This document shows positions 1 to 64,000 of a stretch of 64,000 bases of DNA, one piece after another. The stretch is from Trichodelitschia bisporula (taxonomy: Eukaryota > Ascomycota > Dothideomycetes > Phaeotrichales > Phaeotrichaceae), in assembly GCA_010356995.1 (NCBI GenBank), contig ML996688.1, positions 1,116,001 to 1,180,000 of the forward strand, given 5' to 3'. The position numbers and the translations under genes were made by a program. Below the pieces are notes generated by a model. It saw nothing but the letters and a program-made list of their open reading frames with translations. It was not told the origin of the DNA and did no database searches. How positions within the stretch are numbered: position 1 is the first letter of the stretch; the number at the start of each line of letters is the position of its first letter.

Positions 1-909
1 GTCCCTCAATGCCTCTTCGAGTCGCACAATGGGCGGAATCTGCTTTTGAATAACGTCTTCTATCCACTCTTTGGCTTCACCGATATGACACAGATACTCG
101 TATGCCTGCAGAAATTGGCGTTGCTGGTCCATCCAGTTCCGTCCGGCCCAACCCGTGGCAGTCTTCTGGATGCGCACTGAATCTCCGCGCCGGAGCCGGT
201 GCCGGCCGTGCATGCCGACGACTTCCTCAGTCGAGGGCGTGATTGTAAGGCTGGCATTGTCGAACTTTGACAAGGTGCGCAGATGGTCCGTGGATGACTT
301 CTGAAGCTCCTTCAAGTCTGGCTTCTCGATATGGGGCGAAAAGTGGACATGATTTGACGTTGACTTGCCGCGCTCGTGCTTTGAATCGCGCACCGAGCCC
401 GACCGTCCCAGCGCATCGGAGCGAGCCACAACTATAGACTGCGGGCGCAGTTTAGGTGGAGGCGAGACGGCGCCATCGCCGGGTGATGATCTGTAGTCCT
501 CGACGCTGTGACTGCGCGAGTGCAGCGACGGTGCCTTGGTCTTCAAAGTCGGCGTCGAGAGCGGTGTGCTCGTCTGCGACCTAGAGAGCGGTTTCAACGA
601 CTGTCTAATGGACTGGTACGTTGCCGCAGGGCTGTTTCCCGTAGGACTGTATCCCGCGCTCGGACTTGGGCTGCGCATGCCATCGGCGGGTATGCGACTG
701 CTGGATGGCGTGGCGACCTCGCTCGCTCCGCGGCGACGGTTCAAGGCATTCTCCTTGGCTGCGGCTGCGGCGGATGCATTTGATGAGATGGTGCTTGATC
801 GACTAGGAGCTTCGGATGAGTTGGAGGATGCGGTGGAGGCATGGCGGAGTGGACTTGGTGCGTTTGTCGGGTGTCCGACGGCGGAACGGGGACGGGACGT
901 CAAATTCAT
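1..909 (-). CDS. IQGAP-like cytokinesis scaffold, N-terminal part (runs off the left edge)
   Basis: The reading frame is open from the ATG at 909-907 to the window edge, giving the first 303 residues without an intron. Residues 1 to about 240 are Ser/Pro/Ala-rich and probably disordered. From about residue 262 the sequence reads QAYEYLCHIGEAKEWIE then IPPIVRLEEALRDG-like, the start of the calponin-homology domain of fungal IQGAPs (Rng2/Iqg1 family). These proteins bind actin through this domain and calmodulin-like light chains through later IQ motifs, and organise the contractile ring. An in-frame stop lies just upstream at 954-952, which supports this start. IQ, GRD and RasGAP_C regions would lie outside the window. 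The family call rests on about 45 residues; another CH-domain protein is possible but less likely. Confidence 0.82.
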   Translation of the reverse strand, partial: MNLTSRPRSAVGHPTNAPSPLRHASTASSNSSEAPSRSSTISSNASAAAAAKENALNRRRGASEVATPSSSRIPADGMRSPSPSAGYSPTGNSPAATYQSIRQSLKPLSRSQTSTPLSTPTLKTKAPSLHSRSHSVEDYRSSPGDGAVSPPPKLRPQSIVVARSDALGRSGSVRDSKHERGKSTSNHVHFSPHIEKPDLKELQKSSTDHLRTLSKFDNASLTITPSTEEVVGMHGRHRLRRGDSVRIQKTATGWAGRNWMDQQRQFLQAYEYLCHIGEAKEWIEDVIQKQIPPIVRLEEALRD

Positions 910-1823
910 GCCGACTGCGAGAAAGAGAGCGACACTGTCAGAGCAAGCGGGTCAAATCCATGTGTCGTACCGAAGATGGCCGCCGTTTGGGTCGCAGTGC
1001 TGGCAATGTTTGATGGTGTTGGTGGTGAGGGTGTGGGGTTATCGTGGACCAGGACTGTCAACCTGGTTGTGGAGGCAACGGCAGGTGACGGTTGGCGGAA
1101 AACAAGCGATGCCCTGTCTCCAAGTTCGTTGAAACAGAGAATTTATCCCCAGACAATGCGCCGTATTTCGGTCCCGCAAAGGAAAACGCAAAACGCTGAA
1201 GTTCAGAAGAAAGCGGAGCGAAGAGAATGTGCGACTGCGGGAAGTGTAATGGTTGGAGCAGGGTGGTGGGGAGCTGGAGGGTTGAGCTTCTTTTGGTGTT
1301 TATGTTTACCTTTCCGCCTTTCTTCCTCACAAAACCTCTGGTGGACAAGGGCAGAGACTGGGCTACACCGAGCGCACGGACCAATCGTAGGCCAAGTTTG
1401 CGACCCGCCTTTGTGCGCACAGCAACAGAGCCAACAACATGTCAACAGTTGCATCACCAATCCCATCCCATCCTCCTACATCTTCGTCTAAACTCTTGCA
1501 GTAGTGCGCACAATGGCCTCTACATTAACACCCACAGACGTGTGTCTAATCAGATGTCCCTCTTCTTTCTTCGCTCCCAACAATTGGAGTAATCAGTTTA
1601 GAACGGCCGCTCGATCTGGAGGAAGTGAGGCGTCAAGTCTCTCCCTGGGTTGAAGCCACTTCGGGAACAGGAAGCGCACGGCCATGATGCACTGCAGGGA
1701 CAGCGTTGCAAGAAACTCCCGAATCAGAGTAAATTAAGTACTGCGATCAGCTACCCCATACAAATGACCCCAAACACACCAACGCGTCTATCCTACTTCG
1801 CACATACTTGTACACGCTCTTCC
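910..1823. other. Intergenic region, left border of the catabolic block
   Basis: About 0.9 kb between the IQGAP start and the 3' end of the kinase gene. Several short overlapping frames exist on both strands but none has a recognisable protein, splice-linked extension or codon pattern. It presumably holds the IQGAP promoter and the kinase 3' UTR. Confidence 0.5.
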
Positions 1824-3029
1824 CTACAGCTTAGCCTGCACCGGCCCCACCTGACTCTTCGCCTCTTCAATCAACCCCAGCGTAATGGCGGCGACGGGAT
1901 CCCGCTCCTGTCCGACCTGGTATGCAATCGGGCTGCTGGCCTGCCGCGAGGCGTAGCGCGCTGCAATGCCCTGGAAGATGATGACGTTTCGGTACATGGC
2001 GAAGGCCGTTCCCCAAGGGATGTCCGGCCGCGGGTCCCATCCTGCGAGGCTGGCGTACAGGTCGATGCACTCGGCACGCGTCGGCAGCCCGGCGAGCAGC
2101 TTTGACGGCGTGAACTCGATGCGCGAGTTGCGGCGCTGCTCGCGCGTGCGCGCCGTGATGGTGTACGGCTCGAGGAGGCAGCAGAGATCGGAGAGAGGAT
2201 GACCGATGGTGGACATTTCCCAACTGCAAAAGTTAGAAGGTATTTCGTCGCTTTCTTTGCTCGACTCACTCCAGGATGCCAATCACCCGCGGCTCCGTCT
2301 TGTGGTAGACGAGGTTGTCAATCTTGAAGTCACCGTGGATCAACGTTCCCCGGTCTTTCGGCTGAGTCTTCGTCTCCTTGAAGTACTCATTGAAGAACTC
2401 GGTATGCGGCACGAGACCGACAGCCTCACCCGTCTCAATGTCCTTGACCACCGCCTGGCTCTTGTTCAGCGTATCGAAGGTCGCGATCTGGCGGTTGTAG
2501 AAGCCAGTAGGCTTGCCAAACTTCTGCAGGCCGACGGCAGCCACGTCAACGGAGTGCAGTTTCGCGAGTGTCCGAACGGCATCCTTCCACATCTCGTTGC
2601 GCTCCTCGGGGCTAACATCGGGCATGTGCGGCTCCTCAATGATACGTCCGTCCAGGAACTCCATGATGTAGAACGCCGAGCCGATGACATTGTCGTCGGT
2701 GCAGAGGCCGTACGTCTTGGGCACCGGGACGTTGGTTTTCTCCAGTGCGTGCAGTACGCGGTACTCGCGGTCGACCTTGTGCGCCGACTTGTTGATCAGT
2801 GTGCCTGGGGGCTTCTTGCGGAGGACATATTTCTGCTTGTCGGCGGAGATCAGCTGGTATGTGGGGTTCGACTGCCCGAAGCCAAACTGTGCCTGTTAGC
2901 TGGCTATCTTTTTACTACGGCATAACTTACCTGCTTCACCGTCAACGGTGTCTTGATCTCCGGGACATTGGTGTTGAGATATCTCTCCAGTGACGGGATG
3001 TCGATCGGTTGCCTCACGGGACCGGCCAT
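1824..3029 (-). CDS. APH-fold kinase of the ACAD10/11 N-terminal (LvaA-like) type with peroxisomal AKL tail
   Basis: Three exons (3029-2931, 2886-2270, 2223-1824) with introns of 44 and 46 nt give 371 aa. The first splice creates [12 protein letters not shown] (the glycine loop of this family). The kinase core follows: HGDFKIDN (H217, D219, N224) is the catalytic Brenner-type motif and ILDWEMST (D239) the metal-binding Asp; the second intron splits the D239 codon. This branch of aminoglycoside-phosphotransferase-like kinases forms the N-terminal half of animal ACAD10/ACAD11 and, as a separate gene, acts on 4-hydroxyacyl-CoA in bacterial levulinate catabolism (LvaA). The last three residues, AKL, are a canonical PTS1 peroxisomal signal. 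The matching dehydrogenase half is encoded at 5262-6678 on the same strand, with one divergent gene between. Substrate unknown; a 4-hydroxyacyl-CoA is inferred. Confidence 0.88.
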
Positions 3030-3578
3030 TGTCAAGATGTAAGAATGATTTGATCGAGAGTTACAACTTGCAGTCTTCCTTTCTCCCAAATCCCCATGAT
3101 ATGCACCCTCTAGCCTAGTGTCCAACCTCCCATTCCCGCTCCCTCGCGGTCCGAGGATGAATTCGCCTACGCGCGGCCTGGACGCTTGGCCGAGCGCGAA
3201 GCGGGCGCGGTCCCCGGAATGCGCTATCGTGCCCGGGAGCCGGGTGTGCTTAACCGGCTCAGCCTCCCCGAAATAAGTGAATGCGGGTCCGCGCACCCAG
3301 AACTGGGCATGCTCATCCACATCGACTACTTTGCCACTAGGATAACAGCGGTCATTGAGCGCCGTGGACTAAGCGTGATGGCGCTAATGCCCCGCTGTGG
3401 GGTCGCTGCGAACTTCGGTTACCCCGCGACATGGGGTTGCTGAGAAAGGCTTGTGGAGACGGTTTCGCGGGTTCACGCGGGGAAGGGGTAGGGAGCGGGG
3501 AGCATTTGAGTGAACGCGTTTCCGGGTGCTGAGCTGATTTTTGGGTTAAGTTTTTTTGTTTGCTTTGGATTTGGAGCA
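3030..3578. promoter_or_regulatory. Divergent promoter (kinase / PRISE reductase 1)
   Basis: 549 bp between two divergent start codons. It holds an exact TACCCCGC at 3420-3427, followed after a short gap by GGGGT, and a nearby second CCCCGC/GGGGT pair around 3389-3403. No TATA box stands out. Regulation by a shared factor is inferred. Confidence 0.5.
3420..3427 (-). promoter_or_regulatory. Putative CreA-type site (GCGGGGTA on minus strand)
   Basis: TACCCCGC on the plus strand; GCGGGG on the minus strand fits the CreA/Mig1 consensus SYGGRG. It is one of six identical intergenic 8-mers in the block. Confidence 0.4.
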
Positions 3579-4812
3579 ATGGTTGGTAAACACGCGCTTG
3601 TCTTTGGCGCCAGTGGCATCTCTGGCTGGGCCATCACGAAGGAGATCCTGCAAGGCTATCCCTCCCCCGATGTCTTCTCCAAGGTCACGGCGCTCACGAA
3701 CCGTCCGCTGAGCAAAGAGGCCAGTCTCTGGCCGGACAGCGAGAAGCTCCAGCTCGTCAGCGGGGTGGATCTGCTCACGGAGAAGGGACTGGAGGGTCTG
3801 GAAGCGGAGCTCAAGGAGCGGGTTAAGGATGTCGAGACCGTGACACACGTCTACTTCTTCGGTGCGCAGGCAATATCCCCTTCATGAGCCTCCGCTAACC
3901 GCCCGCAAAGCGTACGTCATGGACGAAGACCCTAAGAAAGAAATCGCCATCAACATCACCCTCCTCGAGCGCGCCGTCCGCTCCATCGAGCACCTCTCCC
4001 CTAAACTCGAATTCGTCGTCCTCCCCACTGGCACCAAACTCTACGGCGTACACCTCATCCGCGACTTCCCATTCAGCAACCAGCTTCCCCTCCGCGAAAC
4101 ACTCCCCGACATCCCGGAGCCCCACGCCAGCCAGATGTTTTACTACGACCAGCTGCGGGAGCTCAAGAACCTGAGCGAGGGGAAGAAGTGGACTTGGTGC
4201 GAGGTTGTGCCGGATATGATTGTGGGTTTCGTCCCGAATAACAACATCTACTGCCTTGCGCAGGCGCTGGCGCTGTACCTGTCCTTGTACCGCAAGCTTA
4301 ACGGCGAGGGCGCCGAGGTCCCGTTCCCCGGGACCGAGGATTCGTGGAGGATCTTGAGCAATGATTCGGGGCAGGACATCATCGCCCGGTTCAGCATCTT
4401 CGCCTCCTTGCACCCGGACAAATGCGGCAACGGCCGCCGGTTCAACGTCGCCGACAGCAACACCCCCAAGTCCTGGGCGGTGAAGTGGCCCGTCATCTGC
4501 GCGTTCTTCGGACTGAAGGGCGTGGCTCCGCCTCCGGGTGGGAGCGGCCCGCAGCCTATTCAGTATGTTGCTGATCACTTCGCCGAGTGGCAGAAGCTAG
4601 AGAAGGAATATGGGTTGAAGACCGGGCGGGCGGGGAATGGTCGCAGTTATAATGGGTTTCCGTACTTTATTATGACGATGTTTGATTTTGATAGGCATAT
4701 GAGCTTGAATGCTATGCATGAGGCGTGGGGGGGGGAGAGGGAGGAGACGGATGTTAAGGGGACGTGGTGGACGGCGTTTGAGAGGTTTAGGGAGGCGAAG
4801 ATTATTCCATAG
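3579..4812 (+). CDS. PRISE-family (progesterone 5-beta-reductase/iridoid synthase-like) reductase 1
   Basis: Two exons (3579-3861, 3911-4812; intron 49 nt) give 394 aa, the usual length of this extended-SDR family. The N-terminus VFGASGISGWAI is the NADP(H) loop. TGTKLYG (K137) and the QMFYYDQ region (Y172/Y173) correspond to the Lys/Tyr pair that PRISE enzymes use in place of the classical YxxxK. The family reduces C=C bonds of enones and enals (steroids, iridoid precursors, small enones). The gene is divergent from the kinase. A paralogue of almost the same length, with its intron at the homologous position, lies at 14409-15638. I chose the ATG at 3579 because it starts directly before the nucleotide-binding motif; an upstream in-frame extension has no support. 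Substrate unknown. Confidence 0.85.
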
Positions 4813-5261
4813 ATTTTGGGGGGGGGATATGTTCGGTGTTTGAATGATATGCCAATGTCATGAACTCTGATGCTTCAGTTTACCATTTCTCCGCTTGATG
4901 CCACAAGAACGCCCCTGATCGTCCTGAATATCAACGAGCTCTAGGTATTCAGTCTGTAATCCGTCTATCTCAACCGCATAGAACATGCTTTCAAATATAA
5001 ACGGCAGCGGCTGGTCGAGTTGTCCTCGTTGTCGATGGTGTCACAGCCCAGCCTTGCTGCCGTCGGGGCTGACAAATTTGCCCAACCAGCCTCGTGCATC
5101 CTGGGACGTGGACGATGAGGTCGTTGATCAACAAGGCACAGCACAAGGCACAGCACAGTCATCATCCAGTCCTCAGATGCCAGTCATGTTCCATTCAAGG
5201 TTCAGATGCAATTATCAGAAAAGTATATACATAAAGCCGCTCTCGCCCCACAACCCCACAT
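4813..5261. other. Convergent 3' intergenic region
   Basis: 449 bp between the convergent 3' ends of PRISE 1 and the acyl-CoA dehydrogenase. No gene or repeat recognised. Confidence 0.5.
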
Positions 5262-6678
5262 CTAAAAGTCTGTCGCACCATACTTGACATACTCAACCCC
5301 CCACTTCTTGCACAACTCCTGGTGCCTCTTCTGATACGCCAGATGCCGCTCCTTAAACCCCCCCGCCGTCTTCATCTGATCCCGCCCAACCTGATGCCTA
5401 TGCGCCGAATCCGGCCCATCCGCCACCCTCACAAACCGCGCATAAGTCCACATCTCCGGCAGCGCCGTATGCTGCGTCAACCCCTGCCCGCCATACATCT
5501 GCATACACTCATCGATAACCTTCGTCGCCACATTCGGCACCAAAATCTTGCACTGCGCAATCACATACCGCCCCGCCTTGCCGCCCAGGATATCAATGGT
5601 GTCCGCGGCGTTCAGGACGAGTTGCCGCATGCTGTCGATCTCCATGCGCATGCTCGCGATCCGCTCGATGTTGCTGTCGAACTCGCCGATTAGCTTGCCG
5701 CGAGGCTTCTTTTGCGGCTCGATGCAGCGGATCAGCGCGAGCTCGTACGCCCGCTCCATTTGCCCGACCAGCCGCATGCAGTGGTGGATACGGCCCGGCC
5801 CGAGCCTGCCCTGCGCGATCTCAAACGCTCGCCCGGGCCCGAGGATGATGTTCTCGATAGGCACGCGCACGTTGTCGTACACATACTCGCCATGTCCCTC
5901 CGGCGCATGGTCATACCCCATAATCGTGATATTGCGCACCATCGTCAGGCCCTTCGCGCGCGACGGGACTACGACCGTGGTATGCCGCTTCCAAGGGTCG
6001 GGGTTGGTGGGATCGGAGCACCCCATCAAGATGTAGATGCCGAGATCGGGGTTGGCTTGCGAGTTACCGTAGAGTTTGCGGCCGTTGATGATGACTTCGG
6101 AGCCTTCGATGCGCATGCTCAGGCCGATGTTCGTGGCGTCGGAGGAGGCGACGTCCGGCTCGGTCATGCTGTAGGCGGAGGACATGGTACCGTCCATGAG
6201 GGGTTTGAGCCAGCGCTCCTTCTGCTCGGGGGTGCAGTATTTGGCGAGGAGCTCAATGTTGCCGGTTTCGGGGGCGTGGCAGTTCATCGTCTGCGGGGAT
6301 TAGCCTACGCTTCTGGGTTCAATTGAAAGGGTGAGAACGCACCTGCGCAGCCCAATAACACCGCCCCATAATCTCAGCACAGCACGCATACTCGAGATTC
6401 GTAAGCCCAGGGCTCTCCTTGAAGTGGTTCGGCAGGAAGAGATTGAACAGGCCCTGGGCCTTCGCTTTCTTGCGCAGCTCCTCGATCAGCGGCGGGGTCG
6501 TCCAGTGCTTGCCTGCGACTGCGAGCTGGGCCTTGACGACGGGCTCTGCGGGGACGCATTCTGTCTCGACCCAGTCGTGCACTTTTTGGATGGTTTCGAT
6601 GGCGTTGGGGCGGAGCTTTGCCTTGACCCAGGGAGGGATGCGGTTGAAGGCGGGGTTGTTGTCCATTGAGACGGTCAT
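5262..6678 (-). CDS. Acyl-CoA dehydrogenase, ACAD10/11 C-terminal (LvaC-like) type
   Basis: Two exons (6678-6343, 6290-5262; intron 52 nt) give 454 aa. The domain order is standard: helical N-domain, beta-domain with AYSMTEPDVASSDATN (FAD/substrate wall), and C-terminal helical domain with MYGGQGLTQHT. The conserved ADGPD (residues 402-406) near the C-terminus occupies the segment that differs between this subfamily and classical ACADs. Animal ACAD10/11 fuse this domain to the kinase domain encoded here at 1824-3029; LvaC is the stand-alone bacterial form. Established activity for the pair is phosphorylation of a 4-hydroxyacyl-CoA followed by elimination and rearrangement so the chain can enter beta-oxidation. 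It ends in ATDF, so no PTS1 is visible, unlike its presumed partner; I also see no clear PTS2. It is divergent from the esterase gene. Confidence 0.9.
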
Positions 6679-7210
6679 TGTGGCGGCTCGTCAGGTAGAA
6701 TGTGAGATGGAGAGATGGCGTGAGAGTGATGATGAATTGCAAGACTGCGTGAGGATGTTTTATGAAGCTCTCTCCATCGCGCATCTCAACACAGCCTGTA
6801 GTCGGCTACGAGCCGCAAACCAGGGACGCGCCGAGGCGTGGCTGGCACCATGGTGGCCGAGGGCATGAGGTTGGACGTGGGTGAACATCTCCGTTCCGAC
6901 TTCCGAGAATACCGCCGACGTGAAGATCAGGCCTGTGGTTGGCTGTGCGATCGCTGGGCCCCGGACTCCACATTTTGACGAGCCGCTAGCCCTGTTTGAA
7001 CTGCTGATCAGGGTGCGAGGCTGGAACTGCGGAGACACACCCTGGCTCCGAGTTATACTACGTATGTGGAGACTTTATGCCGGCTACGCAGCTGGTGGGA
7101 TATTAATGAGGCTGAAGCTCCCCGCAGAGGCGGGGTAGTTTGTCACTCTTGCCTGAGACTGATCCCGCATCCAACGATATCCCCTCCTTAATCACATCCT
7201 CAGTATCAAA
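6679..7210. promoter_or_regulatory. Divergent promoter (acyl-CoA dehydrogenase / esterase)
   Basis: 532 bp. It contains an inverted repeat CCCCGC-AGAG-GCGGGG at 7120-7135, extended to GCGGGGTA at 7130-7137, about 75 bp upstream of the esterase ATG. Confidence 0.5.
7130..7137 (+). promoter_or_regulatory. Putative CreA-type site GCGGGGTA within an inverted repeat
   Basis: Right arm of a 6-bp inverted repeat with a 4-bp spacer (7120-7135). Paired divergent SYGGRG sites are the arrangement known for functional CreA operators. Confidence 0.45.
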
Positions 7211-8321
7211 ATGGCAGATGAAGGCTTCGCCGCGCCCTGGGTGGCCGTACGTCCCCCACCCAGCTCTCTCTCCCCAACTAACCCCTTCAGTTCGAGAAAG
7301 AACTCGGCCAACGCCCCCTCCTCAAAGGCGGCCTCGAAGCGGTCTTCAAAGCCTGGGCCGCCCTCGGCGGCGCCCTCGTCTCAAAGTACACCTTCCCGGC
7401 CCCCGACCCCTCCGTCAACACAAAGGACCAAACCCTTCCGAACTCCAGCCTCAAAATCCGCATCTACACGCCCAAGGGCTACGACTCCAGCAATCCGAAG
7501 CCGGTAGGTCTGTACATCCACGGCGGCGGCTGGGCAATGGGCGACCTCGACGCCGACGACGCGACGTGCCGCGCCATCGCCGCCGGGGCTGGCGTCGTGC
7601 TCGTGTCCGTGGACTACCGGCTTGCACCGCAGAACCCGTACCCGGCGGGATTGGACGATTGTGCAGCGGCATTTCGGTGGATGCTGGAGAATGCGCGCGC
7701 CCTCGGCGGGGTAGAGGGGAAGGTGTGGACAGTGGGCGCCAGTGCCGGGGGAGGGTCGGCGCTTGGACTTGCGCTGAAGCTGGTGGATGAGGGGTTGGGA
7801 GACAAGGTAGCGGGGATTGTGAGCCAGGTGCCTGTTACGGTGCATCCGGATGCTGTGCCCGAGAGGTTGAGGGGCGAGTATACGAGTTATGAGGAGCATA
7901 AGGAGCACACGGTTAATTCGAAGGAGGCGATGTATACGTTTTGGAGTAAGTGGTTTCGTTGGGGCTTTGCGGGATGCGTGCTGACGGTTTAGATGCGTAT
8001 GGCGCGCCGCCGACGGATAAGTATGCGAGTCCGTTGCTGCATCCGAAGCTCGCGGAGCTGCCGAAGACGTACATCACTTGTGCGGGGCATGATACACTGC
8101 GGGATGATGCGAGGCTTATGAGGGCCGAACTGGAGGCCAAAGGGTGAGTTGGTTGAGACTGCGAAGAGACAGTGTTTAACAAGCATAGGGTTCCGGTCAA
8201 GTACGATGAGTTCCCCGGCTATCCGCATTACTTCTGGACGTTCCCGTCTGCGCAGTTGAAGGAGCCGGCGTCGGAGTACATTCGGAAGCTGGTGGCGGGC
8301 GTTGCGTTTGTCCTTTCGTAG
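7211..8321 (+). CDS. Alpha/beta hydrolase, hormone-sensitive-lipase (HSL) family esterase
   Basis: Four exons (7211-7246, 7291-7945, 7993-8143, 8189-8321) with introns of 44, 47 and 45 nt give 324 aa. HGGGW (H89-G92) is the oxyanion-hole signature of the HSL family, GASAG (S163) the nucleophile elbow, and CAGHDTLRDD plus FPGYPHYF supply the Asp and His of the triad. Such enzymes hydrolyse short-chain esters and lactones. In this block the natural partner is the BVMO at 28693-30647, whose product would be an ester or lactone. The first exon encodes only 12 residues. It is followed head-to-tail by the alcohol dehydrogenase. Family assignment is firm; the lactonase role is inferred from context. 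Confidence 0.9.
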
Positions 8322-8960
8322 GCTACTGTAGATAGCAAATCGAACAAGCGGCGATTACGGCTGTATCGTCGACCCAAGATTGAGTGTGAAATGCCCAGGC
8401 GCCCCGCCCAGAATGCGAGGCCTAGCTAGCGTTGTTGTTGTGCATGCAGTAAAATCTCCAGTCTTCAAAATCTCATGACCTCACCCCTGCTCCCCCACAA
8501 AAGCTCGGGCGCCTTCTGCAAATCCTTTTCCGGTGGCACTGGCAACGCCGCCCGGGTGCCACGTTTGCAGCGGGAGGCGTTCCCAGGATGTTGACTCGTG
8601 TATGCAGATCAGATGGCATCCCTGTCTGCTAGCGGATGTCAGTGGTCGGCTTCGTTACCCATCGCGGGGCTGGGGTGAACTGCTGATGGTGGGGTCAAGT
8701 TGCTTATCCCTCCGTTGTGGTTTCCCATTATGATCCGGTGGAGGGGAGCTGTCGCTTGTGTTTCTCCTGGGTCCGGATGTGTTCTGTGGGAGGCGCGGCG
8801 TGGAAGAGTCGAATCTGTAGTCACAGGAACTGAGATGGAGGGGTGTGGGCCATGGCGAGCCATGGCAGTCCCTCATATAGGTGATGGAGGTTGAAGAGCC
8901 TGACCATCACGGTTTCCTACCAAACCCCCACTCATCAATCATCCAAAGACAGACATCAAG
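8322..8960. promoter_or_regulatory. Upstream region of the alcohol dehydrogenase
   Basis: 639 bp. A TATA-like CATATA around 8875 lies about 85 bp before the ATG, followed by a CA-rich leader. No exact GCGGGGTA is present; a related CGCGGGGC occurs near 8660. Confidence 0.45.
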
Positions 8961-10064
8961 ATGAAGGCCGGCCAATTCGACTTCGTACGTCTTCCAAACC
9001 CTGATGTCCCAATCCTAACAACCCCCAGGCGACCAAAAAAGCCGTCGTCAACGATGTGCCCATCCCAGAGCCGGGCCCCAACCAGGTCCTAATCAAAGTC
9101 AAATCCGCATCGCTCTGCCATAGCGACCTGATGCCGGACTTCCGCCCGGAGGGCCCGCCGCGAACAATGGGCCACGAAGGCGTCGGCGTGATCACGAAAC
9201 TCCACCCCTCCGTCGAGGGCCGCGACTTCAAAGTCGGCGACCACGTCGGCGCCGGCTACTTCGTCGACGCGTGCTTCAAGTGTGATGGGTGCTTGACGCA
9301 CAACATGCTGTGCCAGACGAAAACGCCACGGCTGCAGGGTTTCATCGCCGATGGGTTCTTCGCTGAGTATGCGATTGTGGAGTATGAGAACTTGGCGGTG
9401 CTGCCGAAGGAGGTGGATCTTAGCCGGTATGCGCCGGTTTTCTGCGCTGGTATTACGGGTAGGTGGGCTTGGGGTTGGGGGGATTTCGGCTGACGGTGTA
9501 GCTTTCCATGCTGTTGATTCTTGCGAGCTGAAGCCGGGCGAGTGGCTCGCTGTTATCGGGTGCGGTGGCCTCGGACAGCTGGCGACGCAGTATGCTAAGG
9601 CGATGGGGCTGAAGGTCGTGGGTATTGATGTCAATGACACGACGCTCGAGGTCACGAAGGCACAAGGCGCAGACGCGATTTTTAACTCTCGTTCGAACCC
9701 GAACTACGTCGCTGAGCTGAAGAAGCTTACAGATGGGGGCGCGCACGCGGCGGCTGTGTTCAGCGATGCGGATGCGGCGTATGCGCATGCGCCGGAGGTG
9801 TTGCGTCTCCGAGGCTTGCTGATGGTGGTTGGCTTGCCGAAGAATCCGCTGAAGATTACAGCGGTGGATTTGTGCATTGGGAAGTATAGAATTAAGGGCG
9901 AGAGCACGAGCATTCCGCAGAGGATGAAGAAAGCGGTTGATTTCACAGTTAAGCATGGCATTTTGCCAGAAGTGGAGTTCAGAAAGCTTGAGGAGTTGCA
10001 GGATATGATTGATGAGATGACGGAGGGCAAGGCGACCAAGCGTATGGCGGTGGTGTTTGACTGA
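8961..10064 (+). CDS. Zinc-containing alcohol dehydrogenase (MDR family)
   Basis: Three exons (8961-8984, 9029-9458, 9502-10064; introns 44 and 43 nt) give 338 aa. Catalytic zinc ligands are C38 in SLCHSDL and H57-E58 in GHEG; structural zinc cysteines are C90, C93, C96 and C103. The Rossmann fold carries CGGLGQLA. The family oxidises primary or secondary alcohols with NAD(P), and the ligand pattern resembles yeast/Aspergillus-type ADHs. The first exon is only eight codons (MKAGQFDF), an easy exon to miss. In the proposed pathway it would oxidise a ring alcohol, or the hydroxyl released by lactone opening. Substrate not determinable from sequence. Confidence 0.9.
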
Positions 10065-10505
10065 GTATGTACTTTGGATATCACGACACGAATGAAAACA
10101 TGCTTCAATGAGACAGATGAGAAATGACTGAAGCGGCCAAGCATCGCCAGAATAACCAAGATCCACTGTCGGCCATTAGCTTGAACTACCCCACACAGCC
10201 CCGCCGCTCGATCCGTGCCGGAAATATGGGTCCGAAGAAACACTACCAGAAAGCGACTTCATACATCGCAGCAATGCGTCAGGGCAAGATGATCGACCTC
10301 ATGATACTGTACCCCGCATACTGTGAGGAAGGATGCATACCGATTGCCATGCGTGGGCGATCCCCATGACTGCTTTCCAGCAACCTGGCTCCCTAACACG
10401 GCAGAAGGACGTCTGGAGGGCGTATATCAACTCGACATCAGCGCATCTGTAACGGACTACCAGAATCAGATTCACCTCCTTCAACGCCTAGTACATCTGC
10501 CCATC
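10065..10505. promoter_or_regulatory. Upstream region of EthD protein 1
   Basis: 441 bp containing TACCCCGC at 10310-10317, flanked on both sides by ATACTGT. Nothing else recognised. Confidence 0.45.
10310..10317 (-). promoter_or_regulatory. Putative CreA-type site (GCGGGGTA on minus strand)
   Basis: Exact copy of the block's recurrent 8-mer, about 190 bp before the EthD-protein ATG and bracketed by a 7-bp direct repeat ATACTGT. Confidence 0.4.
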
Positions 10506-11171
10506 ATGACCCACGCAAAGATCGATCACAAATTCAGCTACGATGAGCTCGCCTACGACACTCCGAAGAACTACCAGCGTACGTCCATCGCTGTATTCTC
10601 ACGCCTCTAACACTCCCAGCCTGTGTCAAGCTTTCCTTCTTCTTCAACAAGTTACCCAATGTCTCGTACGAGCACTTCCATCGCCACTGGGAGACGGTGC
10701 ATGCGGACCTTGCCATCTCGGCTAGAGAGTTTGGGCTGTGCGGTCTGAAGCGCTATTCTCAAGTACAACTTCCCCCCAGTTAGCAGGATGTGCGATTCTG
10801 ACCTAGTACAGCACCACCAAACGCCCGACTTCAAGGAAAAGGTCACGGCGTTAGGCATGGATCTGATGGACTACGACGGCTGCTCGGAGATCTGGGTTCG
10901 GAGCATGGACGACTGGGAGCGCTTTTTCAAGGTGCGCCTCATAGCGCGCCACCGCATTTCGGGCCTTTTCTTCGCTTCACACTGCTGACGACCCCACTAG
11001 AGCCCCGAGTACAACGCCGCTATGTCGAAGGATTGTGCGAACTTCATGGGCATGCCTATCCGTGTTATGGCGGGGAGGGAGCATCTGGTGTTCGGGAAGG
11101 CGATTCCCGGCTTGGATGGGACGGATGGAATAACGGTGCATAAGGCGACACATGGCCAGAAGGAGGGGTAG
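10506..11171 (+). CDS. EthD-domain protein 1 (dimeric alpha/beta-barrel)
   Basis: Four exons (10506-10578, 10620-10762, 10812-10931, 11001-11171; introns 41, 49 and 69 nt) give 168 aa. The EthD core reads KLSFFFNKLPNVSYEHFHRH then WETVHADLA, and ends in a region with EIWVRSMDDWERFF. EthD proteins are small ferredoxin-like barrels. Their named member is needed for fuel-ether degradation in actinobacteria, and fungal relatives (MdpH/ClaH type) act in aromatic polyketide pathways, where decarboxylase activity has been proposed. The exact reaction here is unknown. A second small barrel protein with a WYEDVHIRD signature lies at 16235-16966. It is followed by the transporter gene in the same direction. 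Confidence 0.82.
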
Positions 11172-11835
11172 AAGGCCTAGAGCTGGCGGTCGAAATTCTT
11201 GGATGGCGATGCAGCTCGAGATTCGAGCCATATGGTTCCTGGGAGAAGCAGGGATGGAGGATTGTGGCAGTTAGCCGAGTACGTTGAAGTGGAAGTCACT
11301 CTGGACTCAGCCAATGCTTAGACAACCGCGCTACTTCCTCGCCGTGCTCATGACTTACCCCGGAATCAAGATGACAGTAGCGCGTTACCCCACTCCTCAC
11401 TCAGTGCCAAAACTCTATCGTCCACCATCGGGCCCGTTAACCTTTACCCTCACCGCACCGTCACCTTAGGCTGTATGTACCAAGCCTGGCTTGCATTCAG
11501 TATGCACAAGGCTGAAATTCCAATTGGCCGGTCCCTCACAACGCTTAGGACACGGTTGGAAAACAACAACCGACCCAACCTCCTCAGGCCGCACGCGACA
11601 CGCTAATGTCCCGTCTCCACGGCCACCGGCCTTACCCCAGACTACGCTTCGAGCGCCACCTCCGACCCCATGGGGAACGCAGAAGGCTAGCCTGCGTGTT
11701 CGGCGAGGCGATCGGTGTAAAAAAGTTGAAATATCAGGCCTTCCCAGTCGGTGAAAGAACTGTTGCCGCCTCCTCTTGCTTGTGAGGACTCGTTGCTGCT
11801 CAATTCACAACCCATACGTCCGCAGATACTCAATT
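11172..11835. promoter_or_regulatory. Upstream region of the MFS transporter
   Basis: 664 bp with three near copies of the block motif: TACCCCGG (11356-11363), TACCCCAC (11386-11393) and TACCCCAG (11633-11640). No gene recognised. Confidence 0.4.
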
Positions 11836-13802
11836 ATGGCGGCCGGTTCAACGGACTCAGTGTCCATCCACGGCCGCGACCCCGAGAAGCTACAAGCGGA
11901 GAAGATCGAGGACCCGCATGTTGTCGAAGTGCAGCGCCCGGAAGAAAATGAGAGAGTCACGGCAAAGACATGGCTCGTCATCTTTGTACGCTGGGCCCCT
12001 ATCGTGACAAGCTTGAACTGACTCTCAGGTTCTCTCCTCAACCTTCGGTCTCTCTTTCTGGCCTGTCCCCACGACAGGCGCCATGCAAACCGGTCTAGGG
12101 GCTCGCTGGGGGGACATCACATCAACTTACTGGTACAGTATGTACGTCCCTCCTTGCAGCGTTAAGATACTGATGAGCTAGTTCCGGCCTACACGACGGC
12201 TAACGCGCTCGGCTTCCTGCTCGCTGGTGCGAACAGTGACATATTTGGTCGCCGGCTATTCCTGTATGTCTCAGTCCACAGGGGAGATTTAGCTGACATC
12301 CCAGCCTCGCCGGCAACGTCATCTGCTGCCTTGGGTTTATCCTCAGCGCAACCGCAAAGGAGCCAATGCAATTGTACGTCCCCTACTCAACCACCACCTC
12401 CACAGCTAACCGGACAGTACCGCTGGTCTTGCCGTTACCGGCTTTGGGGGCGGCGCCTGTCAAATGGCCATGTGCTCGATCCCCGAGTTGATGCCGAACA
12501 AGTACCGACACATTGGAATCTGCATAAGCGACGGCTTCGTCTTCGTCATCGTGGTCATCGGGCCCGTCGTCGGGCGCTACGCCATCGACACCACTGACGG
12601 CTGGAAGTACATCTACTGGGGCGGCTTTGTCGCACAATTCTGCAGCTTGGTCGCCCTGGCCTTGCTCTACTATCCCCCGCGGCACCCGAAGGGCGTGCCC
12701 TGGAAGGAGGGACTGCGCGGCCTGGACTACGTGGGCTCTGTGCTTGTTGTGCCGGGCATTTGCGCAGCGCTCGTCGGCATCATCAACACGACATACAAGA
12801 GCAGCACGGATCCGAGCGTCATCGCACCAATTGTCGTTGGCTTTGCACTGCTGATTGCGTTCGGCTTCTGGGAGAACTTCGGCGGTGTCAAGTACCCGCT
12901 CTGCGAGCCGGCTATCTTCCGCAGCAACTACGGGCGGGAATTTACGGTGCCGTTCGTTATCGCTTTTATCGTCACCATGTTCTACTACGCCATCAACATC
13001 ATCTACCCGACCATGATCAACGTCTTCTACGTCACTCCAACAACCTCCCGAAGCGAGACGTTGCTCCTGACTCTCCCCGGTAACCTGGGTCTTGTGTTCG
13101 GTGCCATGCTCCTCATCTGCTTCGGCAACCTGATCGGCCATTGGAAAATTACCCTGGTCGTCTCATGGGCGGGCATGTGCTTCTGGGGCGGGATGATGGC
13201 CCTCGTCACTCCTACTAACAAGGGCATGATGATCGCATTCACTTTCCTCGAGCAGACCTTCTTCGGCTGGGCGCAGTACGAATCCGTCGCTTTCACCCAG
13301 CTGGGCGTCAAGCAAGTTGACCTTGGTATGAGCGGCGGTCTTGCGGGCGTGGCTCGCTATGCCGGCGGGAGTCTGGCACAGGCCATTTATGTCAGTATCA
13401 TGACGAATGTGCAGACCAAGAAGGCCGCGGAGCTGCTGCCCAAAGCCGCTATTGCTGCGGGTATCACACCTGCCAACGCGCAGAAGCTGCTTGCCGCCTT
13501 CCCTCTGGGAGCAACGGCCATTGGTGCCGTCGACGGCGCGAATGACACGGTGTTGGCTGCCGCGACCGAGGCGTGGAAGTGGAGCTATGCGCATGCGTTG
13601 AAGGTCACTGCGCTGTCGTCGCTGAGTTTTGGCGGCATTGGACTGATTCTCTGCTGCTTGTGCGAGAACATTGATCACAAGATGAATGAAAATATTGAGG
13701 TGTTCCTTGAGTAAGTACCTCGTTGCGTGGATGGCGGAGCTTTTGCTGACTTAATGCAGGAACGATATTAATGCGGATAAGAACGCTGCGGCGACGCATT
13801 GA
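11836..13802 (+). CDS. MFS transporter, TRI12/siderophore-type
   Basis: Six exons (11836-11985, 12029-12137, 12182-12263, 12305-12373, 12418-13710, 13760-13802; introns 41-49 nt) give 581 aa, right for a 12-14-helix transporter. Recognisable blocks are FGRRLFL after the second helix, the GFGGGACQMA helix, the loop YYPPRHPKGVPWKE, and LDYVGSVLVVPGI, all typical of the TRI12 group that includes the trichothecene efflux pump and siderophore carriers. The N-terminal 45 residues and the tail after the last helix (NENIEVFLEND..) are cytosolic. Clustered TRI12 proteins usually export toxic metabolites; in a catabolic block, uptake of the substrate is equally possible. The last exon is 13 codons and completes the conserved C-terminal tail. 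Start chosen at MAAGST; an upstream in-frame codon has no support. Confidence 0.9.
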
Positions 13803-14408
13803 GTGGGTTTTGGATGGGTGGAAAAGGGAGGCTATTTGACTTTGGAGACTATGTAGTAATGGCATAAACTTCTGCTCAGACATGATCATTTCGACCTGGG
13901 CCCGATTCCTTATTGCGGGAGTGATGTCCGTGATGTATGCCGTCTTCTTGCAAAGCTAAATGAGGTTTATGTTCAGGTGGTGATGCTGTCACAGGCAAGG
14001 AACACCCAAACCCTTGGAAGGAGCGTTCTTAGCAGGGGAAGTGACTGAGGTAATAGTGGAAGGAACTCTAGAGGACACTGCCAACAGTATATATTGAGAT
14101 ACGAGCGGCCCGTCACTCTCATCTCTCTTCCGGTTTTGTCTTTTATGACCGATTTCACTCCACATTCGTTGTAACCGTCTGACCCATGCTCCCATTAGCG
14201 GGCTACACTGTCCGAGGAATATTGTGTCAATCACCGCTGATCAGCTTTGAGCGTTAGGTTTCAGGCTTCAACCAAGTGTTCCCCGACTAAAGGACATTTC
14301 CCATGCTCCACTTGCAAGGCACCTCATATTGGAAACAAAGGTTCAGTTGAGTGAAATCGATTTGATGTCAACTTCTCTCTTGAACAAGTCTATACAAGCC
14401 ATCCCTCT
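13803..14408. other. Convergent 3' intergenic region
   Basis: 606 bp between the convergent transporter and PRISE 2 genes. Only short frames; nothing recognised. Confidence 0.5.
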
Positions 14409-15638
14409 CTACGACGGGATGATCTTCGCCTTCTTCAACCGATCAAACACCGGACCCCATGCCTCGATCGTGGTCCTCTCCTCCGTGAACCCAGTCGAAT
14501 ACATCTTGGTCATATCATACTGGCGATCGAAATCAAACTGGGTGAACAGGAAATACTCGAAGCCGGCATACGTCATCGGCGAGTCCGCAATTCCCGTCTT
14601 AAGTCCATGATTCCGCTCCAACTCCTCCCACGTCTTCCAGTGCTCCTTGATGTACGCCCGCACTTCCAGCTGCTCCTCCGCCTTCTCAGGCGGCGCCACA
14701 CCCTTCAGCCCAAAGTACCCAGCCAGCGCCGGCCACTTCTGCTCCCAGGATGACGGGTACTTAGCATCGGCGACGTTGTATCCCTCGCCCTTGTGCTCCG
14801 GGCCGAGCGTGAGTGTCAGATGCAGCGTCTGGCGGGCAATCATATCCGAGCTCGAGTCAATGCTCTTCGCGACCCACGCCTTGCGGGACCCGGGATACGG
14901 GACCGTGGCACCGGGGCCATTTACCGCCGCATACAGCGACAGGAAGACGGCGGTGCTGGTCGCCAGGCTGTAGAAGTTCTGGTTCGGCACAAAGCCGATG
15001 ATGATGTCCGGGCGCGTGTCGATCCAGTTCCATTTCTTGTCTTTGGCGTACGAGGTCACCCAGTCTAGCTGCGGGTGGTAGAAGAGTTGGTCGTGGTAGG
15101 GCTGGCGCAGGCGTGGGAAGGATTCTTTCAAAGGCACCTGGATGTAGTCTGTTGGGTGGTTCTCGAGCAGATGGCATCCGTACATCTTTGCGCCGGTTTG
15201 GAGAACTTGGAACTCGAGTGCGGGCGAGAGGTGGTCTAGCGCCGTCGCCGACCGCCGCCACATATCCACCGCGTCCTTCAGCTCCTGATCGCGGTCCTTG
15301 GACGCCTTGTACGCTGGACATGTCAGTCAAGCTTACACTTCCTACTGCTGCAGCTGCTAACCTAGGTAGTAGACGTGCGTCACTTTATCAACATCGGGAA
15401 TCTCGCGCTTGATCTCCGCCTCGAGTTCTTCCTGTGTGCCTTTGAGCAGGTCGATCCCAGACACAATGTTCAGCCGCGAGTCCGCGGGCCAGAGGCTATC
15501 TTCCTGCTTCAGAGGTCGGTTTGTGAGCGCGTGGACCTTTTCCCAGACTCCCGGCTTGGGGTAGTCGGTGAGGATCTCGTTGACGAAGGACCAGCCGGTC
15601 ACGCCGGAGGCACCGAAGACGAGGGCGACTTTGCCCAT
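14409..15638 (-). CDS. PRISE-family (progesterone 5-beta-reductase/iridoid synthase-like) reductase 2
   Basis: Two exons (15638-15362, 15313-14409; intron 48 nt) give 393 aa. VFGASGVTGWSF is the nucleotide-binding loop; TGAKMYG (K135) and DQLFYHPQ (Y171) supply the PRISE Lys/Tyr pair. It resembles the reductase at 3579-4812 along its whole length (HVYYLAY against HVYFFAY, NVADAKYPSSWEQKW against NVADSNTPKSWAVKW) and has its single intron at the same place and phase, so the two derive from one duplication. The clear sequence divergence suggests different substrates or sequential enone steps. It is divergent from EthD-like protein 2. Function inferred from family only. Confidence 0.86.
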
Positions 15639-16234
15639 TGCGAATACTGCGAAAGATGAAGCTTGGGGTGTAAGGGATGAGGTTGAGGGTACAGTATGTC
15701 GTCCCGCGGCAGCCAGAGTACTTGATATTGCCCCTCATTGAGGGGCACAGCCCCACCCTCCCCCTTTACCGCCGATCTAGCACACCCTTCAAACGCTCCG
15801 GCATCTCACATCCTCAGCCAAGTTTCTCGCGTCCCGCATCCAGCAACGTCGAGGAAGACGCCAGCCGAGCGCGGAAGAAGACTGCAGTGCGGGCAGGGGT
15901 ATGCTAGCGCGCGGGGCGGGGGCTGCGCGGGGCATGCCCCGTGGGGTAAGACCCCGCATCTAGCGCCTCACCCCCCCGCCAACCGCCTCACCTCTTAATC
16001 CGAACACTAAAAATGACGAAGCGAACGCAGGTGGAGATGCTTTCCCGCATCCGCTTGGGACGCCAGTCCCAGCGCGTAACCCATGATCTCAGCGGTGGCA
16101 TGGCGGAGATACGCCTTACCCCCGTCTCACCTCCAGGTAGCAGATGTGCCGAAAACGCGGCGCACATGTAAAGCGCGCGCTCGCTGACCCGGGACCTACT
16201 CGTGCCCACACAATCCAGAAAGCACCAAACAGCC
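15639..16234. promoter_or_regulatory. Divergent promoter (PRISE 2 / EthD-like 2)
   Basis: 596 bp, very GC-rich in the middle. It contains the palindrome GGGGCATGCCCC (15930-15941 region) followed by GGGGTAAGACCCCGC (15943-15957), so several CCCCGC/GGGGT half-sites in inverted orientation, but no exact GCGGGGTA. Confidence 0.45.
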
Positions 16235-16966
16235 ATGTCCTCCTTTCCCTCGTACACCGTCCCCACGGCCTCTGGGCCAGGGGTCCTGTTCGTGAACTCG
16301 AAAATCGTGTCCCCGACCCTCAGTCCTTCCGTCTACACGGAGTGGTACGAGGATGTGCACATTCGCGACATCCTCGCAACCAGCGGTATCAAAAGCGCGT
16401 ACCGGTACTACAGCACCTGTCCTGAGCAAGTGGAGAGACCGTATATGGCGCTCTACCCGCTGAAGGCGGTGGAATTTTTGCAGAGCGATGAGTTTAAGGC
16501 GATTCCGGTGGTTAATAATGTTATTCCGGGCTCCGGGATGGTGTTTGACTATGCGGACTTTGATACGAGGTACTATACGCATGTTGCGGCAAGCGAGGCG
16601 CAGGGTGCGGTGAAGGGTATGTCTGGCCTGAAGGTTGCTGGAAGGGAATGTACTGATGATACAGGTCCCGCGCCCTTCCTCGCCGTGATCGCGCTCTCGG
16701 ACCCGGCGACCGATGCCATCTTGTCCCTGGCCAAGGACTCCGTGCGCCGTGTTCGGATCGCGGAGAACTATTTCTCGAGGCAGAATCGCCTACCGGCTGA
16801 GGCGAATAAGCTGGCGGCGCCGCCGAAGTATCTGGTCATTGTGGAGGCGGATACGGAGGACGGGCTGAGGGGGGCGGTTGAGGCGGGGGAGTTGAAGGGG
16901 GGGAAGACGGCGAGTTTCAAGTTGTTGAAGGGGTTTGGGGAGAAGGAGCAGGTGTATTTTGAGTAG
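16235..16966 (+). CDS. EthD-like small dimeric-barrel protein 2
   Basis: Two exons (16235-16616, 16665-16966) give 227 aa. The intron is 48 nt (GTATGT, branch TACTGAT, acceptor ACAG) and contains no stop, so unspliced mRNA would also translate, adding 16 residues. The N-terminal half carries YTEWYEDVHIRDIL, SGIKSAYRYY and PYMALYPL, the hallmark of ferredoxin-like barrels of the EthD/dimeric alpha-beta family, and the C-terminal half (PAPFLAVIALSD, PKYLVIVEADTEDGL) may be a second repeat of the fold. I do not know a defined activity. Divergent from PRISE 2. Confidence 0.7.
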   Translation: MSSFPSYTVPTASGPGVLFVNSKIVSPTLSPSVYTEWYEDVHIRDILATSGIKSAYRYYSTCPEQVERPYMALYPLKAVEFLQSDEFKAIPVVNNVIPGSGMVFDYADFDTRYYTHVAASEAQGAVKGMSGLKVAGRECTDDTGPAPFLAVIALSDPATDAILSLAKDSVRRVRIAENYFSRQNRLPAEANKLAAPPKYLVIVEADTEDGLRGAVEAGELKGGKTASFKLLKGFGEKEQVYFE

Positions 16967-17070
16967 AGTTTAAAAATGAGATCGTTGAATATTCAGATTC
17001 CGTCTGCTGCTACACCTAAAATTCGGTGACTACGTCTAGCAGGTACATGAGGCTGTCTAAAATGCGATTA

Positions 17071-17080
17071 AGTATATGAT
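17071..17080 (+). promoter_or_regulatory. TATA-like element of the 5S rRNA gene
   Basis: AGTATATGAT places TATA at 17073-17076, 30 bp before the first base of the 5S gene. Several fungi use such an upstream TATA for pol III 5S transcription. Confidence 0.55.
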
Positions 17081-17102
17081 GCTCTAGCAAACGGAGTCCA
17101 GT

Positions 17103-17220
17103 ACATACGGCCACAGATCAGAGAATGCACCAGTCCCCGTCTGCTCACTGAAGTTAAGCTCTGAATCGGTTGACTAGTAGTTGCGTGGGTGACCAGCAGC
17201 GAATCCCAACTGCTGTATGT
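17103..17220 (+). rRNA. 5S ribosomal RNA
   Basis: 118 nt starting ACATACGGCC and ending CTGCTGTATGT, so the two ends pair as helix I (ACATAC with GTATGT). Internal promoter and loop landmarks are present: CACTGAAGTTAAGC, TAGTAGTTGCGTGGGTGACC and AGCGAATCCC. A T-run follows directly (TTTTTGTCTTTTT), the pol III terminator. A TATA-like element lies 30 bp upstream. Dispersed single 5S genes are normal in filamentous ascomycetes. It sits between EthD-like protein 2 and the aldehyde dehydrogenase and is presumably unrelated to their function. A decayed relative is at 41694-41785. Confidence 0.92.
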
Positions 17221-17234
17221 TTTTGTCTTTTTGC
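17221..17234 (+). terminator. Pol III T-run terminator of 5S rRNA
   Basis: TTTTTGTCTTTTT immediately after the helix I end. Confidence 0.7.
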
Positions 17235-17503
17235 CATATTCCTTTGCGATTGCTACGAACTGATATCACATTCCTGAGCCCAACACGCCGGCCATCATTT
17301 TGGTCCGCGGGGGGCTGAGGAGAGGAAAGTAATGGCGCGGCTGGACGCCTTGGTGCCTTATTGCCAGTTTCAGCCTTATGGACTAGCGATATTTTAAAGC
17401 GAGTGAACGAAATCCATACGCAGCAAATGAATCACACTTGACCGCCATCATTCAGAACTCATGCCATTTCTCATTTTATGTACATTAGGCCCTGTCCAAC
17501 GGC

Positions 17504-19084
17504 CTAGTAATTCAAATTCACCATCACAGTCTTAAGCTCCGTAAACGCCCTAAGCGCATGCACACCACACTCGCGCCCCAACCCACTCTCCTTACTCCCC
17601 CCAAACGGCGCATTCATAAACATAAGACTGACGCAGTTCACGCCCACCATGCCGGACTCAAATTCGCTCGCCACGCGTAGGGCTTTGTTGATGTCCTGCG
17701 TGAAGACGCCGGCCATGAGCCCGAAGTTGGTGTTGTTGGACAGTTCCATGATTTCCTCCTCGGTGGAGAATTTACGCACAACGGACACGGGGCCGAAGAT
17801 TTCTTGCGTGTGGATTTCGGATTGCGGGTCGACGTCGGTGAAGACGGTGGGTTCGATGAAGAAGCCCTGCGGGGGGTTAGATGGTGACTGAATTGATGGA
17901 GGTTTACCTTCTCCCCGATCCGCGCACCGCCGACAAGGAGTTTGCCCTGCCCCTGCTCCTTCCCCCGCTGAATAAACCCGCTCACGCGCTTAAACTGCGC
18001 CTCATCCACCAGCGGGCCCAGCATCGTCTCCTTCTCATCCGGATCGCCCACAACACCGCTCTTCGCCTTCATCGCCTCCTTATACTTCTCAATAAACGCA
18101 TCATAAATGCCCTCTTGGACGTACACGCGCGACGCGGCAAAGCACACCTGCCCCGTGTTCCCGGTGATCGCGTTCGCAGTCCAGGTCACCGCGTTGTCCA
18201 GGTTCGCGTCGTCGAAGATTACGGCGGGAGACTTGCCGCCGAGTTCGAGGGTTACGCGCTTGAGATTGCTGCGCGCGGCCATTTCTTGGATTTTCTTTCC
18301 TGTTGGGATGGAGCCGGTGAAACTTACTTTGCGCACGCGCATGTGCGATGCGATTAGCGCGCCTGTGCTCCCGTCTCCACTCAAAACCTGGAAAACACCA
18401 GCCGGGAACCCGGCTTCTTTGATCAGCGGCCCGAGCGCCAGGGATGCAAACGGCGTCTTCTCGGAGGGCTTGAGGATAAAACAATTCCCGGTAGCGAGCG
18501 CGGGGGCAGCCTTGAGACCCACGGTGCCCAGCGGCCCGTTCCAGGGCACAATGCCCGCGGTCACGCCGAGCGGCTCGTTGCGCACGATTTTGAGGAAGCC
18601 GTCGTCTTGGGGGAAGGACTCGCCGGCGAATTTGTCGATCCAGCCGGCGTTGTAGCGGAAGGCCTTGGCCAGGATTAGCTTTGCTATCTACCGAGTGTAT
18701 GGGTGTTTAGAAGGAAAGTGGGAGACATACCTCAGCAGCCAGCCCGGCCTCGAACTTGCCAAACGACTCATACGGCGCGCCGAGCGTGATGCGCGTCAGC
18801 TCCGCGAGTTCGACGGCGTGCGCCTCTATGAGGTCGGCGAATTTGGTAAGGATCGCGCGGCGCTGGACGGCGGGGAGCTTGCGCCATGCCGGGAAGGCCT
18901 TTTCGGCGGCATCGACGGCGGCGTCGACGTCGGCAGCGTTGGCGATGGGGACGTCATCTGCGACGAGGGTGTTGTCCTTCGGGTTGTGCACCGTGAGCTT
19001 CGCGTCGCCTGTAGAGTTGACGTATTCGTTGTTGATGAAGAGCTGCTTTGGCAGGTTGGACCTGGAGAAGGTGAAGGATGACAT
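17504..19084 (-). CDS. Aldehyde dehydrogenase (NAD(P)-dependent)
   Basis: Three exons (19084-18731, 18687-17908, 17866-17504; introns 43 and 41 nt) give 498 aa, the standard ALDH length. VPWNGPL and the NCFILKPSEKTP stretch bind the cofactor, LELGGKSP holds the general base E266, and GNTGQVCFAASRV the nucleophile C300. FGGSKESGLGREC closes the active site near the C-terminus. It belongs to the class 1/2-like branch and has no targeting signal I can see. It is divergent from the SDR gene at 19632. Expected role: oxidising an aldehyde from the block's alcohol dehydrogenase to an acid for the CoA ligase; the substrate is an inference. Confidence 0.93.
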
Positions 19085-19631
19085 TGCGGATGTTTAGGTT
19101 GAAAGGGAGAGGTAAGTGTGTAGACGGGATTGAAGAGGCGGCGCTGGTGTTCCCAAATACGCGCGCCGGACGCGCCGCGCCGTGATCGTGGGGCCGGAGG
19201 CATGGATGCTGGGAGAGGCGGCTCGAGGCGGTTTTGGTTATCCGCATGGCGGGTGGTGGGGTTAATGCTGCGTATCGCCGCGTTTCCCCACATCGGGCAT
19301 GCTTGGCGCGGCTGGCGCGGGGTACGTTTGGCGGGGCGCGGGGATGGACATGGTCTTCCGGTTGGACGGTGTCATGAGATTCATGGATTGGAGTTGGCGT
19401 GAGTTGGGGGGCGGTTGGGCGGATGATGTGTGTGCCGGGGTGAGAACGAGTGCCTGGAGTGAGATGAGGGGTTACGTGCGAGGGGTGGCAATGATGAGGG
19501 GAATGAAGAAAGGCTGAGTAGATATTTGGCGGGTTGGTTCGCTGATCGGCTGTTTAGCATCAGTTCCATTCTTCTTGCACATCACCTTCCTCAGAAACTT
19601 AGCACTCTAAGTTCTTTGATCAATTGGCGTC
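19085..19631. promoter_or_regulatory. Divergent promoter (aldehyde dehydrogenase / SDR 1)
   Basis: 547 bp. GCGGGGTA at 19317-19324 is followed within 25 bp by two more GCGGGG copies in direct orientation. Confidence 0.5.
19317..19324 (+). promoter_or_regulatory. Putative CreA-type site GCGGGGTA
   Basis: First of three clustered GCGGGG elements between 19317 and about 19344. Confidence 0.42.
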
Positions 19632-20543
19632 ATGGCGAAGAAAGTTGCTCTCATCACGGGTGGCGGTATGTCCTCTCCCATTAAGGCATGCCCACAACTA
19701 ACATCCCCAGCCAGCGGCATGGGCCTCGCCGTCGCCGAAGCCCTCTCCGCGCGCGGCGGCTGGGACCTACACCTGCTGGACCTGAACACCGAGCGGGGCG
19801 AAGCAGCCGCAAAGTCCGTCAGCGGCTCCTTCCACAAGACGGACGTCAACAACTACGCCTCCCTATCCAGCACTTTCGACAAGATCCACAAGACGGCCGG
19901 CCGTCTCGACTTCGTCTTCGCCAACGCCGGCATCGTCGAGCGCTGGAACTTCTACGGCAAGCAAGAGCAGACCCCGCCTCCGGAGCCAGACATGCTCTCC
20001 ATCGACATCGACCTCAAGAGTGTAGTCACCACGACCTACCTCGCGCAGCACTACTTCCGCCTCTCTCCCAATGCTGGCTCGGGGGAGCAGAACCTCGTCA
20101 TGACGGCGAGTTGTGGCGGGTTTTATCCCAGCCCGTTCTCGCCTATGTATTCGGCGGCGAAGCATGGCGTCGTGGGCCTGACGCGGTCGGTGGCGAAGCA
20201 TTTCTACCTCGCGGATCGCATCCGCGTTAATGCCATTTGTCCCGGCACGGTTAGGACGAATCTGCTCGATTCGACGGGTTGGGATCAGTGGCCGGAGGAG
20301 TACTTCACGCCCGTAGAGACGATTGTCAAGGCGGTGCTGACGCTGGTGGACGGCGGGGATATGGTGGATGCGAAGGGTGTTAAGGTGGAGGCTGGGAAGG
20401 ATTGGGGTCGCTGTGTTGAGGTTAATGGGAAGAACTTGTACTTCCGTGAGCAGATTGAGTACTGTGATGAGAATATGGCACAGGTCATGCGGATTACGGA
20501 TATTTCGGAGCGCAAGTCCGAGGATCTCAAGTTCTACAAGTAG
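19632..20543 (+). CDS. Short-chain dehydrogenase/reductase 1 (15-PGDH-like)
   Basis: Two exons (19632-19665, 19711-20543; intron 45 nt) give 288 aa. Splicing forms the nucleotide-binding loop TGGASGMGLA; without splicing the frame stays open but 15 foreign residues break the loop, so the spliced form must be the enzyme. NAGI (83-86), S145 and YSAAK (Y158, K162) complete the classical SDR active site, and PGTVRTNL follows. The long C-terminal part (about 60 residues after PEEYF) resembles fungal hydroxyprostaglandin-dehydrogenase-like SDRs. It oxidises or reduces a secondary alcohol/ketone. Divergent from the aldehyde dehydrogenase. Substrate unknown. Confidence 0.9.
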   Translation: MAKKVALITGGGMSSPIKACPQLTSPASGMGLAVAEALSARGGWDLHLLDLNTERGEAAAKSVSGSFHKTDVNNYASLSSTFDKIHKTAGRLDFVFANAGIVERWNFYGKQEQTPPPEPDMLSIDIDLKSVVTTTYLAQHYFRLSPNAGSGEQNLVMTASCGGFYPSPFSPMYSAAKHGVVGLTRSVAKHFYLADRIRVNAICPGTVRTNLLDSTGWDQWPEEYFTPVETIVKAVLTLVDGGDMVDAKGVKVEAGKDWGRCVEVNGKNLYFREQIEYCDENMAQVMRITDISERKSEDLKFYK

Positions 20544-21119
20544 TACAAGATGGACGGAAATGAAATTGATGACTGCTTGAGATGCATATGTTCTGCAGAG
20601 AGAAGTGTGATGTGTCGGGATGCCTGGAAGTGGTCGCTGGATAGAAAGACCGACAGCCGTGGGAGTACGTAGTACAAAACGGTCGGAACGGATATATGCA
20701 CCTCCAGGCTCTCCTTCATGGAACATCATGAATAGCTAGCATACCTTCAACATCTCGTACTTCCTCCAAACCAGCAGACGGACTCGTCTCCAAGCACGTA
20801 AGGTTAACCCGTTCTAATGCTCTTTGTAACACCGCCAAATGTTCAAAGTCCACGGGATGCCCTCAATCGATGCCGCAACGAAGCGGCCGACATACAACTG
20901 CTTCGAAGAATGAGAGTGCTGCGGAACTTCGGAAAGGCCACCCTCTTGGCTCATGTTTTTCAAAACACAGCGACATCACATTGGTGCCCGTTCAAAGGAC
21001 ATCGTCCTACATTGAGAACATGAAGTCGCACTCTGGACTTTTACCAATCGAAGCAACTGCTCAATTCGATATTACACAACTGTCCACCATATCCAAGAAG
21101 AAAGAACCATCATCACCAC
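20544..21119. other. Convergent 3' intergenic region
   Basis: 576 bp between the convergent SDR 1 and CoA ligase genes. Only short frames; nothing recognised. Confidence 0.5.
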
Positions 21120-22902
21120 TCACAGCCTCGCCTTCATCTTACCCTCCAAAACCGGCGCATCCCTCTTCGCCCACTCCTTCAACAACTTCCTTACAATCTT
21201 CCCACTCGCCAACTTCGGCACCTCATCCACAAACGCCACGCCACCGACGAGCTGCTTATGCTTCGCCACCTTCACCTTCATAAACTTATGAATATCCGCC
21301 TCGCCAACCTTCCCCTTCCACTCCTCCTTGAGCACCACATACCCCCGCGGCCACTCCTCTCCATGCAGCGTGACGCCCACACACGCCGCATCCGCCACGG
21401 CCTCGTGCTCCAACAACGCTGCTTCGAGCTCGGCCGGTGCAACCTGCAGCGCGTTGACCTTGATGAGCTCCTTCTTCCGGTCTACGATCCAGAACCACCC
21501 CTCTTTGTTCACGATCGCAATGTCGCCGGTCTTCAGCCATCCGTCCGCGCTTAGCGACTCCTTCGTCGCTTCCTCGTTGCGCCAGTACCCGAGACACACG
21601 TTCGGGCCCCGCACGTAGATCTCGCCCGGCTCGCCCTGCGCCACCTCTTTGCCGTCTTCGTCGAGCAGCTTGCATTCCATCCCGGGGTCCAGGAGACCCA
21701 CGCTGCCGGTGCTGGCGGGGTTAGCATGTCAACATAATAGCAGGAGGGAGGGGAGACATACTCGTCATCCGCACTAAACGGCACATGCATCGCCCCACAC
21801 GTAACCTCCGTCATCCCCCACCCCTGCGTAACCCTAATCCCAAACCTGCGCGTAATATCATTCTGCAGTTCCCTACTCAACGGCGCCGCCCCACACAGTA
21901 TATGCTTCACAGAGCTAATATCCCACTCCTTCGTCTCGGGCCTCTTACTCAGCATCACCAGAATCGGCGGCGCGGTATGCAGATGCGTAATCCGGTACGT
22001 CTGTATCACGCGCAGGAACTCTGCGAACTGGAATTGCCGCATGACGTACAGCGGCAAATTCAGTTTCGTAGCCATGATCACGTACCAGAGTTGCCCGTAC
22101 GCGTGGTACAGTGGGAGGAACCCGACCCAGCGCTCGTCCGGCCGTGTGGCCGGTGTGAAGCCCGTGCCGTGGTACTTGATTACCATGTGCTGCTCGGCGT
22201 TGGCGACGAGGTTGTAGTGGCTCACGCAGACCCCCTTTGGCAGCCCGGTAGTCCCGGACGAGTAGTTCACGGTTGCGATAGTACTTTCGGCTTCCTGGGG
22301 GGTCATGGCGGGGATGACGTGCAAGTCTGCGTCGGCGGGAGAGGCGAGCATGGACCGCCAGTCGGGGATGCCCTGAGAAGGCGCGTTGGGCCTATCGCTG
22401 AATTGGAAGATGCGGCTGTGTGGCAGGCCGGAGGCGGTTGCGGCGGCGAGGGCGGTGGTGAGCAGGTCGGGGTGCACGAGGAGGGTGCGCGCGCCGGTGT
22501 TTTTGATTTGGTGGGTAAGTTCTAGGGCAGAAAGTCAGCCTTGCGCTTGCATTCCTCATCTCCAAACTGCAGGAGGGAGCATGTACCAGAAGCCGTATAA
22601 ATCGGATTCGCAGCACTAAAAATGCGACGGCTCCCCACAATCCCCAAATACGCCGCCGGAACGAAAATATGATTCGGCGTCAGAATCATAACCACCTCCT
22701 GCGCTGCGACGCCGAGCCTATCCAGCCCGAGCGCCAGCCGCTTGACCCACTGCAGCATCTGCCGCGGACTCAGGGAATTGTCTGGGTTCGCGGCTTCGAG
22801 CCAGATGGGCGTTTCGGAGGGCGTGCTGCCGCTGGGGAAGAGGTAGGAGAGGACATCGGTTTTGGGGATGGGGGGGGCGGGGAGGGGGGATGTTAGGACC
22901 AT
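21120..22902 (-). CDS. Acyl/aryl-CoA ligase (4CL-like, AMP-binding) with ARL tail
   Basis: Three exons (22902-22587, 22521-21762, 21711-21120; introns 65 and 50 nt) give 555 aa. The ANL-superfamily signatures run in order: YSSGTTGLPKGV (P-loop), GWGMTE, YVRGPNVCLGYW, DGWLKTGD, the hinge DRKKELIKVNALQVAPAELE, and SGKIVRK with the catalytic Lys. The layout matches 4-coumarate-CoA-ligase-like fungal enzymes that activate aromatic or branched carboxylic acids. The C-terminal tripeptide ARL fits the PTS1 rule and suggests peroxisomal import, as for the kinase (AKL). It would activate the acid made by the esterase or aldehyde dehydrogenase. Divergent from SDR 2. The specificity cannot be read off by eye. 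Confidence 0.93.
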
Positions 22903-23440
22903 TTTGGCGATGGTAGATGGTAGATGGGAGGAAAGTGGGAGGTAAGCAGCAAGTTGACGACGAGATGAACAATTGAGGTTTATCTACTGGGACTGGGCTC
23001 ACTACGTGTAAAAAGTAAGCCGCAGCCTCGCGCGTCCCGGCGTTAGGCTGGCTGTTCGGTTGCGCGCGGCGACGTCGCGTGGACGCACCCGCAGAGCGAC
23101 AGCCCGCGGAGGCGAACATGCTGGACTGCACACACGACTCTCCGGGCTTACTGGCAAACACGGGAAGATGGCGGCGCGCCGCTTGCGCGTTGCTGCGCTG
23201 TGAGCAGCATGCAGGGAATCGCCTCACTGTTCCGCGCGGCCCGTGGCCGGGGTGGGACCGGGAAAGGATGGCCGGCCGAGGCCGATTGCCTGAGCCATCA
23301 TCCACAAAGTTAGGCTAGCTGGCTAGCTCGGTGGCGGGGGATGGGGGGGATTTGAAGTGCTGTTATCTTCGTTTCGTTTTTTGGGCGACTTGCTTTGGAG
23401 ATTATTGAATTGACGTTTGAGAGTTTGGGACTTTGTGAAT
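22903..23440. promoter_or_regulatory. Divergent promoter (CoA ligase / SDR 2)
   Basis: 538 bp, GC-rich. No exact GCGGGGTA; GGCGGGGGATG near 23332-23342 is the closest relative. Confidence 0.4.
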
Positions 23441-24438
23441 ATGTCTGATCTGGGAAACTTTGGCGGGTTGTTCCGCCTCGATGGCAAGGTTGCGGTTATC
23501 ACGGGCGGTATGTGCATTCAAGAGTATACGCGAGCAGTGGCTAATGGAGCAGGATCCCGCGGTCTCGGCCTGCACACCGCAACCGCGTTCCTCCTCGCTG
23601 GCGCATCCAAAGTCATAATCACAGCGCGCAAACTCGAAGGCGCGGAGGGAATCAACCAAGCCGTCTCCAAACTCAATGCACTCCCGGTGCAGGGACGCGC
23701 CATCGGCATCGCAGCCAACGTCGCCGACACCGCGGATATCGAGCGGCTCGTCAAAGAGATCGGCAAAACGGAGAGCAAGGTGGATATCGTGGTTGCGAAC
23801 GCGGGGGCTACGTACGGCGGCCCGTTCGACACGACGCCAGATGAATTTAATAAGAAGATTTTGGATTTGAATGTTAGGGGGGTGTTTAACCTCGTGCGGC
23901 TGTACGTCTCCCTCTCCATCCCCAATTCCTCACTGATCGATACTCCAGCCTCCTCCCGCTCCTCGAAGCAGCCGCCACGCCCACCGACCCCTCCCGGGTC
24001 ATAATCGTCTCCTCGACCGCAGGAATCAACGTCCCACACGTAGGCCAACACGGCACAATCATGTACTCCGTGTCCAAAGCCGCCGCGCACCACCTCAGCC
24101 GGAACCTAGCAATGGAGTTGGGGCCTAGGAATATCACCGTCAACACCGTGGCCCCCGGTTTCTTTCCTTCGAAGCTGGCGAAGGGATTGATTGATATCCT
24201 GGGCGGGGATGAGCAGTTGCGGGATGATAATCCGCGGAAGAGACTCGGGGAGCCAAGTGATATTGCGGGGGTTATGGTGTATTTGGCGAGTCCGGCGGGG
24301 GCGTATGTGTAAGTTGAATTCCTCCTTACCTTCGGATCGTAAGAGCGGGTGGGACTGACTGATGGGCTTAGCAATGGAGAGGACATCTCAGTTGACGGCG
24401 GGATGCGGCTGGTAACAGGGCGGCACTCGAAGATTTAG
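23441..24438 (+). CDS. Short-chain dehydrogenase/reductase 2 with SKI tail
   Basis: Four exons (23441-23507, 23553-23901, 23949-24308, 24372-24438; introns 45, 47 and 63 nt) give 280 aa. TGGSRGLG (21-28) binds NADP, NAGATYGG follows strand 4, and YSVSK (Y178, K182) is the catalytic pair; PGFFPS and INGEDISVDGG-type ends are typical of 3-oxoacyl reductase/gluconate-dehydrogenase-like SDRs. The last three residues SKI are a PTS1-like tripeptide, weaker than SKL, and may send it to peroxisomes with the ligase and kinase. A peroxisomal SDR next to a CoA ligase could work on 3-hydroxyacyl- or 4-oxoacyl-CoA, the position LvaD holds in levulinate catabolism. That role is inference. Confidence 0.9.
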
Positions 24439-25308
24439 AACGTGAGAGAAGGAAGGAGTATGCATAGAAGCGGTGTTTACATTTACGTCGGCGTTGCCAT
24501 TCTAATTTCCACACTGTATTTTCGCGTCTCCAGTCTAGAGCCTTGCACAATGCATCTGTAGTTACCAAAAACCCTCAAATCTCAAGGCCCTAAAACGGCA
24601 AACAATTTTTTTTTTCCTCCGTCCAATTCCTAGAAAGCCTAATCCTCTGCATCTCAACCGCCCAAGCAGGAACGCACGGCATCTCGCCCTTCCCTATCCT
24701 ATCGCCCAAATTCCAGGTAACGCTTTTCCGCCCCCCTGTCGGACCGACTCCAAACATCCAGGCCAACTCCACACCCCGCCTCCTTCTCCACACTCACCCC
24801 GCATCCCACTAACCCGCACTCTACGGTACCCCACCGCCCTCCATTACCGTATCCCAGCACACGCCAAAAAAAAGGGCCGCAGATCCATATCAACGCCACT
24901 AACCCAGCAACCCACGCAGCCGAAGCATCCGAACCTCCGCGAACCTGCATCGTCAACGGATACCAAGCTGCAGCACCCCGGTCCCACGTCCCTGAGACCA
25001 CATCTAGCGCGCCCCGCCGTCCGTCCCGCAGACCTCTTGCAGCCTGTTAGCGGGCCGATAGACAGCGTCACAGGGACTAGGCGCTGGGCCGGTTATGCGC
25101 TTCCCGGCTTGTGCTGGGGGCATTACGTTGGCGGCGGTTTGGCTGGTGGGAGGTGGGGCAGGCTGAGATGGATACATAGGCTGTGAATATCACGGACTTT
25201 ATGGTCGAATTCAAGAGCACTCTCCCCAGCCCAATTCTCCCTCCTCGCTCTCCTCGCTATTCCGCCTTCCCCCTCTTCTTCTACTTTCTTGATTCCTGAG
25301 TGACTGCA
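24439..25308. promoter_or_regulatory. Upstream region of the P450
   Basis: 870 bp, C-rich on the plus strand. Two CACCCCGC (24772-24779, 24795-24802) and one TACCCCAC (24827-24834) are one-base variants of the block motif. No gene recognised. Confidence 0.4.
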
Positions 25309-27107
25309 ATGGGAGGCATCGCCGAACTCGCGCTCCCCGCCGCGGGCCTCGGCCTCGCTGCCGTGGTGCTGTATTTCGTCGGCCTCGCGGTTTACCGTCT
25401 GACATTTCACCCACTCGCGAAGTACCCGGGCCCGTGGCTTAATGCCATCTCGCCGATCCCGGGCATCATAAGCCTGCTCCGCGGGCGGCTCCCGCTGGAA
25501 ACGAAGCTCATGCACGACAAGTACGGCCCCGTGGTGCGGGTGTCGCCCATGGAGCTCAGCTTCAATGGCGCGCAGGCGTGGGAAGACATCTATGGACATC
25601 GCCAGGGGCTGAAGAATATGCACAAGGGTGAGTTTGGCGTTTGAGGGATAGGGATGGGGCTGATGGGCAGATCCGATTCATGTCGGCTCCGTGGATCCGA
25701 TTCCCGGTGTTACAACGCTCACGATGGCCGATGATGCGAACCATGCCCGGCAGCGGAGGGCGCTGGCGTACTCGTTCAGCCAGAAGGCATTGCTTGAGCA
25801 GGAATATATCGTGCAGGGCTTTGTCGATACCTTGATTGAAAAGCTGAGCCTGCGTGCCGACGCGGGTACGCCGATTAATATGGTTGACTGGCTGTGAGTT
25901 GCTACCTCCACATAAAGTGACAAAGCTGACGGGACAGTAACTTCACCACCTTCGACATCATCGGCGACCTGGCATTTGGCGAGCCCTTCGGCTGTCTGAA
26001 GGATGGTAAGTGTCCATTCCAAGGCTGAAGGGCATAACTGACCTACGAGAAATGTTCCACGACTGGGTATCCCTTATCTTCGATACCATCAAGATTGGTG
26101 CCATTGAGCAAGCGTACATTCTCCCCATTCTCCCTCCTTGACCCATCACTAACACGGGCAGCACACGGCGCTTCGCTACCGCCGGCCAACCCTTCCAAAA
26201 CTTCCTCGTCAGTATGATTCCCGCTGCCTGGCGCCAGCGGCGCCGGCTTCATCTGGTCAAGTCGCAAGAAAAGGTCCTCCGCCGTCTTGCGAACGAAAAG
26301 ACCGAACACCGCGACTTCATCTGGTACATTCTCCAGCAGCGTGAAAAGCACGACCTGAAGCAAGACGAAATCATCGTCAACGGCGCCTTGTTCATCGTCG
26401 CCGGCTCCGAAACCACGGCCAACCTGCTCTCCGGCCTCATCGCCCGGCTAGTCTGGAACCCGGACAAGCTCGCCAAACTTGTAGCCGAGCTGCGCAGCAC
26501 GTTCAAGTCCGACAAGGAAATCACCTCCGAAGCCGTGAAGCAGCTCCCCTACTTCCAAGCCTGCATCGAGGAGGGCCTGCGCATTCACCCGCCCGTGCCG
26601 GCCGGTCTGCTGCGTACAGTCCCCTCGGGCGGCGCATTTATTGACGGGAACTGGGTCGTAGAAGGGACGTCCGTGGCAGTCACCGGTTGGGCCGCGAGCC
26701 ACAACCCGGCTAGCTTTCGTGATCCCGACGCGTTTATTCCTGAGCGCTGGCTGGACGAGGCGTATGCGAGTGATAACAAGAAGGGCATGCAGCCGTTTTC
26801 GCTCGGCCCGCGTGGGTGCATTGGGCGGCAGTGAGTACTCCCGTGGGAGGTGTGTGAGAACTGGGGCTAATGAGACCAGTTTGAGTTACATGGAGATGCG
26901 TGTCATCCTCGCGCGTCTGCTGTGGAATTTTGATATTGAGAGCACGGACGGCGCGTGGCGCTGGAATCCCGAAGGCGAGATGAAGCATATGCGTGCGTTT
27001 AATACGTGGGAGAAGCCGGATTTGAACCTGAGACTGTGAGTAACCTCCGGCTTTTGGGAGAATGTTTTACTAACGGTTACAGCACCCGCGTTAAGCGTGA
27101 GGTTTGA
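25309..27107 (+). CDS. Cytochrome P450 monooxygenase
   Basis: Seven exons (25309-25627, 25671-25893, 25938-26005, 26050-26113, 26162-26830, 26880-27035, 27083-27107) with introns of 43-49 nt give 507 aa. One N-terminal membrane helix (about residues 8-28) precedes the YPGPW hinge. [10 protein letters not shown] is the I-helix oxygen-activation site, EGLRIHPP holds the K-helix ExxR, PERWL follows, and [11 protein letters not shown] carries the haem ligand C444. It resembles the microsomal fungal group that includes isotrichodermin hydroxylase and benzoate 4-hydroxylase-like enzymes. It probably performs the first ring or chain hydroxylation in the block. All six introns interrupt conserved segments, and their removal restores each motif. 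Substrate unknown. Confidence 0.94.
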
Positions 27108-27429
27108 GCGTCATTCGGAAGGCGACGAGACGAAGGCTAGACAGTTGCGAGTGAACAAGATGCGGCGCCAACGACATGATGAAGAGTTCGGACTGCGAAC
27201 AAAAATCGGGCTTGGATGAGGAGAGGATCCGGTAGTGGATAGCTGTGCCTATGAGATGAAGAACGCCTTGTCAGACTACAACTGATGATCACGGTTGAGC
27301 AGACAATACAAGCCTTCCACTTTGACATAGCGGCTTCTTTTTGCATCCTATGATTTCCTCGCTTCAAGTGGTTCGACAGTATACCAAGTGACGTCAAGCA
27401 TTCCAGGAACGAAGGAACGATTCATCGCC

Positions 27430-27725
27430 CTGACTTGCAACTGCCCGTCGATCTGATCGCACCTACCTATTACAGTACTCTGATTGCACCTTCTTCTCGC
27501 TCCCATTGTACCTTCTTCTCGTTTCCATCGCGCTTACCTCTCGCTCCCATTGTACCTTCTTCTCGTTTCCATCGCACTTACCTCTCACTCCCATTGCACC
27601 TTCCTCTTGTTTCCATCGCACCTACCTCTCACTCCCATTGCGCCTGCCTCCGGCCCCCAATTGCACCTTCTTTTCTCTCCCATTCCGCCTGCCTCCTGCT
27701 CCCAAACGTGCCTACCTCACGCGGC
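27430..27725 (+). repeat. Minisatellite of 22-bp subunits arranged as 44-bp dimers
   Basis: Core units at 27500-27543, 27544-27587 and 27588-27631 are 44 bp each and nearly identical. Each is a dimer of two related 22-mers, one starting CTCCCATTG and the other TTTCCATCGC, both ending in a CTCG/CTCA tract. Divergent units flank them on both sides. The array is pyrimidine-rich on the plus strand and free of long homogeneous runs. It lies between the P450 and BVMO genes. Confidence 0.8.
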
Positions 27726-28385
27726 AAAGGGTAGCTGCCGTGCCTTCGCAGTGCCCATGATCATGACTAAGCCCTTCATATCTCATCTGCTTCCTTCGGA
27801 AGCTTTCTTCCAACTTTCAACATCAGACGATCAATAAATCCCTCCGTAACTATCATTCGATCACGATGGACTTGCTTTCGGTGCTCTACAACCGTCCGCG
27901 CCCACCGGAGACCTTCACTCGCCTCGCCGCACGAAAGATAGGACAGAATACCCAGCGAACACAGGAAGACCAATCCATCGAATAGACATTCTCGCAATAC
28001 CAGTAACTAAGAACTACACTATGCTCAAGTGTGGAGATCTCCAAACCCCAAACCGCGGAACAAAGCCGAACCACAAGGCTCCGTTTCACGCGCTCTGATT
28101 GGCCGCCGCCCACGGCCCGGGATGAGGCTCCTCCCGCATATCCTTCTCCGCGCGCAGGACAATCCCACCCGCCCTGCCGGGGGATCTCATCCAAATCCCC
28201 ATCGGTCGCTTTCCGCAAAGTGAAGATCCACAAGTAGGGCGAGCGGGCCCCTCCAGCGCAATTTCGTTCCAGACTGCCGTTCGCGCGCCACAAAGGACCT
28301 CTCCCGAGCACTGTACCAATCGGCAAAAGCACATGGGGAGCATGGAAATGCTCCCGCCCCGCCACCGAGCTATTTCCCCCACGCG

Positions 28386-28393
28386 TACCCCGC
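28386..28393 (-). promoter_or_regulatory. Putative CreA-type site (GCGGGGTA on minus strand)
   Basis: TACCCCGC on the plus strand, about 300 bp before the BVMO ATG; the following bases make CCCCGCGGG, so a second inverted half-site overlaps. Confidence 0.42.
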
Positions 28394-28692
28394 GGGAAAC
28401 GCGATCCAGCTCGGGGAAGGCAATCGCTGTGACACGCGGAGCGGGGCGCGCCCTCGGCACGCTGCCGAACATGCATCGCTTCTGCACTCCCACGCATGGC
28501 TGCCCGGAGCCGGTCTCCCATAGCAGGACGGGATCGTGTGATCTGCGCGGGCTAGGCAAGGGGGAGGGTTGATATACGACTTGCGCGCCGCCTGGCTTGT
28601 AGCACACCTACCTCTTAGCACTGCACTGCACCGCACCGCACCGCTCCTCATCTACCCCACTGTCCTCAACATCACCTCTCACCGCTGCAGCT

Positions 28693-30647
28693 ATGGGCGA
28701 CGCAACCTCCGCCGCCGCCGTTGAGACCGCGCCCCCGGCGCCTGCTGTCGAGAACTTCGCTTACCCCGAGGCGACGCCAGAGGGGCCCTACCGCGTTCTC
28801 CCGCAGTATCACAGCAAGCCGCGCAAGCTGCGCATCGCATGTGCCGGCGCGGGTGCCAGTGGTCTATGCCTGGCATACAAGCTGGAGAAGATGCTCGTGC
28901 CGGGGTCGTGGGAGCTGACGCTGTTTGAGAAGAACCCACAGTTCGGCGGGACGTGGTACGAGAACACCTACCCGGGTGTTGCGTGTGATATCCCCGCGCA
29001 TGACTATACATTCACTTGGGAGCCGAAATGGGATTGGAGTCATTTCTTTGCGCCTGGAGATGAGATTCAGCGGTACTTTGAGGACTTCGCGGAGAGGCAT
29101 GGTAAGTTTGCCCGGTTTTTCTGGCTTTCCCTCGGCAAGGCTGACGTGTTGCACAGGCAGCCATAAGTACATCAAGCTCAACAGCAAAGTGGTTGAGACG
29201 CGGTGGAACGAAGAAGAAGGCATCTGGAACATCACACTGGAGAACCAGAAAGACAAGGGCCTGTCCAAGGACTGGGCGCATGTCTTCGTCAACGGCACGG
29301 GCATTCTGAACAACTGGGCTTGGCCCGAGATCGAGGGTCTGCACGACTTCAAGGGCCCGCTCATGCACTCTGCCAAGTGGGACCATACCGTCGACTTTAC
29401 GGGCAAAACGGTGGGTGTCATTGGCACCGGGTCCACGAGTGTCCAGATCGTGCCCCAGCTGCAGAAGGTTGTCGAGAAGCTTGAGGTGTACATGCGCTCT
29501 CCCACATGGATCAGCCCGCCCTTCGGCGCGGGCGCGCTGGACGATGTGCACAAGGGTACGTTTCCCCTCCCCATTCCCAACAAAACTAACTCCCCAAGGC
29601 GAGGAAGTCAACCCGGGCCAGCGGCAATACAAGTTCAGCGAAGCGGAGAAGGAGAAGTTCCGCGACGACCCGGAGCACCACCTCATGTTCCGCAAGAAGA
29701 TCGAGGCCGAGATCAACGGCCTGTTCGGCATGTACTTCCAGGGTAGCGACCTGTCCAAGCAGTTCCGCGAGACGATCACGAACGAAATGCACCGCCGCAT
29801 GGGACCTGGGAATGAGAAGCTCAAGAGCTTTATCATCCCCAAGTGGAGCCCCGGGTGCCGCCGCATCTCACCCGGCGATGGGTACCTTGAGGCGCTGGTG
29901 CAGCCGAATGTCGAACCTGTGTACGGCGGGATTCTCAAGATCACGCCGGAGGGCATTGTTACTGCTGACGGCAAGGAACACAAGCTCGACATCATCGTCT
30001 GCGCGACCGGCTTCAAGGTCGCCTTCCAGCCGGCCTTCAAGGTGGTCAACGGGCTCGGCAAGTCGATCCAGGAGGACTGGGTCAACGGGCCGAATCTGTA
30101 CTTTGGCGTCTCGGCGCCGCGCTTCCCCAACTTCTACACCATTGTCGGCCCGGGTGCGACGTGGAGCAACGGCACGCTGCTGCCGTCCATTGAGACGACG
30201 ATTGAGTACTCGGTCAAGATGATCAAGAAGATCCAGAGCGAGCATATCAAGGCGATTGAGGTGTCGCAGGAGGCGCTGGACGAGATCTACGCGCACTTTG
30301 ACGAGTTCCACAAGGGCACTGTGTGGCAGGAGGAGTGCCGGTCGTGGTTCAAGGACGGCAAGATCAAGAACCGGATCTACCTGTGGCCGGGCGCGGTGAG
30401 TACTTTCCAACCTTTGCAACCCTTGCAAAACGAATCAGCAGAGACGAGAAGCTAACGATCTGGCTAGACCATTCACTTCCTCAAGTCGATCAAGGACCCC
30501 CGTTTCGAGGACTACAACATCCGCTACCGGTACAAGAACCGCTTTGCCTATCTTGGCAACGGCGAGGTCAAGGCACACACAACGGGCGATGTCCAGGGAC
30601 TCAGCCCGTACATTCGCAACTCGGACACCGAATGGAGTGTTGAGTAG
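28693..30647 (+). CDS. Type I Baeyer-Villiger monooxygenase (flavoprotein)
   Basis: Four exons (28693-29101, 29157-29555, 29599-30395, 30468-30647; introns 55, 43 and 72 nt) give 594 aa. The first Rossmann motif GAGASG (52-57) binds FAD and the second GTGSTS (226-231) NADPH. Between them FKGPLMHSAKWD (201-212) matches the BVMO fingerprint FxGxxxHxxxW[PD], which separates BVMOs from other flavin monooxygenases. GTWYENTYPGVACDIP is the conserved FAD-side loop, and ATGF follows in the last third. BVMOs insert oxygen beside a carbonyl, turning ketones into esters and cyclic ketones into lactones. The HSL esterase of the block could hydrolyse the product. The last exon of 59 codons completes the long C-terminal extension of the cycloalkanone/steroid monooxygenase-like group. 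Substrate unknown. Confidence 0.94.
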
Positions 30648-33035
30648 AGGGTCGGCGGTGGGCGGCGAGCGAGCGAGCGGCGACGGGCCGCGGCGGATCC
30701 ACAGTAGAGCCTGCGTGGCAACTGCGGCCCGATGTCCAAGCAGAGATGTCACCGCAGCCGCAGCAGCAGTAGCATCTCGTCCGCATCGCGAGGGGAGTGT
30801 GCGGGATGGGAGTGATGTGCATTTGGAAGGTAAATTATTCGCACATCCATTGTAGTTCGAGTAGGGTTCTAGGCGTTTTCATTTTAACACGAAGTCCAAT
30901 GCCATGAGTGTTTACAGAGACCGATTTTCGTGACAAGTCGTTGGTGGGTTTATCACCATATGAGATGCACGAGTCGGCCCGTTGAGGTTGTCGTGGCGGC
31001 CAGGCGCCTGGGCAGGCGCGGCACCGACTTCGCATTAAGCGCGAGCTACGGCGGGGACAAACGGGTCTTCGATCGGCTCTTTGGGGAATAGCGCGGGCTA
31101 GTTGAAAGTTAATATGTGGTGCTGCGAGAAGTGCATGAGGATAGGGGATCGGGTGCGGAGAGCGGAGGCGGAGAGAAGTCCGTCTCGTTGTTGAACAACA
31201 CGACTTTACTCCACCTTACAGCATCCCAATTGTCATCTTGTCTGCAAAGGCATGTTTCCGCGGTGAGGAGATGGAATTGAGCAAATGCCGTATGACGGAA
31301 GTGGTGATTGTCGTCTGTCGTCCCTGTGACACGTCGCCCGTTGTGGTCTCTGCCCCGCGCCTGCCTGCGCCACCGGCGTTATTCGGGACGGCGGGTGCTC
31401 CGCTCGCCCGTCTCGGATAATGCGGGGTAGATTTACTGCTTGAGAGTAATTCTGTGCCATTCTGAGTCCATTCTGGCGTCGCTCCCTGTGACCTTTTCGG
31501 GCTGTGCAGCATGCAGTATGCAGCCGCAGTGCGCAAGTATCAGGCAGGAGAGCCCGACGCGAGAGTGGTTCGCTGACAGAGGGAGGGGGGGACAGGGGGG
31601 GGTGTAGTGACTATGGTAACGGGGTGCGGTATCGTAGCGTGGTGGTGTTGGCTGGCGGCATGGGAGGGTGTTGAGGGGTGAGAGCTTGTTTATTGCCGGC
31701 GTTGCCGGGTGCCGTGATTGGGCATTGCGGGAATTGGGCCTAGAGTAGCGATGCTACTGCCGACGGCGCATGCATGCGTTGCACGTCATCATCGCGGAGG
31801 GTAACTACTGTAAGCGTGGCGACGGGGGACGGGGGGTGTTTGGCTTGGGGAATATTTTGGTGAGAGCTTGGGGGAGGAAGGGGGGGGGGCGATATTTTGG
31901 TTTTTGGCTCTATGATGAGGAAGGGTGGTGAGGAGGGGGAATATCAGCATGGCGCTGAAGCCCCGTTCAGCCTGCCTGCGTGGGAATGGAGTCAACCCCG
32001 CAATGTCAACTATCGCCAACTCCAGCTCGCCGCAATCTCACCACGTTTCCCCTCATCCTCACACCTTTTCCCCCGCAATTCCCTCAAGCGACCGGTCTAG
32101 TGACATACGGGATCCAGAAATCGCCTCTATCTCCCCACAGTCCCACTCCCTTCCCCAGAATATCGCAACACCCAGAATTCCACGGTATCTAAATCGGCAC
32201 CGTCGGTGGAGACATAAGAGTAACATCAACTCCACCCCGCAGAGCTCCACCCCCAGATCCACTTCTTCTCGCCTTCATGAACCGTTGCCTTGCGTGGTTT
32301 GCGGGGAAGCCAAGCGGACAAGCGAATATCCCCGCAATCAATGACATGACAGCAGCTTCTGAAGTGGAAGACGAAGTAAATCACACCTCAACACCCAACC
32401 AATCTCCACCGATATTCGCACCCACCAAACAATGCTCCCAACGTCTCCCGGACGAGCGCAAAAAAATATCCCCCCAGTCCTAGTCTACGCTTGTCCGTTC
32501 CGCATACCTCGCCCACGGGCCCGTGGATCGCCCGGCTTATTTTAGCGGCAACGCAAGGCTAGCACCTACGCAGTAGGTAGGACCAACGTGGGTGGCGTGG
32601 TCTGCAGGACACTCCACAAGCCCAAGGCCCAGCATCACGCACACCCCTGCCCGGCCACTTCACCAATTCCTTCCTCTTACTGGCCGGAGCGGAACTGTAG
32701 CCTCGCCCCTTCGCTGCCATCCCCGCGGGGATCCCACAGTGAGACGCGAAGGCCACGCTCGCTGGCGCTCGCTGGGCACGACTGGGCGGCCTGGGCTGGC
32801 TTCCGTCGGCTGGGGTGCCGGGCGAAATGTGGAGGGGAGGGAGGGTTTTCTATGACATTGCCCGGCTTCCGCGCATGTCTTGATCTGCATCTTTTTCGCC
32901 TCGTCCTCCTCTCCACTCCTCCTCTTTGCAAACTCTTCATCCAGATACCCCATTCGTGCTCGTCGTGCCTCAATTATCCGTAGACCTCAGTTCGTAGCCA
33001 ATATCAACACTCCACCTCACGGTGCTATCCACATC
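30648..33035. other. Long intergenic region upstream of the regulator
   Basis: 2.4 kb between the BVMO stop and the regulator ATG. Contains GCGGGGTA at 31422-31429, G-rich runs around 31585-31600 and 31870-31890, and only short unrelated frames. I see no gene, RNA or repeat family in it. Confidence 0.5.
31422..31429 (+). promoter_or_regulatory. Putative CreA-type site GCGGGGTA
   Basis: Exact copy of the block's 8-mer, 1.6 kb upstream of the regulator and 0.8 kb after the BVMO, so its target is uncertain. Confidence 0.3.
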
Positions 33036-35837
33036 ATGGCCCCCTCCGCCGCAGACACCACCCAGCCGGACGCCAGCATCGTCCCCTCGACGGAGAAAGA
33101 ACATTCAGACCAAAATTCTTCCAGCTCCAAACGTCAGAAATCCCGCCATAGGGCCTCCGTCGCCTGTGCCAGCTGCCGCGACCGGCGCATTCGCGTAAGC
33201 CCCTCATCCCCCCGTCCTCTTCCCAAACCACCAAACTAACACAGCACAGTGCGTCGTCCCCCCCGGCGAAACAGAATGCACGCAATGCAAGCGCTCAGGC
33301 ATAGAATGCATCATCAAAAACGACGACGAGCGGCGGCGGTGCGTCTTCCCCTTTCCCCCATGAACCCCATTTCCCACCCCCCAAACCCTCTCCCGGACCC
33401 GAGCTGAGCCTGCCTAGCCCCATCTCCCGCGCCTACATGTGCTCCCTGACCGACCGCGTCGCCCTCCTAGAATCCATGCTCCGCGAAGCCGGCTCCGAAC
33501 CGCCCCCCGCCAACCACCCCCCTATGACGCGGCACGGGCCGCCTAGAATCGACGACCCCTCCCCAGCACGCAAAGTTAAAAACCCGCACAACGCGCCTGC
33601 GAGCAATCCTTCCGGCGCGAGCCACTCCAGCCCTGGGAGCCAGCATGATGATTTCATGGATGCGGAGGGCGAGGGCGGGCAGGATGGGGGGAGTGTGCAC
33701 AGCGCCCCAAGCCCGCCTATGCTCCCGCCGCCAAGGAGGGATGGGATGGTGAGCAGACTGTTGAGTACGAGGGGGCATTTGAGTTTTGATCAGTTGAGTG
33801 GACGGCTGAGGTATTTTGGGCCGACGACGAATTGCCATATCCATACTACGCTCGGTGGTCCACCGGAGGAGAGTTCCGAAGGGCTGGAGCAAGTTCGGCG
33901 CGCGGAGAAGACGATCCGGTACCTGAGCGGGGAGACGCACGAGTACCTCATGGAGCTGTTTTGGACGTATTATAACAGTGTCCTGCATGTGTTGCACAAG
34001 GATGCGTTTTATGAGGATAGGGAGCAGGGGCGGACGCAGTTTTATTCTCCTTTCTTGCATATTTGTGTTCTGGCGATGGGGTACAGGTTTGCGGATAAGA
34101 CGAGGCCGGATATGCAGCGCATATCGATGCCGGGACGGGAGAGTACGTTGCATCGCGAGGCGAAGTACATGATGGATTTTGAGCTCGAGAGGCCGGGGGG
34201 TATTCCGTCTGTCGTTGCGCTGCTGCTGCTTGGCGATTTGGAATGCGGTGTTGGACGGGACAATCTGGGGTGGTTATACGCTGGCATCGCTGTTCGGTGA
34301 GCCCCCCCTTCCTCCCCTTAATCCCCTCAAACCTAACGGAATCAGCATCGCCTTCGACATCGGCCTCCACCTCGACACACAAAACACCGGTCTCCCAGAC
34401 CGCGAAGTCGAAATCCGCCGCATGACGCTGTGGGCCTGCGTCATCTACGACAAGTACTGGGCGCTCTTCCTCGGCCGCCCCACGAGCATGAAGTCCTCCG
34501 ACCTAGAAGTCTACCACCTGAGCAAGCAATTCGAGCGGCTGGGGACGTGTCGCCCCGCGGGGCCTGAAAAAGCCCTCGAGACGCAGATCTACGAGGCTTT
34601 ACTCGATTTGATGGAGCTGGCGGGGAAAATAACCGAGAACATGGATCCGCGCTCCCAGGCCGATGCCACGATCGACCGCGACGCGTATCTGCGCATGGCG
34701 GCCCTAGACCGCGAGTTTGGGAACTGGTACGCGCGCTTACCAGAACCCCTCCGCTGGACGCCGCACAACATCAACACCGCCCCATTCTCCTTCTTCCTCC
34801 TCCACCAACAATACCACGCCGCGCTCATCCTCCTCCACCGCCCCTTCGCCATGTACGAAGACACCTCGGACTCGCACGAAGAGTCCAATTCCCCGGATAA
34901 CCATTTCAGCGCGCTGAGCCGCACGGTCTGCACCAAGCACGCCATCCGCGTCGCGCGCATCTTCTGGCAGCACAGGCAGCGCTTCGATACACGCCGCATC
35001 TTCGTCACCGGGCTGCAACACGCTGGCACCGCGGCCACCGCCCTGGTGGCCGCGCTCGCCTTCCTCAAAGACGCGACCGATAGATCCAACAACATGCAGT
35101 ATTTGGAGTGCTTGACCGCGGCGCTCCAGGACATGGCGTACACGTACCAGCCCGCCGAGCGCATGTTCCTGGTCCTACAAGCCGTCGTCTCCGAATTGCG
35201 GGGCACCACCGATCCCGGCGGCTTCAGGCCTCGCGCCGTGGTCCCGGCCCGGCGCGGCAGTAACACGGTCGACGAGCCCGAAGCCCCAGGACTGGCGAAA
35301 CGGCGCCACGTGGCGCGCGCACGAGGGCAGAGTAAAAGCCACATCGGGGGCGGGGACATGGCCATCGACCCTGCGCTTGGGGGACTGAAGCCGTTGGACG
35401 AGGGGGACGGGTTCGTTATGATTACGCCGCGGAGCGATTTGAGTGGGTGGCCGGGGGATGTCATGTTAGGTGATACCCTTGGGACGCCGGGGGGGTTGAG
35501 CGGGCTGGCGGCGGCGGCGAGGGGGGGGAATGCGTGGATGGGGGCGGAGATGGAGAGTCATGATATTGGGCATTTGGCTAGTGTGCATTTTCCCGAGTTG
35601 AGGGATATACCCGGCGTGGGCGAGGGGGAGAACGGAGGGGGTGGGGGAGGGGCGCCTGGCGGGGCTAATTTGGATTTCATGGCCATTGGGGAGGAGTGGA
35701 AGGAGTGGAATGGAAGTGCGGTGCAGCCGGGGAGTGAGATGGAGGGTTTCGCGAGTGGTGCGAATGGGTTTGGTGGGTTTGGAGGCGGGCAGGAGGGATT
35801 TGGGGAGGGAAAGATGGGGTTTGCGGAGACGGTTTAG
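33036..35837 (+). CDS. Zn2Cys6 transcription factor with fungal_trans domain (likely block regulator)
   Basis: Four exons (33036-33194, 33250-33338, 33418-34296, 34346-35837; introns 55, 79 and 49 nt) give 872 aa. The binuclear cluster CASCRDRRIRC-(8)-CTQC-(6)-C occupies residues 44-73; the first intron falls exactly before the third cysteine. A linker with ISRAYMCSLTDRVALLESML looks like a short coiled-coil dimerisation element. The middle domain (about 200-480) carries ELFWTYYNSVLHVLHKD and YAGIAVRIAFDIGLHLD, typical of fungal_trans regulators of the XlnR/Gal4 type, and the last 150 residues are Gly/Met-rich and disordered. Its edge position suggests pathway-specific control of the block, which is inference. 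Zn2Cys6 factors usually bind CGG triplets. Confidence 0.92.
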
Positions 35838-36867
35838 GATCTCGGGGAGGTGGTCTTTGTTGGTGTTGCTGGTCTGATCTGGCGGGGCGTTTGGTTGGAA
35901 TAGTGTGTTGTAATGCTGTGATGCTGGGTTCGGGCAGGATACTGTCGTTTCGCAGCGTTGGTGCTTGCTTTTTATACCTGTGTTGCGGCGTGATTAGGGT
36001 GATGACTGGTGCTGCGGTGTTAGCTTTTCTGGTTAGTGTGAGAGAATGGAAAAGTCTCTTATTCCGGCTGTTCTTACGATGAATGCCCAGCTGCTGTAGA
36101 TATTTGAGTATACTTTCCATCGTGAGGTGAAGTTGCCTATGTCGCAACGGACCGAAAAGTCGAGCCAGGCGCGAGTCTTTTTGGATACCGTAATTTCAGA
36201 AGATGCACAAGTCTCTTATCTGCCCTCATTAGGTCTCGCTTGCAATAATCCGTCTAGGTCTTGTATTCCTCGTGTCCTTGGAATCGCGTGGTGAAGTTGT
36301 AGGTGAAGTTGCCCTGATGTTGTACCGGTCCGGAAAACCGGGGCCCTACCGTTGGCTCTCTTCGCTTGATGGGAGCCGCGTCAGGCGCCCTGCATAAACG
36401 CCCGGAGATTGCCGGATTGGAACGTGCAACGTCGCTTCACGGCCGGTGAACGGTGTTCTACCGTTAAGTGACGTTATACCGTATCTTCATATCGTCGATA
36501 TCGGGTCCGGAGGAAATCCCGGCGGCAGTCGAACCTGCTGATTCCTACGAGTTCAGCCTTTAAAGATGCCCGAGAGCTGTGAAAGACCGGATTGCAAGGG
36601 AAGAGGGCATCCTTCCGAGTCCGGACACTGGGGCGGTTTTGTGACCGGTGACGGTCTTGAGCATGGCGCGGCTGTGAGACAGGTCCGGCTTTAAAATAAG
36701 CGCGGCTGCGAGCCGGGTGCGGGTCTTTAGGATGTGCTACTCGGGAGAGTGAAGCTCTTCAGATAGGCATCCTGTAGCCGCAATCGATCCCGACTTTCCT
36801 TGTGAGCAGTTCATTTCGCAGGCGGTGATTCTGTTCTCGACGGCGGTTTTTTTTCTCGGTCGTGATT

Positions 36868-37030
36868 GCTTTGTTCGGTGGCGATTCTGTTCTTGGTAGC
36901 GATTCCGTTCTTGGTAGCGATTCCTTCCTCAGCCTCGATACCTTCCTTATGCGCCATTCCTTCCCCGTGGGCGATTCCTTCTTCTGGGGCGATTCCTGCC
37001 CCGCGAGCGATCTCTTTCGTGTGAGTGTCC
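36868..37030. repeat. Short tandem repeats, 18-21 bp (GCGATTCC core)
   Basis: About eight imperfect copies of a unit around GCGATTCCTTC. Because most units are 18 or 21 bp, all three frames read as periodic peptides: GSDS-type on plus, EGIA-type heptads on minus. No start, splice or homology evidence makes any of them a gene. Confidence 0.65.
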
Positions 37031-37742
37031 CCCCCCCTGGGTGATGCCTTCCTCCCGCTGATACGGCTCTCAAACCAAAGGTCTTCCTCACTCCTCTGGC
37101 TTTTGGGGTTCTTGCGTGTCACGATCTTATCTCCACCAGTACCCCGTATGTGTTGCCCTGCGCTCTCATGGCTAAGTCCGTGCCGATGCAATCCGGACGA
37201 CGTTGCTTCGTGATGCTATGGTATCGTTCGGAGTGATGCTTCTCGTATTGTGACTGACTCGGTCTCTAGGATGTGTGCTCGTGAGGAGAGAAGATCTCAC
37301 GGTCCTAAAATGATAATATGTTAGCCTTAACCATTGTCTCAGCAAAGCACTTTCTTTCTTAATGAGCGCATCACGGAGAAGCAATCTCTTCTGGTTCCAG
37401 GACAGGACTGTATGAGCCTTAGCCGAAGTATTTACCCTCCTGGTGGGCGATGCTCTCCTGCTGAAGCTGCCCTCGGGCCAAGCGCCTTGCACCGTCCCTT
37501 CAGTTTCTTAGGATCCGCTCGTACTCCATCATGGTCTCCACTCAGGATCGGAATTCCTCAGCCTCGCCCGAAGTATCAGCCTTCCTCGCCAGCAACCCCT
37601 TTCAGGAACCGGAGCCGCTTTTGGCCAAAGGACCTGCCCCACCGCTTTGGCTCTCAGGTCTCGCATGTTCCTTGGATGTGCTCTCAGCAGAAGACAGCTC
37701 GTATGGTCTCTGAATTGGTGTGTTAGCCTCAGCCTCCGCATT

Positions 37743-38174
37743 GATCAATCTCGTGAGCGATGCGTTCCTCGGAAGCGACACCTCCTCGGGGCGGCGCCCC
37801 TCACGTTGAAGCAGCGTTTCTGGCCCAGTATTCTCCTTTCCAACTGGCCACTACCGGTAGGACTCGCGCCCATTGTGCTCAGCAATGATCGATCTCGTCA
37901 GCGATGCGTTCCGCTGAAGCGACACCTCCTTGGGGCGGTGTCCTCCCACCGAAACAGCTTGTATGGCCCAGTGTTCTTCTCTTCTATCTGGCCATTACCG
38001 GTAGGACTCGCGCCCATCGTGCTCAGCGACGATCAATCTCGTGAGCGATGCGTTCCTCGGAAGCGACACTTCTTGGGGCGGCGCCTGCCTTCCGCTGAAA
38101 CAGTCTCTCTGGCCCAGTGTTCTTCTCTTCCGTCTGGACGCCACCGGTAGGACTTGTGCCTATCCTGTTTTGGT
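37743..38174 (+). repeat. 144-bp tandem repeat, three copies
   Basis: Copies start at 37743, 37887 and 38031 with GATCRATCTCGTSAGCGATG and share segments such as AGCGACACCTCC, CTGGCCCAGT and ACCGGTAGGACT. The period is exactly 144 bp (48 codons) and one plus-strand frame stays open through all copies from 37647 to 38147, repeating RCVPxKRHxLG and GLAPIVLS. No homology or splice evidence makes it a convincing gene. Confidence 0.8.
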
Positions 38175-39947
38175 CTTCACAAGGCATGTGTGAACCACGA
38201 TCTGGTCGCCCCTACGCTTCTCCTTATGCCCTCGTGGCTCGGACCACTCTGAAGCAACTCAGATCACGACGATGCTATCGCCTCAAGATTCCACTGCATC
38301 GCGCCTCATCCCTCAGTATGTTATTGTGCCTGGTGCGGCCATTGTCCACGGGTTACGGCTTGCGGCTTGTTCGAACTTGGTTCTGGCTCCACTAGTCAGT
38401 ATTCGCGATCTTTCCATTCTCATCGCTGGTTCTGTAGAGTGCTCACTGGTGATCCAGTGTCTCTATAATGGTTGCCCTCCTCCAAAAGTACCTCTCTGAC
38501 CAAGAGCCTTGCCAAGCACCTATTGTTTCTTCCGTAGGACTTGGTTGTACTGTGGGTCGATCTCAGTCAGGATCCTGTGCGTTTCTCTCCGCACCCTCGC
38601 GCTTTTTTCAGTGTTGGTGCAATTCGGATAGCGTTGCTTCATGCTGTCAAAGTATGAAGCCTCATCCCCTTGTACGGTGCTGTGCTGGTGTCGCCCTTGT
38701 CCGCGGCTGACTCTATCGACGCAGTGAACGCGCAGGTAAGTCCTTTTGATCTCCTCCTCCCTCTCTCCCCCTTCTGTGTAGTATTTTCGCATGCGATCCA
38801 GTGCCCATGCGACGCTTGACTTAATCGCAAGAGTTTAATGGCCGGTGATGCGCGTTCGAAGCGGAAGGAGTGAGAAATTTCGGTGTTTTGCTACCGGAGC
38901 GTCAGTCAAGTTCTTCAGTCGTTACATGCCTTGTAAGTCTTACCTTCTTCATCTAATGCCTTTGCGTTACTCGTCTTTATTTTTAGTGGACGGCGCCCGG
39001 TGGTGCGCTTCGAAGTAGAAAGAGTGGGAAATGAGGGGCTCTGCTGCAGCATCGTCCGTCGAGGCTTTTCAAGCCACGATGTCTTTCTCATCTTGACTTT
39101 CATTCTCCATGGTCTATGCGAGGATGGTCTTGTTATGCAGCGTAGGCTGCATGGTGCTGCGCTTTGCGGTGGAAGGATGGAGAAGTGGCGGCTTCCTGGG
39201 CAAGGTCGTCGATCAAGCTTTTGAGCGCTCTGATGCCTTTCCAGTCTTTCACCCCTTTCTCGCATGGAGTTCAAGAGTGTGAGATCGAGCGCTGGGTATT
39301 TTTGAAGCTGTGTGGAGCCTCAGACGCAGGGAGGGAATTCTCGCGATGCGTGGGTTGTGGTGTTGCTGCTTGCAGCTAACGCGATACAGTTTCGTCTGGA
39401 GTGCTCGAAGCTTCACATCACCTCCTATGGATAGGAGTATAATTTCTCCTTGGAACTTGGAAGATGGCACTCGAATTTAGCTTCATCGTTTGCTATGGCT
39501 TTCTGCTAGTTGCTAAGGGCTGGTGCTCTACCTCGTCGCCTTCGTACAAGCTGTGCTGAAGCTTTTGGCGTCGAAAGCCACAACTCTACAGTGACCACCA
39601 CGGTCCTAGCTTCCATATCATCAAGGCTGGAAGATCCAAAGTATTGAAAGTACCCAGGACGAGCCTCGGCGCGCCTGAGTCATCGCATCATTACTCTCAC
39701 TGCCTCATATCCACCAGCCGCACTAGATAATGGTCAGCCTGAGGCCCCCCTCTGGATACCCCCACTGCCCCGCCCCTTCCTCAACAGCCTCGCCCATGAC
39801 CTCAAGTCTGCTATCCCCCGCCAAGGGGAGGTATAACTCACCACCAACCATGGGGCTGGGTGAGAGGAAGGCTCTGCCCTTTCCCTACTTGGAAGGGGAG
39901 GGGGTGAGCACCTTCCTCACCAGTTCTCAAATCAGCCCACAAAGCAG

Positions 39948-39953
39948 TATAAA
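39948..39953 (+). promoter_or_regulatory. TATA box of the gene at 40079
   Basis: TATAAA 131 bp before the ATG, followed by a CT/CA-rich leader typical of strongly expressed fungal genes. Confidence 0.5.
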
Positions 39954-40078
39954 TTCCTCTGACTGTTTCCTCCAAACTCTTCCACCTCCATCTCACCTTT
40001 CTACGACAACGCCTCACCTTCTTACGACAACACCTTCACTCATTACACCCATTTACTTTCCAATTCGATCTTAAGTAC

Positions 40079-41188
40079 ATGATGTCTTCCTCATCTTCAC
40101 ACACCCCATCAGCGCTCTCACCGACCTCTCTCCCAGTGGACAGTGCGCCTGCTTGTACCTGCTCTCCTCAGTCCCTCCCAGACCCCAACTGTCATCACAC
40201 CACAGCTGCAATAGCCCAGGCCCAGGCCGATGATGCAGAACTGCACGTAGCCTTCAGCTCAAACACCATCTCCCCGCGCCCTCACTATTCGCTTCGCGCG
40301 CCCTCGCCATACCCCACCACGGCGCGTCGCACACTCAGTGCGCGCCTGCGTGCCCGCATCGCGGCGCTGCCTGCTCGGATGATGTGCCGTGCTGCTCGGA
40401 CGCTGCGCGGCCGTGGCCTGCGTGGCGCGGCGAGCGATGGCGATAGCTCGTCCACCCGTTCTGTCAACAACTCGAACGGAACCATCGCCGGCCCAGAGTA
40501 CCGCCCGAGCGATGATGGAACCACCACTAATGTCCCGAGTTTGGGTGATGGAACCACCGATACCGTCTCGACTTCAGATGATGCCACCAACCGCAGCAGC
40601 CTGCCGACGGGCCAGCTTCCTCCTCACGCCCCCGCCGACCTGCTCGACCGCCAGACGGCCACGGTCAACGACGAGCTTATGGACGAAGGTGAGAACACCA
40701 ACCAGTCCGACGTAACCGCGACTGAGAGCCAGGTTCCGGTCCGCATTATCGACCCCAACTATCTTCGGGAACCCGAGCCCGTCCCTTTCCTCATCCCGCG
40801 TCGCCCCCTCCCCTCGCCCCGCATATCGCTGGGCCTCACCTTCTATGGCACTCAGTCTCTGACTGAGACGCTTGGTTGGGGTTACAGCTTTATGCAGGCG
40901 GGGGCGGGCGCCAACGCGCCTGTTGCGGATGAGGCGGAGGGTGTCCCCGGACCCTCGGAGCCTCGCTCCCTCAGCTACGCTGTGGGAATGAACGACGTCA
41001 TTGCCGGTACCTTTGAGGACGGTGACGCCCAGGACGGCCAGAATGTGGAGGGCCCGCGTGCGCCACCGGGGACGCCCGTCACCTCGCCGTTTGCCGATGC
41101 GTTTGCCCTGAACGGGTCGCTGGAGGAGGAGGATGACGAGGAGCGAGGAGTACCTCTTCTGTCGCGTAACAACGATGCTGCGCACTAG
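40079..41188 (+). CDS. Hypothetical protein, low-complexity Ser/Thr/Pro-rich
   Basis: A single 369-aa frame, MMSSSSSH to NNDAAH. I do not recognise the family. Residues 1-60 are Ser/Pro-rich, 75-125 are Arg/Ala-rich and basic (RRTLSARLRARIAALPARM), 140-190 hold Thr/Asp stretches, and a more ordered acidic part (about 225-300) contains PRISLGLTFYGTQSLTETLG. The C-terminus is acidic (EEEDDEERG). There is no signal peptide or membrane helix. A TATA box and CT-rich leader precede it, which supports real expression. A splice donor overlaps the stop (TA|GTAAGT) and the acceptor at 41236-41237 is followed by G, so spliced and unspliced mRNA both give TAG at this position; the intron would lie in the 3' UTR. 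Probably nuclear or cytosolic; function unknown. Confidence 0.65.
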   Translation: MMSSSSSHTPSALSPTSLPVDSAPACTCSPQSLPDPNCHHTTAAIAQAQADDAELHVAFSSNTISPRPHYSLRAPSPYPTTARRTLSARLRARIAALPARMMCRAARTLRGRGLRGAASDGDSSSTRSVNNSNGTIAGPEYRPSDDGTTTNVPSLGDGTTDTVSTSDDATNRSSLPTGQLPPHAPADLLDRQTATVNDELMDEGENTNQSDVTATESQVPVRIIDPNYLREPEPVPFLIPRRPLPSPRISLGLTFYGTQSLTETLGWGYSFMQAGAGANAPVADEAEGVPGPSEPRSLSYAVGMNDVIAGTFEDGDAQDGQNVEGPRAPPGTPVTSPFADAFALNGSLEEEDDEERGVPLLSRNNDAAH

Positions 41189-42408
41189 TAAGTTATCTCG
41201 TGTGAGAAGGGGTGTGCTGGGCTAACAGCTTTTCCAGGCGTCGTTCTCAGGTTCTCTACACGGTGTGGACGGGTGTTTGTATGTGTTTAAAATGGTATCA
41301 TTAGCGATGGAGTTTGGGCGCTGTGTTTCTTCAAACAGCATTATTATGAAGCGTAAAGGGCGGCGATGGAGGAAGGCGTTCAAGGACTACGGCAAGATAC
41401 CCCTTTCGGTTCTCGCGTGGGATGTTCTTCTGCTGCTCACTTTGAGCGGCTGGTCTGTCTGCGATCTACAATGGGTATGGTTGCGATGTGTGTCGAGGCG
41501 CTGGTGTGGGTGTTTCTTTGCGATGTTTGTTGTTTTCATGATGCGTTCCGTACAATAAAATGGAGTTTAATGGCTCTTGCTTAATCTGTGTCTCTGACGC
41601 TGTGCTCTGACTACCTACTCTCACTGACCTTTTCTTGGACGCTCTCTCATTCTTGCGCTCTGAAACTAGCTGCCTTTCCGCTTCTCAGCCTCCACACACC
41701 ACCACAGATTACAGAAAGCTCCAATCCCCGTGGGCTCACTGAAGTGAACCTATGAACCGGCTGACTATCAGTGAGTCTTGGCTACTATAATTTGTGCCAT
41801 TTCGATGGTTGTGAAGCTGCAGTCTTGCATTTGGTGGGCTGCGGAAGAGATGGGCAGTGCTTTAGTTGCGGGAAGGACACGCATTTAATGCAACTTAGGC
41901 TTAGGACATCTTATAATGAAGAGCGAGGGAAGAATGGGGACGAGGGCCTTCTTCCATACGGCGGAGTGTTGCATCACCTTGTGAAGCCTTTTTCACATTG
42001 TGGAGTGTGCCTCACGGGTGGCGTGCCTCATGGGTGGGTGACATCATAACTGCGGGTTGGCGCCCTTAAGTATCTAGGCGTGGCCTACAAACCGACGTAG
42101 GTATATCATTAGGGTGAATACGGACGCCTCCGCAACGTGCGCGAAGTTGCAGATGTCTAGCTCGCACCCTACGACTACAGTCATGCAGTAGAGTATCCAT
42201 CACCGATTTTATGGTAGCATCATGACACAAGTCTTTTATTGAACCGGCTTTGGATTGCCCACTCACTGGCCCGATCCGCTTTCCCTGAAGCATAAAGCAG
42301 CACAGCCATGTAGCACCATCCGTAGATCTCAAGTCTGCCCGCAGCTTCCCAAATTGCACGCACAGCAACACACCCCAAGCCCATCAAGCCCATAAGGCAC
42401 TGTTAAAT
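41189..42408. other. Intergenic region with a 5S rRNA pseudogene
   Basis: 1.2 kb. The left 350 bp look like a long 3' UTR with short frames. The 5S-derived fragment is at 41694-41785. Nothing else recognised. Confidence 0.5.
41694..41785 (+). pseudogene. 5S rRNA pseudogene (5' two thirds)
   Basis: The segment aligns without gaps to the first roughly 75 nt of the 5S gene at 17103. Shared blocks are CCACAGAT, TCCCCGT, GCTCACTGAAGT, TATGAA/TCTGAA and TGACTA. Homology fades after about 41770, where the GTGGGTGACC loop should be, and helix I cannot close because the 3' end is missing. There is no T-run at the expected end. I estimate about three quarters identity over the aligned part. Confidence 0.75.
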
Positions 42409-43605
42409 CTATTCAGTCCAACCCCCGCGCTCTTCCTCATCCGGCTCCTCCCCTCCCAACCCGTACTCACTGTCATCATACTCCCCTTCATCAGCACTCT
42501 CCCCCCACTCCCTCCGCTCCATCCTCCGCCCAATCACCGCTCTCAACCTCGGATCATAAGAGTCCATATCCTCCAACAAGAAGGTAAGCACCTCCATATA
42601 CTGCGCAATCAAACCCCGAAGCGGGCGCTCTAGCCTCTGCGCCCGGTCCTCTCCTGCTGTCCCCTGTAGCTCGTCTATCAATACTGCTATTTCGTGCTCC
42701 CAGCGCTGTTCCAGGTCCTCCCGTGCGTCGGTGTAGATGGCGACGAGGAAGCCGAAGAAGGAGCGCGGTTCGTTGGGTGAATTGAAGCTGAAGCCGCGGA
42801 ACTCGAACGGGTTGGTGGTGGGTAAGAATGTGTCGGTGCCGGGCGAGGATATGCGGCTGCCGAAGGTTCCGTATGCGTCTACGCCGTTGACAAGATTTGT
42901 GTCCAGACCGTTGACACCGTGGTGGTCTGCGCCGTTGACCACGTGGTGGTTCGCACTGTTAACGCCGTGGTAGTTCACACCATTGACGCCGTGGCGGTGC
43001 ACACCATTGACGCCGTGGTGGTTCACACCATTGACGCCGTGGTGGTTCACACCATTGACGCCGTGGTGGTTCACACCATTGATGCCGTGGTGGTTCACAC
43101 CGTTGACACCGTGGTGGTCCACACCGTTGACACCATGGTGGTCTGCACCGTTGACGGCGTGGTGGTATACACCGTTGTCTTCGGGTTCTTCCTCGTTGCT
43201 CACAGAGTCGCTCTTGTCGCCCGACGAAGCCTCGGGGAACTCAAACCGTTGGTTCAGGGTATGGAGTAGGATGAGGTAGTCGAGATTGCTGAGGTAGTTG
43301 AGATTGTTGAGAATATCTGCGGCGATTGGCATTGTCAAGGGGGAGATGACATCGGAGCTGCTGTCGCGAGATGCGGTAGAGGGGACATTGCTGCGGTTAG
43401 CTTCTGTGCGGGCCTCGCTGATGCTGGTGGTTTCCGTGTGAGGAGTGCCGTTAACGCCGTTGGTAAGGGGGCGGAGTGCGCCACTGGTGCCATTTGTGAG
43501 ATGATCAGTTCCGTCATGAGCGTTCACCCGATGTAACCGTTCCCCATCATAAGTTTCGCAGTCCGATACCATCTCCTCGTAGTAGTATGAGCTCGGGAAT
43601 GACAT
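42409..43605 (-). CDS. Hypothetical protein with 13 His-rich octapeptide repeats
   Basis: A single-exon 398-aa frame. Residues 1-95 are Asn/Thr/Ser-rich. A short ordered segment ILNNLNYLSNLDYLILLHTL (100-119) precedes the repeat. Residues 144-247 are 13 tandem octapeptides of the form NGVNHHGV; 10 keep an HH or HxH pair (24-bp units, 42865-43176). The C-terminal part is ordered: FEFRGFSFNSPNEPRSFFGF, then a helical stretch IYTDAREDLEQRWEHEIAVL and IAQYMEVLTFLLEDMDSYDP, ending in a strongly acidic tail. There is no signal peptide or membrane helix. The repeats could bind metal ions, as His-rich octarepeats do in other proteins, but this is inference. The conserved non-repeat ends argue for a true protein. 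I do not recognise a family. Confidence 0.7.
   Translation of the reverse strand: MSFPSSYYYEEMVSDCETYDGERLHRVNAHDGTDHLTNGTSGALRPLTNGVNGTPHTETTSISEARTEANRSNVPSTASRDSSSDVISPLTMPIAADILNNLNYLSNLDYLILLHTLNQRFEFPEASSGDKSDSVSNEEEPEDNGVYHHAVNGADHHGVNGVDHHGVNGVNHHGINGVNHHGVNGVNHHGVNGVNHHGVNGVHRHGVNGVNYHGVNSANHHVVNGADHHGVNGLDTNLVNGVDAYGTFGSRISSPGTDTFLPTTNPFEFRGFSFNSPNEPRSFFGFLVAIYTDAREDLEQRWEHEIAVLIDELQGTAGEDRAQRLERPLRGLIAQYMEVLTFLLEDMDSYDPRLRAVIGRRMERREWGESADEGEYDDSEYGLGGEEPDEEERGGWTE
42865..43176 (-). repeat. 24-bp coding minisatellite (octapeptide repeats)
   Basis: Thirteen 24-bp units, plus-strand consensus TTGACGCCGTGGTGGTTCAC then ACCA. Central units are almost identical in DNA, the flanks diverge, so copy number probably varies between strains. 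Confidence 0.85.
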
Positions 43606-43966
43606 TGTGTCCGTCGCTTCTGGAGTGCGGCAAAGTTAAGATTGTAGCTTCGATTGCAGGATACAAACAACAGAGCTCTGATTGTGTGGTGATGCATTTC
43701 GACGGCAAACCATGCTCGCGGTCGAATATAAGGGGCTGAAGACTGAGTGACCGAAATACATCCGTGAAGTATAGTTCCCAAAACGGACGCCTGGGGCACG
43801 TGATATGGGCGTGCGCAGAGGTATATCGAGGAAGGAACGGCCGCCGGTCGTCCAGCGCCGAGGGACGGCACGAAAATCAGTGACGCGTGCCATGGGAGGC
43901 TGTTTGCTCGCTGGTGCACAGGGCACAGTCTGTGAGGGGCAAAGGTGCTGGACTGCTTTGTTGTTG
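43606..43966. promoter_or_regulatory. Divergent intergenic region
   Basis: 361 bp between the octapeptide gene and the small membrane-protein gene. No strong element recognised. Confidence 0.4.
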
Positions 43967-44608
43967 ATGATATCTCCTCCACAACACAACCATCATCCTT
44001 CCACTGTCCTTTTTGATCTTCCAGTACTCTTAATCGCAACCACGGTGCGTCCCCACTTCTTCCCTCGTGCGTTCCCGTTACACCGATACTGACAGGAGAA
44101 TAGGTTAATGTTCGCACTATCACCGACTCGCCTCATTTTGAGTTCTTGTGGCAACTCTTCGCGGGCATCATGATGATGATGCTGGCTAGGTTCATTGTAC
44201 GGAAGTGGTTGATCCTGTCTGCAGGAAACCTGGAAATTCCTGTTCGCATCAACCGAGAGCGCCTGAGGACCATCATATGGTATCTCGAGACGTTCACCTG
44301 GGGCGCCACCATGTTCAAGGGGACCATATTCTCGTGGACTCTCCTGCGCCGCTTCAGCTTCTTTGGCGAGTTGATTCCCTCCGTTGCCATGGGTTCTTCC
44401 GCTTGGGAAATGATCGCGCTCTTCTTGCCGCTCGCGCTCATGCTAATGCCTTTGGCGTTCAGTAAGTCCCCTAGTTCTAGGCGAAGGGTGGTCAGGACTA
44501 ATCTCCTTAGACATGACGCACAGCGTCCGGAGCTGCGAGAGGGTGGATTGTACCATCTGCACTCCCACAGCTGCCGAGTCTGACGCGGCCTTCGAGTTCG
44601 GCACGTGA
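43967..44608 (+). CDS. Small predicted membrane protein (hypothetical)
   Basis: Three exons (43967-44044, 44104-44461, 44511-44608; introns 59 and 49 nt, both GTGCGT/GTAAGT to TAG) give 177 aa. Splicing joins open frames exactly and yields one continuous protein, the main support for the gene. Predicted hydrophobic segments are around residues 16-26, 38-55 (FLWQLFAGIMMMMLARFIV) and 125-145 (WEMIALFLPLALMLMPLAF). Between them lies RINRERLRTIIWYLETFTWG. The C-terminal 33 residues contain CERVDCTIC. I do not recognise a family; a fungal-specific membrane protein is likely. An alternative without exon 1 would start at the Met cluster near residue 47. Confidence 0.55.
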
Positions 44609-45279
44609 GCGAGACCGATACATCTGGCGAGTCTGCTGGAGAGAACGGTTCCACCAGCGCTCGACCCCTGAGCCGGATACGCGCCCGATGTTAGGCAGGA
44701 GGTTTGGAGTGTGGTCCTGATATGGCTGTTCGGGATCTGTCACGCGTGGGACTGGCGGGTGTGCGTTGCTAGTTCAGATGTCTGGCGGTGGGTTTGGTGC
44801 TGCCGATACTGTTGAGTTTACGTATGGAGTGCCTGTAGTCCAACTAGGCTGTGCTCGTCAGCTCTGATGTCACGAGGCGACAGTGTTCTCACGCGTGATG
44901 TGATATGATATACCTAAGAGATGGTTCAGCGGTGATGGGATGCACCGGTACGTGCCCGTAGCTACGTCATACTAGGTGAACTGGATCGATGCTGATATGA
45001 ACCAGTGCTGGAGTTTATTGATGCCAAAAGCTCAAGTTCTTTCGGACGATGCCTGGTATTGAATAGTCTCCCGGAGTCACTCTTCTGGTTGCGACTATGC
45101 CGTTCGCTTTTGATAATCGTACATGATATCTGACTGTTCGCTGTTTGTAAGCTCCAGTTTGCAGCTTATACGAGACTGTCATACCTGGCAAGAGCTTCAT
45201 CCAATCCCCCCACGTTCCTGAACATAAATTATGCGCCTCCGATACCGGCCATGATGATTCAAACGCTACAAATGCCTCC
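44609..45279. other. Convergent 3' intergenic region
   Basis: 671 bp between the convergent membrane-protein and cwc2 genes; nothing recognised. Confidence 0.5.
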
Positions 45280-46503
45280 TCAGTCACTGTCGCTATCACT
45301 CCCATACCCCACAAGCGGTCCTGCCTGTGCAGGCGCCTTCGGCTGCGCAGTCGTAAACGCGACACCTCGACTCCGCAGCGCCGCCAGCGTCGACCCGGCG
45401 AAGATGCCACCCGCATCCTGCTCCATCTCCTGCTGCTCCACGGGCGGTGCCTCAATCATCCCCATCTCCTCCCCCCCCTCCAACAACCCCTGCTGCTCTC
45501 CCTCCTCAATCCCACGTTGCTGCGCAATCCAATCCCCCTTCTCTTTCGCATACCACACATCATCCGGCGCCTCATACCCCGGCAACCCAAACGACCCCTC
45601 AATCTTCCTCCTCTTCTTCGCCTCCGGATCGCGGCCCTCAAGCTCAGCCACATACGCCGCAGGCAGCGCCTTGCGAATCGCCTCCGCAGCCTGTTCTTCA
45701 ATCTTAGCGGCCTCGCGCTTCGCAGCCTGGGGGTTAGGATCCATAGTCGCCCAGCGCACGTTCAGCACCTCCTCGTGATCGAGGGGCTGGTGCGCCATGG
45801 CCTCCTTCGCGAACTCGCTGTTTGCAAGGTTGGAATATGTCACGAAGGCCACGCCGCGGTTGTTGAGTACGCGGATGCGCTCCACCTGTCCCCACTCCGC
45901 GAAATGCCGCGCAACGATTTCTTCAATATCGTCTGTGACGTGAATCCGCCCCACATACAGCGTCCGGTTCTGCCGCATGAAGCTCCCCACCCCGCCCATA
46001 TCATCTCTATAATCTGCGAACTTGTCCCGCCCGAAACAATCCACGTTCGGATTGAAAATATCATGCAACCCGGGCAGGCGATGTAGGTACTCGCACTCTT
46101 TCCCACGGGGACAAACCCCCCTCGCAAAGAACAAGCAGAAGAAGGAGCCGGGCACGTTGTCTGCGCGCGTGTACCCACTGTCGCGCGCGATGTTGCACCG
46201 GCTCGCAGCGGCGTGTTGCGTATTGGCGTCCCTGTCGCCGCCGGACCATTTGTTGTACCAGATGTTGAAGATAGTGCCTGTTTGGGGCGGGGGCTCGGAT
46301 TTGAAGGTTGCGGGGTCGACCTGGGGGCGGGCAGGGCGGCGTTTCTTGACTTTCTTGATGATTTTCTTTACTTTTTTGGTGCCCGTTGTTGTGGTGAGGG
46401 CGGAGGCGGAGGAGGACTCGGTGGCTTCGGCGGGGAGTTGGAAGGCATCTTCGGTGGCGGCGGGGGGTGAGAGGACTTGTGTGGTATTTTCTGGGGAGGC
46501 CAT
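45280..46503 (-). CDS. cwc2: Pre-mRNA-splicing factor Cwc2
   Basis: An intronless 407-aa protein. After an Ala/Ser/Thr-rich start and a Lys-rich stretch (43-58) comes the Torus domain with NIWYNKWSGGD, then the CCCH zinc finger C123-x7-C131-x5-C137-x3-H141 (FFARGVCPRGKECEYLH), a connector (DIFNPNVDCFGRDKF) and an RRM with TLYVGRIHV (RNP2) and GVAFVTYSN (RNP1). This order is diagnostic for Cwc2/RBM22-type proteins of the Prp19-associated complex, which contact U6 snRNA and the intron in the active spliceosome. The C-terminal 120 residues are acidic and variable and end in GSDSDSD. Nuclear. Confidence 0.95.
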   Translation of the reverse strand: MASPENTTQVLSPPAATEDAFQLPAEATESSSASALTTTTGTKKVKKIIKKVKKRRPARPQVDPATFKSEPPPQTGTIFNIWYNKWSGGDRDANTQHAAASRCNIARDSGYTRADNVPGSFFCLFFARGVCPRGKECEYLHRLPGLHDIFNPNVDCFGRDKFADYRDDMGGVGSFMRQNRTLYVGRIHVTDDIEEIVARHFAEWGQVERIRVLNNRGVAFVTYSNLANSEFAKEAMAHQPLDHEEVLNVRWATMDPNPQAAKREAAKIEEQAAEAIRKALPAAYVAELEGRDPEAKKRRKIEGSFGLPGYEAPDDVWYAKEKGDWIAQQRGIEEGEQQGLLEGGEEMGMIEAPPVEQQEMEQDAGGIFAGSTLAALRSRGVAFTTAQPKAPAQAGPLVGYGSDSDSD

Positions 46504-48675
46504 GGTTGTGGATGGGGAGGGAATGGATGGAGAGGTGTAGATGCGCGTCGTGGTTGTCGTCGCTGAACGAGGTGGTGTAGTTGAACTTCAGATGGCGTGG
46601 CTGAGTTGGCAGGGGAGTGAGGCGGCAGTGGCGCATCGCTTAGGTAATTTTCCATGCCTCAGGCATGCATTTGGTGCCTCACTGCATCTTGTCAGATCTC
46701 AAACTACGTGGACGGCGATGTCTATTTTCCGACGACTCCATTCCTCGGATCTTCGCCGTATTATGACACCGCAATATGATAGCAGACACCGAAACCCGGT
46801 ATTCCCGCCCTCAACAATCAATCTCCTCGCCGTAAGAGGCAATTCGCGAATCATACTACGTGTGTTATCGGCTTCATCGCCAGGAAGGCGAGGGGTGCTC
46901 CTTGCACGATAATTTGCGACAAAAACAACATCAACGTCTCCAACCTCCCTGATTTTCGGTTACAACTCTGAACTCTATTGCGGCGTGATCATCATCCAAT
47001 TTGAACCATTGTCAGTTCAGCCGTTTCACGCTGCAACTCGACAGTTTGAACCTTGCGTAAGAACTTCGACCTCTCATGGGAGCTGTTTGACCAACAACGG
47101 TTCCCATCCCACGGGATCCCCGCGTCGGACAAGCGCCTTTTGCATAACTCACCATACCCTCGGCATTCCAACACCCAACATGCAACATATCGAATCGGAG
47201 ACTTTCTTTTATGTTTCTGGTCTCGAAGCGGAGACCGGTTCTGGCAAGGTGCAGGCTCGTTGCGGAGTCCATACAGAGTAAGTCTAGTGACCCTAGCGTC
47301 GCAAAATATGCCCCACTCGTATTCCTCGCATTGCATCGTTCAAGCTTTACGTCGCTGCAAACCCACGATCCCACGGCTGTTGAAGGATGCCGTGTGTGGG
47401 TCGGGAATTACCGACGTGTGCCGACGTGCAGGCATGCCCGAAGCCAGGCGACTGGTTGACCGTGAAACGGGCTCCTCTCGCTTGTTCGCCCTTCGGTTCT
47501 AGTAGCTCGCTTCGCCGACAGCTAGGCGCCACCTTTTCGCAAGCGGGCGTTGAGCCGCCCATGGCGCCGCGGCGCATCTTTGGGATACGTCTTTCAGCTT
47601 CAGGCAGCAAGAACATGTACATAATAACTATCTTGCACCTGGACCATTCCACGGAAGCACGAAGATACAGATGGCCCGTCTTCTTCGTGTTCGTCGCGAT
47701 GGCCAGGCTGCCATGCGTACAATGTTTGACATGTTGGTTGTGCTTGTCCTACTGGCACCCGCACGGGGCCAGGGGTTGCGATTAGCCCATCTCAACTTCG
47801 CCTTCGCTAACTCCAGAGTCCCTGGACGAAACAGGATAATACGGGGTTGAAGCGAACAGTCTGGAGCTCGGAGGCGAGATCTCGGATTCGTTCACGATGG
47901 TCAATTGCGGCAAGAGGCTCTTCCCAGTGACCTGCGTCCGTTCATACCCGATTTTCCTCACATCATGACCGCTTTTGAGCTCTTTCTATCGCGGGGATGG
48001 ACCTACCGTAGAGAAAGTTATACAAATTAAATCGGCATCTCACCCTTCCGACCATTTTCGACCTCTCACGGTTATCCCGCGAAGTCTAGGCGCGTCAAAG
48101 GCCGGGATTGTGCAAAGCTGCATGCGCCCCACGCCTCCCGCGCCGCTCTCCGCGTGTGCACGATTTCTGGAAACCGGAAGAGCCAGATGTTCAAGATTAG
48201 TGCAGGCCTTGTGCAACCCCCTCTCGCTTCCCCCCAAGCCCACACGGTCCCCCCGCCAGCCTGAGCCCTTCCCGCCAGCCCGCTCTAACCCCCCCCAGCG
48301 ACCGGTCGCCCAGAGAAGCTTACCTTTGTAGGCACATATAGATTGCTCCGTCACCCCAGAAATTCCTCTCGTGTATTGACGTCGGCATTCTTCCCCCCAC
48401 TCCCATTTATCTCTCCTACTATTCCCTATTATCTTTAATTGCTTCCTTCTACTTTTCTGCTCCCTTCGTCATATGTGCGGGTAGACCATGCGCTGAGCCG
48501 GCATCATTATCCCCACACTACATGTCCTCACGCCACTCGAGGCTCCACTTCATAGCGTAACTATAATTCCACTTCCACGCGGCGCGCGTCCGCCCATACT
48601 CTCTCTTCCCTTTTCTCCAATTGAGTGTCCTTGGTCGCCAGCATACAGCCTCACCCCGACCGGGACGCCAGCACA
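46504..48675. other. Long intergenic region upstream of the ABC transporter
   Basis: 2.2 kb separating the divergent cwc2 and ABC transporter genes. Short frames on both strands overlap each other and show no motif or splice link. The last 250 bp are C/T-rich, as expected for a pump leader. I see no RNA gene or repeat. Confidence 0.5.
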
Positions 48676-51600
48676 ATGGCGGGAGACGACGTCTCCGAGA
48701 AGCACTCGCCCACGGCGTTGAAGCGCGAATCTAGCCGCTCGTCCTCCTCCGCCGGCGGCGATGCGCCGGAGAAGGGCGCCGGCCCGACCATGGCGCCCAT
48801 CCAACCTGCGGCCGACAAGGAGAATGCCTTGACGAAGCTCGATTCCAAGGTCGTGTCAATTGGGGACCAGGAGGAGGCCGATCCGTTTGCGCATCTGCCG
48901 GCGCACGAGAAGGAGATTTTGAAGAAGCAGATTCACACTCCGGATGTCAAGGTTGGGTACTTTACGCTGTACCGCTATGCTACCAAGTGGGATATTGTTA
49001 TCTTCGTAGTTAGCTGCATTTGCACGATCGCAGCTGGTGCGGCTATGCCGCTCATGACGGTACGTCCCAGAGTCCGCATGTTCACCATTTCTAACGCCGC
49101 AGGTCGTCTTCGGTAATCTCACGGGAATGTTCGCCAACTACTTCAATAATGTCATCAGCTACAAGCAGTTCCTCCACGAGCTCACTCACACGGTGCTCTA
49201 CTTCATCTACCTCGCGGTCGGCGAGTTCGTCACTGTCTACATCTCAACCGTCGGCTTCATCTACGTCGGCGAACACTGCACACAGAAGATCCGCGAGAAC
49301 TACCTGCGCGCCATGCTCCGGCAGAACGTCGCCTTCTTCGACAAGCTGGGTGCGGGCGAGATCACGACACGTATCACGGCGGATACGAATACTATCCAGG
49401 ACGGTATCTCGGAGAAGTTCGGCCTGACGCTCAACGCGTTCGCGACTTTCATCGCTGCCTTTGTTATCGCCTTCGTCAAGTACTGGAAGCTGACGCTCAT
49501 TCTCACGTCTACTGTGTTCGCCATTGTCTTCTCCATGGGCTTTGGGTCTACCTTCGTGGTCAACTGGACCGCGCGCTCGCAGCAGGAGTATGCTATGGGC
49601 GGTACCGTGGCCGAGGAAGTGCTCAGCTCGATCCGCAACGCGACGGCCTTCAACACGCAGGAAAAGCTCGCGCGGCAGTACGATGGGTTCCTCCAGAAAG
49701 CAGAGAAATGGGGTCGCAAGCTGCAGTACGCCCTGGGAACCATGATCGCCACCATGATGACAATCGTCTACCTCAACTACGGTGAGTCCTCGTGCCCCCC
49801 CTCGTACCACTGTGCTACGCACCCCGCGTGCGCGCACCCGTACCACGCTTTGTGGCTCCAGGTCGTGCACCGCGCCAAGTCAACGGGTGGCCCTATCTTC
49901 AGCCTTGCGTTCATTAGCTAATCAACGCACAGCACTCACCTTCTGGCAGGGCTCGCGCTACCTCGTTAAGGGCGAGCTGACCGTCAGCCATCTGCTCACC
50001 ATCCTCTTCAGCGTCATGATCGGCGCCTTTTCGCTCGGCAACGTGGCGCCTAACATGAAGGCCTTCACGTCTGCAGTTGCCGCGGGGCGCAAAATCTTCG
50101 CTGCTATCGAGCGCGACTCGCCTATAAACCCGGAGTCGGAGGATGGGGATAAGCCGGCTACTTTCGAGGGCGTGATTGAGCTGCGCCATGTTAAGCATAT
50201 TTACCCGTCCCGCCCGGAGGTCGTGGTCATGGAGGACGTCAACCTGCTGATCCCCGCCGGGAAGCAGACCGCGCTCGTCGGCGCCTCGGGGTCCGGCAAG
50301 AGCACCATCGTCGGCATGGTGGAGCGCTTCTACGACCCGGTGGGCGGCGAAGTCCTGCTCGACGGGCGCAACATCCAAACCCTCAACGTGCGCTGGCTGC
50401 GGCAACACATCAGCCTCGTGCAGCAAGAGCCCGTCCTCTTCTCCGTCACCATCTACGAGAACATCCGGTACGGGCTTCTGGGCACGGAATTCGAGCACGC
50501 GGCGCCGGAAAAACAGCGACAAATGATCGAGGACGCAGCGCGGATGGCGAATGCACATGATTTCATAGTCGCCCTGCCGGAGGGGTATGAGACTAATGTT
50601 GGCGATCGTGGGTTTTTGTTGAGTGGAGGCCAGAAGCAGCGCGTGGCAATTGCGCGGGCAGTGGTTAGTGATCCGCGGATTCTGCTCTTAGATGAGGCGA
50701 CGAGTGCGCTTGATACGAAGAGCGAGGGCGTGGTGCAGGCGGCGCTGGATCGGGCGGCGGAGGGACGGACGACGATTGTGATTGCGCATCGGTTGAGTAC
50801 GATAAGGCATGCGGATAATATCGTTGTCATGCAGCAGGGGCGGATTATCGAGCAAGGCAAGCATGACGAGCTGCTCGATAGCAAGGGCGCGTACTACAAC
50901 CTCGTCGAGGCGCAACGGATCGCGGCGCAGGTGGCGGGCGATGAGGCTGCGGTCGAGGAAGAAGAGGCCGAAGTACTGCCCGAGAGCGCAGAGCTCGGTC
51001 CGACGATCAGCCGCAAGAAGAGCCAGAATTACGAGGAAGATCCCGACGACGCCGATCCTGCGGGCCGTCTCCGCCGCATCCAATCCGGCAAGTCGCTCTC
51101 CAGCCTACAACTCGAGAAGCGGCAGCCCGAGAAACAGCCCGAATACAGCCTATGGCAGCTCCTAGGCGTGGTGTGGAGTTTCAACAAATCCGAGTGGTAC
51201 CTCATGGTCCTCGGCTTCTTCTTCAGCGCCGTCGCCGGCGCCGCGAATCCCATCCAAGCTATCTTGTTCTCCCGCGCGCTGCAATCTCTCTCGCTCCCGC
51301 CCCCCCGGTATGGTAAACTCCGCCACGACATCAATTTCTGGTCGGGCATGTACGTCATCCTCGCCGCGTCGCAGTTCATCAGCATGGCCGGCCAAGCCTG
51401 GGCCTTCGGATACTGCTCCGAGCGGCTCATCCACCGCGCGCGCAACCAAGCCTTCCGCACCATGCTCCGGCAGGACATCGCCTACTTCGACGCCGACATT
51501 AACTCCGCCGGCAGTCTGACTAGCTTCCTGTCCACCAGCGTGACGCACCTTGCCGGGCTGAGCGGGCCCACGCTGGGGACTATCCTCATGGTGAGCACGA

Positions 51601-52976
51601 CGCTCGTGATCGCGCTCACGATATCGCTGGTCACGGGCTGGAAACTCGCGCTAGTGTGCATCGCCACAATCCCCATCCTGCTCGCCTGCGGCTTCCTGCG
51701 CTTCTGGATGCTAGCCCGGTTCCAACAGCGCAGTAAACGCGTGTACGAACAATCCGCGGGGTTCGCGTGCGAGGCCACGTCCGCTATCCGCACCGTCGCG
51801 TCGCTCACCCGCGAGGGAGACGTGTGGGAAAAATACCACAGCCAACTGGACCGCCAGGCCCACGCCAGCCTTATCTCCGTCCTCTGGTCCAGTTCGCTAT
51901 ATGCCATGTCCCAGTCCTTCGTGTTCCTGTGCATAGCCCTCGGGTTCTGGTACGGCGGGACGCTGATCGCGAAGCGCGAATACAGTCTGCAGGATTTCTA
52001 CCTCGTGTTCATATCCCTCGTCTTCGGCGCCCAGTCCGCCGGCACCATCTTCAGTTTCGCGCCGGATATGGGGAAGGCCAAACACGCGGCCGCAGAACTG
52101 AAAGCGCTGTTCGACCGCGTGCCCGCTATTGATTCGTGGTCGCAGGAAGGCGAGGCACTGGACCACGTCGAGGGGCACATCGAGTTCCGCGACGTGCACT
52201 TCCGGTACCCGAGTAGACCCGAACAACCCGTCCTCCGGGGTCTCAATTTCTCTGTCAAGCCCGGGCAGTACGTCGCGCTTGTCGGTGCGAGCGGGTGCGG
52301 TAAGAGCACGTCCATCGCTTTGCTAGAGCGTTTCTACGATCCCCTCGCCGGAGGTGTCTTCGTCGACGGGAAAGAAATCAGCAAGTTGCGGATTAACGAC
52401 TACAGGCGCTTCCTCGCGCTGGTGAGTCAGGAGCCGACGCTGTACCAGGGGACGATTAGGGATAATGTCCTCTTGGGCGCGGATCGGGAGGGCGTGCCAG
52501 AGGAGGAGATTGAGAGGGCGTGTCGGGATGCAAATATTTATGAGTTTATTGTTTCGCTGCCGTAAGTCCCGCCTTCCCCCTTTTCTACCCTTTGACGATA
52601 GGCTAATGATGATTCTAGTGAGGGCTTCAACACCATCTGCGGCAGCAAAGGCGCACTCCTCTCCGGCGGACAAAAGCAGCGCATCGCCATCGCGCGCGCG
52701 CTACTGCGGAACCCCAAGATCCTACTTCTGGACGAGGCGACCAGCGCGCTGGACAGCGAGAGCGAAAAGGTAGTCCAAGCGGCACTAGACGCCGCCGCCA
52801 AAGGGCGGACGACGATCGCGGTTGCGCACCGGCTGAGTACGATCCAGAAGGCGGATGTGATTTATGTGATTGATGGGGGGCGGGTGGTGGAGGAGGGGAA
52901 TCATGGAGAGTTGTTGGCGAAGAAGGGGAGGTATGCGGAGCTTGTTACTATGCAGAGCCTTGAGAGGGGCGCTTAG
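48676..52976 (+). CDS. ABCB-type full multidrug transporter (Pmd1/Mdr1-like)
   Basis: Four exons (48676-49059, 49103-49781, 49933-52561, 52619-52976) give 1349 aa, the normal length of a (TMD-NBD)2 exporter; the 151-nt second intron is the longest in the window. The first half has GASGSGKST (Walker A, about 471), LSGGQKQR and [12 protein letters not shown]; the second repeats GASGCGKST (about 1140), LSGGQKQR and [14 protein letters not shown], so both ATP sites look intact. A charged linker ([12 protein letters not shown] to EKQPEYS) joins the halves. Fungal members export drugs, mycotoxins or leptomycin-like compounds at the plasma membrane. Start chosen at MAGDDVSEK, after a long pyrimidine-rich leader. 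No link to the catabolic block is evident 13 kb away. Confidence 0.96.
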
Positions 52977-53192
52977 AAGAAGTGGTTTTGCTTTGCATGG
53001 CGTTCATCATTCGGGTTGGAATCTGGAAGGGGCTTGCATTGGGGCGGATAGGGGGTTACCGCTTGGTGGGTGGGTCACTTGTTGCAGCCTATGGCTGTTA
53101 GAGCTGTCATTTAAGACTAATATTGACCGTTGCCGCGGTTTTTTCTTTGCGGATCATGGCTGTGGTGAATGTGAAGAGCGGTCTATTTGACA

Positions 53193-54887
53193 TTATGTAC
53201 GTATTCCCCCCTTGCCATCCTTCCGAGGTGTATCAGCCTTCCCTCCAGCCTTATCCAATGTCCCAGCGCCATCATCCTTCCCCACAACTCCATTCCCAGT
53301 CTTCGATAACTCCTCATGCTTCCCCACGGTGCCATTTCCAGTCCTCAAGGACCCCTCACACTTCCCCACAGCCTTTAAACCAACGGGCTTTGCTCCAGAC
53401 CATGCTTCCACCCCCCTCGCCGCCACCGCCGCAACCGCAACCAGCACAAGTACAACCCACCCAATATGCACCGCCCACCAAACATGCTGCACCCCCAACC
53501 CACACATCCCCACCTCAACCCTCCACTCCCCCTTATCCCCATCCCACCACGCACTCACAAGCCCCGCATTCCCGCCAAACTCCCCCATCATGCTGCGGAC
53601 CGTAACCTCGCGTACACCCGGCGTGTCCTGCTCCACCAGCTCCTTAACCTCACCCCATCGGCCCGCACGCCACGTCTCCTCCTCCCTATCAGCGTAATGA
53701 TACGTATCACACCCTTCATGATCATGCCCAGTGAGTATGAGCCCGTTCCTCCCCAACCCCCGCATCGGCGCACGCTCGTCCGGACTAAAGCCAAACAAAC
53801 CCTGCAACACAGCGCCGGTACTCAGCTCCGGACTCAACATATTCTGCTCCCGCACACCCGCACCCTCTCCCTCAGGGAAAAAGGTAAAAAGCGGGCCGTC
53901 GACGCACACACCCTCCTCTTTATGCAGCGGTATATGCGTCAGCAGAATCGTCAGACTTGACTTATCTTCGACGGGCGGACTGTGCGTTATGGCTGAGTTC
54001 AGGAAAGCGTAGGTTTGCGATTGCAGATCGGGGTCCAGGGCGGGGGTGTCCAGGTTCATGCTGTTGAGGACGAGGAGGCGCAGCGTAGGGGGCGCGGTGG
54101 TGCTGTTGGAGGTATTGGCGGGGGGGAGGCTAAAGCGAATCTCCCCGTTAACCGGCCCAAAGGCCTTTTCGAAGCGCTCGATGCGTGCGGTGTCGACGTC
54201 GCCCGCGTACCCGATGTCGTGGTTGCCAGCGACGCAGATGATGAGGTCAGCCCAGTCGCGTTCCCCAAGAACCTCAGTGATCGCCTCCCTCCCCTCCCCC
54301 TCCTTATACTCCTCTAGCAGCCCCTCCGGAACCCTCTCCGCCCCCCAAAAAACCTTCCCCCAAAACCGTCCCGCCCGATCCTCAAACTCCCCCTCCCCAA
54401 TCCACTGACTCCCCAGCAAATCGCCCAGGACAACAACATGACTTGGGCGCATCCAGCCCCTCATCGCGCGGTACACATGTCTTAAATATAAATCATTGCC
54501 CCACAAATCCATTACCTTCCGCGCATACCTCGCCCTCCACAAAACCTCCGCGCGCACATCCGCCAGCCCTGCGCCCAGCGCCTCGTGCACCCCCTCGAGA
54601 TGCCCCGCTTGTACATCCTCCCATGCGCGCTCGAGGCCGGGGAATGTGTGTTCTGGTGGGTGGGGCAGCGAGGTATCGCCTTCGAGCTGCGGGTCGGCGA
54701 GCGCGAGGAGGCGGAAGGGTGCGGGATGCGGGTCCCAGGGCCAGGGCGCGTGCGCCACATTATCTGCCGATGGGGACGGGAAGGCGCAGCGGTGGAAGAG
54801 CGGGTAAGTGTAGAGGTAGAGGGTGCTGAGCGCACAGAGGGGGAGGAGGAGGCGGAGGGCGCGGGTGAGAGTTTTAGAGGGTGTCAT
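53193..54887 (-). CDS. Ted1/PGAP5-like ER metallophosphoesterase
   Basis: A single-exon 564-aa protein starting at the ATG 54887-54885. An N-terminal membrane anchor (about 12-32) is followed by a calcineurin-like domain: ADPQ (D65), GDLLGSQW (D156), GNHDIGY (221-227), THIPLHKEEG and GHDHEGCD supply the two-metal site. A C-terminal membrane helix (VWWAVHIGWVVLVLVAV region) follows. This double-anchored architecture fits Ted1 of yeast and mammalian PGAP5/MPPE1, which trim the GPI-anchor glycan in the ER so GPI proteins can leave in COPII vesicles; the related Cdc1 group is the alternative. The last 70 residues are Gly/Lys-rich with two copies of a (L/S)(R/K)TGNG(T/V)VGK motif. It faces the ABC transporter tail-to-tail with a 216-bp gap. 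Confidence 0.9.
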   Translation of the reverse strand: MTPSKTLTRALRLLLPLCALSTLYLYTYPLFHRCAFPSPSADNVAHAPWPWDPHPAPFRLLALADPQLEGDTSLPHPPEHTFPGLERAWEDVQAGHLEGVHEALGAGLADVRAEVLWRARYARKVMDLWGNDLYLRHVYRAMRGWMRPSHVVVLGDLLGSQWIGEGEFEDRAGRFWGKVFWGAERVPEGLLEEYKEGEGREAITEVLGERDWADLIICVAGNHDIGYAGDVDTARIERFEKAFGPVNGEIRFSLPPANTSNSTTAPPTLRLLVLNSMNLDTPALDPDLQSQTYAFLNSAITHSPPVEDKSSLTILLTHIPLHKEEGVCVDGPLFTFFPEGEGAGVREQNMLSPELSTGAVLQGLFGFSPDERAPMRGLGRNGLILTGHDHEGCDTYHYADREEETWRAGRWGEVKELVEQDTPGVREVTVRSMMGEFGGNAGLVSAWWDGDKGEWRVEVGMCGLGVQHVWWAVHIGWVVLVLVAVAAVAARGVEAWSGAKPVGLKAVGKCEGSLRTGNGTVGKHEELSKTGNGVVGKDDGAGTLDKAGGKADTPRKDGKGGIRT

Positions 54888-55295
54888 CGAGACATTGGCG
54901 TTCAAGGAATGTGAGAGGTTGTGACGGAATTAAGGGGCGCGTCGAATTGCGCTTCGTATGAGAGTGTGAAAGTGTGAGAATTGGTGTTGTTGGGGTCAGA
55001 TGGCCACTTTCATGCGCGTGGACAAAGCGTGTTGCTCGCGGCGGTTACGTAGGGGCACGTGATAGGGGTTAGGGGTTCGCGCCATGTGCTCGGGAGACCC
55101 GATAAACTCGTAGCAGCCTTGCCTGGCCGTTTTTGCAGCTGGTGACGGCCATGCCATCTTACAAAGACCGTTGCGACGATATTTCGAGGTCCCCATTCGG
55201 ATATCAAAAGCTTCAAGCACCAACTGCCAATTATGGATATACTTTTCAAAAGTATTTAGATAAGCCGTGATTCTGGCATTCCTTGGCATTGGGCA

Positions 55296-55592
55296 TCATC
55301 AGCCTGGCAGATACATGTAAGGTTATGCCACGTCAAACCTCAGCCTCATCAGCCTGCCAAATATATGTAGTGCCACACCAGACCTCAACCCCACCGAACA
55401 CCACTTTCCTCCTCCCAAAACCTCACCACGAATCGCCCCAAATCGGTGCGACGCCTCCACCCGGGCTCAGTTCCGTGCCATAAAGTCTTCTCGTATAGCC
55501 GGTGCGGAATTCTCCTTCCGAAATGCCATCTTTGTCGCCTTAAGCTCAAATCAGTACGACATTGCCACGCGGGCTCAGATCATTACCATGAG
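55296..55592 (+). repeat. Two pairs of degenerate ~45-bp duplications
   Basis: Pair 1: CATCAGCCTG.CA.ATA.ATGTA segments starting near 55297 and 55347. Pair 2: TCRGTRCGAC..C.CCACSCGGGCTCAG segments starting at 55443 and 55551. No terminal repeats or encoded protein recognised. Confidence 0.55.
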
Positions 55593-55649
55593 GGTTATGG
55601 GCCTTTCGGAAGCCTAAATCAGCCAAGAAACGGGTGTCCCGAAAGCCGC

Positions 55650-56073
55650 AGTTGGGACTATCTGTCGAACGGCTCGTGCTCGGGGGTTTGACCCTCACGC
55701 CACTCCATTTCGCGTTAGGGACGAACATGTGTCCGATTCTCCAAAGTCCGGCCAGTCACCAAAAGACGAGAACAAGGACACCGACGAAGACGCCTGGGAA
55801 GACGGCTCCGAGCCAGCTAAGACTTCTCGGAGACGTCGCGCCTAGCGCCTCAGACGGCGACATCGTTAACACATGACACGACTCGAAGGGTGACGAAATC
55901 TTAGGCAAAGCAGGTAGCAGCTTTGGGCGCTAGATGTCAAAAACATGCTGGATGGAGTGAAGCGGCTAGAGGATGCGAGAGGGGAGGTGAAGGGGCGGGA
56001 TGAGATGGCTGTGAAGCGCATACTGGGGATGGTGAGGGATAAAGGGGGCGCGGGGGAGATTGAGGCGAGATAG
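55650..56073 (+). other. Possible relic of a plus-strand gene
   Basis: One frame reads ARGFDPHATPFRVRDEHVSD then a highly acidic/basic low-complexity run with DENKDTDEDAWEDGSEP and SRRRRA before TAG at about 55843. A second frame, 55932-56073, reads NMLDGVKRLEDARGEVKGRD and continues to a stop. Both have real-protein composition, but I found no splice pair joining them and no upstream start, so they may be the decayed end of a gene or chance. I do not recognise a family. Confidence 0.25.
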
Positions 56074-56130
56074 TTACGGTACTTCTGGACCACGTCCTTC
56101 CCATCATTACCAAATACGAATACACGATTC

Positions 56131-57060
56131 CTAAATCCTAGCCTTGCCCTCCACCGTCCCCAAATACCCATACTTCGTCGGATTATCCCTAGCCCACTCC
56201 CAATCATGCGCCAGCACAACCTCAACCTCATCCGCCAGCTTCCGTATCCTCCCCAAATGCTCCTCCGCCAACTCCTTATCAATATGCGCGTTCCTGATGA
56301 CCCCCGTCTCGGGATCACGGTACACGCTCGTCTCGCACTGCCCGCACAGAATCCGCACATCATGGCACGAGTCCCCGCCTAGCAGCACCCATTTCTCCCT
56401 CTCCACTCGCACCAGCAGGTTCACATGCCCAGGTAAGTGTCCCGGCGCATTAACAACGTATACGCTCCCGTCGCCGAACCAGTCCCTCGCCGCGGGGAAC
56501 GGCCCCAGGGGGGACCAGAAACTCCCATCCGTGCCGGGGGGCAGTTCAGTCGTGCGCTCGCGCGGCAGCAGATTCGAATCAAAATGGCTGTTTGGGTCCG
56601 CCGGATAACTCGCCGGGCCCGTAATCAAGCCCAGCGCCCCAGGCCCAACCACATACTTCGTCCGCGGCCCAAACCCGCGCGGAAAGCCAATATGATCGTA
56701 ATGCAGGTGCGAGAATATAACCGTGTCGATATCGGTCGCTGGATCTAGGCCCGCGCGCTGAAGCCCGTCGAACACGTCTTCCCTAACCTCGACTTTGGCG
56801 ACGGTGGTGATGCGCTTTTGGATCGCGGGCGTGTAGCAAGTTGGGTCTTTAGGGATTCCCAGGTCGAAGATGAGGCGTGTGCCGCTGGGCGGGTGCGTGA
56901 TGAGCCAGGACATGGAGGGGCAGACGTTGATTTCGTTTTTCGGGGCGCCAGACACGAAGAGCCAAGCTCGGAGGTGAATATCGCCTGCGGGGAGGCGGCG
57001 GAGGTTTATTGTGGGTTGAGAAGGGGAAGCGGCCGGGAGGGGAGGGTTGGTTGGCGCCAT
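56131..57060 (-). CDS. Metallo-beta-lactamase-fold lactonase-like hydrolase
   Basis: A single-exon 309-aa protein; start at the ATG 57060-57058 (MAPTNPP). SHLHYDHIG (H118, H120, D122, H123) is the HxHxDH zinc motif; APGHLPGHVNL provides the next His and GGDSCHD the bridging Asp, with LAHDW near the end. Spacing and the GHxPGH motif match AHL/gamma-butyrolactone lactonases (AiiA, AttM/BlcC) and fungal relatives that open lactones or lactams, including those in the Fusarium benzoxazolinone loci. It has no signal peptide and is probably cytosolic. It is divergent (367 bp) from a succinate-semialdehyde-type dehydrogenase, followed by an SDR, an order reminiscent of the bacterial blcABC genes for gamma-butyrolactone use. 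Substrate unproven. Confidence 0.86.
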   Translation of the reverse strand: MAPTNPPLPAASPSQPTINLRRLPAGDIHLRAWLFVSGAPKNEINVCPSMSWLITHPPSGTRLIFDLGIPKDPTCYTPAIQKRITTVAKVEVREDVFDGLQRAGLDPATDIDTVIFSHLHYDHIGFPRGFGPRTKYVVGPGALGLITGPASYPADPNSHFDSNLLPRERTTELPPGTDGSFWSPLGPFPAARDWFGDGSVYVVNAPGHLPGHVNLLVRVEREKWVLLGGDSCHDVRILCGQCETSVYRDPETGVIRNAHIDKELAEEHLGRIRKLADEVEVVLAHDWEWARDNPTKYGYLGTVEGKARI

Positions 57061-57427
57061 GGTGAACGGAGTCAAAAAGTCGCGATGAAGAGAGCTTCCA
57101 CCAAATGTCGATATTCACGAAGCCTCAATATTCTGCCTGAAGCTGTATGTGGTACTGGCATCCGCAAGAGCTCATCAATATATAACTGGCCATACCTGCG
57201 GGGAAGCTGCAGAGCCCTGCAGTTTGCCTTACTCGTCCCGGAAATAGTCGCAGGGTAGCTTTGGCGACGCAGCGACCCCGCCTTCATGGATGTGGCAGCT
57301 CCGGCCTCGGGATCCATGGTCGCGATTAGGCCGAGTACGGCTGGAGACGCATAAATATTCGTCATTATTAGTACGAAAGAACGGAAACCAGATCCGGACC
57401 CTAAAATTCAACCACTGTCTTAACGCC
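57061..57427. promoter_or_regulatory. Divergent promoter (lactonase / semialdehyde dehydrogenase)
   Basis: 367 bp shared by the two genes. No exact copy of the block motif. Nothing else recognised. Confidence 0.4.
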
Positions 57428-59035
57428 ATGGCAGAGAACTTCATCAAAAAGAGCATTCCTTACACAGTATGCATGCGCGAGTATCCGGACAGATGTGTAC
57501 TGAGGACTCCAGTTCAAAGATCCCTCCCTCCTCGACCACCGGTCCTTTATCGGTGGAAAATGGGTCGAGGCTTCTTCAGGAAAGACCTTTCCTGTCTATG
57601 GTAATCAGCACTTCCCAATCCCTCACACCTACTCACGCCCCCAGATCCCACCGACGACCAAGTTGCCTTCTCCGTCGCCGACCTCTCCCGCGACGACACC
57701 CGAGCCGCCGTTGAAGCCGCGCACGCAGCCTTCCTAACCTACCGCCACACACCCCCCCGCACCCGCCGCGCCCTCCTCAACAAATGGGCCTCCCTAATCC
57801 GCGCCTCAACCGACGACCTAGCCGCAATCTGCACTCTCGAGCTCGGCAAGCCCTTCACCGAGTCCATCGTGACCGTAAACTACGGTCTCAGCTTCCTAGA
57901 CTGGTTCGAAGGCGGCATCGAGCGGCTAGGCGGCGAAACCATCCCCGCAGCCCGCGGTGACAACCGCATCGTCACGATCCGGCAGCCGCAGGGCGTGGTG
58001 GCTGCTATCACGCCATGGAACTCGCCCATCGCGATGATTACGCGCAAGGTGGGCGCTGCAATTGCGGCGGGGAATACGGTGGTGTGCAAGCCGGCGCCCG
58101 AGACGCCGCTGTGCGCTATCGCTTTGGCGAAACTGTTCGAGCGCGCTGGATACCCACCCGGCGTGTTCAATGTGGTCACTGGTTCGGCGGAGTCGACGCC
58201 GGGGATCGGGGCTGAGCTGTGTGAGAACCGGTTGGTGCGGCATTTGAGCTTCACAGGGTCGACGCCGATTGGGAAGTTCCTGAACACTGAGTGCGCCAAA
58301 ACGATGAAGCGGATAAGCATGGAACTCGGGGGCAATGCGCCGTTTCTCATCTTTGAGGACGCTGATATACCCAAGGCTGTGGAGGGGCTGATCACGAGCA
58401 AGTGGCGCTCGTCGGGGCAGACGTGTGTTTGCGCGAACCGCATCTTGGTTCATGAGTCCATTATCGACCAGTTCAAGAGCCAGCTACAAAAGCGACTAGG
58501 TGAAGTGCTCGTTCCCGGCTCGGTTTGGGACCGAAAGACAAACTTTGGGCCTCTGTACTCCGGAAAAGCTGTCGAAAAGGTAAAGAGGCATCTGGAAGAC
58601 GCAACTAGCAATGGCGCCGAGCTTATAACAGGTGGACTCCCAGCTCCCGATGAGGAAGGGGGACCGAACTTCATTCCACCAACTCTGCTTGTTCAGCCAC
58701 CAGGCTCCGTCGAGTGGGATGCACTGGCATTCTCTAAAGAAGAGACTTTTGGGCCTCTGGCTACACTCCTACCTTTCAAGGATGAGAAGGAAGCCATCGA
58801 GTACGCAAACAGGACGGAGGCGGGACTAGCAGCGTACTTGTACACCAATGATATTGGCCGTATGTGGCGCGTAGCTGAAGCTCTAGAAGCGGGTATGGTG
58901 GGCGTCCGCGTTGGGCTGGTCAGTGCCTGCGAGATGCCCTTTGGCGGAATCAAGGAGAGCGGTATCGGACGTGAAGGCGGGGGTCACTGCCTTGAGGAGT
59001 ATACCGAAGTGAAAGCCATCACTTTTGGTCTGTGA
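57428..59035 (+). CDS. Succinate-semialdehyde dehydrogenase-type ALDH
   Basis: Three exons (57428-57466, 57513-57600, 57645-59035; introns 46 and 44 nt) give 505 aa. The two small 5' exons restore the conserved start DHRSFIGGKWVEASSGKTFP and YDPTD. TPWNSPIAMI and KPAPETP bind the cofactor, MELGGNAP holds the base E269, and SGQTCVCANRI the nucleophile C303 with C305 two residues on, the cysteine pair that acts as a redox switch in human SSADH. The family oxidises succinate or glutarate semialdehyde and related omega-oxo acids. With the adjacent lactonase and SDR it could turn a 4- or 5-hydroxy acid into a dicarboxylic acid. The second donor (GTAATC) is a weaker match but gives the conserved frame. 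No peroxisomal or mitochondrial signal is obvious. Confidence 0.93.
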
Positions 59036-59354
59036 TCTGCTAGGTGGAACTAGTTGCCGAATTCTGTTCCGTAATTAGCTCAAGGGCAATGCCAGACACA
59101 TGGGTGTCAAATCCTGAGCTCGAATGCCGCGCATCCAACACCGTATGCGGAAGGCGTTCACCTTGGCAGTCTGTTTGATAGACCACTCGGGATAGAGTCA
59201 TCCGTCGGATTAGGGCTGGACCCAGTTGATGCTGGTCCTGTGAGCTTGACGGCATCCGGCCCAAGCCCCTCGGGCGGATGACCCCGCACGCGGGGGGGCT
59301 TAAGAGCTCAAGCAAGTTGGTTCTGTTGCTGCCCCAAAACACATCGTTCACACC
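59036..59354. other. Short intergenic region
   Basis: 319 bp between the tandem ALDH and SDR 3 genes; a purine/GC-rich stretch near 59260-59300. Nothing recognised. Confidence 0.4.
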
Positions 59355-60175
59355 ATGGGTCGTCTTCAAGGAAAGGTTGCCATTGTCACCGGCGGAGGGT
59401 CTGGGTTCGGGGAGGGCATCGCCAAAGCATTCGCCAAAGAGGGCGCCAATGTAATCATAGCCGATATCGCAGTGGAGGGCGGCAAGCGTGTCGAAAGCGA
59501 GATCGAGGCTGAGAAGGTCCAAGGCGGAGGCTCAGCAGTATTCCTCGAATTCGACTGCACGAAGCGCGAGGCATGGGAGAAGGGCCTCGAAGTCGCCAAA
59601 GAGAAGTTCGGAAAGCTGGACATCGTGGTCAACAATGCGGGGACAACCTACCGGAAAAAGCCGAGCATAGAAGTCACAGATGCCGAGTTCGACAAGATCC
59701 TCAACGTCAACATCAAAAGCATCTACCTCAGCGTCTCGGTCGTGATGCCTTACTTCGTGGAGCGCAAGTACGGCGTTTACTTGAACACGTCCTCCGTGGC
59801 CGGAACTCGCGTGCGGCCGGGACAGGTATTCTACGGAGGCACGAAAGGCTTCCTCAACACTGTCAGCATAACTTCCTCCAATTGAACAGCACTAATCTTG
59901 GACAGGTCACACAGGGCCTGGCAGCTGAGTACGGCCCAGATGGCGTCCGCGTCAACTCTATCTGCCCGCTCCGCGGGGCAACTGGGCTCCTGGAGATGTT
60001 TTCTGGGGTGCCCGACACGCCCGAAGAGCGTGCTCGCTTTGCGCAGAGCGTGCCTCTCCGAAGAATGTCGTTTCCAGAAGATATCGCAGCGGCAGCCATC
60101 TATCTCGCAAGCGACGAGGCGGCGTTCGTGTCTGGTGTCAATTTGCCCGTGGATGGCGGTCGCTTGACGGTTTAA
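59355..60175 (+). CDS. Short-chain dehydrogenase/reductase 3
   Basis: Two exons (59355-59861, 59906-60175; intron 44 nt) give 258 aa. TGGGSGFGEG (12-21) binds the cofactor, NNAG (93-96) stabilises the sheet, and YGGTK (Y160, K164) is the catalytic pair, with S146/S147 upstream. The C-terminus SGVNLPVDGGRLTV is the standard classical-SDR end. The intron donor GTCAGC is unusual, but removal joins NT to VTQGLAAEYGPDGVRVN in the correct frame, whereas reading through hits a stop within nine codons. The expected position-specific PG turn after NSI reads CPLRGATGL, slightly altered. Placed after the SSADH-like gene, it may oxidise a hydroxy acid to the semialdehyde; that is inference from context. 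Confidence 0.88.
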
Positions 60176-60845
60176 GGAGAATCTTATGGCACCTACCCCG
60201 TAGACGCGAACAGTATGAAAGAAGGCATATTCTTGAGCGTAGCGTTGGTGTTATTTCCCATAGTATGAAAGTGACAGCACGACGGGCGACTTGTAGTGGA
60301 AGGTGCGCACGGACACGCGGGTGAGACCCACAAAACACCAGACTACCCGATGGCATTCACTTCAGTACACAATACGCCCATGTGAGACAGACTATCAAGA
60401 TGTTGCTTGCAGTTCATAGTCATACATTGGTTCATATCCACGCTTCAAAGTTCGAAACAGGCCCGTAAACACCAGCCTAACATACGAAGACAAGAGCCGC
60501 TATCCGCCACCCGATAACTCCACCCGTCCAAGAACCGGTATGCACATCTATAAACAACGAAAGCATGAATTGATCACCACCGACAGAAGGTACATCCAGG
60601 CGAACACGGGCGCTGGTGGAGTGGATGACGTTCCGTTTTTCTGTCAGGGGCTTTGAGGGTGATCGCCCGAGGATGGGGGGCATTGCCTTGAGGAGGTGCG
60701 AAACTCTGAGCAGATGGGTTGAGCTGTGTTTCCCCAGGCTGACGTCCGTCATCGACAGGTTGAGGCAGAAAAGTGATGGCTATTCGCATGTTTTCGTTAA
60801 GAGAACTAGGCCGCCTGAAAAGAGTGAGCAAACCGCGTGGACACA
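60176..60845. other. Convergent 3' intergenic region
   Basis: 670 bp between the convergent SDR 3 and caf1 genes; no gene recognised. Confidence 0.5.
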
Positions 60846-62402
60846 TTATTTCCCATACTGAAAGTTGCCAAACACACCACCCGCCCCAGGGGTCAGATTT
60901 GCGCTCTGGTAGCCCTGTGAGGATGGGCCAGGAGTGGTAGCCAAGCCCGCGGGGTTGGTAGTTGGCGTGCTGGGACCGCCGTCGCGATGTCCGCCCGGAG
61001 TATGGCCAGTATGGTAGCCCATAGCGCTGGCCATGCCGTTCGAGGCAGCTGCGGCAGCCGCAGCAGCAGCATGACCTTGTGCGGCGGCAAGGACAGCGGC
61101 TTGAGTAGAAGATGAAGCTGGTTCACCAACACCAGTAAGGCCCCATATCTCACCGTTAAGTTCCCCCGGAAACTGGCCATCGAACACACGGCCTCGCATC
61201 TGAAAGAAGACGGACCCAGACATGTGTGCGTCAGATGCCGTACCGTTTGTGACCCCGATGCGCTGACACCCGAGTTCCTCTGCCATATCATGCAGGCCGG
61301 CCTTGTTGCCCACGTTATTCATGATGGCTGCGCCTTGTGCAGACAAGCTACCAGTCGCATTCAACCGCTGAGCCTGGCGCAGGATGAACTTAACATCCCA
61401 CAGGTTCGGGAAGAAAATGCGGACCAGCTGCTGAAACTCTTCCTCATTTGGCGGCATCATTTGGGGCCGCACCAGCTTCAGCAGATAGCCAATGTCGTAG
61501 CCCGCATGAAAGCTGATCCAGTGCACGTCGTCGTCAAGAATCAGTCCGGAATCCATGAGCAGGGCCCCAAACTTCTGTCGATCAATGCCCATTGTCTTGT
61601 GCTTCTCCATATCGGCGCCGATCTTCTTCATCAACGCGAGCAAATCGTCGTTGCACATGTCTTCATCGGTTGAAAACTGAAAATGGAACGTCCAGGTACA
61701 AGGGCAGACTGAGATATTGCTCGGCAGGCTGTTGCGCGAGAAGTTAACGCTCCGCAAGGCACTTGACGGGACCGGATCCCCCTCGATGCTGAACAGTGTT
61801 ATCCCCATCTGGATGACCTTGAGGAGGTCGACATTCGCGCGAAGAGTTTGGTAGTGATAGCTAGCTTTGGTAGGAAAGTTGCCTATGGGCCGCGCGACCA
61901 CGCCGGGAAAAGCAGTGTCCTGAAATTGATCAGCCCAAGCTCAAGCCACTGAGACTGTCAAACCCACCACGCTGATGTATGGGAATTGCAGAATCAACTC
62001 TCTCAGAATGGCAAACTCCTGATCCAGGTTGTGCGACCAGACATCTCTCGCACGAGCACTTGGTTGGGCGAGGGCATTCGCAGCAATCGTAGCGGCCTGT
62101 TGTACTTGCAGTGAGGCTCCATGTGCAAAGCTCATCTGTGCAGCATGACTGGCGAGTCCTGTACCGCCTCCACCAAGCCCACCGACTCCCCCAAACATCG
62201 GAGGACCTGCGCTTCCTGACTGAGGTGCGAATATGTTATTCGGTGTACCTGCGCCGAAGCCAGGATGTCCAGGAAGACTGTGCATTTGCAGATTTGAGTT
62301 TGGATGTTGCGGGTGTGACGCCTGGTGTAACGACTGTTGGTTTATGTGGGCGAAAGGGTTGGAGACATTTTGCGCTGGATAGCGCGACGCCTGGGGAGGC
62401 AT
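60846..62402 (-). CDS. caf1: CCR4-NOT complex deadenylase subunit Caf1/Pop2, altered catalytic motif
   Basis: Two exons (62402-61968, 61919-60846; intron 48 nt) give 502 aa. The start MPPQASRYPAQNVSNPFAHI and a Gly/Gln/His-rich leader (to about 115) match other Pezizomycotina Caf1 proteins. The RNase D-like nuclease begins VWSHNLDQEFAILREL, and splicing gives YISV-DTAFPGVVARPIG. Known Caf1 enzymes have MDTEFPG: the catalytic Asp is present (D146) but the paired Glu is Ala (A148). The other acidic ligands are kept in SFHAGYD (D287) and TASD (D375). The region 185-220 is also divergent. The C-terminal 120 residues are Ala/Gly/Thr-rich. The family shortens mRNA poly(A) tails; this copy may be weakened, or act mainly as scaffold between Ccr4 and Not1, as partly proposed for yeast Pop2 with its own altered motif. 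Confidence 0.9.
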
Positions 62403-62964
62403 CGTGCGAATCGGTAAGGCGAACGCCTTGTAAACGAAGAGACGCCCGAAGCGCGTAGAGCAATAGCGCCTAAGATGCGAACGATATCGCTAGACTGTCG
62501 GACTAAGGATACTGTTGTATCAAACAATAGTGAGGATGGCGCGGGGATCTGCGCGACGTAAGAGATGGTGGCGGGGGGGGATGCGGTGGATCGGGTCAGC
62601 ACTCGAAAGGAGGGAAAGGAGCCTTGTCGGAAGCTGAGAGTTAAGGCGTTGATGTAAAGAGAAGTAGCTGCTGGAAGCTGCTGACGTGCTGGTGGGGGGT
62701 AAATGCGTGGAAGGTGTTTTGGTGTTGTTGCGGAGACAGTAGGAGCTTTGGCAAGCCCTGGATGCTACATGCCAAGAGACCCCGGATACACGGGTTGTTC
62801 CGACGGCTTTGGTGGCTGGCCGTCTTCAACGGAGCATCACCACTAGGCACTGCTTACTGGAGCTCCAGTCGTAAGTCTCGCAACCTTCACTCTGCTTACG
62901 CAGCACGTAAGTGTAACTTCTGCTCCACTTGCTACTTAAACTTATCCTCTTTATAGGCACCGCA
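62403..62964. promoter_or_regulatory. Divergent promoter (caf1 / complex I B12), with probable 5' UTR intron
   Basis: 562 bp. A 50-nt sequence 62907-62956 with GTAAGT, a TACTTAAAC branch-like site and TTATAG acceptor fits an intron in the leader of the downstream gene, ending 8 nt before its ATG. G-run at 62571-62580. Confidence 0.5.
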
Positions 62965-63275
62965 ATGGCTCCCAACCTCACTGGATTCGACCCCAAAAAG
63001 TTCGCAGCTGCCGCAGGGCAACCAGCAAACGACCCGTGGCGGAGAGCGTAAGTGCCGATGATCCTGCTACACCTTTTGCGCATCTCTGACAGTGTAATAG
63101 GGAGGCATGGCGCTACACCGGCCCTTTTAACCGCTTCAACCGCTTCCGCCGTTCCTTCCCCGGCCTCGGAATCGGCGCTGCGGCTTTTGGCATTTACTAT
63201 GCCTATGATACCCTCGTCGCGCAAGACGATCATAGTCACGGCCATGGTGGTGAGCACAGCAGCACGGGCCATTGA
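62965..63275 (+). CDS. NADH:ubiquinone oxidoreductase B12 subunit (NDUFB3 homologue)
   Basis: Two exons (62965-63047, 63101-63275; intron 53 nt) give 85 aa. The pattern PNLTGFDPKKFAAAAGQPAN, NDPWRRAEAWRYTGPFNRFN, then a single membrane helix (PGLGIGAAAFGIYYAYDTL) and a His-rich tail is the small B12/NDUFB3 accessory subunit of mitochondrial complex I, located in the distal membrane arm. The length is right for fungi. A leader intron probably precedes it. Divergent from caf1. Confidence 0.9.
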
Positions 63276-64000
63276 TGACGTGCCAAGGGCATACGGCGTT
63301 TGGGTGGGCTCTTATCACGTCAAAACGTGTGTACATAGGTGACAAGGTCGTCTGGTGAAGGGAATAGATTCCGATCAAACCGAAGTTGCCTGACTGCTGC
63401 GGTGCGCACCTATGCTTCGTCTTCTCGAGCATCGAGATGTGGTCGGGGTACGGTGAGGATTGAGCGGTATGGCCTCAAGCCCCGTCGTAGCCACGAGTAT
63501 TCTACTATGAAGCCATTCTTGGTGATACGCCATATGGCATAGTTCCTCTGCCGGTGATGTGAGCCGGCTCGGTGACAACACCTCTCCTTTCACATGCCCC
63601 CATGCTTCTTGCTATAAATTTCACAGGAGACCTTAAGGTGGACATATGAAGACTCATTATTCGAGATACTATTTTTTGTAAGAAAGCGTCTACCCTTACT
63701 CTACAGGACATAATACTCTAGGCTTCATTTGTTGTCCTCACAAGTCGCAGGAGACACGCTTGGGGCTTCTGAACCCGATTTGGCTAAGCGCGACTTGGCA
63801 CACCAAGCCACTTATCAAAGCGGAGTGCGGAACGCTTCCATCTCAAACCGGTTGCCCGCTTTCAATGTGTTGAGAGCCATCTGATTCTACCACAATTCTC
63901 GGTAGTGTTCGTCGACTTGTAGCTCTGTCTACAGCTCTGCCATATCCAACCTCAACACAGCATGCCAAACTTTGCGACTCACCAACCAACGACATGTCGC
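63276..64000. other. Right-end intergenic region
   Basis: 725 bp with only short frames. I see no gene, RNA or repeat in it; part must be the complex I gene 3' UTR. Confidence 0.5.

What the first reader, a model, noticed from the sequence alone, without database searches (positions are those of the whole stretch)
1824..35837. A 16-gene catabolic block that looks like a complete ring-opening and peroxisomal degradation pathway
The block has every enzyme class needed to dismantle a cyclic enone or terpenoid-like ketone: P450, ADH and SDRs for ketone formation, two PRISE reductases for C=C saturation, a BVMO for lactone formation, an HSL esterase for ring opening, an ALDH, a CoA ligase, and a kinase/acyl-CoA dehydrogenase pair that removes a hydroxyl blocking beta-oxidation. 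A transporter and a Zn2Cys6 regulator complete it. There is no PKS, NRPS or terpene cyclase. Bacterial terpenoid and cycloalkanone pathways use the same BVMO-esterase logic, but I know of no described fungal cluster combining it with the ACAD10/11-type module and PRISE enzymes.
Basis: partly seen in the sequence, partly recalled or inferred. Interest (0 to 1): 0.85.

Follow-up and report, generated by a model that had tools for sequence, protein, structure and literature searches.

The report
Conserved fungal ring-opening catabolic gene cluster
A block of 16 fungal genes looks like an assembly line for opening and burning ring-shaped ketones; key members of it sit together in many other fungi, so it is probably a real pathway, though its food molecule is unknown.

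Summary
The window lies in Trichodelitschia bisporula (Dothideomycetes). No ketosynthase or NRPS-condensation match lies on this contig.

BVMO and PRISE share a contig in 27 of 38 species, BVMO and kinase in 14 of 24; chance expects about 1.0 and 0.5. All 17 linked kinases fall in one branch of the tree; the unlinked own copy falls outside. [quoted passage not shown] A dedicated 4-hydroxyacyl-CoA module is therefore well supported.

'Complete' and 'peroxisomal' are only partly supported: 3 of 16 proteins carry PTS1, the ACAD does not, and no hydratase or thiolase model is in the block. The substrate is inferred: alicyclic ketone or enone, perhaps terpenoid. Limonene BVMOs and a terpene-responsive cluster are in print for Grosmannia clavigera. 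The combination of BVMO, PRISE and a private kinase/ACAD pair appears undescribed in papers I could search. New variant of a known kind.

The parts
1824..3029 (-). APH-family 4-hydroxyacyl-CoA kinase (LvaA/ACAD10-11 kinase-like), 371 aa, C-terminus AKL
   Evidence: cluster-specific clade
3579..4812 (+). PRISE-family reductase 1, 394 aa
5262..6666 (-). ACAD10/11-type acyl-CoA dehydrogenase with HCMR motif, 450 aa, no PTS1
7211..8321 (+). HSL-type alpha/beta hydrolase (candidate lactonase/esterase), 324 aa
8961..10064 (+). Zn alcohol dehydrogenase, 338 aa
10506..11171 (+). EthD-domain protein; first exon read by eye
11836..13802 (+). MFS transporter, TRI12 type (exon structure tentative)
14409..15638 (-). 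PRISE-family reductase 2, 393 aa, 45% identical to PRISE 1
16235..16966 (+). EthD-like protein, 243 aa if a single exon, no Pfam hit
17504..19084 (-). aldehyde dehydrogenase (41-nt intron 17867-17907)
19632..20543 (+). SDR 1, 288 aa
21120..22902 (-). acyl-CoA ligase, 555 aa, C-terminus ARL (PTS1)
23441..24438 (+). SDR 2, 280 aa, C-terminus SKI (PTS1)
25309..27107 (+). cytochrome P450, 507 aa
28693..30647 (+). type I Baeyer-Villiger monooxygenase, 594 aa, fingerprint FKGPLMHSAKWD
33036..35837 (+). Zn2Cys6 regulator with Fungal_trans domain; zinc-finger exons read by eye

Best explanation
This is a conserved catabolic gene cluster of Pezizomycotina. Proposed route (step order inferred): P450 and ADH/SDR oxidise an alicyclic substrate to a ketone or enone. 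PRISE enzymes saturate the C=C. The BVMO inserts oxygen to give a lactone (or ester), and the HSL-type hydrolase opens it to a hydroxy acid. ADH/ALDH oxidise primary alcohol ends, and the PTS1-bearing CoA ligase activates the acid for beta-oxidation. Where the hydroxyl ends up at C4, the cluster's own kinase phosphorylates the 4-hydroxyacyl-CoA and the HCMR-type ACAD eliminates phosphate to a 2-enoyl-CoA. Ring arithmetic (inference): a 2-substituted cyclohexanone gives a 6-hydroxyacyl-CoA, and one beta-oxidation round turns that into the 4-hydroxyacyl-CoA this module uses. The Zn2Cys6 protein probably regulates and the MFS protein transports. Shown by sequence: families, motifs, linkage of BVMO, PRISE 1 and kinase, the dedicated kinase clade. 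Inferred: substrate, order, regulation, compartment of most steps.
For: Families and motifs. The cluster ACAD carries RLGPGRIHHCMR and ADGPD, matching the R626/R631/H634/R637 and D753 that PMC12440821 (passages) gives for mouse ACAD11 (R631 is shared with other ACADs); the two unlinked ACADs read HAMR and lack the ADGPD..H pattern. Linkage: BVMO-PRISE same contig in 27 of 38 species (about 1.0 expected), BVMO-kinase 14 of 24 (0.5), kinase-PRISE 7 of 12 (0.2). Kinase and PRISE carry consecutive locus tags in Polytolypa and Myotisia and are neighbours here; BVMO-PRISE tags differ by 13 in Elasticomyces and Meristemomyces, as gene order does here. A Halenospora gene model joins a CoA ligase piece (67%) to the BVMO (74%). 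Kinase tree: 17 of 17 linked rows in one branch. A fungal ACAD11-like deletion mutant (R. toruloides) failed to grow on ricinoleic acid over 96 h (PMC5922974, passages), as expected if this family clears hydroxyl blocks. G. clavigera parallel: CoA ligase CMQ_6959 up 1107-fold on monoterpenes (PMC4368105, passages); BVMO CMQ_6956 is listed for terpenoids (PMC8120277, passages).
Against: No expression, knockout or metabolite data for this cluster. The cluster ACAD lacks a PTS1. No shared promoter motif survives correction (63 patterns, best uncorrected 0.017). 11 of 38 BVMO/PRISE, 10 of 24 BVMO/kinase and 5 of 12 kinase/PRISE species have them on different contigs, and in Verruconis BVMO and PRISE are 70 locus tags apart. 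Linkage of the other 13 genes was not tested, apart from the one CoA ligase case. Fungal PRISE function is not known to me; identity to plant enzymes is low, so C=C reduction is a family guess. BVMO similarity does not single out a substrate.
Confidence: 0.6

Rival explanations
1. The cluster degrades acyclic compounds: subterminal oxidation of alkanes or long-chain ketones, or hydroxy fatty acids/lactones. P450 and ADH make a ketone, the BVMO an ester, the esterase splits it, and the products go to beta-oxidation; the kinase/ACAD pair handles 4-hydroxy acids.
For: Same enzyme classes fit; the CoA ligase scores best against long-chain fatty-acid ligase models, though below their cut-offs; ACAD10/11-type enzymes act on hydroxy fatty acids (PMC12440821 and PMC11342911, passages; PMC5922974, passages).
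Against: Two PRISE reductases and two EthD-type proteins have no obvious use there; the unlinked kinase and ACADs could already offer a general hydroxy-acid route.
Confidence: 0.22
2. It is a biosynthetic or tailoring cluster (or part of one) that modifies a polyketide or terpenoid made elsewhere; BVMO, EthD and P450 are common tailoring enzymes and some orthologues are named stcW.
For: Some BVMO homologues are named stcW and some PRISE homologues sirQ; TRI12-type MFS; papers on aflatoxin-type clusters hold both terms EthD and Baeyer-Villiger (listing only).
Against: No backbone gene seen among models of 94 kb; in this genome the ketosynthase matches lie on C8, C9, C10 and C22 and the NRPS-condensation matches on C14, none on this contig C2. 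The terpene-synthase search found nothing but its controls did not ring either, so it says little. A CoA ligase plus 4-hydroxyacyl-CoA kinase/ACAD is beta-oxidation entry chemistry; three enzymes end in PTS1.
Confidence: 0.1
3. It detoxifies or degrades an aryl or alkyl-aryl ketone (4-hydroxyacetophenone-monooxygenase-like use of the BVMO), with EthD proteins acting on aromatic or lactone intermediates.
For: Several homologues carry the name 4-hydroxyacetophenone monooxygenase; the EthD-like model weakly matches anthrone-oxidase-like 5f9p (low-confidence model).
Against: No ring-cleavage dioxygenase model in the block; PRISE and kinase/ACAD unused; annotation names are automatic.
Confidence: 0.08

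Closest known systems
Grosmannia clavigera limonene-use BVMOs CMQ_6956 and CMQ_7007 and its terpene-responsive gene cluster
   Same: Fungal, uses BVMOs on a monoterpene; by tag number a CoA ligase (CMQ_6959, 1107-fold up on monoterpenes) lies three from one BVMO; products go to beta-oxidation (PMC8120277 passages; PMC4368105 passages; PMC3680317 passages)
   Different: I could not obtain its sequences or gene list (Wang 2014, PMC4148792 not held; that its BVMOs lie in the induced clusters is recalled); whether PRISE or a kinase/ACAD pair is present is unknown to me, so orthology is untested
LvaA/LvaC of Pseudomonas putida and mammalian ACAD10/11
   Same: Kinase plus ACAD for 4-hydroxyacyl-CoA; same motifs
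   Different: Here two separate genes sit in a fungal BVMO/esterase cluster and the kinase is a cluster-specific copy; no HAD domain, no fusion
Bacterial cyclohexanone (chn) and monoterpene-ketone BVMO-lactonase pathways (recalled; menthone monooxygenase mentioned in PMC4097962, passages)
   Same: Ketone-BVMO-lactone-esterase-ADH/ALDH logic
   Different: They end in dicarboxylic acids or use other entry steps; no PRISE or kinase/ACAD known to me (recall)
Plant PRISE enzymes (progesterone 5-beta-reductase, iridoid synthase)
   Same: Same fold family; TGxKxYG lysine and first Tyr of FY motif kept (the catalytic role is recalled)
   Different: Only E 4e-15 and 4e-22 similarity; fungal function unknown to me

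Membership tests
ACAD10/11-LvaC type dehydrogenase | HCMR motif plus upstream Arg, and catalytic Asp, shared by this subgroup | tested here: met
   RLGPGRIHHCMR at 270 and ADGPD at 398 in the cluster ACAD; features taken from PMC12440821 passages, residue numbers matched with a one-residue offset of the chain index
ACAD10/11-LvaC type dehydrogenase | elimination of phosphate from 4-phosphoacyl-CoA | not testable with these tools
   needs enzyme assay
LvaA/ACAD10-11 kinase (APH fold) | closest solved relatives are this subgroup; HGDxxxxN and DWE present | tested here: met
   3dxp E 5e-64 and ACAD11 8v3v E 2e-57; HGDFKIDN 217, ILDWE 237
Type I Baeyer-Villiger monooxygenase | fingerprint FxGxxxHxxxW[PD] flanked by two Rossmann motifs (fingerprint recalled) | tested here: met
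   FKGPLMHSAKWD at 201, GAGASG 52, GTGSTS 226; 91 of 120 listed homologues carry the strict fingerprint
PRISE reductase | PF22917 fold and catalytic Lys/Tyr (roles recalled) | tested here: met
   E 2.5e-171 and 8e-166; TGTKLYG/FYY and TGAKMYG/FYH; in homologues TGxKxY 114 of 120, the FY pattern I used 87 of 120
PRISE reductase | 1,4-reduction of enones | not testable with these tools
   needs assay
Conserved fungal catabolic gene cluster | co-localisation kept across species above chance | tested here: met
   27 of 38, 14 of 24 and 7 of 12 species; tested for BVMO, PRISE 1 and kinase only
Conserved fungal catabolic gene cluster | co-induction by the substrate | not testable with these tools
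   no expression data
Secondary-metabolite biosynthetic cluster | backbone gene (PKS, NRPS, terpene cyclase) within or next to it | tested here: not met
   ketosynthase and condensation matches lie on other contigs; none among models read; terpene-synthase search uninformative
Peroxisomal pathway | PTS1 on the pathway enzymes | tested here: inconclusive
   3 of 16; kinase PTS1 kept in 84 of 120 homologues, 13 of 17 linked; BVMO 0 of 120, PRISE 0 of 120; ACAD none

The most novel reading that the evidence does not exclude
Pezizomycotina carry an old catabolic cluster in which a duplicated, private copy of the ACAD10/11-type kinase, with a matching dehydrogenase, has been wired to BVMO ring cleavage and PRISE enone reduction. 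The hydroxy acids left by ring opening are phosphorylated and, by loss of phosphate, passed straight into beta-oxidation, a fungal route for terpenoid-like rings that has not been described.
Probability: 0.42. Interest if true: 0.65.

Novelty: new variant of a known kind. Interest (0 to 1): 0.55.

Why it matters
How fungi mineralise plant terpenoids and alicyclic ketones is poorly known: the 2021 review PMC8120277 (passages) calls the G. clavigera enzymes the only characterised fungal ones in terpenoid detoxification. A cluster whose BVMO shares a contig with PRISE and/or the kinase in 37 species labels (several fungal classes by my recall of their taxonomy) gives a ready set of genes to test. 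It could give a role to fungal PRISE proteins and link the newly described 4-hydroxy-acid kinase/ACAD chemistry to ring degradation. The BVMO and reductases may also be useful biocatalysts.

Tried and rejected
Promoter motif for the Zn2Cys6 protein: 63 CGG/CCG spacer patterns in 11 intergenic regions; best uncorrected 0.017 (CCG-13-CGG, 6 of 11 regions); the commonest 8-mers occur in 5 regions, as in 10 of 60 shuffles; no support.

Bacterial counterpart: 46 loci encoding a kinase relative searched within the fetched flanks: ACAD in 29 of 46, CoA ligase 16, SDR 2 14, ALDH 7, ADH 4, BVMO 2, esterase 2, SDR 1 2, PRISE 0, P450 0. The two BVMO loci (L060, L061) seem to share an operon by ORF lengths; Pfam on L061 shows enoyl-CoA hydratase, SDRs, a TPP enzyme and an amidohydrolase. 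A loose analogue, not the same cluster.

EthD-like protein: no Pfam hit, no PDB sequence hit. AlphaFold with 4 sequences gave mean pLDDT 53; Foldseek matches (chlorite dismutase, anthrone-oxidase-like 5f9p) are weak and only suggest a two-domain alpha+beta barrel.

Unlinked loci in the same genome (kinase C17, ACADs C2 and C4, PRISE-like C15): models in 20 kb around each show no second copy of the cluster; a P450 23% like the cluster's lies near the C4 ACAD.

Terpene synthase PF19086 in the own genome: nothing found, but the controls did not ring either.

Literature: ten searches. In what they listed I saw no fungal cluster joining BVMO, PRISE and kinase/ACAD; the five-term search returned 0 papers. 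Most listed papers were not opened, and subscription papers are mostly not held.
Full report
WHAT IS THERE. The window is G000:C2:1116001-1180000 of a 25.65-Mb genome. The kinase and PRISE 1 models match Trichodelitschia bisporula proteins at 100%, on a contig of the same length as C2, 1906560; the BVMO list does not show the window's own protein. It is a dothideomycete of the order Phaeotrichales. A spliced-gene finder trained on the window's own long frames gave 26 models; with 20 kb added on the left and 10 kb on the right it gave 36. Pfam assigns 15 of the 16. The remaining one, at 16235-16966, is a distant EthD-type protein with three weaker relatives found elsewhere in the genome. Two models were completed by eye: the EthD gene starts near 10506, and the regulator has a Cys-rich zinc-finger region in upstream exons near 33036-33340. 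The ALDH model had a false intron; the better one is 41 nt and keeps the frame open.

BOUNDARIES. On the left the neighbours are a large gene at -4304..678 with IQ motifs (IQGAP/Rng2-like by my reading) and UGP1 (UDPGP E 4e-192). On the right about 4.5 kb lacks a model, then come ORFs without a Pfam family, a Torus/RRM splicing-type protein, an ABC transporter and CAF1. Not every flank model was scanned against Pfam. In the whole genome the ketosynthase matches lie on C8, C9, C10 and C22 and the NRPS-condensation matches on C14, so neither is on this contig. A terpene-synthase search was uninformative because its controls did not ring.

THE 4-HYDROXYACYL-COA MODULE. The kinase is nearest to 3dxp and to the kinase half of ACAD11. 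The ACAD is nearest to 4hr3 and to ACAD11, far above ordinary ACADs (best 1.8e-24). PMC12440821 (passages read) names R626, H634 and R637 and the catalytic D753 of mouse ACAD11, R631 that all ACADs share, and an HCMR motif specific to ACAD10/11. All are present in the cluster ACAD by alignment (with a one-residue offset of the chain index; RLGPGRIHHCMR at 270, ADGPD at 398). The searches found two other such ACADs, both HAMR and without the ADGPD..H pattern, and one other kinase in the genome. They are unlinked and 43-55% identical to the cluster copies, and their C-termini are SKL, SNL and AKL. So the fungus probably has a general hydroxy-acid route plus a private copy in this cluster. In the fungus Rhodosporidium toruloides, a deletion of an ACAD11-like gene failed to grow on ricinoleic acid over 96 h (PMC5922974, passages). 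That is independent support for a hydroxyl-clearing role in fungi.

CONSERVED CO-LOCALISATION. Species labels in both lists with the two genes on the same contig: BVMO and PRISE 27 of 38; BVMO and kinase 14 of 24; kinase and PRISE 7 of 12 (one of these seven is T. bisporula itself). For random positions in a 35-Mb genome (my assumption) the expected numbers are 1.0, 0.5 and 0.2. Four species have all three pairs linked: Myotisia, Patellaria, Polytolypa and Tothia. Many shared contigs are short, several of 44-100 kb. Locus tags: kinase and PRISE are consecutive in Polytolypa (AJ80_01943/01942) and Myotisia (FQN57_003689/003688); here they are neighbours too. BVMO and PRISE differ by 1 in Stylonectria and Zalerion, 7 in Myotisia, 8 in Coleophoma, 11 in Polytolypa and 13 in Elasticomyces and Meristemomyces; here the gap is 13 genes. 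In Verruconis they are 70 apart, which I would not call clustered although the script counts it as same contig. For the kinase, most of the 10 misses involve the housekeeping copy (next paragraph). A Halenospora varia record joins a CoA ligase piece (67% to this one) to the BVMO (74%), so these two genes are probably neighbours there. Linkage of the other cluster genes was not tested.

A PRIVATE KINASE CLADE. In a tree of 118 kinases (117 of the 120 listed plus the unlinked own copy), all 17 kinases that share a contig with BVMO and/or PRISE (T. bisporula included) fall in one 37-row branch (support 98). The other 81 rows, including the unlinked own copy, lie across the split. Twenty rows of the 37 carry no link label; most of these species or unnamed rows are not in the BVMO list. 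Reading together, for species also in the BVMO list: 14 of 16 with a cluster-branch kinase have it on the BVMO contig, and 0 of 10 with a housekeeping-branch kinase do (two species have both). The two misses are Aulographum, whose kinase and PRISE share another contig, and Paraphaeosphaeria minitans. Linkage was used to label rows, not to build the tree.

COMPARTMENT. PTS1 tripeptides end the kinase, CoA ligase and SDR 2, 3 of 16 cluster models; 2 of the 20 other models have ARI ends. The kinase signal is kept in 84 of 120 homologues (13 of 17 linked, 71 of 103 others). BVMO and PRISE show none in 120 each, and the ACAD has none. A split pathway, with ring opening outside and acid degradation in peroxisomes, fits best, with the ACAD's location open. 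This is inference.

MECHANISM AND SUBSTRATE. Enzyme classes and chemistry give: oxidation to ketone, C=C saturation, BVMO oxygen insertion, hydrolysis, CoA activation, and hydroxyl removal when it reaches C4. The kinase/ACAD pair is explained if the lactone carries a substituent next to the ring oxygen. A 2-substituted cyclohexanone would give a 6-hydroxyacyl-CoA and, after one beta-oxidation round, the 4-hydroxyacyl-CoA this module takes. This is inference. Limonene use in Grosmannia clavigera with two BVMOs is the best precedent (PMC8120277 passages). There a CoA ligase three tags from one BVMO rises 1107-fold on monoterpenes (PMC4368105 passages). A terpene-responsive cluster of 30 genes is mentioned there, with only five dispersed homologues in Ophiostoma piceae, which did not grow on monoterpenes (PMC3680317 passages). 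O. piceae does have a 66% BVMO homologue, so the BVMO alone does not predict terpene growth. I recall, but could not read, Wang 2014.

VERDICT. A real, conserved catabolic cluster whose exact substrate is unknown. Its parts are known enzyme kinds and fungal BVMO catabolism has been reported, so it is a new variant of a known kind rather than a new category. The new element is the private 4-hydroxyacyl-CoA module and the PRISE pair tied to ring opening.

Noticed in passing
17103-17221 (+): A 5S rRNA gene (Rfam RF00001, 88.9 bits, full length) sits inside the cluster between the EthD-like gene and the ALDH.
   Followed up: no
56131-60175: A second small catabolic-looking group: metallo-beta-lactamase-fold protein with ARI C-terminus, ALDH and SDR, next to CAF1.
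   Followed up: partly
42409-43605 (-): ORF of 398 aa with about eleven or more 24-nt tandem units encoding H-H-G-V-N-G-V-N-like repeats; no Pfam family.
   Followed up: partly
36001-40000: Stretch with strong AT skew (-0.21 to -0.22) and no gene model, right after the regulator.
   Followed up: no
L060, L061: Alphaproteobacterial loci with an APH kinase two genes before a 652-aa BVMO-like protein; in L061 also hydratase, SDRs, TPP enzyme, amidohydrolase and MmgE/PrpD.
   Followed up: partly
P0305, P0314 (proteins): PRISE 1 homologues 60-62% identical occur in the basidiomycete Mycena and sit among ascomycete rows in the tree; horizontal transfer is one possible reading.
   Followed up: partly
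P0041 (protein): Halenospora varia record is a single model joining a CoA ligase fragment to a BVMO, probably a merged annotation of two neighbouring genes.
   Followed up: yes
L031, L032 (C4:746001-766000): One unlinked ACAD10/11-type ACAD (758987) lies about 3.7 kb from a P450 gene (753825-755261), perhaps another small catabolic group.
   Followed up: no
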